Part shown: in pieces, positions 1 to 64,000 of the stretch | Layout of the letters: every line of letters starts with the position of its first letter | Numbering within the stretch: the stretch's first letter is position 1 | NCBI RefSeq assembly: GCF_018873765.1 | Contig: NC_057916.1 | Location: forward strand, 12,893,501-12,957,500 | DNA: 64,000 bases | DNA from: Telopea speciosissima | Taxonomy: Eukaryota > Streptophyta > Magnoliopsida > Proteales > Proteaceae | Direction: 5' to 3' | Program-made: the position numbers and the translations under genes | Notes under the pieces: model-generated | What the model saw: the letters and a program-made list of their open reading frames with translations, nothing else | Told to the model about the DNA's origin: nothing | Database searches by the model: none

Positions 1-652
1 TGCAGACAATAATGGACCTATAAGAACCCGTTAATTTAATCCAATAAAAAACTGATTCAAATTGGATTAAAAGCGAAACCAACTTTTGGTTTAATGGTTT
101 GGTTTTGATTTGATTTATTATCGGACCAAAATCGGTTCAATCCAATCGAAGCGATTCGAGCCTGTACATCAGTCAAAGTGAATTTCAAGTTGTGGAATGA
201 TCCGATGTATCTACGGTGCAGTCTAGTTCCCTACTGGCTGTTCTCTTCTCGCCAGAGAAGATAGAGAGACACATGAGAGTGCTGGCGTAGACTACACACA
301 TCCGTACAGAAAACTGCTTCCCTGTAATGTAATATGAATGCGTAGCTGGATTTTTAATTTGTTTAATCCCTTTTGGTCACCGCTGAGTGCCGGACCACTC
401 TGAACTCGAAGTGTAGTAAAATTTACTCTTTGTATGTTCAAACTCAATTATCGAATCAAATATGATAATCGTTAAGTTAATGTCATTGTCTTCTATCGTC
501 ACACTAATGTCATGTCCTTCTCTTTGTCTTTTCCGACTTCCTTCCCAATTATGAATTTCGAGTCCACTATAAGAGTTTCCAACTCGGAAGGCTACCACCT
601 ACCAGTTCTGAGTTGAATTTCCCTTAATAGGAACATCTGTGACGACCACCAG
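1..652. other. Upstream region of the truncated HEXO1 copy
   Basis: No gene is recognised. Bases 1-180 are AT-rich and built from repeated asparagine/proline-like words of the kind left by old non-autonomous DNA transposons (runs such as ggttcaatcc and ggtttaatgg). Bases 235-310 share a short motif (agagagacacatg...gtgctgg) with 27210-27270 upstream of the O-methyltransferase gene, so that stretch is a dispersed repeat. The remainder should contain the HEXO1 core promoter and 5' UTR, because the same sequence lies upstream of the intact copy at 48351. No TATA box could be assigned with confidence. Confidence 0.4.
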
Positions 653-1204
653 ATGTCAAACGAACTTCTGAGTTCCGCTCTCATCTCTCTTGCTTTTCTC
701 TGTATTCTCTATGCATCTTTTGGTGTTACAGTTGAAGGGCGGATTCTAGGGCTCAAGTCGAACTCGGAATCAGATGATTCTCTGGTTTATTTATGCCTTC
801 ACAATTCAGCTATGGCAACGCTACCATCTCCGTTGATCCCGGTCTTTCGCTCAAAGTCAGAGGTAATGGCGGAGACTCCTCCATTATCCGAGAGGCGTTT
901 CAGAGGTATAGAGAGATTATATTTAAACACAGTCCCGGAGGGAAAACTGTATATGATCTTAGCAAGATTAGAATCCTTGTAGAGTCGGACAATGAAACGG
1001 TGAGACTTGATTCCCAGGAGATTATCCTGACTTCCCCCCCAAATCCTGCTATCATTTCTAATTCTCACTCACTGTTTGATTATGTTGTACTTATTCGGAT
1101 ATGGTATTGTTTCTGAGCAGCTTCATCTGGGTGTGGACGAGAGCTATTCTCTATATGTAGCCAAACAAGATGGTCTTTCAATCTTTGGTGATGCCACAAT
1201 TGAG
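653..1204 (+). pseudogene. Truncated, frameshifted beta-hexosaminidase 1 5' end (GH20)
   Basis: This is a duplicate of the first two exons of the HEXO1-like gene at 48351. Exon 1 spans 653-999 and is followed by a GTGAGA donor. Exon 2 spans 1121-1204, follows an AG acceptor and is identical to the intact copy. Relative to that copy, seven bases are missing after 795, at the start of the conserved LWPLP motif of plant hexosaminidases. This shifts the frame and destroys the rest of exon 1. No exons 3 onward exist to the right, because the homologous block ends at 5281 and the next gene is the minus-strand kinase. The N-terminal signal peptide (starting MSNELLSSAL) is still open. It is almost certainly non-functional, although it keeps the promoter region and could be transcribed. 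Confidence 0.9.
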
Positions 1205-2499
1205 GTAACTAAGGAGCTTTAGCCTATGTGTTTCCGAGTAAGTAAAAGTACACAACTTCGTAGTAATTATAACATTTGGATATTCTTGTATTTTGGTATT
1301 CTGATAGAATGCTGCTCTTTTTTCTTATGAAAAGTTAACTCATGAAAGTCAATATTTGAAGATTGGCTTGCATCTCTAAACATAAACACGAGAGTTTCAG
1401 ATGATGTGTTGATTGTGAGCATTCTCCGGTGCTTGATAGAAAAAAAACTTTTGTTACCTAGTCTGCCGTCTTTGTATTTTAAGTTCCCCTTCTAAACCCT
1501 GATTAATGTTTCTAGCTATTGTTACTGTCACGAGTCGAAAGTTAGTGTTGGTCTTGTTGGGAGAGACCATTGAGGCTATGAAGGCGTCTATGGAGGCTAT
1601 GGAGTTGGAGAGAGGAATGAAGAGGGAACCTCAACTGCAGACTTTGCGGTGACCTATGATTTATCCATTGTGAGCACTTTTTTAAAAAGAGACATGAGCA
1701 TTTAATCACCTACAAACGTGGGCATTATATCGGCCAAATAGATTTCTTTCTAACACGAAGGTTAGACAGATTGTTTTGTAAGGACTGTAAGTTTATATCT
1801 GGGGAAAGTCTAACCACAACATAGATTGGTGGTCCTGGATATGTGCCTCATTATGCAGAATCGTAAGATAGGGGAGCCTATTTGCCCTAAGATAAGGTGG
1901 TGGAGCTTAAAAGGAGATTCCTTGAATTCATTCATTGATAAAGAGAGACTTTGAAAGCAACACTAATACGATGTGGAACGAGGTGACGGTTTGTATCAAG
2001 ATGGTTGCTAAAGAGGTACTAGGGGAAATCGAAAGATAAACGTCATATCCCTAGGGAGATTTGGTGATGGAATGATGAGGTCCAAGCAACTATTAAGACT
2101 AAGAAAGCTAGTTTTAAGTCATGGCAAAGGACTAAAGAGGTCGAGGATCTAAAAAGGTATAAATTTTGCCAAAAATGAAGCTGAGAAAATTATGGGAAAA
2201 GCAAGGGCGAGGAAATATGAAGATTTTATAACAATTTGAACACAAAGGAAGGGGAAAAAGCTATCTATAAGATAGCTAAAGTAAGAGAAAGAAAGAGTAG
2301 AGATTTCCATCATGCAGATGTACTAAAAGTGAAGATGGTAGATTACTCATAAGGGACGAGGACATTAAAAAGAGATGAAAAAAGTATTTCTACAACCTAC
2401 TAAATGAAGAATCTTCGAGTAATAGTGCCCCAGAAGGATGCGCTACTCATCTAGACACCACATGTTGTAGATATATACACAAAATTAGGGTGTCTGAAG

Positions 2500-3593
2500 T
2501 AGGGGTATCAATCGGTCGATTTCGGTCGGGCTTAATCGGGCACCCCTAATTTGAAACCTAGCACCGTTCCCGATTGTTTATAGAATTGGTCACTGAAAGG
2601 TTAGGCATGGACATGGTGACATTCGGTCGGTCGGTTATCGGGTCATAATCGGTGTGAGGTCAGAGTATCAGATTGGCGAGCTTCAAAAGACACAGAATGC
2701 TGGTAAGGGGTCCCGTATGATTCTACTTGCAGAGATTGATGAGCTTCTCGATTCTATCAGCTTAAAATGAAATACTCCTCTTGTTGTCCTCCTTACTCTA
2801 GATGAAGAGACGATAATGAAGTAGAACAACAACAAAAAATGAAAATAAGAGAGATTAATAGAGAGATGTAGAGGCTTTTGGGTCCGCTGAGGGGGTTTCG
2901 CAGAGGTTTTGATCTCTCAAGTGTGAATGTGTTTTGTGTAGAAGCGGAGCTTTGTGGATGTTCATAGGGAGGTAACGATAGATCCAAACCCCTGTTGTAT
3001 TCAATGAGGGTTGCGAAACCTCTGCTCCTTTCAACAAATCAATTCTTCTTTCCTCGCGTATGATTCGTCTTAGTTGGAATAGGTAGAGAGATAATCCAGA
3101 TCTAAAAGAGAGAGATATAAGAGAGAGAGGAGGTTTCGTCTTAGTTAGAAGTTCTAGATCTAAAAGACAGAAAGGTTATGGGGATATGGGTATTCAAGAC
3201 TGGTTGTGGTGGGGCAATTTAAAGGTAAAAAGTAAAATGAAGTGACGTGGGTGGGAGTGTAGGATGACTATTTTCAGTTATAATATATTATATCACAATC
3301 CCTTATCCTCACTATTACATATTATACATTAGTATTTGAGCCATGACGGTTGAAAGTTTTAATATTTTAATGGATAATGTATTCAGTCATTTCATAAAAA
3401 AAAGATTTCATTCATGCGTTCGTTCATGTCAGTCGGGCGACCGTCGGCCTTCTCTTATGCACTGGGGACAATAGATTATTAATCGGTCGGTTTATGAGCC
3501 CGGCACATTTAGGAATCGATCGTGTCGGTTACTGTTTTTCATCGATCGGTATTGGTCGGGCCTACCGGTGCGGGCCAGCTATTGACACCCCTA
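2500..3593. mobile_element. Non-autonomous hAT-like transposon inside the LINE (left copy)
   Basis: The element starts TAGGGGTATCAATCGG and ends with the inverse of TAGGGGTGTCAATAG. It is flanked on both sides by the same 8 bases, gtctgaag (2492-2499 and 3594-3601). An 8 bp target duplication with an AGGGGTGTCAA-type terminus is the hallmark of the hAT superfamily. The 1.1 kb interior encodes no transposase. It does hold a 36-codon open stretch at 2660-2767 with protein-like composition, and purine-rich GAGA runs near 3110-3135. The subterminal regions are rich in the word cggtcgg. The right copy is at 50222-51324. Confidence 0.85.
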
Positions 3594-4819
3594 GTCTGAA
3601 GTAAAAGAAGCTTTAAGAAAGATGAAAATAGTCAAGGTACCAAGCCCAGACAGAGTTCCAATAAAAGTGTCGAAGAACTTAGGTATCTATGGTTTATCTT
3701 GGCTAACCAAGCTATTTAACACGATTACGAACACAAAGAGAAAGCCAGATAAATAGAGAAGCATTGTGGTGCCGAATTTACAAAAATTAATGTGATATTC
3801 AAAGCTGCAATAACCATAGAGGCATAAAACTAATGTCATACAATGAAGCTATGTGAGAGAGTTATTGAAAGTTTGAAACCCACATGAGAAAGGAAACTAC
3901 TGTTTTGGAGAACTAATTTAGCTTTATGCCAAGAAGATCCACGATGGAAGCTATTTTCTTACTTAGGAGACTCATGGAAAGATATGGAGAAGGCTAGAAA
4001 GATATCCATATGGTCTTTATTGTCCTAGAAAAAACCTACGACAGAGTCCCTAGTGAGTTAATCTGACATATACTAGAGAAGAGAAGATTGTCATGTAAAT
4101 ATGTGGACATAATTAAAGATATGTATTATGGTGTGGTGACTGGTGACTAGCGTAAGAACAATAGGGGCCAAGGTAGTGAGTTGAGTTCCTACTTACAAGT
4201 GAGCTTCATCAAGGATCAACCGATTAACCTTAAACCCATATTTGCTTGCGCTTATCATTGATGATTTGACCATAGACATACAAGATAAGATTCCTTGGTG
4301 TATGCTTTATGTTGATGATATTGTGTTGGTGGATGAAACAGAAACAAGGATTAACGCCAAGTTGGAGGTTATGGAGATCAACCTTGGAATCAAAAGGTCT
4401 TAAGATAAGTAGAACAAAGACGGAGTATACGGTGTGTAACTTTAGCCACACTAGGGTGGTTAAGGAGGTGGTGAATATTGATGAGAGGGAGATTTCTCAA
4501 AGTGATTATTTTATATATCGAGGCTCTGTTGTAAATAAAAAAGGTGATATGGAGGATGATGTTTCCCAAAGAATTAAAATCGGACGGATGAAGCGGAGAG
4601 GTACGTCCGGAGTGTTGTGTGATTGGCGTATTCCTTTAAAGTTTAAAGGAAATTTTTATAGGATTGCCATACGACTGACTCTAATGTATGGTGTGGAATG
4701 TTGGGCAGTTAAGAAGCGTCATATAGACAAACTAAGTGTGGTAGAGATGAGGATGTTGTGATTGATTTGTGGCAAAACTAGGAAAGATAAATTAAGGAAT
4801 GATCATATCAGAGCTGAGT

Positions 4820-4936
4820 TGGGAGTAACTCCAATACATTATAAGCTACAAGAGAGTCTTCGAGGTTGCATGGCCATTGGGAGTAACTCCAATACATTAT
4901 AAGCTACAAGAGAGTCATTCGAGGTTGCATGGCCAT
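4820..4936 (+). repeat. 58-59 bp tandem duplication inside the LINE
   Basis: A unit beginning tgggagtaactccaatac and ending ggccat is present twice in direct succession here. It occurs only once at the corresponding place in the right copy (about 52550-52608). It therefore arose after the large duplication and separates the two copies. Confidence 0.9.
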
Positions 4937-5281
4937 GTTCAACGGAGGTCTTGGGATGCTCCAGTTTGGAGGAGTGATGTGATCAGATTGAAGGAACTAA
5001 AAGAGTCAGGGGCAAGCCTAAAATAACCCTAAGTGAAGTGGTGAGGAAAGACATGCATAGCTTATGTCTCGTATCTTGTATGACTTCGAATACAGCTGTT
5101 TGGAGAGCAAGGATCCATGTAGCCGACCCCATTTAGTAGGGATAAGGCTATGTTATTGTTGTTGTGGCACTAGCAGGATTCTTTTTCTCTCTCTTATTTC
5201 TTCTACTTCTTTCTCTCTTCCCTATTTCTTCTTTCGTTTTTCCGAGCTACTGACTGATCTGCAGAACCAGCAAGTAATCTT

Positions 5282-7135
5282 TCTCTCTTATTTCTAAACT
5301 TTTAGTTTTTAGCAATGTTTTAGCATAATAAGATTTATGGAATTTCTAGATTTGAGAAAAACCCCAGCATTAGAAAGTTGAAAATTGCACCTACCGCCGA
5401 AAATCCAGTTTTTGTTCTTGAACTGGGGGGTTGACTTTTTTTCCTTTTGGAATTTGATTTTTTAACTATTTTTATTGGATTCAAATAGGGGGGTATTTGC
5501 TTATTTATGAATAAAATCTTAAGTAAATGTAATACAAAAACATTTACTTAAATGATATTAGGCATAAATAAGTATCTGTCTTGTCTGTCTTGGTTCCTGG
5601 CATAGATAGGTGTCTGTATACCAAGAATTTCTAGCAAGATCTCGAGATCTAGCACTCATATAAAGGACCTAGATGGGCATTTTCCTATGTCAAACCGAGA
5701 CCTCGGCGAGATATTGACATTTTGAGACTCGTAGGCAGTCTTGTCTCGGGATTTCAAAAAACCGAGAAACTCAGCGATATCTCGCTAGTTCTCGAACTAT
5801 GGTGAGAATCCAACCTACAGTTTATGTTAAGCTGATGTCTGATGAGAGTTTCAACCCCCATCATCCCGAGTGTCATAAAAATACATCAATACAGTTAACA
5901 GTGCATGCATCCTGATGTAGTTAGGCTTTTGGGTTGTTGAGTGTTCATATTTGGGTTATTATGCAATGGGCCTTTTGGGCCTGGGCTGAGATGATGTTAG
6001 TTTTGTTTTTGGGGAAGGATATTAGGTAAGTTGAAAGTTTCTAATTTTCTTCATTAGATAGAATTTAGGTTATAAATTGTACCTGCTAGAATCGATCGAG
6101 AGAATAGAGATTGGTAATGAAATTTGGTTTCGTGGCAGATATGGTCTCTTGTCAAACAGAGTTTAATGGGCAAACCTATCCTACAGTTGATGGACAACCT
6201 AGGAAACAGTTCATGATGAACTGAGTTTCTACCTAAATCTTCTCCTTTATCTTCTTTCAAATCGATTTTAGAATTTCAGTAGGAATCTTGTCAAGTACGT
6301 CAAGCTTATATTTCAGTTTTTATTTTTGATACTTCGTCCGGGCGTAATCTGGATTGAAAGAGGTGGAGCTGAAAACTCTTTCCCGGTTTCTTTCTACCCC
6401 AGTTTTCGGCCATTGTTTACTCTTCATAGAGTGACCCTAGAGTATTAGCCTGAGAAACAGCCTCTGTAGTTTCAATCTTATTTGCAGACCTGCTACAGTG
6501 AATTTTGTTAATTGTAATTATTCAAATCTGGGGCTTATATTTGCAGGTGCAAGAAGCCTAAGGGTTATCAGTATATCCTAAAATCTCATATTAACTAGTT
6601 GAGTATTAAAGGAGAATCATCAATGTTAAACTGAATTCTCAAAAATCTATAAATAAGGATGAAGATGAATAGGAATTTTTTTTAATTTCCATTTAAGAAC
6701 ATTTCTCTGGTAATTCCTTAAAAGCCCTCTGACTCCAAGTTCTTCCTAATTTGCCTCCGGATCTAAGTTTTCAAATTCCAGAATCCAGAAAGGTCCTTAC
6801 CTTTGAAATTCACCCTTTGGTCCAGATTGTGCTTACTTGTCCAGTTGTCCCAAAGGGTCCAGAACCTACCTGAAAACAGATTTACCCTTGTTCTGGGTTA
6901 TTGAGATCTCATCAGTTTAAAGGGGGTCCAAGTGACCTAATTAGGGTTTTGAACCCTAGGTTACATCACATCTACATGGACCACATGTACTGATTACCAA
7001 ATTCATTAGTACATTTTGCACCAAAAACACTTATGGAGATCAGTAAACAAAAAATGTTTCATGCACATCAAATGCACCAGGGGCTAAAGAACACCAAAAG
7101 TGCTTCCTGAAAGCAAAAATGAGACATAAACAGAC
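5282..7135. other. Gene-free stretch between duplication breakpoint and kinase; holds dispersed repeats
   Basis: 5290-5590 matches, in inverted orientation, the two arms of a repeat at 60165-60242 and 61490-61710. The copy here lacks the LTR-like element that splits the other one. 5690-5810 contains a degenerate inverted motif around gagatattgac and gatatctcgc, resembling a MITE-like family also seen at 57379-57640 and 59885-60130. Around 5915-6560 the sequence looks LTR-like (starts near TGATGTAGTTAGGC), but no protein coding was recognised. No C-terminal kinase exon could be found on the minus strand. If intron 11 of the kinase were retained, the frame would run 31 codons and stop at 7040-7042. 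Confidence 0.5.
5290..5590 (-). repeat. Dispersed repeat, uninterrupted copy
   Basis: The stretch from tttttagcaatgttttagc to ggcataaataagtatctgtc matches the reverse complement of 61710-61490 joined to 60242-60165. The join point here, near 5515 (cttaag followed by an attttattc-type flank), represents the empty site. The comparison defines the insertion of the LTR-like element at 60243-61490. Confidence 0.8.
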
Positions 7136-9371
7136 CTGTAACCGAGGCAATTTCCAAACAGCCCTCGTGCTTTCCCTTGAAGCTGCACCTTCAGGCCAAT
7201 CTAGTTGTGCACCCCTCCTGAAGTATTTCTCAGCACGGCGGCTGCAATAAAGTTTCAGAAAATAACATATCCGAAGGAATCAAAGTTGCAAAGAACTTAT
7301 AAAAAGCAAGAACACAAAAAATAGAGATTCTTACTCTGCTCTAATCATCATATGGTGTGGCATAGGGCCTAAAACCCTCTCCATCATGGCAAGATGTTCC
7401 AAGTTTTCATGGGTTTGGAAAAGAGCATCACCCTAAATATCGAGCAAAAAAAAAGTCAGCATTAGATACTCATGAAGATAACAATTAAATGACCAGAATG
7501 CATTACATGACATGCCACGCCACGTGGAATAATGTTCCAGAATGACCGGGAACTTGACTGTTAATGCATATGAATACAAGTTCCCCAGATTTTTGCATTA
7601 ACAGCAGAATGGCAGAATAAACAAAATTTATTCCACATAACTAGCTAACTCTTTAAATCAAGAAAGATACATTATGTTATGGTTAAAAAAGCATAATCAG
7701 TTCAACTGAATTTACCGAGCAAAGTTCAACAAGTATACAACCCACACTCCATAAATCACAAGGATAATTCCATCCAAGCCCTGGTGAAGATAATTAAAAA
7801 AAAACAATGTTATGTCACATTCACACTAATGACGAGTTAGAAAAATCCCAGAAAATTTTCAAACTAGATAGAAATATATTACCCAAGATAACCTCTGGCG
7901 CGCGGTAATGCCGTGTTGACACCACATAACTGTGATCTTGATGTTCGAATGTTGTACTCCCAAAATCAATCAGTTTAATGGCACTAGACTTAGGCAGGCT
8001 CTTGAAATAAGAACCAAACCTAGCTGACCGTGACAGAAACTTAATTGCAACCCAGAAAGAAACAAAAAAAAATGTCACAAACAAGAAACTTACCGAACCA
8101 TTGACCCTAGTTAACACACACACACAGAAAAATGTGCAACATGCAGACACACAAATAAAAACATAGATCAGAAAAATCAAGAGGGAAAATTGTCTAATGA
8201 GCCAATACCTTATAATCAGGCACCTTGACATACTCTGATGAAACAAGAAGGATATTTGCTGGCTTCAGATCCGTGTGAATTAGTCTCATATCATGCATAA
8301 CTGCAAGAATAAAAAGTGGCAGGAATAAGCAAACCAAGAAGAGGGAAAATTTTATTCAGTCCACTGCCATGCTTATCAATAGCTACTTCCAATGTAACAT
8401 GGCAACTTATATGGAAAAAATAAGTAGCAGCCTTGACTCCTGAGTCTCAGATTATCATCAGAAAGAACTCAAGCACCAAATAAAACAAGATTGAAAAGAA
8501 AGGTGCAAGTATTTGTCCACACACAAGCTACAGACTCCAAAAGTTGTCTTCCAAACTCCCGAACGAGATCAATGGGAAAAGAACGGTAGCTGTTTTTGCG
8601 GAGAAAATCGTATAAGCTTGGTCCAAGCTTCTCAAAAACGTGTTAAAACATTTAAATCCATCCACAAGTTTTAACTCATAAATTGTCAGGCACCAAGGGA
8701 AATGCATCAGCCTCCCAAATTAACCAAAAGCACTAACAAATACTTACAATACAAATATGATTACGATAGTCAAACCAATTCCATATTTGCACACAACTGC
8801 AAAAAATAAAACCACTTATACCAAATTCACCTTGAACTGCTGCAGCTAGAAAAGGTAGAATACAAGTCCTACCGAGTGCCGCCGACATCATGTTTGGCAA
8901 GCTTCTGCAGAACATCGATTTCAATCATAGCAGCCTCACGATACTTGTGAATAGAACGCACAATTTTAATTGCCACCAGTTCTTTAGTTTCATTATCCAA
9001 ACATTCCAAGACTTGCCCAAATGTCCCTGCAGTGATTGCATCACAGAGAGATGAGAAATAAATGGATTGATCCCAGAGCATGGGTAAGACATCTAAATCC
9101 AATTCAAAATCTCTTGTTGTTGAAAGTCATGCAAATGCATAAATTAGTTTTGACAGGAAAAAAAAAAAATTCCAAAAGATGATGAATAAATCATATGTTA
9201 TGAGAATGAAAAACAAATTGAACTTACCAAAAAAAAAAAAAAACCATTACCTTCGCCCATTTTGCTGAGAATTCGGTCTGCATATAACAACAACCAGATA
9301 TAAGAACAAAAACTTGTAAAGAACGGAAGGGGCATGTGTGGGGGAGAGACAGAGTGAATAAAGTGTGTGTG

Positions 9372-9403
<32 letters not shown>

Positions 9404-10895
9404 CAAGAAAAGAGTAGGAGGCATATGGAGATCAACCAGTGAACCAGTCATAAAAGGAAAGCAACTCTAGTTCCCGAATGAAAGTCAGGATGAGACAAGA
9501 AAAATTCAGATCCATCTGAATACATGAGAACAGTCACAAAGTAGTGAAAGTACCAACTACCCAACAACTAGTGTAAAAAAAGCAGAAAAAAATCTTCAAT
9601 AGTAAAATATGGAAATACACTAAAAAGGCCTAATTGACAATGTAGACAAACTATCATCAGGAACCTACCTATCACTTTGAGAACAACAGAATTATCCTTT
9701 CCCCTATGCTATTTATCAAAATAAAACATTAAAAAAATAAATAAAAGATCTCACGGATGCAAGTGTTATGTAGTGCCCCCCCCCCCCCCAGAAGGTGGAG
9801 AGTTTAACAGAGTATAATTACATCGAGGAATTAAATTTTCTCCAATAGCAAAGACATAATGGCTGTCTTTATCATCATTTCGCCATGGAGGTGATCCATT
9901 GTGAGGCAATTCCTTGTAATACAAAGAATATGCATAGTTGGAGACTCCTACACTCGCATACTCTTGCCCACAGTGGATTGCTGGAATGACCTGCAGATAA
10001 AGGAACTTTGTTTTAATAATAGGAGTTAATTAACCAAACCACCACAATGTTTTTGTCCGACAAGAACTTCACGTAACCATGCAACCGAAACCGCAAATGA
10101 GAACAAACACCCTCGAAGGGCATAAGAGATTACAAAACAAATATCCCCCCCCCCCCCCCAACCGGGCAACAAGAACAATAAAGGGAGAATATTCCAGCAG
10201 ATTATATATTATAGAAGAATAAGAGAACGAAGAGTCTCTACAACAACATCACAAGGTGAAAACCCAGACAAACCCATTGAAGATAACTTCTTAAAAAAAA
10301 AAAAAAGATTTCCCAACAAAATCAGAAAGGGGAAAAAACACAGATAACATGCAGAAAATTCAAGCGAGGGGCATTACACACCCCCAGATCAAAAGAAGCA
10401 CGAAAAAAAGGGTTTTATCACTCTCTTCCCCTTTTATTTTGTTTTTATTTTGTTTTTTGGAGGGGGGGAGAGATTATCGTACGGAGAGGCGACAAATAAA
10501 AAGCAACGAAAAATGTGAAGGACTGGAGATTTTGAGGGTTTTCATAGCAGAAGACGATAAAAATACAAAAGGGGAAGGGAGTACGAGCGGACGAGAGAGA
10601 GAGAGACTGAAGTGAAGATTCAAAACGTAAGAGGGATATCTAGAACAAAACGAATTAAGATACCTGAACTTCGTCTACACAATCATAATAATTCAATCTT
10701 CAACATAATTCAAGAACTGACAATGAAATTCCAACTAGAACGAATGATCAAAAGCAATGTGGATCAAAAGATCGGAGAGTACAATACCTGGGGTGGAGGA
10801 ATAGGAGGGGGCATATCCCATGTTAATCTAGGCCGGTTCCTAGGGCGCTTATCCATGTTTGCTAGAGGAAGCTCCGTAATCCACTGAGTCTCCAT
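7136..10895 (-). CDS. AFC1: AFC1-like LAMMER (CLK) dual-specificity protein kinase, last exon missing
   Basis: LAMMER kinases phosphorylate SR splicing factors in the nucleus. Eleven exons on the minus strand: 10788-10895, 9822-9990, 9251-9277, 8873-9026, 8748-8796, 8525-8639, 8209-8300, 7883-8039, 7716-7780, 7335-7432, 7136-7241. Their phases join into 380 codons. Visible features are [10 protein letters not shown] start and [12 protein letters not shown] nuclear-type tail; glycine loop GEGTFGQV (about 100-107); VAIK lysine 122; catalytic loop HTDLKPAN (216-223); DFG 263-265; substrate-recognition motif [19 protein letters not shown]; and the LAMMER signature EHLAMMERV (324-332). Arabidopsis AFC1 has about 467 residues, so subdomain XI (the end of the kinase domain) is absent. 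The intron between exons 5 and 6 ends in AC instead of AG (8641-8640). AFC1 fits better than AFC2 or AFC3 because of the [20 protein letters not shown] block. It is probably a truncated, decaying copy. Confidence 0.9.
9375..9402. repeat. (GA)n microsatellite in kinase intron 2
   Basis: A run of about 14 GA dinucleotides, preceded by a short GT run, lies in the intron between the second and third kinase exons. It is a likely polymorphic marker. Confidence 0.9.
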
Positions 10896-11204
10896 TGAAC
10901 CCTAATTCGGGATGGTATTGACTTCGCAAAGAGAAGTTGCAGATAACGGAAACAGGTTGCTGTGAAAATAACCCAACCACGACATAGGTACGGGATTCGA
11001 TTTTGAAAAGCTTTGGAAACCCATTTTAAGGCGAGCTGCACCAGTAAAGTGAGCCTAAACCCGGTGGGAGGAACCTCAGCCAATTTCCAGCCGTGTGTGA
11101 GTCGTTTGTGCGCGCGAGCCAAGTGTGGCGTGGAAACCATGTTTCGCTCTTCCATGCCACTTCCACCGTTGCATACTTGCACCCATCCAGATATGACCCG
11201 TCAG
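10896..11204. promoter_or_regulatory. Presumed upstream region of the AFC1-like gene
   Basis: This is the region 5' of the minus-strand kinase start codon (10893-10895), rich in GC compared with its surroundings. It must hold the 5' UTR and core promoter, unless a non-coding first exon lies farther upstream. No TATA box or other element could be identified with confidence. The CACTA transposon begins 645 bases upstream of the start codon, so any distal regulatory sequence has been displaced by 8.9 kb. Confidence 0.35.
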
Positions 11205-11355
11205 AATCCGGATCAGCTACCCACATGGGGATAGGTGGGGACAGATCTGACCTCTACATGGGGCATTGGTCCCACATCCTAGAGACGGGTCCCACACCCC
11301 CATGTAGGGTTCAGATCTGTCCACACTCGTCCCCATGTGGGTAGCAGATCTGAAC
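11205..11355. repeat. Inverted repeat / foldback element
   Basis: The left arm (about 11212-11275) reads gctacccacatggggat...ggacagatctga...ctacatgggg. The right arm (about 11285-11350) is its near-perfect reverse complement. The arms are about 60 bases with a loop of roughly 10-20 bases. It is GC-rich relative to the surroundings and could be a small MITE or foldback element near the kinase promoter. Confidence 0.8.
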
Positions 11356-11474
11356 TGTCATTAGCCCCTGCGCCAGCGTGTGGGCCAATGAGCTCACGTA
11401 GAGGGCATATACATGGTTGGGGTTTTTTATTTAGGTAACTAACATCTAGGGCATCTAACATAACAACTTAAAAT

Positions 11475-11536
11475 AAAAAAACTCAGTCTTATCCTAATTT
11501 AATGGGGTCGACTACATCGATCCAAACAAAACAAAG
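11475..11536 (-). mobile_element. RTE LINE 3'-tail fragment
   Basis: The stretch tcttatcctaatttaatggg...gtcgactacatcgatcc is the reverse complement of the RTE 3' tail seen at about 5115-5160 (the tagccgaccccatttagt type). It abuts the CACTA element. It is only a tail, without coding sequence. Confidence 0.65.
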
Positions 11537-11559
11537 TAACACTATAAGAAAAAGCATCA

Positions 11560-11960
11560 AGGACGGCATTTAGCACGGGAGATATGGCGGCCTTGTTTAA
11601 AAATGTCGTCATAGAGGCATATTCAACGGCATTTATTTTAAAAAGTCGTCATATATAGGCTAATTGACGGCATTATAAATAAATGCCTTGTTATCTCACA
11701 CTACAACGACGTTTAGAGCGTAACGTCGTTAAACAATTGTAATCTGCGGCCTTTTTCTAGAAAACGCTGTTGTTGGTGTGCATATTCAACGGCCCTCTTA
11801 ATAAAATGCCGTAATTGGTTTATTTACAATGGCGTTTGCTAGAAAACGTCAGAATATATCCATTTTTATATTCGGCTGCCACGGCGTTTACGTCGGTGGT
11901 GAAGGATCAGTGCAATATAACGACATTTATTGTGAAACGCCGCATAATATTTCCTTTCCC
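11560..11960. repeat. CACTA left subterminal repeat array
   Basis: Repeated variants of a gacggcattta / aacggc / aaaatgccgt core occur in both orientations every 20-60 bases (for example near 11575, 11600, 11640, 11665, 11705, 11790, 11825). The array mirrors the one at the right end. Such arrays serve as transposase binding sites in En/Spm-type elements. Confidence 0.8.
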
Positions 11961-12100
11961 ACCAAAACCCAAACTCTTCCCACTCTTTCCTCCGCGCTCA
12001 AGGCCGATACTCTCTCATATCTCTCTCATTCTCACTCCCGCTAATCGTCCCTTTATTATCAACTCTCAAATCTCTCTCAAATTTCTTTCAATCATTCTCC

Positions 12101-12284
12101 CGCTGCAACCTCTGCGGAGGATTTAGGGCTTCAGAAAAAAGCTTGGCACTCTCCCGAGGATTTGGGGCTTCAGAAGAAGCTTAGCACTCTCCCACTGCAA
12201 CATCTGTGGAGGATTTGGGGCTTCAGAAGAAGCTTGGCACTCTCCCGCTGCAACATCTGTGGAGGATTTGGGGCTTCAGAAGGT
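12101..12284 (+). repeat. 53 bp tandem repeat in CACTA leader region
   Basis: A unit of the form ctgcaacatctgtggagg...gggcttcagaag...cactctcccg recurs, with the anchor ggcttcag at 12127, 12166, 12219 and 12272. The spacings are 39, 53 and 53, so one unit has a 14-base deletion. The last unit is followed by GAAG and a GTATGT donor-like site, suggesting this is part of a transcribed 5' UTR exon. Confidence 0.75.
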
Positions 12285-12289
12285 ATGTT

Positions 12290-13780
12290 TGAGTCTCTGT
12301 CTCTCTCTCTCTTCGGATACACAACCAACCCTCGCCCATTGGAACCTCTGAGAAAGACCAAATCTAACTTGGATTTGGGTTGAAAGAATTAATGCTGATC
12401 AGTACTCTGCAACTTCTGTTTGAATTTTGTTTTTTTTCTATTTTTAATTATTATGGATTACTATAACCACTTATAAAAAGATTTCAAACTTGGAAGACCC
12501 CTCAGTGTTTCTCTTATTTAAATAATAGCATGCGTTGTGTAGGCTAAGCACTAGAATTGGACAGCATTGGTGTAGAAGATTTCCCTTCTGTCGAATTGAG
12601 ATTTCTTTGGTACTAGAGCAGTTGGGAGATTTCTTCTTCTTTAGTTTATGTAATAATTAATCCAAGGCTCCATGGAATATTGTCGAACTGACTGTTTTGG
12701 CTTCAAGTGCTTAACTTGTCTTTTATTGAGTAGCAAAGGAGAAAAAGGTTGCCTTCTTACGGGATTTAGCTTTTTGAATGAAGGGATTCCAGGATTGACT
12801 ACACACCTGCCTCTGTTCTACTCTGCTTTAAATTCATTTTATTATTTTGTGTTGCATACATGTGTGGAGGAGGAGGAGGACAACAGAGATAAAGATCATG
12901 AGACAAACACTATGGTGTCCTTTCCATAAATCTCACAAGAGGAAAGAGGAACAGATCAAGGTCAACAGAAAATTAAAGGAATAGAGTTGAGGAATTAGGA
13001 GGACTTTATTTTGGGGCATGGATGGGTTCTTTGGGCCTTGGGATGGATGTTTATTTGTTATTTGTTGCATTAGGCCTTACCTAGAAGCATATAAAGTGGG
13101 CTGAAGTAGTACATGAGATTAGTGTCTTAAGTATTTGAGTTAGATGAGGATACTTTTAGCTTAGATAGTATTCCGTTTTGAGTCTACAAGTCATGTCTGT
13201 TTGTGGAAGTGATAAGGAGTAATTTAATGAGTCTAATTACGAGTTTCAAAAGGTTATATAAATGTATATCTACGGATCCACCATCAGTTCGACATGATTT
13301 GATCATAGGATATGAAGTTTTTTTCTAGATTTTTTGATACGGGATTGGTATTCCAGAAGTCCAATTGCTTTTCTTCTCCTATCTGAGTTCTACTGCAAAT
13401 CAGGTGTTCTCTCTTCATTTCTTCTTCTCCTAATTTTTATTATTACTTTTTCTAATCTGCATACTCCTGTTCTAGAATAATTTATGGCTTGCTTTCTATC
13501 TCTATATCTCTCTAGTTACTGCACTCTTTTTAGCTATAAATTGAGACACAAGTTCCACTTATCTTCCTCTTTGAAATTCTGTTAATATTTATGAAGAACT
13601 CTATTCAATTCCTTTACTTCTAGTTCTGCTACTTATATCCGTAGCAGCTCTAGGACTTCCCTTTAAAGTAAATGCTCTTCCCTCTAATGTAGGAATCCAT
13701 GGTAAAAATGTCATCATTTGCAATCTTGTTTAGGCGTTGTTAGTCGTAGATTATGGTGGGCGGAAAGATTTGATCTGTAT

Positions 13781-13819
<39 letters not shown>

Positions 13820-15865
13820 TCTATATGCATTTATTCTCCATTGTCTACTACTGATACAGAATGTCATTCCTTAAATTTATGTATGCAAGGTATAATTCCT
13901 GTTAAGATACTTTTTTTAAATAAACTCCATATAGAAATGAGACGGGAGGAGATCTGCTAACCAATGGAGAGGAATCAACCGGATATAGTGATGGTAACAC
14001 AGTCTTAGGCTTTTTCAATAAACAACATATTATTGCGTTATTTCATGGCTTTCAAGCTTGAAAATCCAAACCCAGATGTACCTAATGGATGCTAAAATTT
14101 CCTACAAGGATAACATGCTAACCTAAGGTAGGCACAATCACTCTTAAGGACTGTCTAGTTAGGGGGGGGCAGCAACATACATGATGCACGTACATTAGCG
14201 GGACAACAATAACAGTGAGCAATGAATAATAGAAATCATAGGTTGCATGTATTCAACTAAACAATGTTCAATTGGATGCTATAGAGGTTAGAAATCAGGC
14301 AAACTAGGAGCAGATTGTTAATAGAGTAAGACAATCTGCTAGAGGTATGTTAATTAAATATGTGTTAAACTAGTGTCCAACCTATTGGATATCTTGCTTT
14401 TTGTTACCTCAATGTGTAGGATCCTTGATTCTATCAATTCTGCTTTTCAAAAAATGTCGTGACTATGGTCTCTTATTTCATCCCCCCCCCCCCCAAAAAT
14501 GGTATCCTATCTCTTGGTCTGTCATGTGTAAGCCAAAATTCCAAGGTTGGGTTATTGCTTTTTTATGTTTTCTATACATAACTAGCCTCTTCTCCTTAAT
14601 TTGCCATATTGCCTTCTAAAAAAACCCTTCTATTTTATGTACATCTATTTGAAAAGCTAGATACTTCCACAATCAGTCTTTATTTCATGAGGCAACTCTT
14701 AGGAAAAAAGGATCTGCAATATAGGACAGACGAACAGTATCGCAAAAGTTTTCGAGTTGAGGGTAGGAAAGGATATTTCAATATGGGAGGATCATTGGAT
14801 ACCATCTCTGAACAATATTATGGTTCCTGCTTCTATTCATCCATACCCTTTATATTCTAAGGTTAGCGATTTAATTGTAGATGGATGTTGGAATGTTTAA
14901 ATTTCTTCTATTTTTTAATCTTATGTATTTGAGGCTATATTACGTATTCTTTTTTTTTTGGTAAACATATTACGCATTCTTTTAAGAGCTTATTATATTT
15001 TAGATGATTAGGTTTGCCCTCTTACTAGATCAGAAAAATTTTCCACTAAAGTGGGTGTCAAAGTGTTGTTTATTAATCACATTTCTGGTTCTTTGAGTTT
15101 GGATTTCTCTTATATGTGGCGATTTATTTGGGGTTTGCAAATTCATTCTCATTTTGTCACTTTTCTTTGAAAATTTTTAGTTGGTGCAATTCCCACTATA
15201 AGTATGTTATCACAGCAATTGTGGGTTGATTGTTTTGTATTCATTTTGCCATAGAGAAACTGATATTGACCCCAAATACTAGCGAGGTAGGTTGGGGTCT
15301 GTATTATGGGGGAGGGTATACACCAAGTCAAATTCTAGCATGCATGAACTTTCAAGAATCCTAACAATTGTAAGACTAATTAAGCATAGCAAGAATTTCA
15401 GCCAAAATTCATGTCAAGACAGCAACACTGCCAACACAGAAAAATTATAGCATAAAATAGGTGAAAGGGAATTAAAGAACAGGGTAGTAAAAATAAATAC
15501 CACTTAGATTTTAGGGGCTACAGTTAGTGAACAGCTTCCATAAAGTTGTAGTTTTGTCCATTACCTTCACTGTAAAGCAGAAAATTAAAAGAACAAGAGA
15601 GTAGCAACAATGGGGGGGGGGGTTGGAGAAAAAGAAGACAGTTCCAAATGGGGCATTAAAACAGGGAATAACACAGGGGAACAGTGGGGGAATGGGGTCA
15701 CGACATTAGGAGAGATAGGTCGTGAATCAAAGACCTGACAGTGACAACATCAAGCTTAAACACTATGGACTTGATTGCTCTAATTAACTAGAATTCAATT
15801 GCAATATTGCATCCTGACCAGATGGTTTATGGAAAAGAGGTCTTGTTCCAATGCAGATTTAGGAG
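12290..15865. other. CACTA interior without recognisable coding sequence
   Basis: This 3.5 kb stretch is AT-rich, with a (CT)n microsatellite near 13781-13818, a poly-C run near 14483-14494 and a poly-G run near 15613. Short open frames exist but none shows a known domain, and stops interrupt any continuation. It may be leader intron of the transposon gene, or host DNA picked up by the element. Confidence 0.45.
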
Positions 15866-18240
15866 ATGGATGAGCACCAGGAGATGGATGAGCACCAAGA
15901 GATGGATGAGCACCAGGGGTCCGGGGGCTCTAGTTCATCATCATCATCTAGAAGTATGACCTTCAATTTTTAGTTTGAATACATAATAATTACGCTAATT
16001 ACATTAAATAAACACCATTTTGGTCACTAATAACATTACATTTTTGAATTGTAGAGCGTAAGAGAGGTCCTACAAGAGCCATCCGAGTCCTTAATAGGCC
16101 AAGTACTGATAAGAAAGATCTTCAGTTAAATAATTTCGACCAAGTGGTTGGCAGTAACGCATCTGAAGTGGCCACATTCACTGGTATTTTTGCCAGGATC
16201 CCAACATCTCTACCATTAAACTATAATGATTGGAGATTGGTTCCACGACATCACAAAGAAGATGCATATATGGAATAGGATTAAGGTATGGTGATATTAC
16301 ATCTTATAATCAATATATAAAGGACCTAATAATGCATAGGTATGTAGTGATTGTTGATTAGTTTAGACTCATACTAATTCATTTTGTTTAATTGGAAAAA
16401 TATAATGTAGCGGACAAGGCCCAGCGTATTGTGATGATGAAATTGGGTCACTCATGACGGGATTTCAAAGCAGAACTGCACAAAGTCACAGAGGAAAAAT
16501 ATCCTAATCTATTTGATGCCCCTCGCCCTACTGATCCCATAGACATTCCAGCTACCCAGTGGGAATTCCTCATTGGGATGTGGACATCTGAGGCTTGACA
16601 GGTAATATGATTTTTTTAATCAATGTATTGATCTAATTTCCTTTTGTTTTATTATTTATGATGCATATTTTAATGATGGGTTTGATGTATGATAGAATAA
16701 ATCTACAAAAAATAAAGAGAGCAGATCGAAACAAGTTATGTCTCATACAGCTGGTAGGATGTCTTTTGCACAAGTGGAACATAACTTAGTAAGTTTCTTA
16801 TGCACATTTCACACATAGCTAGTTGGTAAATATCATAAATTGTTGTGAAGTTATTTGATCTAACTCGCATATCTACTTGTTCAGATTGCTGAAAACCCTA
16901 ATGGTGAGCCACCTTCTAGAGTACAGATATTTAAGAAAACCCACACAAGGAGAGATGGCACCATCATAGATCAGGCTGCGAGAGATATCATAGTAAGTAT
17001 TTATGAAAAAAAATGCTTATATATGGTGATTGCTATGGCGTATTGTGTTGATGAAATTGGATCATTCATGGTGTTCGATTGTATTAGGTTTGTGTAGTAC
17101 TGCTGTTCTACTTACTATGGTGTTTGATTGTGGTGGGAGAGATGATGTCTGTGGCCTCTGGGACTGGTGGTAGTTGGTTCAGCAATGGTTGGGTTTTCTT
17201 TCTTTTTTTATGAAACAACAAAAAAAGTGAAGTGTAATCACACAAACCACACACCAATCCCAAAAGGTTAACCGACTTTTGGAACCGTGGAATAAAGTGA
17301 TGGTTGGGTTTAATATGGACGAAACCTTCTTACCATAAGTATGTAATACTAATGGCAGGAGCTGCTGATTTTGTTCACCAATATGTATGTACTACTGATG
17401 GCAGGAGCCACCAAATTTAATCTTACCCTTTCTAACATCCGACCTCAAAGGATGGGAAAACATGGGGAAACATCCATTGTATTGTTAACTTGTATGTTAT
17501 ATAAGTTTCTTATTATTCTCACTTGTTTTCTTTATTCTTTAGTTCTTCTTTTGTTTTTGTTTGCTGTCTTTGCCCTTGCTAGAAATTCTTAGCCTTCTAA
17601 ATGCAACAAGAAGCCTATTTGAGTTCTTTTTTGTATAAGGAATAGCTTGAATAAAAGTTGCACGTTATATTAGATCAAAAGCACCTTGAAATACTGCATT
17701 GAAATAGGATTAGATTGTATCAGTATGGTATAAGCATTTGCATGTTAGAATGTATGCTATTTTTTATTCCACTGTTAATATGTTTTACAATGGTTTACAG
17801 AACAATCTTGATGAGAAATTGGAGGAACTACCCCCAGAAATGAGAGAAAATAGAGATGTCCAAAATGAGCAATTCGAGAATTTGTTTGGCTCTGATTCAC
17901 ATGGTCGAGTGCGCGGTGCGGGGCTGGGTGTAAGGCCAACTGATTTTGGCACCACAAAAAGAAAATTTGAGGAAAGAAGATTACAAAGAGAAGTTAGAGA
18001 ATTGAAGGAACAAGTTGCCAATTTGACAGAAAATTTGGCAGAAAATTTGGCAAAAATGGATGTAATGAAGCGCCAACTAGATATTATCACCCAAATGTTG
18101 ATGGCCAATAGAGGTAGTTCACAGAGTTCAGTTAACTTATGTAAGTTAGAAAATTGTAAAATTTTGTTGGTTTCTTTATCGGTCTTTAGTACTATATATA
18201 CTAATTTTCTCACCTATTCATTTGAACAGCTGATAATTGA
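15866..18240 (+). pseudogene. En/Spm-associated (Transposase_24-type) CACTA accessory gene, broken
   Basis: Seven exon-like blocks with GT-AG borders: 15866-15953, 16055-16285, 16411-16601, 16696-16788, 16885-16992, 17801-18113, 18230-18240. The start carries three MDEHQE repeats, then a Ser-rich linker. Block 2 begins RKRGPTRAIRVLNRP and block 3 reads DKAQRIVMMKLGHS...RDFKAELH, both typical of plant En/Spm-associated proteins. Block 6 ends in a leucine-rich coiled coil (EERRLQREVRELKEQVANL). Defects: a 1-base frameshift near 16265-16275, and two Trp codons in block 3 now TGA (after LGHS near 16455, and near 16596). TGG to TGA is the change expected from deamination of methylated DNA. An intronic fragment near 17033-17070 looks like a partial duplicate of the block 3 start. 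The original role was probably DNA binding at the transposon ends. Confidence 0.75.
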
Positions 18241-20030
18241 GGCCATTTCATAAGCTGGACTATATTTTGACAGTCAATCTATACAGGTAAACCTTTTTTC
18301 TACAACCTATCAAGTAGAGTTTGAAATTTACAATTAACCATGAGTTTAGTCTATCTCAGTTATTCATTTTTAGTGATTGTTTGGTTGTTATTGTTAGCCT
18401 TGAAGGAGCTATTAGTGCTATTGATTGAGCAACCAAAGCCATTGTTGAAGATTTACTATCTTAATGGCTTGTTATTTGATACAGAAATCAATCTATAATC
18501 TGGTTTGTCTGAACCTTCTATCGATTCTTAGATTTGAGAATTCCTTATTCAAGTAGTAATCTTTAGATCCTAAGAATCTGACCATTGGATTAAGCTTGAT
18601 TTCGGATATTATATTGTCCCATCCAATTTGAGCCTTTGACAAGAATTTTGCCTGAATCTGATCCCTTGATTCTTTGTTGTTAAAATTCTTTGGAAATCTG
18701 GTTTTATTACTTATGTGTGATCATGTTACAAGCATATCTCCCATTGAATCTCACAGGTTTGAGAATAGCACTGCATTAGAAGGGATTTTGATCTCGCTAA
18801 TTTTGTCAATGATAAGATTATATGCTGTAAGGCCACCTCATCAAAATGTTAAGTTGGAGTCTTAGTAGTTGTTTTCTATTTATTTTCTTATTTATTATTT
18901 TCTCTTATCTTGAGCTAGAATAGGCTTGATGTTAGCAATCCAACTTATCTCCATCTTATCTCTATCTCTAGAGTCAGTCTTTTAGTAAAATATGCTGCTG
19001 TTTTTTATTAGGGATCGATTTTCACATATGGTCGTGTATGAAATGTGATCAATACCTCAATCGTCGGATAGACACACAAGAATTGAGTATTCCTATCCAA
19101 GGGCTAAAGTGTTGACCATGTTCATACATGACCATGTATGAAACCTTTCAACCATTTATTATTTTCTTTGGATAAGGCTATCTATCATTTTGGGTAATCT
19201 CTCTCCCTTATTTGGAAGATGGAAGTACATGGAGTATTGCCTCTCGTTTAGGCAATCTTCCAAGATTGATTTCCTATAGACCATGCATATTATACTGATC
19301 TATTTGGCCTGAGATTGACCACATAATTTAATTTCCTGTAGACCAATTTGAACTGTTTTTTGTTCATCTATATGATTCCTATTTTGGCGGGGTTTGATCT
19401 GTCCTAGTCCCACTAGGACTTGAGCAGTAGTGATGTCAAATGATTGTATGCTATATTTGTTACTTACCATGAAATTAAAGATAATGATTTTACTTGTTTT
19501 GTCTCTTGCAGTATTTATTGCAGTTTTCATTCTTGGGATAGCAGTCGAACTTGAAGTAATGAGATGTAGAAAACTTCATATGCATAAATTGACAGCATGC
19601 AGTTGAATTGGTTTGGTCCCAAATGGGTGGTGGTGTTGATGAAACTTTTGGAGGCTTATCTTTTCTCTTGTCAAGTCAAGGCTGAAATTGATGTTGAACA
19701 TATTTAGTGGATGTAGTACCTTGAACTTCCTTTTAGTGCTTTTGATACTGTTCTTTATTTCATATTTAATGGATGTACTCCGTACTTTGAACTTCCTTTT
19801 AGTGCTTTTGATACTGTTCTTTATTTCATATTTAATGGATGTACTCCGTACTTTGAACTTCCTTTAAGTACTTTTGATACGCACATTTCATATTTAGTGG
19901 ATGTTGGGCATTATTTAAAGTACTGTTTTAAGTGGATGGATGTATATTATATATGAAACAGGTGACAGGATTAATGTGGATGGAAGTAGTATATGAAACT
20001 GATTTAAAAAAAAAAAAAAAAAAAACTAAT
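18241..20030. other. CACTA 3' interior, non-coding
   Basis: No coding sequence is recognised downstream of the pseudogene stop at 18238-18240. The stretch contains the 66 bp tandem repeat at 19715-19905 and a poly-A run near 20006-20025 just before the right subterminal array. Part of it may be the 3' UTR of the transposon gene. Confidence 0.45.
19715..19905 (+). repeat. 66 bp tandem repeat, about 2.9 copies
   Basis: A unit starting gtactttgaacttccttt and ending ggatgtactcc repeats from 19715, with later copies near 19782 and 19847. The first two are almost identical and the third is diverged and shortened. Confidence 0.85.
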
Positions 20031-20446
20031 GTTAGCAGCGTTTACCTACAAATGCCGCCAAATAACTGAATCAGATTTATATCCCGGCGTTTATAGATAA
20101 ATGCCACGCCACGAAACGGCAGAATTCCAAACAATATACCGACATTAATGCAACGCCGCTGTAGGATATTTACCCCCTGCATTTATGTATAAACGTCGTT
20201 AATAAACAAGCACTTTTATACTTTAACGACATTATGATAAACGCCGTTGTAAATTACCATATTATGGCATTTCTTTAGAAATGTCGTGAAAAATATGTAT
20301 ACACGGGCATAAGCTATAAACGCCGCTGTATATTTGCGGCATTACATATCACTGCATTTTAGCGGCGTTTATTATAAAAATTGAAAAATGAAACAGTGGC
20401 ACATTTTTACCCTCTAGCGGCGTTTAAGAAACGCCGTCATAGATCA
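20030..20446. repeat. CACTA right subterminal repeat array
   Basis: Many variants of a gcggcgttta / taaatgccg core occur in both orientations, ending in a short hairpin (gcggcgtttaagaaacgccg at 20418-20437) next to the terminal inverted repeat. It is the counterpart of the left array and marks this as a true transposon end. Confidence 0.8.
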
Positions 20447-20559
20447 TTTTTCTTGTAGTGTAAAGAAAATTGTAGCTTACACATAAAATGGGAATGAAGA
20501 GATGGGGAAAAGAGGGATGGAAAATGAGATGAGCAATGAAAACTGAAAAATGACAAATG

Positions 20560-21660
20560 AAAATGGTGGTAAGAGGAGTGAGGCTCAGCCCAATCAATCA
20601 GAAAAATCTCAGCTAAATGGGGTCTGCTACATGGACATTGCCCTCTAAAAGGCTCTATCCAATGTCATACTTGGTATAAGTCCTACACTATGCAGGTCCT
20701 TCCTCACAACTTCTCCTATGGTCATTTTAGGTCTGCCCCTAGCTCTTTTGACTCCTTTAATCGGGATCATATCATTCTTCCTTACTAGGGCGTTCCTAGG
20801 CCTTCGTTGAACATGGTTGTACCGCCTCAAACAACTCTCTCGAAGCTTGTCATTGATTGGTGCAACTCCCAAGTCAACTCTAATACACTCATTCCTTACT
20901 TTATCCATCCTAGTTTTTCCGCACATCCGTCTTAACATCCTCATCTCAGTTTCACATAGCTTCTGAATATGACACCTCTTAACTATCCAACATTCTTCCT
21001 CATACATCATAGCCAATCGTACAACAATCTTATAGAACTTTTCTTTAAGTTTTAAAGGAATACATTTGTCACACAGCACTCCGGACGCACCTTTCCACTT
21101 CATCCATCCCACTTTAATTCTTTGTGAAACATCATCCTCTATGCCACATTCTTTATTTATAATTGACCCCAAATATCTAAAATAATCACTTTGTGGTATC
21201 CCTCTTTCCCCAATTGCCATCAAGTCAATGTCCATCATAGTATGACTAAAATTACACGTCATATACTCCATCTTCGTTCTACTAATCTTAAAGCCTCTTG
21301 GTTCCAAAATTGATATTCAAATCTCCAACTTAACATTTAACCCTCATTTGGTCTCATCAACCAAAACAATATCATCAATGAAATACACTAGGGGACCTCG
21401 TCCTGAATGCTTTTAGTTAATCATCCATAATAAGCGCAAATAGATACAAACTTAAGGCTGATCCCTGATGTAACCCAATCGTAATTGATAATTTTTTGCA
21501 TTGACCTCCCACAGATTCCACACTAGTCACCATGCCTTCATACATATCGTTAATAACATCCACATATTTACTCAACACCCCTCTTTTCACTAGAACATGT
21601 CAGATTAAATCTCTAGGGACTCGGTCATATGCTGAAATTACAGTAAAGATAATTACAACA
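20560..21660 (-). mobile_element. RTE-type LINE fragment with partly open reverse transcriptase C-terminus
   Basis: On the minus strand, 21307-20645 is open for 220 codons, reading GFKISRTKMEYM...YFRYLGSIINK...LRRMCGKTRMDKVR...RARGRPKMTIGE, the standard C-terminal part of plant RTE reverse transcriptases. Upstream (21660-21330) the translation, with stops, shows AYDRVPRDLI and IGLHQGSALSLYLFALIMDD. The 3' tail near 20600-20640 (aaatggggtctgctacatgg) matches the tail motif of the other RTE copies. It lies just outside the right end of the CACTA element. It is 5' truncated and inactive. Confidence 0.8.
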
Positions 21661-24190
21661 AAGATACATATTGTTTCACATATTATGTTTGGGATACCTA
21701 AATCAAGATAACATTAATCAGATTAATAAAAAAAATTTATTTCCAATGTTACCCTTAATATATCTTAACTATTCTTCTTCACGTAAACTAGTAAACTACG
21801 ACACTATTCATCTCCCTCTTCTACTATACTTTTCCCCCACCCCAACTACTTACCCTTGTTACTCCATTTTGCAACTCCCTCACCCATAACTACATTGTCT
21901 CACCCCCATCTCCCACCTCAACGATATTTCTGCCCTACCCCAACACTCCCTTGGCCCACCCCCATCTCCCAACTCTACGGATATTTTCTCCACACCCCAT
22001 CACTTCCTTGTATCGTCGTCATCCCCCCCACCCCTACTATTTTTCTTCCCTGCCCACATCGCTCCTGTACCCCACCCCCACTTCTATATATATATATATA
22101 TATTGCCATTTCACGATCCAACTCAATAAGATTGTTTCGTTGCTCCATGTTGTTTTGCCATGGACATGATGATCTAATGATTTGACCGTTCACTAGAGAG
22201 GGTGAATTGTCTGTATTAATCATGTGTCAAATTTCAGATATAAATTTAATCAAATATCCTCTTGAGTATATCCTTACGCCCATGTATTTTTAGCCATCCA
22301 TGTGTCAACATGCACCCTCCTTTACTCCCATAAACCACAATTTCAAAACTTCATATTGCCATTTGTTCAGCTCCAATTAGTTTTTTTTCTTTGGTAGAGC
22401 TCCAATTAAGTTGGAACTTAAGGGATGGGGAGGGGAGACCTTGGGGTTACATAGGGGGGGGGGGGAAAGAGCTTGTAACCTTTTTCTTCATTATAAGTGA
22501 AGTCACTCTCATCCCAATGTGGAAATAGGCACCGTGTTGAACTATGCATATCATTGTGTTGTGGTAGTTGGATTGTTCTTTGTTTGTTACCTTGTGTTTA
22601 TTTATGCGTTATGGATAGGCTTTGGTTCTTACCAAATAAAAAAAAAATGATAGGTTTTGATCGATTTGCATAACACCTTGCATGTGGTAGATTTTGGGTT
22701 CTATCAAATAAACATCCCCCAAATTTATTAAATATATCCAACAATGGCAAGTTGTCTTTCCTTTTTTTTTTTTAAAGGTTGGAGGGTGGGGTTTGTGGGG
22801 GTCGGGATGAACTAATGAAGAGAGAGATTTTTATCAATGAAGTTCTTTCTTTCCATTAAAAAAAGAAGAGAGAGATTATTTAGAGATTTGTTATCAACCA
22901 CCATACCGTGATAGGTTATAATTCCTGGATTTATTAGTGGACAATCCAGTATGTCCAACTAAGAGCAGAAGCAAAGCACATTAACAATAGAACATAAAGC
23001 CCTGCATACAAGCGCATGCACTAAAAAAATTTAGAGAAAAAAAAACGCTTACTGATCGTGTGGTTTCTGTGCTCAAACACATGCAAGATCGCGTGAAATT
23101 ACCACTCAATTTTCAATAAAATAAAAAATGTCATTCAGGCATATCCCCTTGCATGTGCTCTCATTGATCACCATAACTACATGATCAAACAACAATCTCT
23201 TGCCCAAAAATTAAATAAATGAATAGAGAGTGTGATTTGTGGAGGAAAGCACCAGTCTCTCTCTACTCTTCTCATATAGGGTCATTTCACTTGGGAAGGA
23301 GAGAGATAGACTGTGGCGGATGCTACTTGATATTGCGCTTCCCCACAAAAAAAAAGATTATAACACCAAGAAGAAGAAAAGACAAGATAAAAAGATTCTA
23401 AACGAAACCCCGGAGTAGTCAAACTCAGATCAGAATTGACCGATTCAATCAATTCAACTCGAAATCAATCAATCTAATTTTGATTATCACCAAAATTTTA
23501 AAACCAAGTTTTGATAGAGTATGGCCAATTCCTATTAGCGTGATCTATTGGGAGAAATCATATTTGTCTCCTATGGAAAGTTTTTCTCCAATCTTTTATT
23601 TCCTTCTATTATCGCATGTGATTATGAAAACGATATCAATGTAATCCCTCCATTATCACATGTGATAATGACTGTATTATCTCTTATATTTGTGCTATTT
23701 AAGTAGCACCTTTATTGTGAATCAATCAAGCAATTCAATATCATTTTCTTCCAATTCTAACAATTCCGGAACGGTTAAAATCGTGATCACATCTGAATCA
23801 ATGGAGTTCAATCTCATATCGATTCAAAGTCTTAAAGCCTTGGGTGTGGGTGAAGACAAACCATTGTTTTGCACTATACCTATCTATTATCTTCATTTTT
23901 TATAAATTCATCGCATGTAGCTCTGAATCTATTCTCTTCATCGTTTACCCCAAAAAAAATCTATTGTCTTCGTCATGTGAATCATGTGAAGAGCTTTTGA
24001 AATCTGAGCTGGGGGAAAAGAAAAGTGGTGTTCGTACCACCGAAGCGGCTGCCACCTTTGAGTATATGTGTCGAAAACAAGAAATGAAAAGAAGATAAAA
24101 GGGGAGGATTTTCACGCACGGCCGCATTAGGCAAGACGGGTGATGATGTGTCGAATAGGGAGATGGTCATTTCAACCAGTCTTCTCCGAA
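21661..24190. other. Intergenic, no gene recognised
   Basis: AT-rich DNA with a C-rich, T-rich stretch at 21835-22080 (ccccaccccca-type repeats), a (TA)n run near 22085-22104, a poly-G run near 22456, and simple A runs. 23540-23760 resembles the end of a copia-type LTR (TATA-like tatttaagtagcacc followed by a leader), but no partner LTR or polyprotein was found. No host gene is supported. Confidence 0.4.
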
Positions 24191-24900
24191 GTAAGGGTGT
24201 CAAACGGTGCGATTTTGAATATACTTAGCGGTTTCGATTCTGTGCACATTTTGCAAGGTAGAAATCAAAACCGCACCAGATAAAAATCATCCAAAATAAG
24301 AATCGTTTATATGCGGTGCGGTTTTAGCGGTTTCTATTTGGTTTTCATTATCCAATTTACATGTGGTTTGTAATAATGGTTTCACCTTTGTACCCTTTAA
24401 TTTTATTTTCCATGTGCTTATTATGTGAAATAAATTATATTGTTTCATACGCATCTAACTCTAGGCAAAGTTCACTTAGACATGCTAGTTGCAATGATAA
24501 TTTTAAGTGATTATTCAAGGTCGCAAAATACCGCAAGGGAAACCAACCTGAGGACATCACCAATTCATAACCCAGTCAATTCTTTAAAACAGTCCACTAA
24601 GACATGCTCGTACTAAAACCTTCTGTTCCTCCATGAATTTGGCATTTAAACTGAAATTCAAAAAAATCTCAGTAAGGAGTCCTAATATTTTAGAGTGCAT
24701 AACCCATTCTTAAACAAATCAGAACATTCCTAATATTGGTTTTCTACTCGATTTCTAGTCAATTAACCGATGATTTTCCGATTTTGAATCGAACAAAACC
24801 GGTAATAGAACCTATAAATCAGAATCACATCATTTCTATATGGTACGGTTCGATTCGATCATAAATGATCGATTCCGATTTCATTTTGACACTTAGTCCA
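24190..24900. mobile_element. Possible non-autonomous hAT-like element
   Basis: The stretch begins taagggtgtcaaacggtgcg and ends cattttgacactta, giving imperfect inverted termini of the GTGTCAAA type. The interior is non-coding and rich in ggtttcgattc- and aaccgca-like words. No clean 8 bp target duplication could be confirmed, so the assignment is tentative. Confidence 0.45.
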
Positions 24901-25779
24901 ATGGCAAGGGTCTGTGCTTGGCGGTGCATGATGCATGTTTGTGTACAAAACATTTTTTTTCAAAACAGAAAAAAAAAAAAATGAAATTGAGAAAAGATAT
25001 TACCTCATCATGCTTTTTGTCTTGTTATGTTTTTTCCCTTTTTACAATGAAATTCTCATGTTATATATGATGAAAATTATCATATTATATCAAACTACAA
25101 AATACTAATCGCATTTTACAATCGGATGGTAAATTAACCGGATATTTATCCAAATCTGAACTGAAATATCTGAATCTGAATATCTTTAAGACGGATTGAG
25201 ATATTTTTCGAAATCAAAATTCCGGATTCGAACACGGACCAGATTCGGATTTTCGACTATCCATTTACAATCCTACTATTTGCCTCATGGCAGGTCAGGT
25301 AGAAGTGTAGAACCCAAATTTTGGTGAGAAGCAATATTCATTGTCTCCCACTTATATACTAAGTTCAAACTCAACATGATCCTATCTAGCGTCAAAATCA
25401 AATGAAAAAAAGTGATCGATGTTCTCTGTGCCACAACGCATGTGGTGCCTAAACACATGAGGGTGTTATTTCCACCATTCAAGGGGGGTGGGGCGATCAT
25501 TTCGCCCACTCCCCATGTGTATAGCGCAGCTTGCACACCAGGCATAGAAAAAACAAAAAAGGAAAAAAAAGTAGCAAATCTTTTGTAAAATTTTGAATCA
25601 TTAAATATTATACAAAACGAGTCATATAATTGAATTAAAAGCCCAAATTTGACACCTTACCAATATATGGTATTATGGTGTCCTGTTTCATTTCAAGGGT
25701 AGGATATATCCAGTTTGCTTTTATTTATGGTAAAAGGCAGATATGGACTTGTGGAGTCCTCCAGAATTGCATCCATTCT
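24901..25779. other. Intergenic, no gene recognised
   Basis: AT-rich sequence with a degenerate repeat at 25110-25270 built of words like tctgaatctgaatatc. A short GC-richer patch at 25430-25540 resembles the tandem units at 30785-31035. No coding sequence can be supported. Confidence 0.4.
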
Positions 25780-25961
25780 GTCATCTCTGATTTATATGCC
25801 ATATTTATTTAGAAAATTAAACGATAAAATCATATATATTTACATAGTCGCATGATTAATGCATGAATCTGTCATCTATGTTTAATGTGCCATATTTATT
25901 TAGAAAATTAAACGATAAAATCATATATATTTACATAGTCGCATGATTAATGCATGAACCC
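25780..25961 (+). repeat. 91 bp tandem duplication
   Basis: The unit gccatatttatttagaaaat...gcatgattaatgcatga occurs twice with a period of 91 bases. The first starts near 25798 and the second near 25889. The copies are almost identical, so the duplication is recent. Confidence 0.9.
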
Positions 25962-26603
25962 TTATGACAGTCCTCCATTTTGAAATCCACCTATGAATTT
26001 AATTTTAGTGAAAACTGATGGTCCTCCTGATCGAGAGTCGAGACCCGAAAAAAAAGAAAAAAAACCGATGTTCCTCTCATCATTCACTCAAACAAAAATT
26101 CCCTTTGGCTCTTTCAGCCCCCTATACTATAGAAGGGAGTTGGATTCACATTCCCGTACAAGAATGGGTTACAATCATTCAGATGGTATCCACACATAAT
26201 GGATGCCATTCGGATGGAAGGAAGGCCTTCACATCCAGTAAAAAAAGTCAAAAAAAAATCCAAAAGCCATTAATGAAGACATCCAGAATTCTAGGGTCTT
26301 ACGAGCGTAAAAGTTAAAAGTATTGAAAAAAAAAAATCTTTTTCACTTGTATGCAAGTTAATCTATATATACATAATGATAATTAAATTTTTGTAAATTA
26401 GTAATACATTGAAACAAATTAAACCTGCTATAAAAGAACATTGTAATGTAATGCAGAAAACCTTCTAAGGTGACAGGGAAGTCAATGGACATGGTCCAAG
26501 TAAAATCTACCATTGTAATTAATAATGGATTAATGGGACTTCAAGATCTTTCTAGCTAGTAGCTGTGGCTGAGTTTACTAAGCATCAAGAGAAAAGGATT
26601 CAG

Positions 26604-26785
26604 ATTGTCTACTGTGCGCTACCCCAACTGCGATGTGTTGCGCAAACACAGGGTCATGCGTATTGACCGCATTACCCTCACTCAGGCAAGGCACTCTGAC
26701 AAGGGTAAGGCGGTCATTGCACGTGATCCTATGTCTACGCAACGTGGCAGTTGGGGCAGCCCGTGCGGTAAAGAAGTCCAATCCA
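26604..26785. repeat. Long imperfect hairpin (foldback/MITE or small-RNA precursor candidate)
   Basis: The left arm, containing ccccaactgcgatgtgttgc and attgaccgcattaccct, pairs with the right arm, whose reverse complement contains gccccaactgccacgttgc and atgaccgccttaccct. The arms are about 75 bases at roughly 75% identity, with a loop of about 15-25 bases (around 26682-26700). It lies 1.2 kb upstream of the O-methyltransferase gene. It is open on both strands because of its symmetry, not because it codes. Confidence 0.75.
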
Positions 26786-26983
26786 AGAAAAAACCCCCCT
26801 CAAAAACAAAAATAGATTCACAAGAATATAGTACTCTCACTTCAAAATCGATGTTACAAATGTTGATAGAGAACACACTGTCACGCTACAACTCACATAC
26901 AATAAACGTAAGAGAACCTTCTCTACTTTTTTTTTGATAGGTAAAGGGGGATGTAGGATGTAAACCAGGAGATTTGAACTCAA

Positions 26984-27169
26984 GACCTCCTTCTAAAAGC
27001 ACAAGAGATATTTTCGTCTAACCAAATATTCTCCCACTTTTATTTTTATAACAAAAATGGATGTAAAAGAGTCAAAGACCTCCTTCTAGAAGCACAAGAG
27101 ATATTTTCGTCTAACCAAATATTCTCCCACTTTTATTTTTATAACAAAAGTGGATGTAAAAGAGTCAAA
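26984..27169 (+). repeat. 93 bp tandem duplication
   Basis: The unit gacctccttctaaaagcac...ggatgtaaaagagtcaaa occurs twice at 26984 and 27077, nearly identical. It is non-coding and lies in the upstream region of the O-methyltransferase gene. Confidence 0.9.
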
Positions 27170-27998
27170 GTCTTCTCGATGCCAACATTAAAAATAGGGA
27201 AGCAGTTTTCTGTCAGAGAGAGATAGACACATGGAAGTGCTGGCATAGACCACACTCCCGGACAGAGATCTTTTTTTCTTAAAAATATTACGTGTCCGTC
27301 TCTTTTTTAGAAAGACTTCGTGACGAAAGTATTATTGTTAAAGTCTTCAGCAGAGGATCCAACTAAAAAACCGCCTCTTGTGTTGTTATTGACGTAGCCG
27401 AGGCCCGCCCAAATACATGTACACGGCAAGGGCAACTTCCTTGGCGGAGGATCCCAAGTCCAACAAAAAAATCCGTTTTTGTGATCGAGGTAGCCCAAGC
27501 CCACGTACACAGCAATGGTGACGCCATAATCTCAAACTTTCACTCCCCACCTCCCATTGAAGTGCACATCACAAGGCCACCACACCAATGGACAGCAGTC
27601 GGGTTTGACTTCACGAGTATCCATCATATTCAAGTCTATAAATTCTCTTCATTTGTTGGTAAGGGTAGGGTCGTGTATTCAATGTAAAGAAGACTTCAGG
27701 TCACCGACACTATTGGAATGATGACAAGAGAAGCTTCCTCCGCGCGCTTACAAGACTGGGTCATGTTCAGGGTTTAAAGAATCAGGAATCAGATTGGTGA
27801 ATCCGCCGATTTGTAGTGGAATAGAGTCAATATATAGACAGTGATTGATCCTGATTTCCACTTAACCAAAACTATCGAATTCACACCTAAAAGCCCTAAA
27901 TATTCCCTTTTTTGGGATCTCAAGACCGATTTGGATCTCTCTATATATATGTCAGTTGTGTTGTCCAAGCCATTATACCCAGTTCAAAAACTAAAAAT
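27170..27998 (+). promoter_or_regulatory. Upstream region of the O-methyltransferase gene
   Basis: No competing gene is seen. Bases 27210-27270 repeat a motif found upstream of both HEXO1 copies (near 235-310 and 47940-48000). The 5' UTR probably includes the stretch from about 27840. The sequence ctatatatatg near 27940-27951 lies only about 50 bases before the ATG, so it may be 5' UTR rather than a TATA box. Confidence 0.35.
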
Positions 27999-30252
27999 AT
28001 GTCATCAACACAAAACCATTCTGAAACATTCAAAGAAGACGAAGAAGAATGCTTATTTGCCTTACAACTAGCCACGGGCTCGTTAGTTCATATGGTATTG
28101 AAAGCTGCCATCGAGCTAAATCTGCTAGAGATCATGGCAAGAGCTGGTCCAGGGAAACACCTTTCACCTATAGAGATAGCAGCTCAGCTCCCTATAAAGA
28201 ACCCAGAAGCTCCTGTTATGCTTGATCGTATGTTGCGTCTCTTGACCAGCTATTCTATACTTACTTCCTCTCTGGTCACTGGTGACGATGGTCGAGTTCA
28301 AAGGCTCTACGGTTTAGCTCCTGTTTGCAAATTTTTTGTTTCAAACAAAGATGGATCTTCGTTGTCTCCTTTGCTTCTCTTGATGCAAGACAAGGTTTAC
28401 ATGGAGAGCTGGTTAGTTTTATTATAAATAATACAAATTTTAAGTTTTTTTAATTACATGTTAATTACCACTTTTAGTACCAATCCATTACAATTTAGTC
28501 TTTTTCATATATCTTGACTCATGAATATTGTAGGTACCACTTGAAAGATGCAGTTCTTGAAGGAGGAACTCCATTTAACAAGGCTTATGAAATGCAAATC
28601 TATGAATACCTTGGGAAGGATTCAAGGTTCAACCAAATTTTTAATAAAGCAATGTTTAACTCTTCCTTCACACTCATGAAGGGAATAGCTGAGATTTATA
28701 GGGGATTTGAGGATGTGAATGTGGTGGTTGACGTGGGCGGAGGACTAGGGGAGAATCTTAACTTGATCAGTTCCAAGTACCCTACCATTAAGGGCATTAA
28801 CTTTGATTTGCCTCATGTGATAGCTAATGCACCGTCCTATCCTGGTATTGTATTCTCCTTACAAATCATAATTCTTTTTTCATCCACAACTCGATTCCTG
28901 AAAAGCCTAGGCTTTAGTTCACATTATGGGTATTGGTATTTGTCACCATCGATATGATACCGATGTGCATCCGATTGTTTAGGTCTGAATTGGTCAGAAA
29001 TTGTGTTGTAGTGAGTGCGTTCCATAGTCAGGAATAGAGGGGTATAATCCCTCATTGGTCGGGTGTTTTGTGACGGTTGAGCTTATGACCTTGGGAGGGT
29101 CTCTCCATCCTGAAGTTCAGACTTTAGAGTTCGATGCCCTAAAATAGTATTAGAGTGGGATGTCCATGCACTAGCCATGTAGGGCTCATGGCCCAAAGTG
29201 GGGGGAGTTGATGTAGTGAGTGCATTCCATGGATAGGAATATGGAGGTTTAGTCCTACATCGGTTGCTTTGTGTGCGGCTGTTAAGCTTAATTATGACCT
29301 TAGGAGGGTCTCTCCATCCTGAAGTTTAGACTTTAGAGTTGGATGCCCTAAAATAGTATTAGAGTGGGATGTCCATGCACTGGCCATGTAGGGCTCATGG
29401 CTCAAAGTGGGGGGAGTTGATGTAGTGAGTGCATTCCATGGGATGGATTCAGGAATATGGGGGTTTAGTCCTACATCGGTTGCGATGTGTGCGGCTGTTA
29501 AGTTTAATTATGACCTTTGGAGGGCCTCTTCACCCTGAAGCTCAAGCTTTTTAGTTAGATGCTGTGAAATTTGATTAGTAGAGGGTCATAGTGTATGCAG
29601 CCTTACCCCTGTTTCGCTGAGAGGCTGTTTCAAGAGACTCAAACCTGTGACCACTTAATCACAATTAATGGAGCAACCTAACCATTGCACTAAGCATTGC
29701 ACCAAGGTCCACCCTCAATACATCCTATCTTTCTATTTGAATTTTTTAATAGGAACGATAAATGATAGCTTTCCAACTTTGGTTTTCAGGGGTGGAGCAT
29801 ATTGCAGGGGATATGTTTTTGAGTGTTCCAAAAGGGGACATCATCTTTATGAAGGTGAGCGCACCTGAATACTTGTTCAATTCCTTCAATGCTTAACAGA
29901 GTTCTGAGTAACCACTAATGTGTTGTGTATATGCTTCTGAAAACTACTTATGTAGACCATACTTCATAACTGGAGTGATGCGCACTGCTTGAGCTTATTG
30001 AAGAACTGCTATGAAGCGTTACCAGAAAATGGGAAGGTGGTTGTTGTGGAAACAATTCTTCCAGAGACGCCAGAGACTAATTTACTGGCAAAAGGTGGAT
30101 TTGGAATGGATTTGATTATGATGACACAACACAGTGGAGGAAAGGAGAGGACAGAGAAGGAATACAGGGCCTTGGCAAATGGTGCTGGATTTAGTGGCGC
30201 TACACTCATCTGTCGTCTCTTTGCCTCCTCAGTCATGGAATTCTATAAATAG
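27999..30252 (+). CDS. COMT-type plant O-methyltransferase (SAM-dependent)
   Basis: This is a cytosolic class II O-methyltransferase that moves a methyl group from SAM to a hydroxyl of a phenolic or alkaloid substrate. Four exons (27999-28411, 28534-28844, 29790-29854, 29956-30252) join in frame into 361 residues, the normal length for caffeic acid O-methyltransferases. The ATG at 27999 is the first in the frame, and the protein begins [10 protein letters not shown]. Features: N-terminal dimerisation domain (about 1-120); SAM-binding VVDVGGGLG (202-210); [10 protein letters not shown] (225-234); GDMF (248-251); catalytic His267 in ILHNWSD; Glu295 in VVETILP; and [10 protein letters not shown] near the C-terminus. 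The COMT motif MSxHS is replaced by MFNSS (178-182), so the substrate pocket differs from true COMT. The substrate cannot be inferred. All motifs are intact and the gene looks functional. Intron 2 contains a 200 bp tandem array. Confidence 0.93.
29009..29570 (+). repeat. About 204 bp tandem repeat in O-methyltransferase intron 2, ~2.7 copies
   Basis: Units begin gtagtgagtgcgttccat (near 29009) or gtagtgagtgcattccat (near 29216 and 29421), and include ggagggtctctccatcctga and gatgtccatgcactagcc. The third unit is shortened. The sequence has a dispersed-repeat character and probably arose by unequal exchange within the intron. Confidence 0.9.
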
Positions 30253-30784
30253 ATGTGAACCTATGTACCACTTTTACTAAAAGTTTACTTGCCCTACATG
30301 CATTGGTGTACTAGGTTTTTTGCTGTTGGGTGGACAATACAAGGCCATGTTAGTTTTATTTTTATCATTCTTATTTAGTGTGTCATTACCAAAAAAAAAA
30401 TATAAATTTAGCGTCTGTCTTAAAAGAGGCACATACAATTTCATTGTATGTTGTTCTTGGAATAATATATATTTTTGGTGAAGGGAATAGTTATTTTATG
30501 CAAGAAGTACTCTTATGGTTCCTTTAATAAATCATAAAATGGGTGCATTTATTTTCATATATGTTTTTTTTTTTTTTTTTTTTAAAGTTAGGGGCTGTCT
30601 GAATGACATTTCTATAGGTATATGTTGAATATGTAACTTTCTTTTTTTTGCCCTTTGTTTTATTCCCAAGAGTTCTTTAAGTCTATTACCACAAAAAAAA
30701 AAAAAAAAAAAAACTTTCAGTTGAGGGTAAAAATGGGTTTTCATAACAATTTGTAAGTGTACTTACTATTATGTCATTGGGAAG

Positions 30785-31035
30785 GGTTTGCTACCTGGTC
30801 CCATGGCCCCAACACCAGTGTGATGGCCAATGAGGGCCAGGGTGCCTAAGGGCAGCCAACAAGAGGGGCATGAACACACAGTGGCCATTTTGCCCCCTTG
30901 TGTGCGGGCATAAGGGAGTGTGACTAGGCAGCATCCCATGGCCCCTACACCAGTGCGGGGTCAATTAGGGGGCGTGCAAGGGCATCCAACAAGGGGGGTG
31001 CGACAATCATTTTTCCCCCTTTTGTGTGGGCGTAA
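30785..31035 (+). repeat. Two diverged GC-rich tandem units of about 140 bp
   Basis: The motifs cccatggcccc...acaccagtg, gggcagccaacaagaggggc and ttttgcccccttgtgtgcgg recur about 140 bases later with changes. A related sequence occurs at 25430-25540, so the unit belongs to a dispersed family. No coding potential. Confidence 0.75.
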
Positions 31036-32239
31036 ATTACCCCCTATGTCATTTTAAAGAGTTCTTGTTATCTTGCCCGCATTTCAGATATACATGTGAA
31101 ATGATAGATTTTTACTCTCACTAAAAGAAAATGTATATTATTCTAAAAGGGCAAAACAATAAGGTTACAAATTATAAGAGGTGTCAATAAGAAAATCCTT
31201 TTAAGTTAGTTACTTCAGGTACCTAACGTAATAGGCTTAGAATTTTTTCATTTAATGAAACATGGCACATAATTTATTAGATCAATTTTTATTGTCACAG
31301 ATGTCTATTATTTTTTCAAATGTTACAAAACACCTAATCTACAGACATGGTCTATCTAGACTCTAAATTAGTTGCGTCAAACTTCAAAGTCTAATTCAAT
31401 CAAGGGAAAAGGTTGGGCACACTATCAGGATGCCCAACATGTGTCATTGGTCATCCTCTCTCCTCCTCCTTTGTAAAAGAACCCCTTGTCATCTCACCTC
31501 TTGTGTCTAGTCTTATGATTTTCTCTCCCTTCAATCAAATATCCAATTTTGTATTGGCGTGTATGTCAATGCATGTGTACCAATACTCTAAACATTACCA
31601 TCTACTCTCACAACTCTAGGTGAGATTAGATAATTTAGATTAAAAAAATATATAAAATTAAATGACTAAGATTTGTCTTGTAGTTTTAAAAAATATCACC
31701 TTCTATTGTTATATGGATAACTATCCCATTTATTAATGTCCCACGGATGATGTCAACTTGTTAAATCAATGAAATCTATAGGGGTCCATTGATCTTCATT
31801 TAATAATCACTTCTCCCTAACAACTAAGCATTAATGACATATCCTGGACCCCAACCTCCCAACCTCCCACCCCCCAAAGAAAAAAAATAAAACATTCCTC
31901 CTTTAAACCGTAGAGCTTCATTAGTTTAGAATTTAATGAGTTGAAGAAACCAGCAAACATGATTAAGGATCTATATCACTAAATGAGAGGTGCATGCACC
32001 TCACGAGACCCATTCTTCATCTATTAATGCTTTAGGAAAAGGAGCTTTAAAGAGAGGAGGAGAAAAAGACCTGAAGACGAAGGAAATATGATTATGACTG
32101 GCAAAGAATTTTTTTAGGGGGGGCGGGGGGTGGAAAGATGTGTTATTGACCAAGACCATTATACTTGGGAATATTATCACCTCAAATGGCCTGCCCGTCA
32201 ATTTTCTCAAGACCATTGTATTTGTGAAAATTATCACCT

Positions 32240-32390
32240 CAATTTTTTTGCCTGTCAATTTCCTCAATTCCTCTAATAGAGGGAGGTGGACCCCACCTGG
32301 GCAGTGTGTTCGGGTAAGGGGTAGGGTGATCATTTTCACCCCATCTATTAGATGGAATTGAGGAAATTGAGGAGCAGACAAATTGAGGGG
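32240..32390. repeat. Short imperfect inverted repeat (MITE-like)
   Basis: The stretch gcctgtcaatttcctcaatt followed by cctctaatagagg pairs with tctattagatggaattgagg and aaattgaggagcagac. Arms are about 35-40 bases separated by about 70 bases. No flanking target duplication was established. Confidence 0.65.
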
Positions 32391-32739
32391 ATAAAGATCC
32401 TTTTAAGTGTCGCAGTCCGACTTTTCTTGTATGGGTGTGCTATTGTCCAATAATATCGCACCTCCTTGTGAAGTCATATTTCATGTGCATGAGTGGATTG
32501 CATTTGTGCACCTTGCAGCATACGAGAATGATTCTCATATGAGAAACTGATCCAGCATCGTTGTACTCATCTAAAGATTTCATTATCAGTCTAATCCCAT
32601 TTGCAAAGTGGAGGTATAGATAGTTTTTGAAATTACTTGAAAATTAGACTTTGAGAACTCTTTGGGTGACTGATTCAGCGATTGAAAAATACATAGTAAA
32701 AATATTATTGATGTCAAAGTCCATCAAATACCCTACCAT

Positions 32740-32960
32740 GGTTTTAGTGCACGGTACGTCGGTATCGTTCACCTTCAAAATTGATAAGATACTGTTTACC
32801 TCTATTTTTTCTTAAAAAATGGGGTTTTTTTTGACTACTTTACCCATTGTCTGCACCATTTCACCGATACAATATTGGCCAAGTATTAATATCGGTCACC
32901 TTTAAAACCGTACAGTATCAGCTGTATCAGACGATCCGATATCGATACCTTAAACCATGT
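32740..32960. mobile_element. MITE-like element of the GTATCG family
   Basis: It begins catggttttagtgcacggt and ends gatatcgataccttaaaccatg, so the ends are imperfect inverted repeats. The interior has repeated gtatcg/cgatac words. A related but larger patch lies at 57000-57290. It is non-coding. Confidence 0.6.
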
Positions 32961-33259
32961 AACATTGTACCCTACCCAATCATAATTTTTCTTTGCTTTA
33001 CCCAAACCTACTGACCACGGGTTCACCTTATTATTCTTATACAGGTCTCGGGGTACTCCTCATGGCAATTAGCTAGGCCAGGGGGATTCGGGGTCAGTGG
33101 TATTCTTGCTACCAATCAATGCTCATAGGCTGAACTGCACGATTCAAACACACCTCACCGATCCCGTTCTCTGTAGGTCAGCCTCTACTAATGGCGGGAA
33201 ATTAAACGGTCGGAAGACTGAGAACTGCCGCCGTATACGTATTCCGACGATACCGAAAG

Positions 33260-36200
33260 ATGCCGAGCAAGAAGCGAAGGAGACTAGAACGTCCAACCAT
33301 TCATCCGCGCAACAAATATTTCGCGAATGCACCGGATTTTCGTCTACTGGCGTCGCTATACCCGTCATTTGAACCCTACGTCTTCTATTCTCAAGACGGT
33401 CGGCCTAAGATCGATTGGACCGATTTTAATGCCACAAGAGAGCTCACAAGGGTCTTACTTGATCATGATCACAGTGTCAAATGGTAATCTCCCGTTTAAA
33501 AGCATTTTGGTGTTTTATGGATTTTCTCTCTGTACCTGTTTTAGGAATTCATGTTCTCGACTGTAGACTTTAGTCACACTAGGGTTTATCCCTTATTCCA
33601 GGTTTACAATTTTAAAATTCCGCTCGAGAATGGTAAATTTCTGTTTTGGTTCTGGTGACTCTCTCCAACTCGGTATGTGGAAAAGAGGTCCAGTAGAAAA
33701 CTAATCACGAGGCTCACCTTCTTTGCTGTTTTCAATTGAAAACATCTATTTTTCTGGGCGACGAAATGTAACTAAAGAATGGAATTATTCCTTATTTCTT
33801 CTTTCTGAAGGGAGGGGAAAAATGAACCTCTGTCTCTGTATCTTTCTTTTAATTGATAGCTTTAAAATGATTTGTTTCTATTTGGATTTTTGATGTTTCT
33901 CTTTACTCCTTATTCTTTCTTTTTCTTAAAAGAAAGAAAAGAAAAAAGAAAAAAAAGCAAAAAATCCCGACAAAAGGGTGGTAAAGACTATTGCATTGGC
34001 CTTGTTTACGATTTGAAGGTGTAGGGTTCCATCGTTCAGTTGCGACTGTTTAAATTCTTAATAGATACTAAATTTGCTAATGCCAATTTGCAGGTGGATT
34101 CCTGATGGGCAACTCTGTCCTACCGTACCTAACAGATCCAATTACATCCATTGGATTGAAGATCTTTTATCATTAGAAGTCACTGCGAATACTAAAACCA
34201 ATAAAGATAAGGTTAAGGGCTTCGATATTGGAACTGGAGCGAACTGCATATACCCACTTCTTGGTGCATCTCTTCTAGGTTGGAGCTTTATTGGGTCAGG
34301 TGGGCATTCTGGTCCTTTCCATATGCTAACATGTTTTGCAAAGTTGCATTGTGGTTGTATCATTAGCATCTTTTGCAAAGTTGCATTCTGGTTATAATTT
34401 TCTGTTGCTTGAACATTAAACATTTATTACAAGGGCACTAGCATCTTTTGCAAAGTTGCATTCTGGTTATATTTTTATGCTGCTTGAACATCAAACATTT
34501 ATTACAAGGGCACTAATTTTGATAAACTTGGTTTCAGATTTTACTGATGTTGCACTAGAGTGGGCGGAAAGGAATGTTAAGAATAATCTACATTTATCAG
34601 AGTTGATTGAAATTAGGAAGGCTGGAGACATGGGGCAGACCTGCTCGAGGGAAGAAAATTGTAATGATCAGTTGGTTTCTGGTGAAGCCAAAGCAGGCAC
34701 ATCAGAGATATCTTGTGAGAAAGCATTAGACCCAGATTCGCAGGACGTGGTTTCAGATACAACGAAGGGTTATTATGGACCACCTGTACTTCTTGGTGTT
34801 GTCAAGGATGGTGAGTGTTTTGACTTCTGTATGTGTAATCCTCCCTTTTTCGAGAGCATGGAGGAAGCAGGACTAAATCCAAAGACATCATGTGGTGGGA
34901 CACATGAGGAGATGGTTTGTCCTGGTGGAGAAAAGGCATTTATCACTCGTATTATCGAGGATAGTGTTGTCCTAAAGCAATCTTTCCGGTAACATCTTAT
35001 TATGTTTTTTGTAGTTTCTGTTGCCTTCAGTCTAAGTACTTTTGATGAAAGAGGGAAGACATTTACCTGTCATACTCTTCACTGATGTGGTTATAGGTGG
35101 TACACTTCATTGATTGGGAGGAAATCTAACCTTAATTACCTAATTTCAAAGCTCTGGGAGGTGGGGGTCACCATAGTGAAGACTACTGAATTTTCTCAAG
35201 GACAAACATGTCGATGGGGTATTGCGTGGTCTTTCATGTCTCCTTCTAAGAAGTTGATATCATCCCATGTGGCAGAGAAGAATAACTTGTCCTTCATGCT
35301 TGAGGTCTGAGACATTCTTACAGCTTGCATTCGAGAAGACCATGTCTGCCTGTAACTACTTTCATGCTATCATTTTTTTAGATAATTCTTTCTATTTTCA
35401 TCAGTTTAAAGAATCCCATTTAGTTGCACAGCCTGCACTATGTGATCTTTGAAGCTGTGACTGAGGGCATCTCTGTCTTCATAAAATGTTAATGCTCTCA
35501 CTAATTGGAAACTAGATGTCTCTTTGATGCAGATAAGTCATCTAAGGGGCTTAATTTATTGGAAATAAGCTTTGGCTTGGGTTATGTATGTGTTGGGCAT
35601 TTGATCCCATGGGTTTACTTTATAATTGGCCAATTTAATGAGCCTCAAATAGGGTTAGGAAGTAGAAAAACGGGATTTACTTCATTAGTTTAGTTAGAGT
35701 CCTATTTTGAGTATGTTTTCTTTAATATTTCACTTTCCTAGTCAATTTAGGTTACCTTATTAGTTAAAGATTGGGTTAGGCCTTTCCTTTTTGGTGTCTA
35801 AGTCTATTTTTGAGTATTCTATATAAGTTTGTAAGGGAGGCCAGCATTGTACACGAATTTGAATGAACAGAAAAGTTTGCTTATGCAATGTTGAAAATCC
35901 TGAGATAGCCAACCCCAACCTTTCCCCATCCCTTTCCATCGGTTCTTGATTCCAAACCCTAGTTTTAGTCAAATCGAGTTCAAGAGTGTTACAAGCTTTT
36001 GGGAATTTTTTTCAACTGAGTGTCACATCGATTTCTTGAAGATTACCACATCAAGATCATTGCTGCTTCAACAAGTTACAATTTTGTGGGTTTTATTATT
36101 TATTTATCTTATTCACTTGTGGTTACCGATTTGAGATCATCTCATTCTCCTCCAACCAATTTGTCTCTTGGTTATCTTTTGAGATCTCATCATTCTTGTT

Positions 36201-39200
36201 CTTTTGAGATCGTATTGTTCTCTTTTGGATCCCATTGCTCTCTTTCTTGTTCTTTGGAGATTTTCTATTTGATCCTGCTTGGGATTAGACCTATTCTGGT
36301 TCTAGTCATATATTACTCTTGTGTGAGTGGATTGCTGAAACTGGTAGTCTGGTACTGATTACTGAAAATAGAAGTGTCTATCAAAGATGTCATTTGGTTT
36401 GTCGGAACTGGTATTAAACCAACCGGATCAAAGATGAATAGAAAACTTATGCTTATGAGGTCACACTTAATCATATATTGTCAACAATAGGATTTCAAGG
36501 TTTTTCTATGTTTCCCAAATTTTTTTCAGCTTCATAATGTTATTCATTACTTTGTACCTTGATCATATCCAACCGCCTGAGTAGTCTTCATGAACATTCC
36601 CAACTTTATCAAATAGGAGAAGCTATGGAGGATGTATAGTTCGATAACCTAATACTTACACTTCACCCTTGTACAACAGGTGACATTAAGATGTAGGACT
36701 GGAGGAGCTTATTGTTCTCCTTTTTTCACTTCAATTTTTGTTGCTATCCACTTCAGCTGGCATGTGTTTTGTTATCCTGTATAATAATGGAGATGCCAAC
36801 TCTATATACATGAATTTAATGGATTCATAGGGGAAATGTCAGCTTCCCTACCTTTACTCCATAGAATTCAGATATTCTGTTCAAAGATACAGTTGATGGT
36901 GAGAGGGACTAAGAAAGGATTGTATTCATCTGTCTGTGCATATTACAGTCCTTGGGATATTAGAAAGCCATGCTGCAGTTGAGATTTAATTAGCTTTTAA
37001 TGATTATCAGTAGTTATTTGTTACAGCTCTAAATGGATACACTTGGATTCTTGTTGCATGGATTGCTCTAAAATGGAAGAAGTTTTTGTGTCAGACACCT
37101 TTTGGTCCCTGAAACTCCAAATATTCCAGTGCAACAATTCTGAAAGGTTCATACTTATAGACAAATTAAATTTGTACAGACTGCCGTATGAATTTTTTGT
37201 AGCTGCAGCATGTCAGCAATAAAATTGTCACATCTATTTGTACTCGTCTATGTGCATGTGATACAATTCATAAGATTGTCTCGCTGTTTAATTGAATATA
37301 GTGCTTATTACATGTGAATCATTAATTTCAGTTACGGATTTATATTGCGTGTATGCATGATGTCAGATTCTGACTCCGGAGCCCTTTTATATTGGCAACA
37401 TAGGTTGGTTTTTAAGAATGATTATCTTAGCAGCGATCTCCATTATGGAGCGCAGTAACCTGATGATTAACTTTAAGCACGGCATGAGGAGGACACTATA
37501 TGAGTAACTGAATCTCCTTGGGTTCTGGGGAAAACATAGATATTAAGGGAAAGGGGTTGGGCTTGGTGGGGTGGCTGTTAGTTTTTACACAATATTTGTT
37601 TTACTCAGTGAATTTGTTGACAACATTTTAAGTTTTTAACCTCTCAACAATGTTATATAACTCATGTAGATCACAGGTCCATGTGTAGCCTCAGGAACAA
37701 GCCCCAAAACCAGTCCAGTGTAGTTGTTGGATTCAACTGCTGCGAGAGGCAGCCTGGTTTCTGATGATGTGTCATGTTTTTGTTGGTTCAATGGAACATA
37801 CATAAGGCAGCCCCACAGATAGAAGCATGAAGGAAAAGAAGGGATCAAGACAGAAATTTGAAAGGAAAAATACCGTTCACATGAACAGTACCCGAGTTAC
37901 TGTTCACGTGAACAATGATTTTGCGGCATATATGGACAGCTTTGTTCTGATTTTTGTTTAGATATGTTAGTTTACCTTGTTTCTATTTTTAGTTTCTAGT
38001 TTGGTGGTAATAAGAGATTAGATAGTTTCTAAATTCAGTTTTAGCAAGTTAGTACTGGTTTCTAATTTCAGATTTAGAAAGAAGGCTTAACTTTTGTTTA
38101 GAAGTTTCTATTTCAGTCCTTTGTTTCCTTTTAGTTACATTTAATTTCTATTTTGTAATCCTCCCAACGGCCAAAAGGGGAGTTACTATTTGTTATCCTG
38201 CTTTAATTATATATAAATGTAAGAGGCTGTATTGATCAGCCAACGATTATAGATGAATGAAATCTGATTATTGCTTTGTGAGAGACAGCTCCTGTGAGAG
38301 ACAGGTACGGTGAGAGGCCGTGGGTGAGAGACTCGGGAGAGAGAGAGAGAGAGAGGCTCAATCCAAATTATCCTCCTTCTATTTTTTTTTTTTTTTTTTT
38401 TAAATTTTCATTGTGTGATGACTGTGATCTTCTAATTTTTTTCCTTTTTTTTTATTTGCATTGTGTGATCTGCTACAAGTTCTACGATCCATGAGTAAAT
38501 CTGCTGCTGAACAAAGTGATCGATCTTTTATTCTGTCCAACAATTGAATAACGATTTTGAGTATCAATTCTGGTCTATCATTGATTCTACTGTAGAGTGG
38601 TTCTTAGTTGAATTGACATCTACAATGACTGTATCAGAGCTTATGATGTTGGTCACGTACTTGTAAAATTCTGAGAGTTGATTTCATTTGTTTAAAAGGT
38701 GGGTTTAATTTCATAATTTTGAATTCTCTTGAGGGGATATGAGATTCAAAACCACCAGATTTAAGGTGAAATATGAATGCAAAGGAGTCTGCTTGAGTTG
38801 TTTGGCTTCTTAGGAATGCTTAGGTCTCAAGTCTATTAACACCATGAAAGACATAAGTCTTTTAATTCTCAAAATCCCTAGATTTAGTGGTTGAATTTTA
38901 ATCTTGTTAGTCAGTTTTTTAGGCCTTTGGATCATATTTTGTTTGTTATGTCTTATGATCATATTACCTTCAGCCCTTCACAGTGTAATTTACTAGTAGA
39001 TGATAATGAATTATTGGTTGTGTGGTGTTTTCACCCTTTCACTATGCAGTTATGAATTTCTGATAATCTGGTTATTGCTTTATGAGCTGTTATGTCCCAA
39101 GTACTCTCTTTCCTCTCAAAGTATTGGCGATTTCATGTTTGATCATTCTTATTCATTAGTTGGACATACAAAACTGCAGTTTACATAATTAAATGGCTTG

Positions 39201-42200
39201 GTAATTACTTGATATAATTGTGTAATTTCAAGTAACTCCAAAACATGTTTTAGAAGCCAGTTCTAAATGAGGATATCTTACTGTAGGAGTTTCATCATCA
39301 CATAATATTAGCAGGACAAATAACTGCTGTTTTTATACTTGAATGGCTTGATCAATTAGTTGATACAGTTTTGTAAAATTGGCTAGAGTAGGAAAAAGAC
39401 TGTAGTGTTAATTGAGTTGAGTTCTGAAACTTTAATGTTGGTCTTTACTGTTTAATAATCTCCAGAACACATTTTTGGAAACCAGTTCCAAATGAGACTG
39501 AAACAATTAATTATTGTACAATTACATGTTATGTAGCATATTACATAAAGTGCTTGGCTACTTTTTTTGTTTCTTTCAAAAGTGGTGGGGATTGCTTGTG
39601 CTGTTCTGGCCCAAGAGGTCAGTGCACTTAACATCTAGACCGGGCAGTGATCCTTTAAATAAAAGAATGTGGAAGAATTAAATAATTTAAGAGCTATAAT
39701 CCTGAAAAAGTAGGCATTCGGCATGCTATCAAATTTCACTTAGGGTTTTTTGAGGTCATCAGTTCGACTCTCAACCTCCTCCCTATGGTAGTTTTCAGCT
39801 CTTTGGATGGTCCGACTATCTGGTTTGGACTGTCCAGATTTTCCAATCATCACAAAATGGTCCTGATGGCACGCACTAACTAGGAATTCCCTCCAAAGCC
39901 ATCTTTTGTTCTATGCCCATGGTCAAACTGATTGAAGTATGTTTACATACTGGTAGGGGTGCACTTAGCCAATTTCCCAGAGCTTGGTGGGGCAAGATCG
40001 GAGGGTTGAAGCGCACCTGGGGAAAAGCAGACTTCAGAGTCCGTCCATTCAGGATGTCGGCACACCAACCGGATCAAAATCCCAACCGAATCAAGTTGAT
40101 CAGATGACTCAGACCAATAAAGGAGGTCGCGATGGAACATCGATCGCAATAAGGAGACTTACCGGCGATTAGGACAAGATCGTAAGGATGCTAAATGGCA
40201 AACCAGAAACGAAACAGAATCTTTTAATCAAAGGATAGTTCAGATTAGGGAAAATATTGATAATAGGAAATCGGGTTTTTAAATGGGCTTAAAATTTAGG
40301 TCGAATGTGGATTAGGTAAGGGAGAAAAGTTGCTCAAAGTTACAGCAAAATCAGATGGTTAATTCTGGAGTTAGGAATCCTAGTAGAGATAGGAGAAAAG
40401 GGTAAAAAGAGGTAATTTCAGACAATTGGCTGAGTGGATGGATATGAAACTTGGATCGAGTCTCTGTTAAGGTTTGAAGATGATTTGATCAAAGTTTCAG
40501 CAGGTTCTAATGGTTAGATTTGGCTAGGCAGAATTCTCATGAAAAACACGTAACATGTAACCTTCTAGAAGGGAAGAAGATCTAGTTGCAGTTTTTCAGT
40601 TTTAAACTTACTTGTTGATGGTAGACCTTGATTTCAGGACTTCAAAGTAATAAATCAGTATGGAGGATGTAGAGAAAAACCAAATGACCCACCCGGGCTT
40701 CCTACCGTAAGGTGTCAATCGGATCGAACACCAATTCCTTCTTCCTCGATCAAACACAAGGTTTCTTTATCAATGGAGAAGAGGAGCAGCAATAGCAGCA
40801 ACTTTGTTTATAAAATTCGTATACCATGCTTTCCCTCTTTACAACTTTATATAGAAATTTCAAAAATAGACTCAAACTCTAAAAAGGAAAGAGGCCTAAA
40901 CCAATCCTTGATTAATAAGGTAACCTAAACTGACTAGGAAAGTGAAATAATAAAGGAAACAGACTCAAACATGGCTGGACTTATAGAATCCTAATCCAGC
41001 CCAACTAAAACACTTACTAACAATTACTTGCAACTTAAACTGAACAATATAGAACCGGTTCAATTGAACTAACCTTAAACAACTTAAAAATAAACTAAAT
41101 AAAGAAACAAATTAGCTAATCCCGTATGTAACTTCATTACCCATACTTTAGGTTCATAAAAGTGGCCTTACATTGAAAACCCATGAAATCAAAGGTCCAA
41201 CATGTATACAACCTAATCCTAGACTTATTCCTAAGCAAGCCCAGTTTGGTGATGAATCTGCATCAAATATCTACATCAGATGGGAAAGAAGGGTATTAGT
41301 TTAGGGTATGTACGAATTGAATATCACTGATCTAAGTAAGACTGGAAAATAAAGCAAGAGAATGGAGGTGGAAGTGAAAAGGTAATGACACTTCAAAAGC
41401 TGGGAGAGAATGAGAGGGTTATCATTTGCTCGAAAATTCTTCAGTGTTTTTTTATTTGGTGAAGTGATTATGTATTTATAAAGTGACCCTTGGGGTTCAG
41501 GAAATAGATCCTAACATAAAACCAAGTAAAGACTGAGCCCAAACCAACTCAAAATAAACATAATCCCATGACCAGAGCAGACCCTGACCCATTCTCGCAA
41601 ATTGTCCAAAATGGCCTTGACTTAATAACTGAAAAACTAATCAACAGCTAGGTACCTATTATTCCTAGCCATATGATGCCAATAATCTTAAGACATAGTC
41701 AACAGAAACCTGTGAGTGGAGCCCAAGGCTACTGCAGCTCCCGTGTGGGCCCCACAATAAGTTCAGTCTTTTGTCCGCAGAATGGCCTTGAAAGAAATTC
41801 CTCTTCAAAGTGAAACTTTGGCCCTGGATGAGGTCCATTGACCAGTCAATGGTTCTTGACCCCCAAGAGGTTGTAACCTTGGACTTGAATGCCACCTGTA
41901 GCATTCAATTCTCTAAACAGTGACAGCTGGTCCTATCTGGTTTTGCAAAACCTGTCTCGGCATATAAATGTAGAGCCCTATCTAATGTTAAGCTTTTATG
42001 CTTTGTTAGAATCATCAGAATCCTATAACCAGACTAGAATAACTAGAGAAGGAAGAAGGGAAAGAAGAGAAGAGGAGAGGAAGAGGAGCACGCAAGTTCC
42101 AAAGGTGGGAGAGAACCTGCGGCTAGAACAGAATGTTCTACCGTAGGTCTGTCCCTCTTCTATTTATAACTAAAACATAATAAAAAAATAGGACAATAAT

Positions 42201-45200
42201 GCCCCTACAGCCAACCAACATTTCTGTTCTAGCCGCAGGTCTGTCCCTCTTTTATTTATAATTAAAACATAATAAAAGACAGGACAATAATGCCCCTACA
42301 ACCAACCAACATTACAAAGGACTCAAAAACCGATAGAAAAGAAAGAGAAAGACCAAACTGCCCCTAACGCTAATACTTCAACATGCTTATTTGACTGTAT
42401 TGCCTGTGGACCTTAAATTTATGCTCATTAACATGTGGACACATCAGGGTGCAAATTGCCTGTTATACCTTCTCCCTTCTCTATTGATGAGAGTTTCTCT
42501 CCCAGCAAAAGGAAGGGTTCAGAAACCAATATCACCAGTTGACTAGGGCAAAAGCCACGAGTTTGTAGTAGTTGGTCCTGTTGACATCAAAAGCACCATA
42601 AATAAGAAATAAAGAAATTTAAAAGTAGAAAGGTTGAAAACTTGTGTTATTAAGTAATTATTTAGAAGTTAAAATTTGTTCAAATGATTCTGAAGCAGAT
42701 GAAACTTAGAAGTGGGCTTATTTTAGTGAAAATAAGCCTTGGGTTGGGTTATATACATGTTGGGCCTTTGGTCCAATGAGTTTTTATTGTAATGGGCCAC
42801 TTTATTGAGCATAAAATATGGGTAGGAGTAATGAATACAGGATTTACTTTATAAGTAAGTCTAGTTAGAGTTCTATTTCTTTATTGTATTTGTTATAAGT
42901 GTTTTAGTTAGGATGGAATAGGTTTCTAAGAGTCCAGCCTTGTTTCAGGCTCTTTTCTTTATTATTTCAGTTTCTTAGTTTAAGTTATCTTATCAGTTCA
43001 TGATTGGTCCTTGGTTTAGGCTTTTCCTCTTTTGAGTTTGCGCCTTTTATACAAGTTTGTAAGGGTCTACAACCTTGTACACGAATTTAAATAATGGATT
43101 TGGCTTTCAACCTTTTGGTTTTGTGGTGATTCCGAACCCCTTGCTGTGGTGATTCTAAAGTTACGGTACTGGTGGTTGTTTGTTGCAACCTGGGTTCCCA
43201 ATACCTTGCTTTGGGTTGCTATGGGCCCACCAAGATGAAAGTAACTCAAAATTATATGGTCAATGGCAGTTCTGTAAATATTAAAACAATTTAGGACTTT
43301 ATTTGAAGGAATAAAGGGCCTTGGATCAGAACTGTAATTAAATTTTGTGAAAGAATGCTTTTCTGGAATTTTAGACGAAGGTGGAACAAAACAAAACAAA
43401 AAATCAGAAGAGTAGGGGTTATGTGTATTATAACCTGATCCTTTGTAATTAAGAAGATTATCCTTCTTCCTTGGTCTGAAACTGATTCATATAGAAACAG
43501 TGGAGACCCAGGCTTGATTCAGGAGTGAGAACTCATTCGTTTGAAGGCTAATCAATCTGAAACTTGAGGGCAAGGTCGCTAACTTGAAGACTTATTGATC
43601 CCAACTGGTAATCACCCAAATAACAAATAATAAAATAATGTTGAATTGCTGAAACTGAACCTAGCGAAGGTTCGGGAATCAGATCTGAAACTGGGTCGAG
43701 TCTCAGCGCTATGACATTCTTCTGGGGCGGAACTGGGCAGGTTAAGTTTCCATAGGAGTATATTCGACACACGAAAACTCAGGCAGAAAAGAGAAGAGTC
43801 AGCAGAGTTGGATTTAAATTTTTTGGACTGCCAATGCCGCCAGAAACAGAGGATGGCTGCAGATGAAATTCAGCAGGAGGGAGAAAATATACAAAATAAA
43901 AGAAAGAAGAGTTGGGAAGATCAAAATATTATTTAAAGGAAAAAAAACAGTAAATAACAAATGACAAAAATAACCCTCAAACTAGTAAACAAACCCCTAT
44001 AAACCCCTATTGAGCTCGGTAACCGCCTCATGGCTCCAGCCCTGCAGATCAGGTGGTGGTTCCTGATCATGTACTTTGTATTTAGTTTCAATTTAAAAAA
44101 CCCAATATAATCCTATTGTTTTCAAGAGTCCTAGTTTGTTTCTTTCTCTGCAAAATCTTCTATTTTCTGGATCGATCTTTCCATTATGATTTTTTATTTC
44201 AGTTAAGGATTCTGTTTGCTGCTTAATCAGCATATCAGTCTCTTAACTGAATCTGTTATGAAATTACAAATTTCCTGCTGTCAAATTTTGGTTCCCAGTC
44301 AGAAATTTCAGTTTCATATCTTAGGAAGGATTCTGACATATTTTAAAATCTGACTATTGTAATGTTTAGAATTTTGACGGTTTGTTCCCCTGCACCTAAT
44401 AGAATATTTGACCAGTATATTGACCAGGTTGGATCCTTTGATAGTCTGATATTTTTCAATTCTGGTTTGTCTTCATTCCCTTTGATGCTGTCGTAAGCTG
44501 ATCTCCCACTGGATACTCCTATTTTGGGGTCCGCACTGCATTATATTCTGAAGAAAAGGAGCAGCATGGCAACATTTTTAATAGTTGTAATCATAGAAGA
44601 TTCATGGTTGGTCTAGACTCCACACACATTTTTCTAGAGGGAACCATTGGATCAGCCAATAAAAACGATAGTAAATTGAAAGCGAAAGATTCAAAATCTG
44701 TTAGAATCAATGCGAGCATATTTCGTGGCCCTTGTTGTGAGCGAGTGGTTGTATAGGAAACTTTTTATTATCTTTCAATGACTGGTAGGTTTATTCACTG
44801 GGGACTGGAAACCTTCTCACTGGTGGAGACTTGTGTTGTATGGACTTGCAACTCTAAGAGGGAGGAGATTTCATTGTCTTAGATAATCTAAAGCTTTGGA
44901 GTCCACCTTGAATATGTCATTCAACTGGACTTGGACAGCAACTTAAAAGGTAGTGGATTCCTTGGCTGGGAATGAGGTTTCTAGGTTGTTTCCTCTGTAG
45001 GATCTTCCTCCTTTTTGTAGTTATTTCTCTTCTTTGGGGATTGCTCGTGTTAGCCTCTAGCTGTATGTTCCATTCCTTTTTCCCCTTATTTAAATAAATG
45101 CTACATTTTAATTTATCCAAAATAAAAAAGAAGGATTTTATGTTGATCTCAAGTTAATATATGTTTTTTTTTTGCATGTTAATCTGATAGTGTAATTATC

Positions 45201-47004
45201 TATTTCAGGGTGTTCAACGTCAGTTCAGTGCTATAGATGTACTGAAATCTGTGGAGTCCTTCTTCCTTTCTGGTGGTGCATCTTGTAAATTGAATACCTC
45301 CTCATTTGTTGTTGATGTAAGATTTGTCACCATTAATAAATTGAACAGAAGGCTTTCTGATGGATTTCTTATTAGCTAATATGAAACACAATTTCATTTT
45401 CCACAGGTCACTGCATCAAGCGCTTACTGTGACTCTGTCCTGAAAAATGGGGTACTGGACTTTGATGGAGCAATTAACTGCCACTTTATTTGTGAAAGAT
45501 CCAACGGCCCAAATAATTTGCAGCCACCATTGGATGGACTATGTTTCCGTGTCTCAGTAAGTTCCACAACCCCCTGATTTGGTATAATGTCGATACTAGT
45601 GTTACTTCCTAATCTTTAATCTTTTGTGATTGGTAATGTCTTGGGCATTTTGATGACTCCTTCCATCAGGTCTTCCAGCAAATCCCAGGCACGCTTTTAG
45701 TGAGAGGATCATTAAATCGTAGACAAAATCCATCATCAGGTTGTTACCCACTTGTTTCCCTGTTCCTTATGCAATGATCTTGATGTGGTACATTATTACA
45801 AACATGGTGGATATATGGACCGTGTAGAGGGCTAGCCTTGAAAACAAATTCTTCCCTATTATAATTAGGTGGCTATTGCACATCAGTTTCCTTGCATGTG
45901 TCGGTTGATGAAATGCATTTCAACCAGATCATTGGTGGAAACTGTCTTTGCAACAGGGATGGATCCTCTGCTTATGCCTTTCCATACTCATGTTTCACTC
46001 ATGCAATCGAAGGCTAATTAAAGCTTGTCCGATGTATTTATATGCCTATCACTACATATGCCTTTTCATGCCTTCCAAGGGAAGAAGCGAAGCATGAGCT
46101 TAGAAAGATATGAAAAGAGGATCCTATTCCCTTTTGCAATGCGGTTTTTTAGTTTATATGTTAGAAGTCCATTTGGTTGAAGTAATAGTCAAAGTGAATT
46201 AAAACCAGCAGATTTTTTTTAAGATGGGCAAATGTTTCCAGAACATAGCCAAATATCTACCATATGATAGATCGGATAGGGTCTAAATTTTGTTTATGGT
46301 AGACCCCAAGGTCTCCCCATACATGTCAAGTTTCTGCCTGAACTGCATTTTTCAAGTGGCAAAATAAAACTAGGACTACAAGAGGGTGAATGGAAACACA
46401 TGGACAACTCGAGAAATATTAGGATGAATTGCATGCATGGGATGGTATTTGATTGAATTTGATCCTGAAATTTGGTAGGTGGCTATGCAAACGTTGACTT
46501 GTCTATCCACTATGCAACAGTCAAAATTGTCACATCACTTTGCCATGTAGTTAAATTATTTGTTGAGGAGATACTGATCCAATTTGAAGTTGTTGATGTT
46601 TATACCGATCAATCATAAAAGAAAAAAATCTGATTCATTCCGATCAAGCTTCCTTCTTCATAATTTGGAAGTTCTTTTCAGATAACAAGGAAATGATTCA
46701 GTTCAAGAGCCAAAGAAGCATCTTCCTCAACAATTTCTGACCTCTAGTGGACCTTTTAATAGGTTTTGAACCTAGATGAAGTTCAGAACATTTTTTTTTC
46801 CTCTTTTAAGCAAACACCCATAGAAAAGTTCCTTTTTTTCATTTCATTGCATTGCACTATTAAAATTTTATTTTACTTCATTTCATTGTACGCAACTGGG
46901 TCTGGAAGTCATTTTTTATTGTTTTCTTTTTTACAGGAGCATTTCCACTAATATTCCAGTGGCTAGAGGATGTACTCAAGAAGGAGTTCATAGAGAAAAG
47001 ATGA
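33260..47004 (+). CDS. FIO1: FIONA1/METTL16-type U6 snRNA N6-adenosine methyltransferase
   Basis: This nuclear enzyme adds m6A to the U6 snRNA, affecting 5' splice-site choice; FIO1 mutants of Arabidopsis flower early with altered circadian period. Eight exons (33260-33483, 34094-34299, 34538-34988, 35097-35304, 45209-45316, 45407-45556, 45670-45739, 46937-47004) join in frame into 494 residues, close to Arabidopsis FIO1. The start MPSKKRRRLERPT gives a basic tail. Features: NPTIHPRNKY-like block (TIHPRNKYFANAPDF); DGRPKIDWTDFNATRELTR; WWIPDGQLCPTVPNRSNY (75-92); SAM-binding GFDIGTGANCIYP (117-129); and catalytic NPPF at 244-247 in CNPPFFES. A low-complexity acidic insertion sits at about 172-220, as in other plant members. 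The C-terminal half begins at GVQRQFSAID. Intron 4 is 9.9 kb (35305-45208). All splice sites are GT-AG and no defect is seen. Confidence 0.95.
34365..34514 (+). repeat. 75 bp tandem duplication in FIO1 intron 2
   Basis: The unit agcatcttttgcaaagttgc...attacaagggcact occurs at 34365 and 34440. A shorter partial unit precedes it (tgttttgcaaagttgcattg near 34332). The copies are nearly identical. Confidence 0.9.
35527..36345 (+). mobile_element. LTR-like repeat (GATGCAGAT family), copy 1
   Basis: It begins TGATGCAGATAAGTCATC, followed by the family landmarks gttgggcatttgatccca, ccaatttaatgagcct, and cctagtcaatttaggttacc, then a TATA-like tctatataagtttgtaagg and a leader with acgaatttgaatgaac. 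The layout (promoter-like box, then a transcribed leader) is that of an LTR. No internal retroelement domain is adjacent, so it is probably a solo LTR. The 3' end is approximate. Confidence 0.6.
36346..37649. other. FIO1 intron 4, unclassified
   Basis: Non-coding, moderately AT-rich sequence between two LTR-like repeats. No clear repeat partner or open frame in this window was found. It is probably old intron sequence. Confidence 0.4.
37650..38640 (+). mobile_element. Solo-LTR-like element followed by a tRNA primer-binding site
   Basis: It starts at TGTTATATAACTCATG and ends ...catctaca at 38624. Five bases later TGTATCAGAGC (38630-38640) closely resembles the initiator-tRNA-Met primer site TGGTATCAGAGC used by plant LTR retrotransposons. 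A promoter-like stretch (aattatatataaatg near 38206) and a leader with gagagacag repeats fit an LTR of about 975 bases. A short palindrome at 37875-37913 (gttcacatgaacagta / tactgttcacgtgaac) lies inside. No gag or pol sequence follows, so the internal region has been lost. Confidence 0.7.
38641..40689. other. FIO1 intron 4, unclassified
   Basis: No gene or recognisable mobile element. The patch 39950-40160 is GC-richer and open in several frames, but no domain was recognised. The sequence may be remnant internal region of the neighbouring LTR element. Confidence 0.4.
40690..41285 (-). mobile_element. LTR-like repeat (GATGCAGAT family), copy 2, inverted
   Basis: Read on the minus strand from 41285 it gives ttgatgcagattcatcacc, acatgttggacctttgattt, agtccagccatgtttgagtc, ctagtcagtttaggttacc, and tatataaagttgtaaagagg, the same order of landmarks as copies at 35527, 42690 and 60243. 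It is the only copy of the family in this orientation. No internal coding was found. Confidence 0.65.
41286..42689. other. FIO1 intron 4, unclassified
   Basis: Contains a 95-100 base tandem duplication near 42130-42310 (ccgcaggtctgtccctcttc...ccccta, with aattaaaacataataaaa). Otherwise it is unremarkable intron sequence. It could include another diverged LTR, but no boundary can be supported. Confidence 0.45.
42690..43400 (+). mobile_element. LTR-like repeat (GATGCAGAT family), copy 3
   Basis: Begins gcagatgaaacttagaagtg, then atgttgggcctttggtcc, ggccactttattgagc, aggtttctaagagtccagcc, and ttttatacaagtttgtaagg, in the family order. It is more diverged than the others. The 3' boundary is unclear. 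Confidence 0.6.
43401..45208. other. FIO1 intron 4, unclassified
   Basis: No open frame of note. The patch 43500-44090 looks like leader/LTR-derived sequence but lacks a confident partner. Bases 45000-45120 contain a T/C-rich stretch followed by A-rich sequence that may be the end of a small retroposon. The branch-point/acceptor region of exon 5 precedes 45209. Confidence 0.4.
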
Positions 47005-47698
47005 GCGGCATGACATACAACCCAGATGGATTATGGTTTTGTCATCTCCATCTAAGTGCAATTCCAGTATTTTCTTTTTAAGCCTCAGAATTCGATGAGG
47101 CGAAACTTAAAATATACCCATAGTGATGTTGAAACCATAGCTCTTGAAGATCGTAAGGATTAAGACAACTTGTAAAAGGTCAATAGTGATGAATTTAGTT
47201 TTTTCTTCATTGTAGCTTCATCTTCATTGATGGTGATTTGATGCTATGATTGGATTCTAGGAAAAGTGAATGTATCATTAACTCACACCTTCTATTGTTG
47301 AAAGTCTGAAATACCCTTATCCAATCAAACGATCAGATCTACCTAGATGAAGAGATTCTCTCTTCACCATAGATTAAGAGAAATTGTATGCCCTATTAGA
47401 TTAAGTTTTCTTTCACCAATTGTGAGGAAAAAATGTCAACAGTAATTCTTACCTCCTATTCTATGATAATATGAGGTCAAAAATACCTTTCCAGAGTGGA
47501 GTTATGCAACACATTTTATGATTTATAAAAAAGCTGTGTGTGCATATGTAATGTCATTTTAGGAGATTAAAAAAGTGGATCACATTGGCCGATTGGGTTC
47601 GATCCAAATTGGAATTGGCAGATGCTGATCCCGAATAAAAGTTGATAAAAACCATTATTTTTAGTATTTTTTAATATTTATATGAGAAAACGAAACGG
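47005..47698. other. Region between FIO1 3' end and the duplicated block
   Basis: It should include the FIO1 3' UTR and polyadenylation region. No strong poly(A) signal could be singled out. From 47699 the sequence matches the start of the window, so by the tandem model the counterpart of this stretch lies just left of base 1. Confidence 0.5.
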
Positions 47699-48350
47699 TT
47701 GCAGACAATAATGGACCTATAAGAACCCGTTAATTTAATCCAATAAAAAACTGATTCAAATTGGATTAAAAGCGAAACCAACTTTTGGGTTAATGGTTTG
47801 GTTTTGATTTGGTTTATTATCGGACCAAAATTGGTTCAATCCGATCGAAGTGATTCGAGCCTATACATCAGTCAAAGTGAATTTGAAGTTGTGGAATGAT
47901 CCGATGTATCTACAGTGCAGTCTAGTTCCCTACTAGATGTTCTCTTCTCGTCAGAGAGGATAGAGAGACACATGGGAGTGCTGGGTAGAGTACACACTTC
48001 CGTACAGAAAACTGCTTCCTTGTAATGTAATATGAATGCGTAGCTGGATTTTTAATTTGTTTAATCCCTTTTGGTCACCGCTGAGTGCCGGACCACTCTG
48101 AACTCGAAGTGTTGTAAAATTTACTCTTTGTACGTTCAAACTCAATTATCGAATCAAATATGATAATCGTTAAGTTAATGTCATTGTCTTCTGTCGTCAC
48201 ACTAATGTCATGTCCTTCTCTTTGTCTTTTCCGACTTCCTTCCCAATTATGAATTTCGAGTCCACTATAAGAGTTTCTAACTCGGAAGGCTACCACCTAC
48301 CAGTTCTGAGTTGAATTTCCCTTAATTGGAACATCTGTGACGACCACCAG

Positions 48351-51300
48351 ATGTCAAACGAACTTCTGAGTTCCGCTCTCATCTCTCTTGCTTTTCTCTG
48401 TATTCTCTATGCATCTTTTGGTGTTACAGTTGAAGGGCGGATTTTAGGGCTCAAGTCGAACTCGGAATCAGATGATTCTCTTGTTTATTTATGGCCTCTG
48501 CCTTCACAATTCAGCTATGGCAACGCTACCATCTCCGTTGATCCCGGTCTTTCGCTCGAAGTCGGAGGTAATGGCGGAGACTCCTCCATTATCCGAGAGG
48601 CGTTTCAGAGGTATAGAGAGATTATATTTAAACACAGTTCCGGAGGGAAAACTGTATATGATCTTAGCAAGATTAGAATCCTTGTAGAGTCGGACAATGA
48701 AACGGTGAGTCTTGATTCCCAAGAGATTATCCTGACTTCCCCCCTCCCCCCCCAAAAAAAAAAAATCCTGCTGTCATTTCTAATTCTCACTCACTGTTTG
48801 ATTATGTTGTACTTATTCGGATATGGTATTGTTTCTGAGCAGCTTCATCTGGGTGTGGACGAGAGCTATTCTCTATATGTAGCCAAACAAGATGGTCTTT
48901 CAATCTTTGGTGATGCCACAATTGAGGTAACTAAGGAGCTTTAGCCTATGTGTTTCCGAGTAAGTAAAAGTATACAACTTCGTAGTAATTATAACATTTG
49001 GATATTCTTGTATTTTGGTATTCTGATAGAATGCTGTTCTTGTTTCTTATGAAAAGTTAACTCATGAAACTCAATATTTGAAGATTGGTTTGCATCTCTA
49101 AACATAAACACGAGAGTTTCAGATGATGTGTTGATTGTGAGCATTCTCCGGTGCTTGATAGAAAAAAAACTTTTGTTACCTAGTCTGCTGTCTTTGTATT
49201 TTAAGTTTCCCTTCTAAACCCTGATTAATGTTTCTAGCTATTGTTACTGTCACGAGTGGAAAGTTAGTGTTGGTCTTGTTGGGAGAGACCATAGAGGCTA
49301 TGAAGGCGTCTATGGAGGCTATGGAGTTGGAGAGAGGAATGAAGAGGGAACCTCAGCTGTAGACTTTGCGGTGACCTATGATTTATCCATTGTGAGCACT
49401 TTTTTAAAAAGAGACATGAGCATTTAGTCACCTACAAACGTGGGCGTTATATCGGCCAAATAGATTTCTTTCTAACACGAAGGTTAGACAGATTGTTTTG
49501 TAAGGACTGTAAGTTTATATCTGGGGAAAGTCTAACCACAACATAGGTTGGTGGTCCTGGATATGTGGCTCATTATGCAGAATCGTAAGATAGGGGAGCC
49601 TATTTGCCCTAAGATAAGGTGGTGGAGCTTAAAAGGAGATTCCTTGAATTCATTCACTGATAAAGAGAGACTTTGAAAGCAACACTAATATGATGTGGAA
49701 CGAGGTGACGGTTTGTATTAAGAAGGTTGCTAAAGAGGTACTAGGGGAAATCAAAAGATAAACGTCATGTCCCTAGGGAGATTTGGTGATGGAATGATGA
49801 GGTCCAAGCAACTATTAAGACTAAGAAAGCTAGTTTTAAGTCATGGCAAAGGACTAAAGAGATCGAGGATCTAAAAAGGTATAAATTTTGCCAAAAATGA
49901 AGCTAAGAAGATTATGGGAAAAGCAAGGGCGAGGAAATATGAAGATTTTATAACAATTTGAATACAAAGGAAGGGGAAAAAGCTATCTATCAGATAGCTA
50001 AAGTAAGAGAAAGAAAGAGTAGAGATTTCCATCATGCAGATGTATTAAAAGTGAAGATGGTAGATTACTAATAAGGGACGAGGACATTAAATAGAGATGA
50101 AAAAAGTATTTCTACAACCTACTAAATGAAGAATCTTCGAGTAATAGTGCCCCAGAAGGATGCGTTACACATCTAGACACCACATGTTGTAGATATATAC
50201 ACAAAATTAGGGTGTCTGAAGTAGGGGTATCAATCGGTCGGAACCGGTCGGTTTCGGTCTGGCTTAATCGGGCACCCCTAATTTGAAACCTAGCACCGTT
50301 GCCGATTGTTTATAGAATCGGTCACTGAAAGGTTAGGCATGGACATGGTGATATTCGGTCGGTCGGTTATCGGTTCATAATCGGTGTGAGGTCAGAGTAT
50401 CAGATTGGCGAGCTTCAAAAGACACAAAATGCTGGTAAGGGGTCCCGTATGATTCTACTTGCAGAGATTGATGAGCTTCTCGATTCTATCAGCTTAAAAT
50501 GAAATACGCCTCTTGCTGTCCTCCTTACTCTAGATGAAGAGACGATAATGAAGTAGAACAACAAAAAAAAATGAAAATTAGAGAGATTAATAGAGAGATG
50601 TAGAGGCTTGTGGGTCCCCTGAGGGGGTTTCGCAGAGGTTTTGATCTCTCAAGTGTGAATGTGTTTTGTGTAGAAGCGGAGCTCTGTGGATGTACATAGG
50701 GAGGTAACGACAGATACAAATCCCTGTTGTATTCAATGAGGGTTGCGAAACCTCTGCTCCTTTCAACAAATCAATTCTTCTTTCCTCGCGTATGATTCGT
50801 GTTAGTTGGAACAGGTAGAGGGATAATCCAGATCTAAAAGAGAGAGAGATAAGAGAGGGTGGGGGTTTTGTCTTAGTTGGAAGTTCCAGATCTAAAAGAG
50901 AGAGAGGTTATGGGGATATGGGTATTCAAGACTGGTTGCGGTGGGGCAATTTAAAAGTAAAAAGTAAAATGAAGTGACGTGGGTGGGAGTGTAGGACGAC
51001 TATTTTCAGTTATAATATATTATATCACAATCCCTTATCCTCACTATTACATATTATACATTAGTATTTGAGCCATGACGGTTGAAAGTTTTAATATTTT
51101 AATGGATTATGTATTCAGTCATTTCATAAAAAAAGACTTCATTCATGCGTTCGTTCATGTCAGTCAGGCGACCGTCCGCCTTCTCTTATGCATTGGGAAC
51201 GACCGATTATTAATTGGTCGGTTTATGTGCCCGACACATTTAGGAATCGATCGTGTCGGTTACGGTTTTTCATCGGTCGGTACTGGTCGGGCCTACCGGT

Positions 51301-54300
51301 GCGGGCCAGCTATTGACACCCCTAGTCTGAAGTAAAAGAAGCTTTAAGAAAGATGAAAGTAGTCAAGGTACCAAGCCCAGACAGAGTTCCAATAAAAGTG
51401 TCGAAGAGCTTAGGTATCTATGGTTTATCTTGGCTAACAAAGCTATTTAACCCGATTATGAACACAAAGAGAATGCCAGATAAATAGAGAACCATTGTGG
51501 TGCCGAATTTACAAAAATTAATGTGATATTCAAAGCTGCAATAACCATAGAGGCATAAAACTAATGTCATACAATGAAGTTATATGAGAGGGTTATTGAA
51601 AGTTTGAAACTCACATGAGAAAGGAAACTACTATTTTGGAGTACTAATTTAGCTTTATGCCAAGAAGATCCACGATGGAAGCTATTTTCTTACTTAGGAG
51701 ACTCTTGGAAAGATATAGAGGAGGCTAGAAGGATATCCATATGGTCTTTATTGACCTAGAAAAAACCTACGACAGAGTCCCTAGTGAGTTAATCTGACAT
51801 ATACTAGAGAAGAGAAGACTGCCATTTTAATATGTGGACATAATTAAAGATATGTATTATGGTGTGGTGACTGGTGACTAGCGTAAGAACAGTAGGGGCC
51901 AAGGTAGTGAGTTGAGTTCCCACTTACAAGTGGGCTTCATCAAGGATCAACCGATTAACCTTAAACCCATATTTGTTTGCGCTTATCATTGATGATTTGA
52001 CCATAGACATACAAGATACGGTTCCTTGGTGTATAGTTTATGTTGATGATATTGTGTTGGTGGATGAAACAGAAACAAGGATTAACGCCAAGTTGGAGGT
52101 TATGGAGATCAACCTTGGAGTCAAAAGGTCTTAAGATAAGTAGAACAAAGACGGAGTATACGGTGTGTAACTTTAGCCACACTAGGATGGTTAAGGAGGT
52201 GGTGAATATTGATGAGTGGGAGATTTCTCAAAGTGATTATTTTATATATCGAGGCTCTGTTGTAAATAAAAAAGGTGATTTGGAGGATGATGTTTCCCAA
52301 AGAATTAAAATAAGATGGATGAAGCGGAGAGGTACGTCCGGAGTGTTGTGTGATTGGCGAATTCCTTTAAAGTTTAAAGGAAATTTTTATAGGATTGCCA
52401 TACGGCTGACTCTGATGTATGGTGTGGAATGTTGGGCAGTTAAGAAGCGTCATATAGACAAACTAAGTGTGGTAGAGATGAGGATGTTGAGATTGATTTG
52501 TGGCAAAACTAGGAAGGATAAAGTGAGGGATGATCATATCAGAGTTGAGTTGGGAGTAACTCCAATACATTATAAGCTACAAGAGAGTCGTTCGAGGTTG
52601 CATGGCCATGTCCAACGGAGGTCTTGGGATGCTCCAGTTTGGAGGAGTGATGTGATCAGATTGAAGGAACTAAAAGAGTCAGGGGCAGGCCTAAAATAAC
52701 CCTAAGTGAAGTGGTGAGGAAAGACATGCATAGCTTAGGTCTCGTATCTTGTATGACTTCGAATACAGCTGTTTGGAGAGCAATGATCCATGTAGCCGAC
52801 CCCATTTAGTAGGGATAAGGCTATGTTATTGTTGTTGTGGCACTAGCAGGATTCTTTTTCTCTCTCTTATTTCTTCTACTTCTTTCTCTCTTCCCTATTT
52901 CTTCTTTCGTTTTTCCGAGCTACTGACTGATCTGCAGAACCAGCAAGTAATCTTATCAATCACTGGTGTTCCTGCTAGCTAGTAAGTTAACAAATCTGGG
53001 AACTAATCAGTTTTTACTCTTATAAACCAACTTTTTTCCTTTGAATGTGGTAACCTACTATTCTGATTTCCTGTGATCTTCTTATAGTTTGCATCAGATA
53101 CTGATTTCAGATCTGAGATTTATGTTCATCGAACATTCTGTTATCATAATCAGATCTGTCTTCTCTGATATTACTAATGTTACTTCTTGTGCTGGTTGGT
53201 TGATATTCTGATTTCCTGTAATGTTGCAAGTCTGATTCCTGATTCTGTCTTCTAATATGTTCTATTGAATCACCACAATTCAGTGTTGACATTTATCTTC
53301 TGCTGTTAAATTCTGAGACTTATATTTTTGGTCCCTAGTTTCTAAGATAATCACATTTAAACAGTGGGCCTGTCAGCAGCGTATTGGAGATTAAGTTCTG
53401 ATTTTTGGAATTCGGGTTTAAGGACTGCATTATCCTTCTTATATATGGGTCTTGCAGTAAAAAGGGCCTCAATGTTTGTTGCAGATACCAAAACTCTATA
53501 GGGCGGTTGCCGCTTTCAAGCCCGCAAACGGTGCAAACAGAGGTTTGGAACTCTAACCTAGGTTGGGCGCAGTAGCACCCTGCAAAGAAAACGGATGCGC
53601 GTTAGCACTTCTTACGTGACCAAACAAGGGATGAGGCCATTGATTGTCTCCTCAAAGGCAAAATTATTGTTGATTTTGCTTTTATTTGTTGATTAAGCCA
53701 TTTGATTGTCTCTTCAAAGGCATGGTCCTGTCTTACGTTATGTCTTAAAAAGAACATTGGCAGGTGCTTTCAAGTCTCAACACTTTCAACTATCCTATTG
53801 GAATCCAAGGATATGACTGACATCCTTAACTGCACTAATTTAGTTGTTTAGACGAATGCCTCTCGAACTCTTATCTGCTGCTATTCAATGATTCAATGAT
53901 TCATAGTAAATCACTACCTGTTTGATTTTATTTTTTAACTTGATAACATTAATTTATTTTTGAGTTCTGTATCTCCTATGGCACATAGTAGTTTGATCAA
54001 TAGGACATGACATGGCAGAAATGAATTCATAGGTTTTGAATGACTGGTGATGTGAACGCAAGCATTATTAATTTTTTAGGGTAGAAATTTTGATTGAGCT
54101 TCTTCTTGCCTAAATTGTTAGAAGAAATTATTGTTCACTGATCTGTGTTATAAGTGCATGATTTCATTGAGGCATCCATAACCATGCGATTTTTTTTTCT
54201 TTGGGGGGGGGGGGGGGGGAGGGGGATTAGTCCAGGTGGTTTTGCTCTTGAATTAAGTATATCCTTTCTTACTTTTTTGTTGCAGGCAAATACTGTTTAT

Positions 54301-57300
54301 GGGGCATTGCGCGGGTTAGAGGTATGGTAAATGATACATTTGTAACTGAGAGATTAGTTTTTCATTTTTTCATTAACTATTTGCTTATCCAATAAATAAT
54401 GATTATGCATCTAACAACTCTATCTAATCCTCAAATGGTGTCTATAGAAATTTCTGGAATTACAATCTATAGTTGCATGTTCTTCATTGCTCACATACTG
54501 TTGAACTTGGAAAATTGAAGTCTATGCTAACTCTTTCTCAATCAGCAGAGTCTTGTTTGGGCTTGTGGAGATTTGAGAATAATGGCTTGCGACTTTATGA
54601 TCACAACCCCTCTTTATTTATAATAGATGAGAGAACATTCTAGAATAGGTACAATGGCAGAAATACCCCTAGGACAAAAATACCCTTGAACCCATTTTAC
54701 AACACTCCCCCTCAAGTTGGTGCATAAATATCAAACATGCCCAACTTGCTAACAATAGATACATAACTTTTACTATTAATACCCTTAGAAAAGATATCAG
54801 CCAACTGATTACCAGACTGAACAAATGGAATGCATATTGCTCCTTGCTCCAACTTTTCCTTGATTGAAATGACGATCGATCTCAATATGCTTAGTACAAT
54901 TGCGTTGAATTGGCTTTTGAGAAATACTTATTGTTGATTTGCTATCACAGTATAGACGCAGAGACAGCTCAACAGGAATGCATAAATCATGAAGGAGTCC
55001 TTTGAAACCAAAGGAGATCACAAATACCATGGGCTATAGCTCGAAATTCCGCTTCTGCACTGGATCGGGCAATTGAAGCTTGCTTCTTGCTCCGCCAAGT
55101 CACTAAATTTTCACCAACAAAGGCATAATATCCTGAGGTAGACCTCCTGTCATCCGAACATCCTGTCCAATCTGCATCAGTGCGCCTCAACTCGTAAGTG
55201 ACCCTGAGGAGAGAAGTGGACACTTTTCTCTGGAGCAGACTTTAAATACCTTAGGATCCTATATGCTGTCTCTAGATGAGTGGAATGAGGATCATGCATA
55301 TACTGGCTCACCACACTAACTGCAAATGCTATATCAGCCCGTGGTGGGATAGGTATATCAAACGACCAACAAGTCTTTGATAGTTGCTTTTATCAACAGG
55401 ATCTCCATCTTTACCTTTTAAGTGAGTATTTGGCTCCAAAGGGGTATCTACAGGCTTACACCCCAACATTCTTGTTTCAGTTAAATGGTCAAGAGTATAC
55501 TTCCATTGTGAGAGGAAGATCCCTTGAGCTGAATGAGCGACCTCAATCCCAAGAAAATATCTTAGTTTTCCTATATCCTTGATCTCAAACTCTTTTTTTT
55601 GGGTGAATAAAAAATTCATTACCAAAGAGAAGTAATGCCGGACATTTGGGGGCTGCTCCTACTAGCCCTAGCCCAGGCCCAATTAGATACTCCAAAGAAT
55701 GCCATTTCAGGCCCAAGCCCAAGCCCTACCAGCCCTATAATTAGTTTATTTATGTTTTATCTTTTAATTTTAGAGTTATTTGGCAGTTATTGCTGTAGAA
55801 GTAGTTATTAGGGGGCAGTTATTGCAGTAGAAGTAGTTGTTAGGGAGTTACTTTCTTCTCTTTATTTATTTATTTTGAGTTTTAAAAGATTGTATTTTGA
55901 GAAGGAATGAAGGAATGATGAACAGAATGGAATAATGAAAGAATGAATTGAAGTGAGTTTGTGTGCGAGTGCTCTCCTCCCCCCCCCCCCCCCTTCTTCT
56001 TCTTCTTCTCCGGTTTCTTCTCTTTTCCCCCCTGCAATTCTGATTTCTTCCTACCTTTTCTTTTTTCCTTTCTTGTCCCCCATCAGAAAGAGGACTACAA
56101 CAACCCTCAAAGAGGGAAAGAAGGAAAAACAAATACAAATACACAAATGCTGGACCTCAAACAGATGAGCCGGAGGCCTAGAGAGAGGAGAGGGGGAGAT
56201 CTCAGGAGACAACAATATGACTGTTCCTTTGGGATTCAATGCAAGAAAAGGGAGCAGCTGAGATCTTGGCTTAATTTCAAACGAAATGGAATCCCAAATC
56301 TGATTGAGAGTCCTAGAGTTGGAGGTCCATTTCCTGAGATTACGCTCCATCCAAATGTTGTTGATGACCGTACAAAAATCCAGCTTGCCTATCGAGTCAC
56401 AAAGGGATTTCCCAGCGAAAGACATCCACCCAAATCCAGTCCCTGACAAAAGGCAGAATTCTTCGGCTTCTAGGCCAACATTTAGCTAAAATACCTTTCC
56501 AAATAGAGGAGGAAATAGGGCAGGCAAAGAAAAGATGCTCTATATCTTCGATTACATTTCAACAAAGGCAACACATAGGGGAGACAACGATCTGCCGATG
56601 GCGAAGGAAGGATTGCGTTGGGAGGCAGTTGGAGAAGACACGCCAGACCGTGTAACCATGGCGGGGAATATGATGCTTGAACCAAACGATCTTCCTCCAG
56701 GGAACCAAAGGGCCTCTAGATTGAATGAACTCCTAGGCAGCCTTGGAACAGAAAGGACCCGAAGAGACCGGCTACCAAGTAACACAATCACCTCTGCCAG
56801 CTGGCCTTCTGGGGATAGAAGGCAAGTCATTCCAAACGCTACGGAGCCCAGGGCGGAGAGAGCCAGGGGGTCCCAACCATCATGATGGATGATGTCAGCA
56901 ACCAAAGAATGCCTAGAGAGACCCGAGTTGTAGATAGCTCTAGAGCTGATGACATGAAGGAATGCCTAGGGTGCCAGTGGTCCAACTAGTGAGAGGTTGA
57001 TCTCATGGTTTAAAATATCAGCGCGTATCGTACCGTATCGGTTGGTGTCGATACGATACATACCGATACGTATCTATTTAAAAAAAAAAAAACAATGTAT
57101 CGACTGTATTGACCGATACATGTTGATACGATACGATACGATACTATACGATACGATACAGCCGATATGTACTGTTCAATTTTTTATTATTTTTTTAAAT
57201 GTTTCAGTACGTATCGATACGTACCAATACATACTGATATATACCAATACGTACTGATACATACCGATACGTATTGAACAGATGCCTTTTTCATATTTTA

Positions 57301-59541
57301 CATCAAACACGAACCAACCCTTTGTTGCACCAAGAAATGTAGATGATTTGGCAAAAAATATCAAATCTGTGATTTTTTTTGGAATTTTCCCTCTCTAATA
57401 GACGAAACCAGTCGAAACTCACAAAATGGGTCGAAATTTCGGTCGAAACAGTGCTTTTATGTGCACTATTTTTATCGCAATCAGAAACTGAGTTGAAACC
57501 AAAATTTCAGCTGAAATGCCGAAATTCCGGTCAAAACCTTGCATTCCTACTGAGTCACATCCAGTTTGGTTTCGACCTTTGTTGAAACTGAATTATTTTG
57601 CGAAATCTCAGTAGTTTTGATCAAGATTTCAAACTATGCCTCCACCTATGACAGCAGCTCCACTGAGACAGACGATGGTGCCTGTCTAGCATTTCCTGTG
57701 GTATTAGCAGCGAAACACTAGGGTCGTGGCTGAGATTAAGGAAGTGTCATTGTTATAAGACTTGAAGAATGACATAAGATGGGGAAGTGTTCATCTCCAC
57801 TATATTTCATTTCTTAGTAATGGGCCAAACCAACGTCTCATAAAGGAGAAATGTCTGTCCTCCTGACTTGATTCCAATTTTGTAGTCCAGTCTACATGAA
57901 TTGATTTGGGTTACAATTGGGCAGGGCACATGGCATTTTGATCATCCTGTATTGCATCCTGCTGTCTCTGTGAAAAACATTGGTTCATAAATCTGAAAAT
58001 GTAAGCTAGCTGTTATTACCAATTAATGGATGTGGTACTTTTTATAGAGTAGACATATGATTGTTGGTTTCATTTATAGTTGTGGTGGCCGTCTTTTTAG
58101 CCTGATATGTGTTGAGGTTTAGCTTCACTTTAATTGAATCTTTTTGTCAGAGAAAGGTGTGAGTCATAAATTATGACAGGATGTCAATAAGTGACTTATG
58201 AGTTATGACACTTGCTGCTTATTTTCAGGAATATCACTGTATAATATGTTAGCCTTTAGGTTTTACAAATCCAATGACATGATACTCATGTCATGACCCA
58301 TAATCCATGCAAAAAGGGCTGAATGTATGGTCACGACCATAGGGAATGATAAATGGTTGAAAGGGAAACGTAACTTCTGCACATTGAGGCAGAATGGTTC
58401 TTTGTTCATTAATGCTCATGCAAAAAGGGCTGAATGTATGGTCACGACCATAGGGAATGATAAAAGGTTGAAAGGGAAACGTAACTTCTGCACATTGAGC
58501 CAGAATGGTTCTGTGTTCATTAATGCATTGCATAGTGTTTGGACCTTAAACTTGAAAGGAAAGAATCATAATCTCTCACTGATTCCTCCCCTCTTGCATT
58601 GGCACATTTCATATGATGTCATGCAAACAATTAATTATTGGCTGAAATTTCACAAGAGTGGTGATTAGTATAGACCTAATATCTCCTTCTTGAAAGTCCT
58701 GGTTCTTCTAGGAAATTATATTGTTCAAAACCTTTTGTCTGTATATGTGCGCTTAAGTGTTCCTTCTCCACTTCACTGGTTCTTCCAGGAAATTATATTG
58801 TTCCAAATCTATTGTGTTTGCATGTGTAATTGTATGGATCGATGGACAAATAGATGTTCTGCAGTTGTAATTTTGTAAATGAAACATGAACCCAAAAGTT
58901 CATCTACTTATCTGTGACCTCTCAGGTGGTCTGGTGGATACATGTCTCTAATTTACTTTCTAATCTCTCTCTTTCCAGACATTTAGCCAACTATGTAGTT
59001 TCAACTATGGAACTAAAAGTGTCGAAGTACACATGGCACCTTGGTTAATCCGAGATGAACCAAGATTTGTATTTCGTGGGCTTCTTCTTGGTACGTGACA
59101 ATTTTAGTATGAATGAGGACTGAAATTTAAGTTCTTCATCCTTTTTTTTATTCTCTTAAAAATGCTCCTGTTATGTCATTATTTGTATTATTTTGCAGAT
59201 ACCTCAAGGCACTATCTACCTATTAGTGTAATCAAACAAGTAATTGAGTCAATGTCTTATGCTAAACTTGTAAGAACTTTTCTGCCTTCTTTTTTCTCTG
59301 ACCGTTGCATTAACTTTTCAATAAGACATATGTATCTCTTAGTATCTCCCATTTTTTATTTTCTCAAATGTTCTGCGTTTACTCTTGCTATTGGGGATTG
59401 GATTCTGTAGAATGTTCTTCATTGGCACATCATAGACGAGCAGTCATTTCCTCTGGAAATACCTTCTTACCCAAATTTGTGGAAAGGTGCATATTCAAAG
59501 TGGGAGCGATACACTGTTGAGGATGCTCTTGAAATTGTCGA
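48351..59541 (+). CDS. HEXO1: Beta-hexosaminidase 1 (GH20), 5' half; continues past the window
   Basis: GH20 beta-N-acetylhexosaminidases trim terminal GlcNAc from N-glycans; plant HEXO1 acts in the vacuole. Six exons (48351-48704, 48843-48926, 54286-54321, 58979-59090, 59199-59269, 59411-59541) join in frame into 262 codons plus 2 bases. Features: signal peptide (about 1-29); LWPLPSQFSYGNATISVDPG; chitobiase N-terminal domain to LHLGVDESYSLYV (119-131); ANTVYGALRGLE (147-158); GH20 barrel start with substrate-binding Arg199 in DTSRHYLP; and NVLHWHIIDEQSFPLE (220-235). The catalytic Asp-Glu (HLGGDE motif) should be encoded downstream, and no further exon was found up to 64000. Arabidopsis HEXO1 has about 540 residues, so roughly half is here. 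Intron 2 (5.4 kb) and intron 3 (4.7 kb) are swollen by transposons. The frame is intact throughout. Confidence 0.93.
49213..52845 (+). mobile_element. RTE-type LINE, decayed, right copy
   Basis: Counterpart of 1515-5165. It lies sense in HEXO1 intron 2, with the RT YVDD motif near 52038-52050 and a longer open C-terminal stretch (52040-52699) that lacks the stop present in the left copy. Frameshifts upstream show it is inactive. The 3' end has the tagccgaccccatttagtag tail followed by ttattgttgttg. Confidence 0.8.
50222..51324. mobile_element. Non-autonomous hAT-like transposon inside the LINE (right copy)
   Basis: Same element as at 2500-3593, with the same 8 bp duplication gtctgaag at 50214-50221 and 51325-51332. 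The left terminus (taggggtatcaatcggtcgg) is slightly longer here because the left copy has lost about ten bases of the cggtcgg run. The interior 36-codon open stretch is conserved, with one synonymous change seen. Confidence 0.85.
54525..55590 (-). mobile_element. Ty1/copia retrotransposon 3' fragment in HEXO1 intron 3
   Basis: Minus-strand translation gives RT end (FEIKDIGKLRYFLGIEVA, near 55595-55545), NTHLKGKDGDPVDKSNYQRL and RLIYLSHH, then integrase-distal RNase H (DADWTGCSDDRRSTSGYYAF, SRSSAEAEFRA-like ARSSAEAEFRAIAHG, and YCDSKSTISI). Frameshifts and stops break it. A polypurine tract (gagggggag) followed by TGTTGTAAAATGGG at about 54704 marks the start of the 3' LTR, which runs toward 54530. 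The upstream part of the polyprotein is cut off by the L1 fragment. Confidence 0.8.
55597..56995 (-). mobile_element. L1-type LINE 3' fragment with zf-RVT-like domain
   Basis: On the minus strand, the 3' end reads ctttggtaatgaattttttattcaccc followed by A residues (55590-55625), the canonical tail of plant L1 elements. Upstream, frameshifted translation shows a reverse-transcriptase C-terminal zinc-finger region (SSIIFPAMVTRSGVSSPTA and, further on, NIWMERNLRKWTS), as in zf-RVT domains. It was inserted into the copia RT region and is itself split by the insertion at 55633-56086. A second copy of the same family is at 62221-62690. Confidence 0.75.
55633..56086 (+). mobile_element. Solo-LTR/TRIM-like insertion inside the L1 fragment
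   Basis: Comparison with the intact L1 tail at 62240-62280 shows the sequence accaaagagaaagaggac is split here by about 450 bases. The insert begins near TGCCGGACATTTGGGG and ends near ccccccatca, giving TG...CA ends. It contains promoter-like AT-rich sequence and a poly-C/CTT leader at 55978-56008. The short flanking duplication is imperfect, so the exact ends are approximate. Confidence 0.6.
57000..57290. repeat. GATACG-rich MITE-like repeat
   Basis: A dense array of variants of cgatacgatac and gtatcgatacgtaccaatac, starting ctcatggtttaaaatatc. It resembles the smaller element at 32740-32960 (same catggttt terminus and gtatcg words). It is non-coding and lies in HEXO1 intron 3. Confidence 0.6.
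57379..57640. repeat. GGTCGAAAC-type dispersed repeat, copy in HEXO1 intron 3
   Basis: Repeated words such as gggtcgaaatttcggtcg, gaaactgagttgaaacc and cagctgaaatgccgaaat in both orientations, ending tttcaaactatg. A related stretch occurs at 59885-60130 and a weaker one at 5690-5810. This is a non-autonomous element family of unknown class. Confidence 0.5.
58306..58527 (+). repeat. 111 bp tandem duplication preserving reading frame
   Basis: The unit catgcaaaaagggctgaatg...ttcattaatgct occurs at 58306 and 58417 with very few differences. The period of 111 is a multiple of 3, so frames on both strands run through both units. Located in HEXO1 intron 3. No homologous protein is recognised. Confidence 0.9.
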
Positions 59542-60164
59542 GTAAGATCTTAATATCTTATTCCATCTTCATATATCACTGGAGGTTTATACATATTTCA
59601 GCAGCTTCGTCCAAGTAATTTGTGATATATTAGGTTAAATTGAACAATTTCTTTTTTTATTTTTTATTTTTTAACCTTTGATGGCAAGGCAAAAAAATAT
59701 TTTTATTGAGAGGAGAAAAGATAAGAATATAACTATGTGAATGAATAATTGAATATATACAAAGAGTGTCCAGAGAATTTCATACCATATACATACGATT
59801 CGGCGGAAGCGAATTAGAATTGTTGCAACCAATGAGAGAAACCACTCAAATCTCATAACGAAATTTAGGGTTTCGATCGGTACCTGAAACCAAGGTTCAA
59901 GATATCGGGTTTTGACTTGGTTTCGACCAGCCAGAAACCGAGATATGGTTGAAACTGATCGAAACCAGTGATTTTTCCCTAGCCAACTCGAGTTGGTGGT
60001 TTCGAGGCCCAGAAATGTTTTTTTTTTATCTGATTTTTTGTATACAACCTATTTATGACACTCTAAACACAATACATGAACTATTTTCACACAAAAATCA
60101 CTCAAAATGGTGCTTGTGGTTTTTGACCCAAGTTTGATAGTGTATGTTGTTCTTGGACATTGGC
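59542..60164. other. HEXO1 intron 6 start, non-coding
   Basis: Contains T-rich sequence near 59650-59672 and a copy of the GGTCGAAAC-type repeat at 59885-60130. No next HEXO1 exon (expected to encode a block like YAKMRGINVMAEVDVPGH) was found here. Confidence 0.5.
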
Positions 60165-61710
60165 TGGAAACCAGGAGTCCAGGACAGACACTTATTTATG
60201 CCTAATATCATTTAAGTAAATCGTTTTCATTTACTTAAGATATTTGATGCAGATTCATCATCCAAATTGGCTTATTTTATTAGGAATAAGTCTAGGATTG
60301 GGATATATATATGTTGGGCCTTTGATCCCAAGGGTTTTCTATATAATAGGCCACTTTAATGAGCCTAAACTAGGGGTATATAAGTTGCATACGGGATTAG
60401 CTCAATACTTAGTTTATTTTTATGTTTTTTAATTGAACCGGTTCAAATTGGTTGTATCCAATTTGTTCAATTTAAGTGATCATGTGACTTGGTTAAGTGG
60501 TCATGTGACAACTTAAGTGGTCATGTGATGTAAGTTGGGCTGGATTAGGACTCTATAAGTCCAGCCATGTTTTGAGTCTATTTCCTTTAGTATTCTAGTT
60601 TCCTAGTCAGTTTAAGTTACCTAATAGGTTAGGAATAGGGTTAGGCCTTTCCTTTTAAGTGTTTAAGTCTACTTTTGAGTCTTTTATTAAGGTTCTGAGG
60701 GGGTCAAGTATTGAACACGAATTTGATTAATAAAAAATATTGTTTTGCTGCCGTCTTTGTTGCTGCTGCTTCTCTCTTCAGAGACTGTCTTGTGTGTCAT
60801 ATCAAGACCCCCCCTTGTGAGTAATATCAAGCTTGAAGGACTGGAATCCCCAGTGACTCCTTGCATCTTGTAGATCGGGAGGTCCTCTCTTAGCTTTTCT
60901 TTAATCTGCTACTGTTGGAGATCAGTGTTAATTCAAGTAAGTAGTTTTATAATTCTACAATTTCATTCCTCTTCTTAATCCTCCACTTAACCCTAATCGA
61001 TTCCCATAACCCTAGCCTCACTCTAAAATCTGTCCAGCCTTATCCCTCTACTCGATCTCAGTTGCAGCCCAATCTGTCCATCAAAACCCTAAATCCAATT
61101 CTGCCCTAAATTGCAGAATTTCGTAACTCATCCAAACCCTAACTTCTTTATACCAAAATAACCCCCCAGACCTGCCCATTAATACCCTATAAGCCCCTTT
61201 CCCAAAATCCTCCCCTAAACCCTAGATCCTGAAAACACTCCATTTTTACAAGGCCTCTAACCTAAACCCCTAGATTTCCAACTTCATCCAAATCAATCCA
61301 AACCTACACCAATAGACTCCTAAAAACCTGCACATCATTACCAAATAAAACCCTAGCTCGAAACCCTAACCCTAACCCTAATTCTGCCCTAATTAGCCCT
61401 AGCTGTCCCAATTGGCCAACCTTGTTTGGTGATCCTATTACCCTGGTTCCTAGTGGGACTAATACTACCTAGGACTACATTAATATTATTCGCAAATAAG
61501 TAAATGCCCCCTATTTGAATTCAATAAAAATAGTTAAAAAATCAAATTCCTAAAGGATAAAAAGTCAACCCCCCAGTTCAAGAACAAAGACTGGATTTTC
61601 GGCAGTAGGTGCAATTTTCAAATTTCTAATGCTGGGGCTTTCTCAAATCTATAAATTCCATAAATCTTAATATGGTAAAACATTGCTAAAAACCAAAAGT
61701 GCAGTAAAAT
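60165..61710 (-). repeat. Dispersed repeat interrupted by an LTR-like element
   Basis: Outer parts (60165-60242 and 61490-61710) match the reverse complement of 5590-5290, where they are contiguous. The intervening 60243-61490 is a later insertion. This gives a clear order of events: the older repeat first, then the LTR-like element. Confidence 0.8.
60243..61490 (+). mobile_element. LTR-like repeat (GATGCAGAT family), copy 4
   Basis: Begins ttgatgcagattcatcatcc and carries the family landmarks atgttgggcctttgatccc, ggccactttaatgagcct, ctctataagtccagccatg and cctagtcagtttaagttacc, then acgaatttgattaata and a leader rich in aaccctaa-type words (about 60980-61400). It sits in an older repeat whose empty site is known from 5515, and a short AT-rich duplication (atatt-like) may flank it. 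It is longer (about 1.25 kb) than the other family members. Confidence 0.7.
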
Positions 61711-62220
61711 ATTCATTTGTTTTGGTGTTTAAAAAAAATATATTCATTCAGAGCCATTTTGGCAGCATTCACGCACACCAAATTAACTTTGACCAGAACA
61801 TAACTCCTTCAATATAAATCAGATTTAAGCAATCTTTGATTTGTTGGAGGAAACTTATCTCTGTGTGTGTTATTCTTGAATGATCTTTCACCATTGAATT
61901 CCCTCCGGAAAGGCCTCCATACCCTGAAACTTAGTAGCCAGAGCCTACCTAATGATATATGACTCCATAACAGCGATCAACTTATGGTAGCATTTGGATT
62001 TGTCAAAAGCATTCACGTGCACCTATTTCTTTCCTTTCCATATTCCCCAGGAAACTCCATTAATGATTATGTAACATAGAACAGATGCTCTAGGATTAAG
62101 GTCCAATCCATCCATGCTGTATCAATCATAAACACATCATCTTTTTGTTGTGTAATTTACCCTGGACAAGGTAGAGGTAACAATTAAAAGTAAATTTTCA
62201 GGTCCAATCCAACCCACAAA
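61711..62220. other. Unclassified intron or flank
   Basis: No coding sequence or repeat partner recognised within the window, apart from T- and A-rich runs. It is probably HEXO1 intron 6 sequence. Confidence 0.35.
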
Positions 62221-62695
62221 TTTTTTTTTTGGGTGAATAAAGAATTCATTACCAAAGAGAAAGAGGACTACAAAAAGCCCCCGAAAAAAAGGGAGAGGAG
62301 AAATACACAAATACACAAGCAGACCCAACCTCAAAGAGGGGTGGCAGGAGGCTGGAAAGAAATGGGGGGAGGGAGACCCCAGGAAACAACAATATGCCTA
62401 TTCCTTGGGGTATCATTACAAAATATAGCAGTAGTAGAGAGCTTGGCCTGTGTCACAAATAGAGGATCCATCGAAGGTCATGTCCATCCAGATCCATTCC
62501 CTTGAGAAGGGTAAGATTCTTCGACTACGAGGCCAGCATTATGCTAGGACGCCTTTCCAAATATAAGCAGAGAGAGGGTAAGAAAAGAATAGATGTTCCA
62601 AATCTTCCACAACATTCTAGCAGAGGCAGTACAAAGGAGAGATCGGGATCTAGCGGAGGCGAAGAAAGGACTGTGTTGAAGACACTCCAGCTTTA
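62221..62695 (-). mobile_element. L1-type LINE 3' fragment
   Basis: The minus strand ends ctttggtaatgaattctttattcaccc plus 11 A residues (62221-62260), the same tail as at 55590-55625. It aligns with 56090-56640 upstream of the tail, including the region matching gaagacactccag / gaagacacgccag. It is severely 5' truncated (about 475 bases) and abuts the copia LTR. Confidence 0.75.
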
Positions 62696-62704
62696 GTGGT
62701 ACAA

Positions 62705-64000
62705 ACAAATTTAAGCATGCAAACTGACATAAAGTGTAACGATATATAAACTAATAATCAATCAGCACAAGAGATTGAAGGACAGAAGAGAAGAGAAGAA
62801 GAAGAAAAAAGCTAGGATAGATTGAATAATTTTATGGTGGTCTGCCAAGATCTGTTTGTGCACTCTGTTAGCATAGTCAAAACAGGAAACAAATCCTAGT
62901 CATATAAGCAGATTCCCTACCTAGACTACAAGACTAGTTGCCTACCTAATCTAATTGCTTAACATAAAAGTATAGAAAGAGACAAAGAAGTAAACAAAAT
63001 ATACCACGATAGGGACACTCCCCCTGTCGTGGTCAGCTATCCATTTAAGAGGTACCCCCACAATACAACCTTTAACAATCCTCAAGCTGGAGCATATAGG
63101 TCACCCATGCCCAACTTTACACAACCTTTCCGAAAAGCAGAACTAACCAGAGGCTTGGTAAACACATCGCCAAACTGATCAGTAGAAGGCACGAAGGGAG
63201 TAACAATCAATTTCTTCATGATAGCGCTCCGCACAAAATCACGGTCAACTTCATTATGCTCAGTTCTCTTATGAAACATTGGGTTGCTAGCAATGTAGAT
63301 AGCAGCTTGATTATCACAATACATCTTCATAGGTTGGTAACTAGAAACCCCAATTCTTGAAGCAGCACCTCAACTACATTAACTCAGCTGTAGTATGAGC
63401 CATCGCTCTATACTCGGCCACAATTGTTTGCTTCTTGCTTCTCCACGTGACAGGATTGCCACCAACAAATGTGCAATATCATATGGCAGACGACCTATCG
63501 CCATCAGCACCAGCCCAGTCAACATAGGAAAATCCTACCAAAAAAAGATTATGATAAGGACGATGAATGAGCCCCTTTCCTGGAGGCCCCTTTAGATACC
63601 TTAAGATACGACACGCTGCCTCCTAGTAAGCCTTGTTTGGAGACTACATAAACTAGCTAATAACACCAACAACGATGGATATGTTAGGCACTTAGGCGTA
63701 GTGACAGTTAGATAAATAAGTTTCCCTGCTAATCTCCTATACCGGTGCTTATCATCAAATTCTTCACCATCATTAATCCTAAACTTTTGATGTGGATCCA
63801 TAGGAGTGTTAATTGGTTTAGAGACAAACATACCAATCTCAGACTAGAGTTCTAACACATACTTTCTTTGAGATGGACTAATTCTTTTCTCACTCCGTAG
63901 TACTTCAATGTCGAGAAAATACCCAAGGACACCCAAGTCTTCCATCTGAAAATATACTGATGTAGATAAGATTTCACTTCTGCAATCCCTGATGCATCAT
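62705..64000 (-). mobile_element. Ty1/copia retrotransposon 3' part, runs off the right edge
   Basis: Minus-strand translation gives RT end (SKPINTPMDPHQKFRI, RYRRLAGKLIYLTVTTP) and RNase H end (MKMYCDNQAAIYIASNP, HKRTEHNEVDRDFVR, TDQFGDVFTKPLVSSAF). The order and motifs are those of copia (Tork/Tnt1-like) polyproteins. A polypurine tract (cagggggagtgtc, revcomp near 63010-63025) leads into a TGTCCCTATCGTGG LTR start, with the LTR extending to about 62710. Frameshifts break the ORF. The 5' part is outside the window. Confidence 0.82.

Follow-up and report, generated by a model that had tools for sequence, protein, structure and literature searches.

A probable tandem duplication of about 46-48 kb, with its joint preserved, on chromosome C1 of Telopea speciosissima

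Genes and elements of the locus

The stretch of DNA analysed here, called the window, comprises 64,000 nucleotides of the T. speciosissima assembly (C1:12893501-12957500), and the whole-assembly searches covered 822,943,500 bases. It holds two copies of HEXO1, of which the left is truncated (HEXO1-delta), a truncated copy of the kinase gene AFC1 (AFC1-delta), a CACTA-type transposon, a COMT-like gene and an RNA methyltransferase of the FIO1/METTL16 type (Table 1).

Table 1. Features of the locus and matching blocks of the two units (window positions, unless preceded by C1)
Feature	Position	Strand	Details
Left unit	C1:12852289-12898781		46,493 bases (46.5 kb); right end = window 1-5281
Right unit	5298-52954	+	47,657 bases (47.7 kb)
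HEXO1-delta (left)	exon 1 653-999, exon 2 1121-1204	+	with 5′ flank and part of intron 2 (1-5281)
Joint filler	5282-5297	.	16 bases, in neither flank
AFC1-delta (LAMMER/CLK-type kinase)	10895-7136	-	exons 1-11, residues 1-380 of 432 (query P0121)
CACTA-type transposon	11540-20460	.	8,921 bases; ends CACTATAAGAAAAA and TTTTTCTTGTAGTG; TSD TAA
COMT-like gene	27999-30252	+	361 codons, open; 6/361 residues differ from Telopea P0241
FIO1/METTL16-type RNA methyltransferase	33206-34989	+	three open stretches matching Methyltransf_10 (Pfam); partial model
HEXO1 right copy	48351-59542	+	matches to residues 1-263 of 544; window ends before remainder
RTE-type LINE, interrupted	49271-52838 (left about 1549-5165)	+	HEXO1 intron 2, both copies
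Matching block	5298-11198 = C1:12852289-12858204		98%
Matching block	20460-23532 = C1:12858524-12861479		90%
Matching block	23761-25000 = C1:12861473-12862696		91%
Matching block	25004-25731 = C1:12864541-12865270		93%
Matching block	27324-30000 = C1:12873701-12876363		93%
Matching block	30000-32210 = C1:12876363-12878582		95%
Matching block	32208-32896 = C1:12878523-12879233		90%
Matching block	32893-35400 = C1:12879975-12882486		98%
Matching block	36400-40700 = C1:12883506-12887794		97%
Matching block	44001-47699 = C1:12889826-12893500		96%

Exons 1 and 2 of HEXO1 are present in both copies and the later exons in the right one only, so that the left copy stops within intron 2, as the first-pass annotation had it. 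In the right copy these two exons are spliced and open, exon 3 lies near 54283 and later exons occupy 58976-59542 (queries Macadamia and Protea HEXO1, P0001 and P0002), while exon 1 of HEXO1-delta has suffered a 7-base deletion near 793 that shifts the frame. Five coding substitutions separate the copies, two silent and three changing the amino acid; of these three, the right copy has retained the residue of Macadamia at two and, as in Macadamia, an acidic one at the third. The RTE-type LINE, being found in both copies of intron 2, must be older than the duplication; within it, a 58-base tandem copy of the adjoining bases (4819-4936, + strand) occurs in the left HEXO1 copy only. Two Ty1/copia-like fragments were also seen on the minus strand, one with an RVT_2 match (55332-55658) and one named by eye, with no Pfam match (63085-63369).

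The eleven exons of AFC1-delta are all open, and the 3′ splice site of exon 6 (8640-8641, - strand) has been lost, reading AAC-AC where the left copy reads AAC-AG. The last 52 residues found no match in the window with P0121 as query, in agreement with the earlier placing of the start of the right copy inside the last visible intron of the kinase; nor did P0121 reveal, in the whole assembly, any right-unit counterpart of the last exon. The intact AFC1 that had been predicted to the left does have its last exon there: C1:12838463-12838642 holds it, about 15.5 kb away from exon 11 and 13.6 kb to the left of the breakpoint. The same search recovered both exon sets on C1, with the next-best last exon on C2 (89%), and the near-identical AFC1 loci are two in an assembly search in which all 9 candidates were scored. 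A more distant locus, C2:7368015-7376475 (DNA identity 79% over its longest match; protein identity 89% for the last exon), probably represents P0127, the second AFC1-like gene of Telopea.

Nine residues distinguish AFC1-delta from P0121, and at five of them AFC1-delta carries rare residues where 119 listed homologues are conserved: K20N (K in 112, the other 7 being gapped), G79S (G in 114), R158W (R in 117), E222A (E in all 119) and R357Q (R in 110). At P29, R94 and R346 it is AFC1-delta, and not P0121, that keeps the commonest residue of these homologues, and position 5 of AFC1-delta is W, as in 27 of them, against R in 67; thus the intact partner, P0121, has changed as well, at three or four positions. 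P0121 can be taken as the left copy, since the left AFC1 locus agrees with it at all six of the nine differing positions that are covered, in five short stretches. Judged by their sequences, HEXO1-delta and AFC1-delta both look like pseudogenes.

The COMT-like gene and the methyltransferase, for which the METTL16 match came from one of the three FIO1 open stretches, each have a homologous region in the left unit, in the same order, as had been foreseen; that of COMT is in the block from C1:12873701 onward, and P0241 is probably its product. Four relatives of the last COMT exon (83-86%) are clustered at C1:38.29-38.46 Mb. The CACTA element belongs to the right unit only, the left having 319 bases between the flanking matches, and its relatives (95%, query 11540-20000) are on C3 and C4. 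The left unit has extra DNA of its own, about 1.8 kb at C1:12862696-12864541 and up to 6.8 kb within C1:12865270-12873701.

Correspondence and divergence of the two units

The left and right units are direct, collinear and adjacent, with 16 bases between them and 88-98% identity. The single duplication proposed by the first-pass annotation is thereby borne out in that the left flank proved homologous to the right unit in one order and orientation, although its limits need correction. When the window was compared with itself by BLAST, 1-4877 matched 47700-52609 (96.1%) and 4877-5281 matched 52550-52954 (98.8%), both directly; the homology claimed for 1-5281 is therefore real and the right-hand coordinates, given as 47699-52953, were one base off. 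The unit does not begin at 5282, as had been supposed, since homology to the left unit begins at 5298 and the intervening bases are filler, and the length of 47.7 kb suits the right unit, whereas the left is 46.5 kb.

A global alignment of 1-5281 with 47700-52954 paired 5,221 bases, 96.9% of them identical, and showed 103 transitions and 57 transversions (K80 0.031). Plant substitution rates are of the order of 5-15 per 10^9 per year, from which an age of about 1-3 million years follows. The final 405 bases before the joint have 5 differences, fewer than expected (p 0.014, 5,000 random placements), and this low divergence may be due to chance.

The matching blocks of Table 1 keep a single order and a single orientation throughout, and together with 47700-52954 they amount to about 32 kb, two thirds of it at 96-98%, a total that takes in neither 35400-36400, where repeats dominated the matches, nor 40700-44000, and that leaves out some smaller gaps. 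The divergence is uneven: within the stretch 20460-32896, where COMT lies, identity to C1:12858524-12879233 is 88-95%, the lowest value (88%) counting gaps, whereas the other blocks are at 96-98%. Gaps and repeats account for some of this low identity, yet 25004-25731 has a counterpart of nearly equal length (728 versus 730 bases) and still matches at 93%. A divergence rising smoothly from the breakpoints was considered and rejected, because the FIO1 block and that at 36-41 kb are back at 97-98%, so that 20460-32896 stands out. Conversion elsewhere, a separate history of the COMT block or a higher mutation rate in silenced repeats could explain it; this unevenness counts against one event without later conversion or differences in rate.

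As regards the number of copies, 3 of the 105 matches listed for window 1-5281 in the whole assembly (best 40 of 9,998 candidates) are the two copies themselves, and the other 102 are confined to the LINE stretches 1549-2509 and 3594-5169; among the same 105 there is no third match to 1-1548, and the 5′ end of HEXO1 likewise has two copies among the matches listed for the whole assembly. No third unit appeared among the matches listed from elsewhere in the assembly, although absence from such lists is weak evidence, given that they mostly hold the best 40 scored candidates and that two of them lacked the window's own place. Blind sampling of C1, in 20 pieces of 10 kb each and 100 more that were 500 bases long, recovered no copy of the unit, only matches to repeat families.

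The joint and its possible origin

The sequence is homologous to the right copy as far as 5281, and to the left unit from 5298 onward. The 16-base filler was sought in the flank of the left breakpoint and in the rest of the window, and was not found; however, 14 of its 16 bases are an exact copy of 5188-5201 (+ strand), 94 bases upstream, the same 14 being present at 52861-52874. Of the control 16-mers, 396 of 20,934 (1.9%) were matched just as well no more than 300 bases away, as were 130 of 5,100 pyrimidine-rich ones (2.5%); for 14-mers of the window matched at most 200 bases upstream, the figures are 403 of 63,772 (0.6%) and 18 of 1,732 (1.0%). With chance rates of up to about 2.5%, the templated origin of the filler is only suggestive, and 5188-5201 is a possible template on the grounds of sequence.

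The AFC1-side end falls inside a common repeat that, in the left unit, extends 147 bases further left, for which reason the idea that 5298 is a transposon terminus, as in aberrant transposition, was rejected. The abundant repeat at this breakpoint is present twice, in inverted orientation (C1:12851840-12852132 and 12852142 onward), and has at least 37 more relatives at 90-95%; the inverted pair is a possible fragile site. The HEXO1-side end lies 116 bases past the 3′ end of the RTE-type LINE, and the proposal that the breakpoint is this 3′ end was likewise discarded, the element stopping short of it at 5165/52838. No repeat common to both ends, in register, was found, and thus repair by end joining, accompanied by a short insertion, is favoured over unequal crossing-over as the origin of the joint.

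We consider it highly likely, from the arrangement of the sequences, that one direct head-to-tail tandem duplication of about 46-48 kb took place on C1. One end of the copied segment lies within a repeat in the last intron of AFC1, of about 15.5 kb, the other in intron 2 of HEXO1, and the 16 bases of filler link the two. Some of the steps could have been: (i) a double-strand break would have been mended by end joining, in which the sister chromatid was probably the partner, and a short piece, perhaps templated, would have been inserted; (ii) the products would have been an AFC1 with all its exons on the left, a HEXO1 continuing past the break on the right, two COMT and two FIO1 regions and, as by-products, a truncated HEXO1 and, opposite it across the joint, a truncated AFC1; (iii) and finally, the lesions seen in both truncated copies, and the DNA that each unit has and the other lacks, would have been acquired afterwards.

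A different explanation is that the assembler joined two haplotypes of one locus end to end. Unpurged haplotigs in plant assemblies do create false tandem duplications, with direct near-identical blocks side by side, and a divergence of a few per cent is possible between haplotypes. The locus departs from this pattern in several respects: the frameshift and the splice-site loss sit in the two truncated copies, one unit alone has the 8.9-kb transposon, filler is present at the joint and a K80 of 3.1%, with one block as low as 88% identical (gaps counted), exceeds the genome-wide heterozygosity of 0.76% given for T. speciosissima, citing Chen et al. 2022, in the available text of PMC13080361. 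This last comparison makes a haplotype artefact unlikely.

Equally improbable, in our estimation, is a wider tandem duplication followed by an end-joining deletion that removed the 3′ half of HEXO1 and the last exon of AFC1 and left the same filler joint. It would lead to an identical end state, and for maize p2/p1 a deletion that left filler within a tandem array is described, in the portion available (PMC2686159); nevertheless, it requires two events, and the 3.8 kb left of the breakpoint, where matches to the window are only short or diverged and repeat-like, gave no sign of a wider unit. The common repeat at the AFC1 end and the LINE near the HEXO1 end might suggest unequal crossing-over between repeats, but this is extremely improbable, as the ends share no repeat in register, 16 foreign bases stand at the joint, and the last 405 bases before it are HEXO1 copy at 98.8%, with no switch to another LINE.

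To return to the single tandem duplication, HEXO1-delta (+) and AFC1-delta (-) lie tail to tail at the joint, each without its own 3′ end. Read-through RNA from either would be antisense to the other, and the two could in principle pair and so bring about silencing in trans of the intact AFC1 and HEXO1 through double-stranded RNA; the duplication would then be a natural silencing locus and not merely two dead copies; what the locus displays of this is the orientation, and we regard such silencing as very unlikely.

Relation to known systems

The kind of duplication is ordinary and already known, and this one is notable for its preserved joint: it is a well-resolved case in a wild plant genome, with both breakpoints and the joint readable to the base, it involves several genes, and the two truncated genes each bear marks of decay of their own. 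As a worked example it could show how a true duplication is told from a haplotype artefact, and it could help in studying the dosage of the COMT and FIO1 genes, although by itself it opens no long-standing question.

Among the closest likenesses is the maize p1/p2 cluster where, in the part of PMC2686159 available, plant genes again stand in tandem and a joint falls within an intron and cuts a gene, together with short filler from nearby sequence (copied from near the break, 1 to 131 bases) and a discussion of gene conversion between copies. However, the p2/p1 filler marks a deletion that gave a chimera of two related genes, whereas the waratah joint puts two unrelated genes tail to tail, between multi-gene units of 46-48 kb. 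The locus also resembles the products of polymerase-theta-mediated end joining, in that the joint is non-homologous and bears a short insertion, maybe templated nearby; the available portions of PMC8654963 and PMC7368036 deal with tandem duplications and templated insertions, in the setting of C. elegans HELQ-1 and BRCA1 deficiency. It differs from those cases in that here the template match is only suggestive, and we assign the joint to no particular enzyme.
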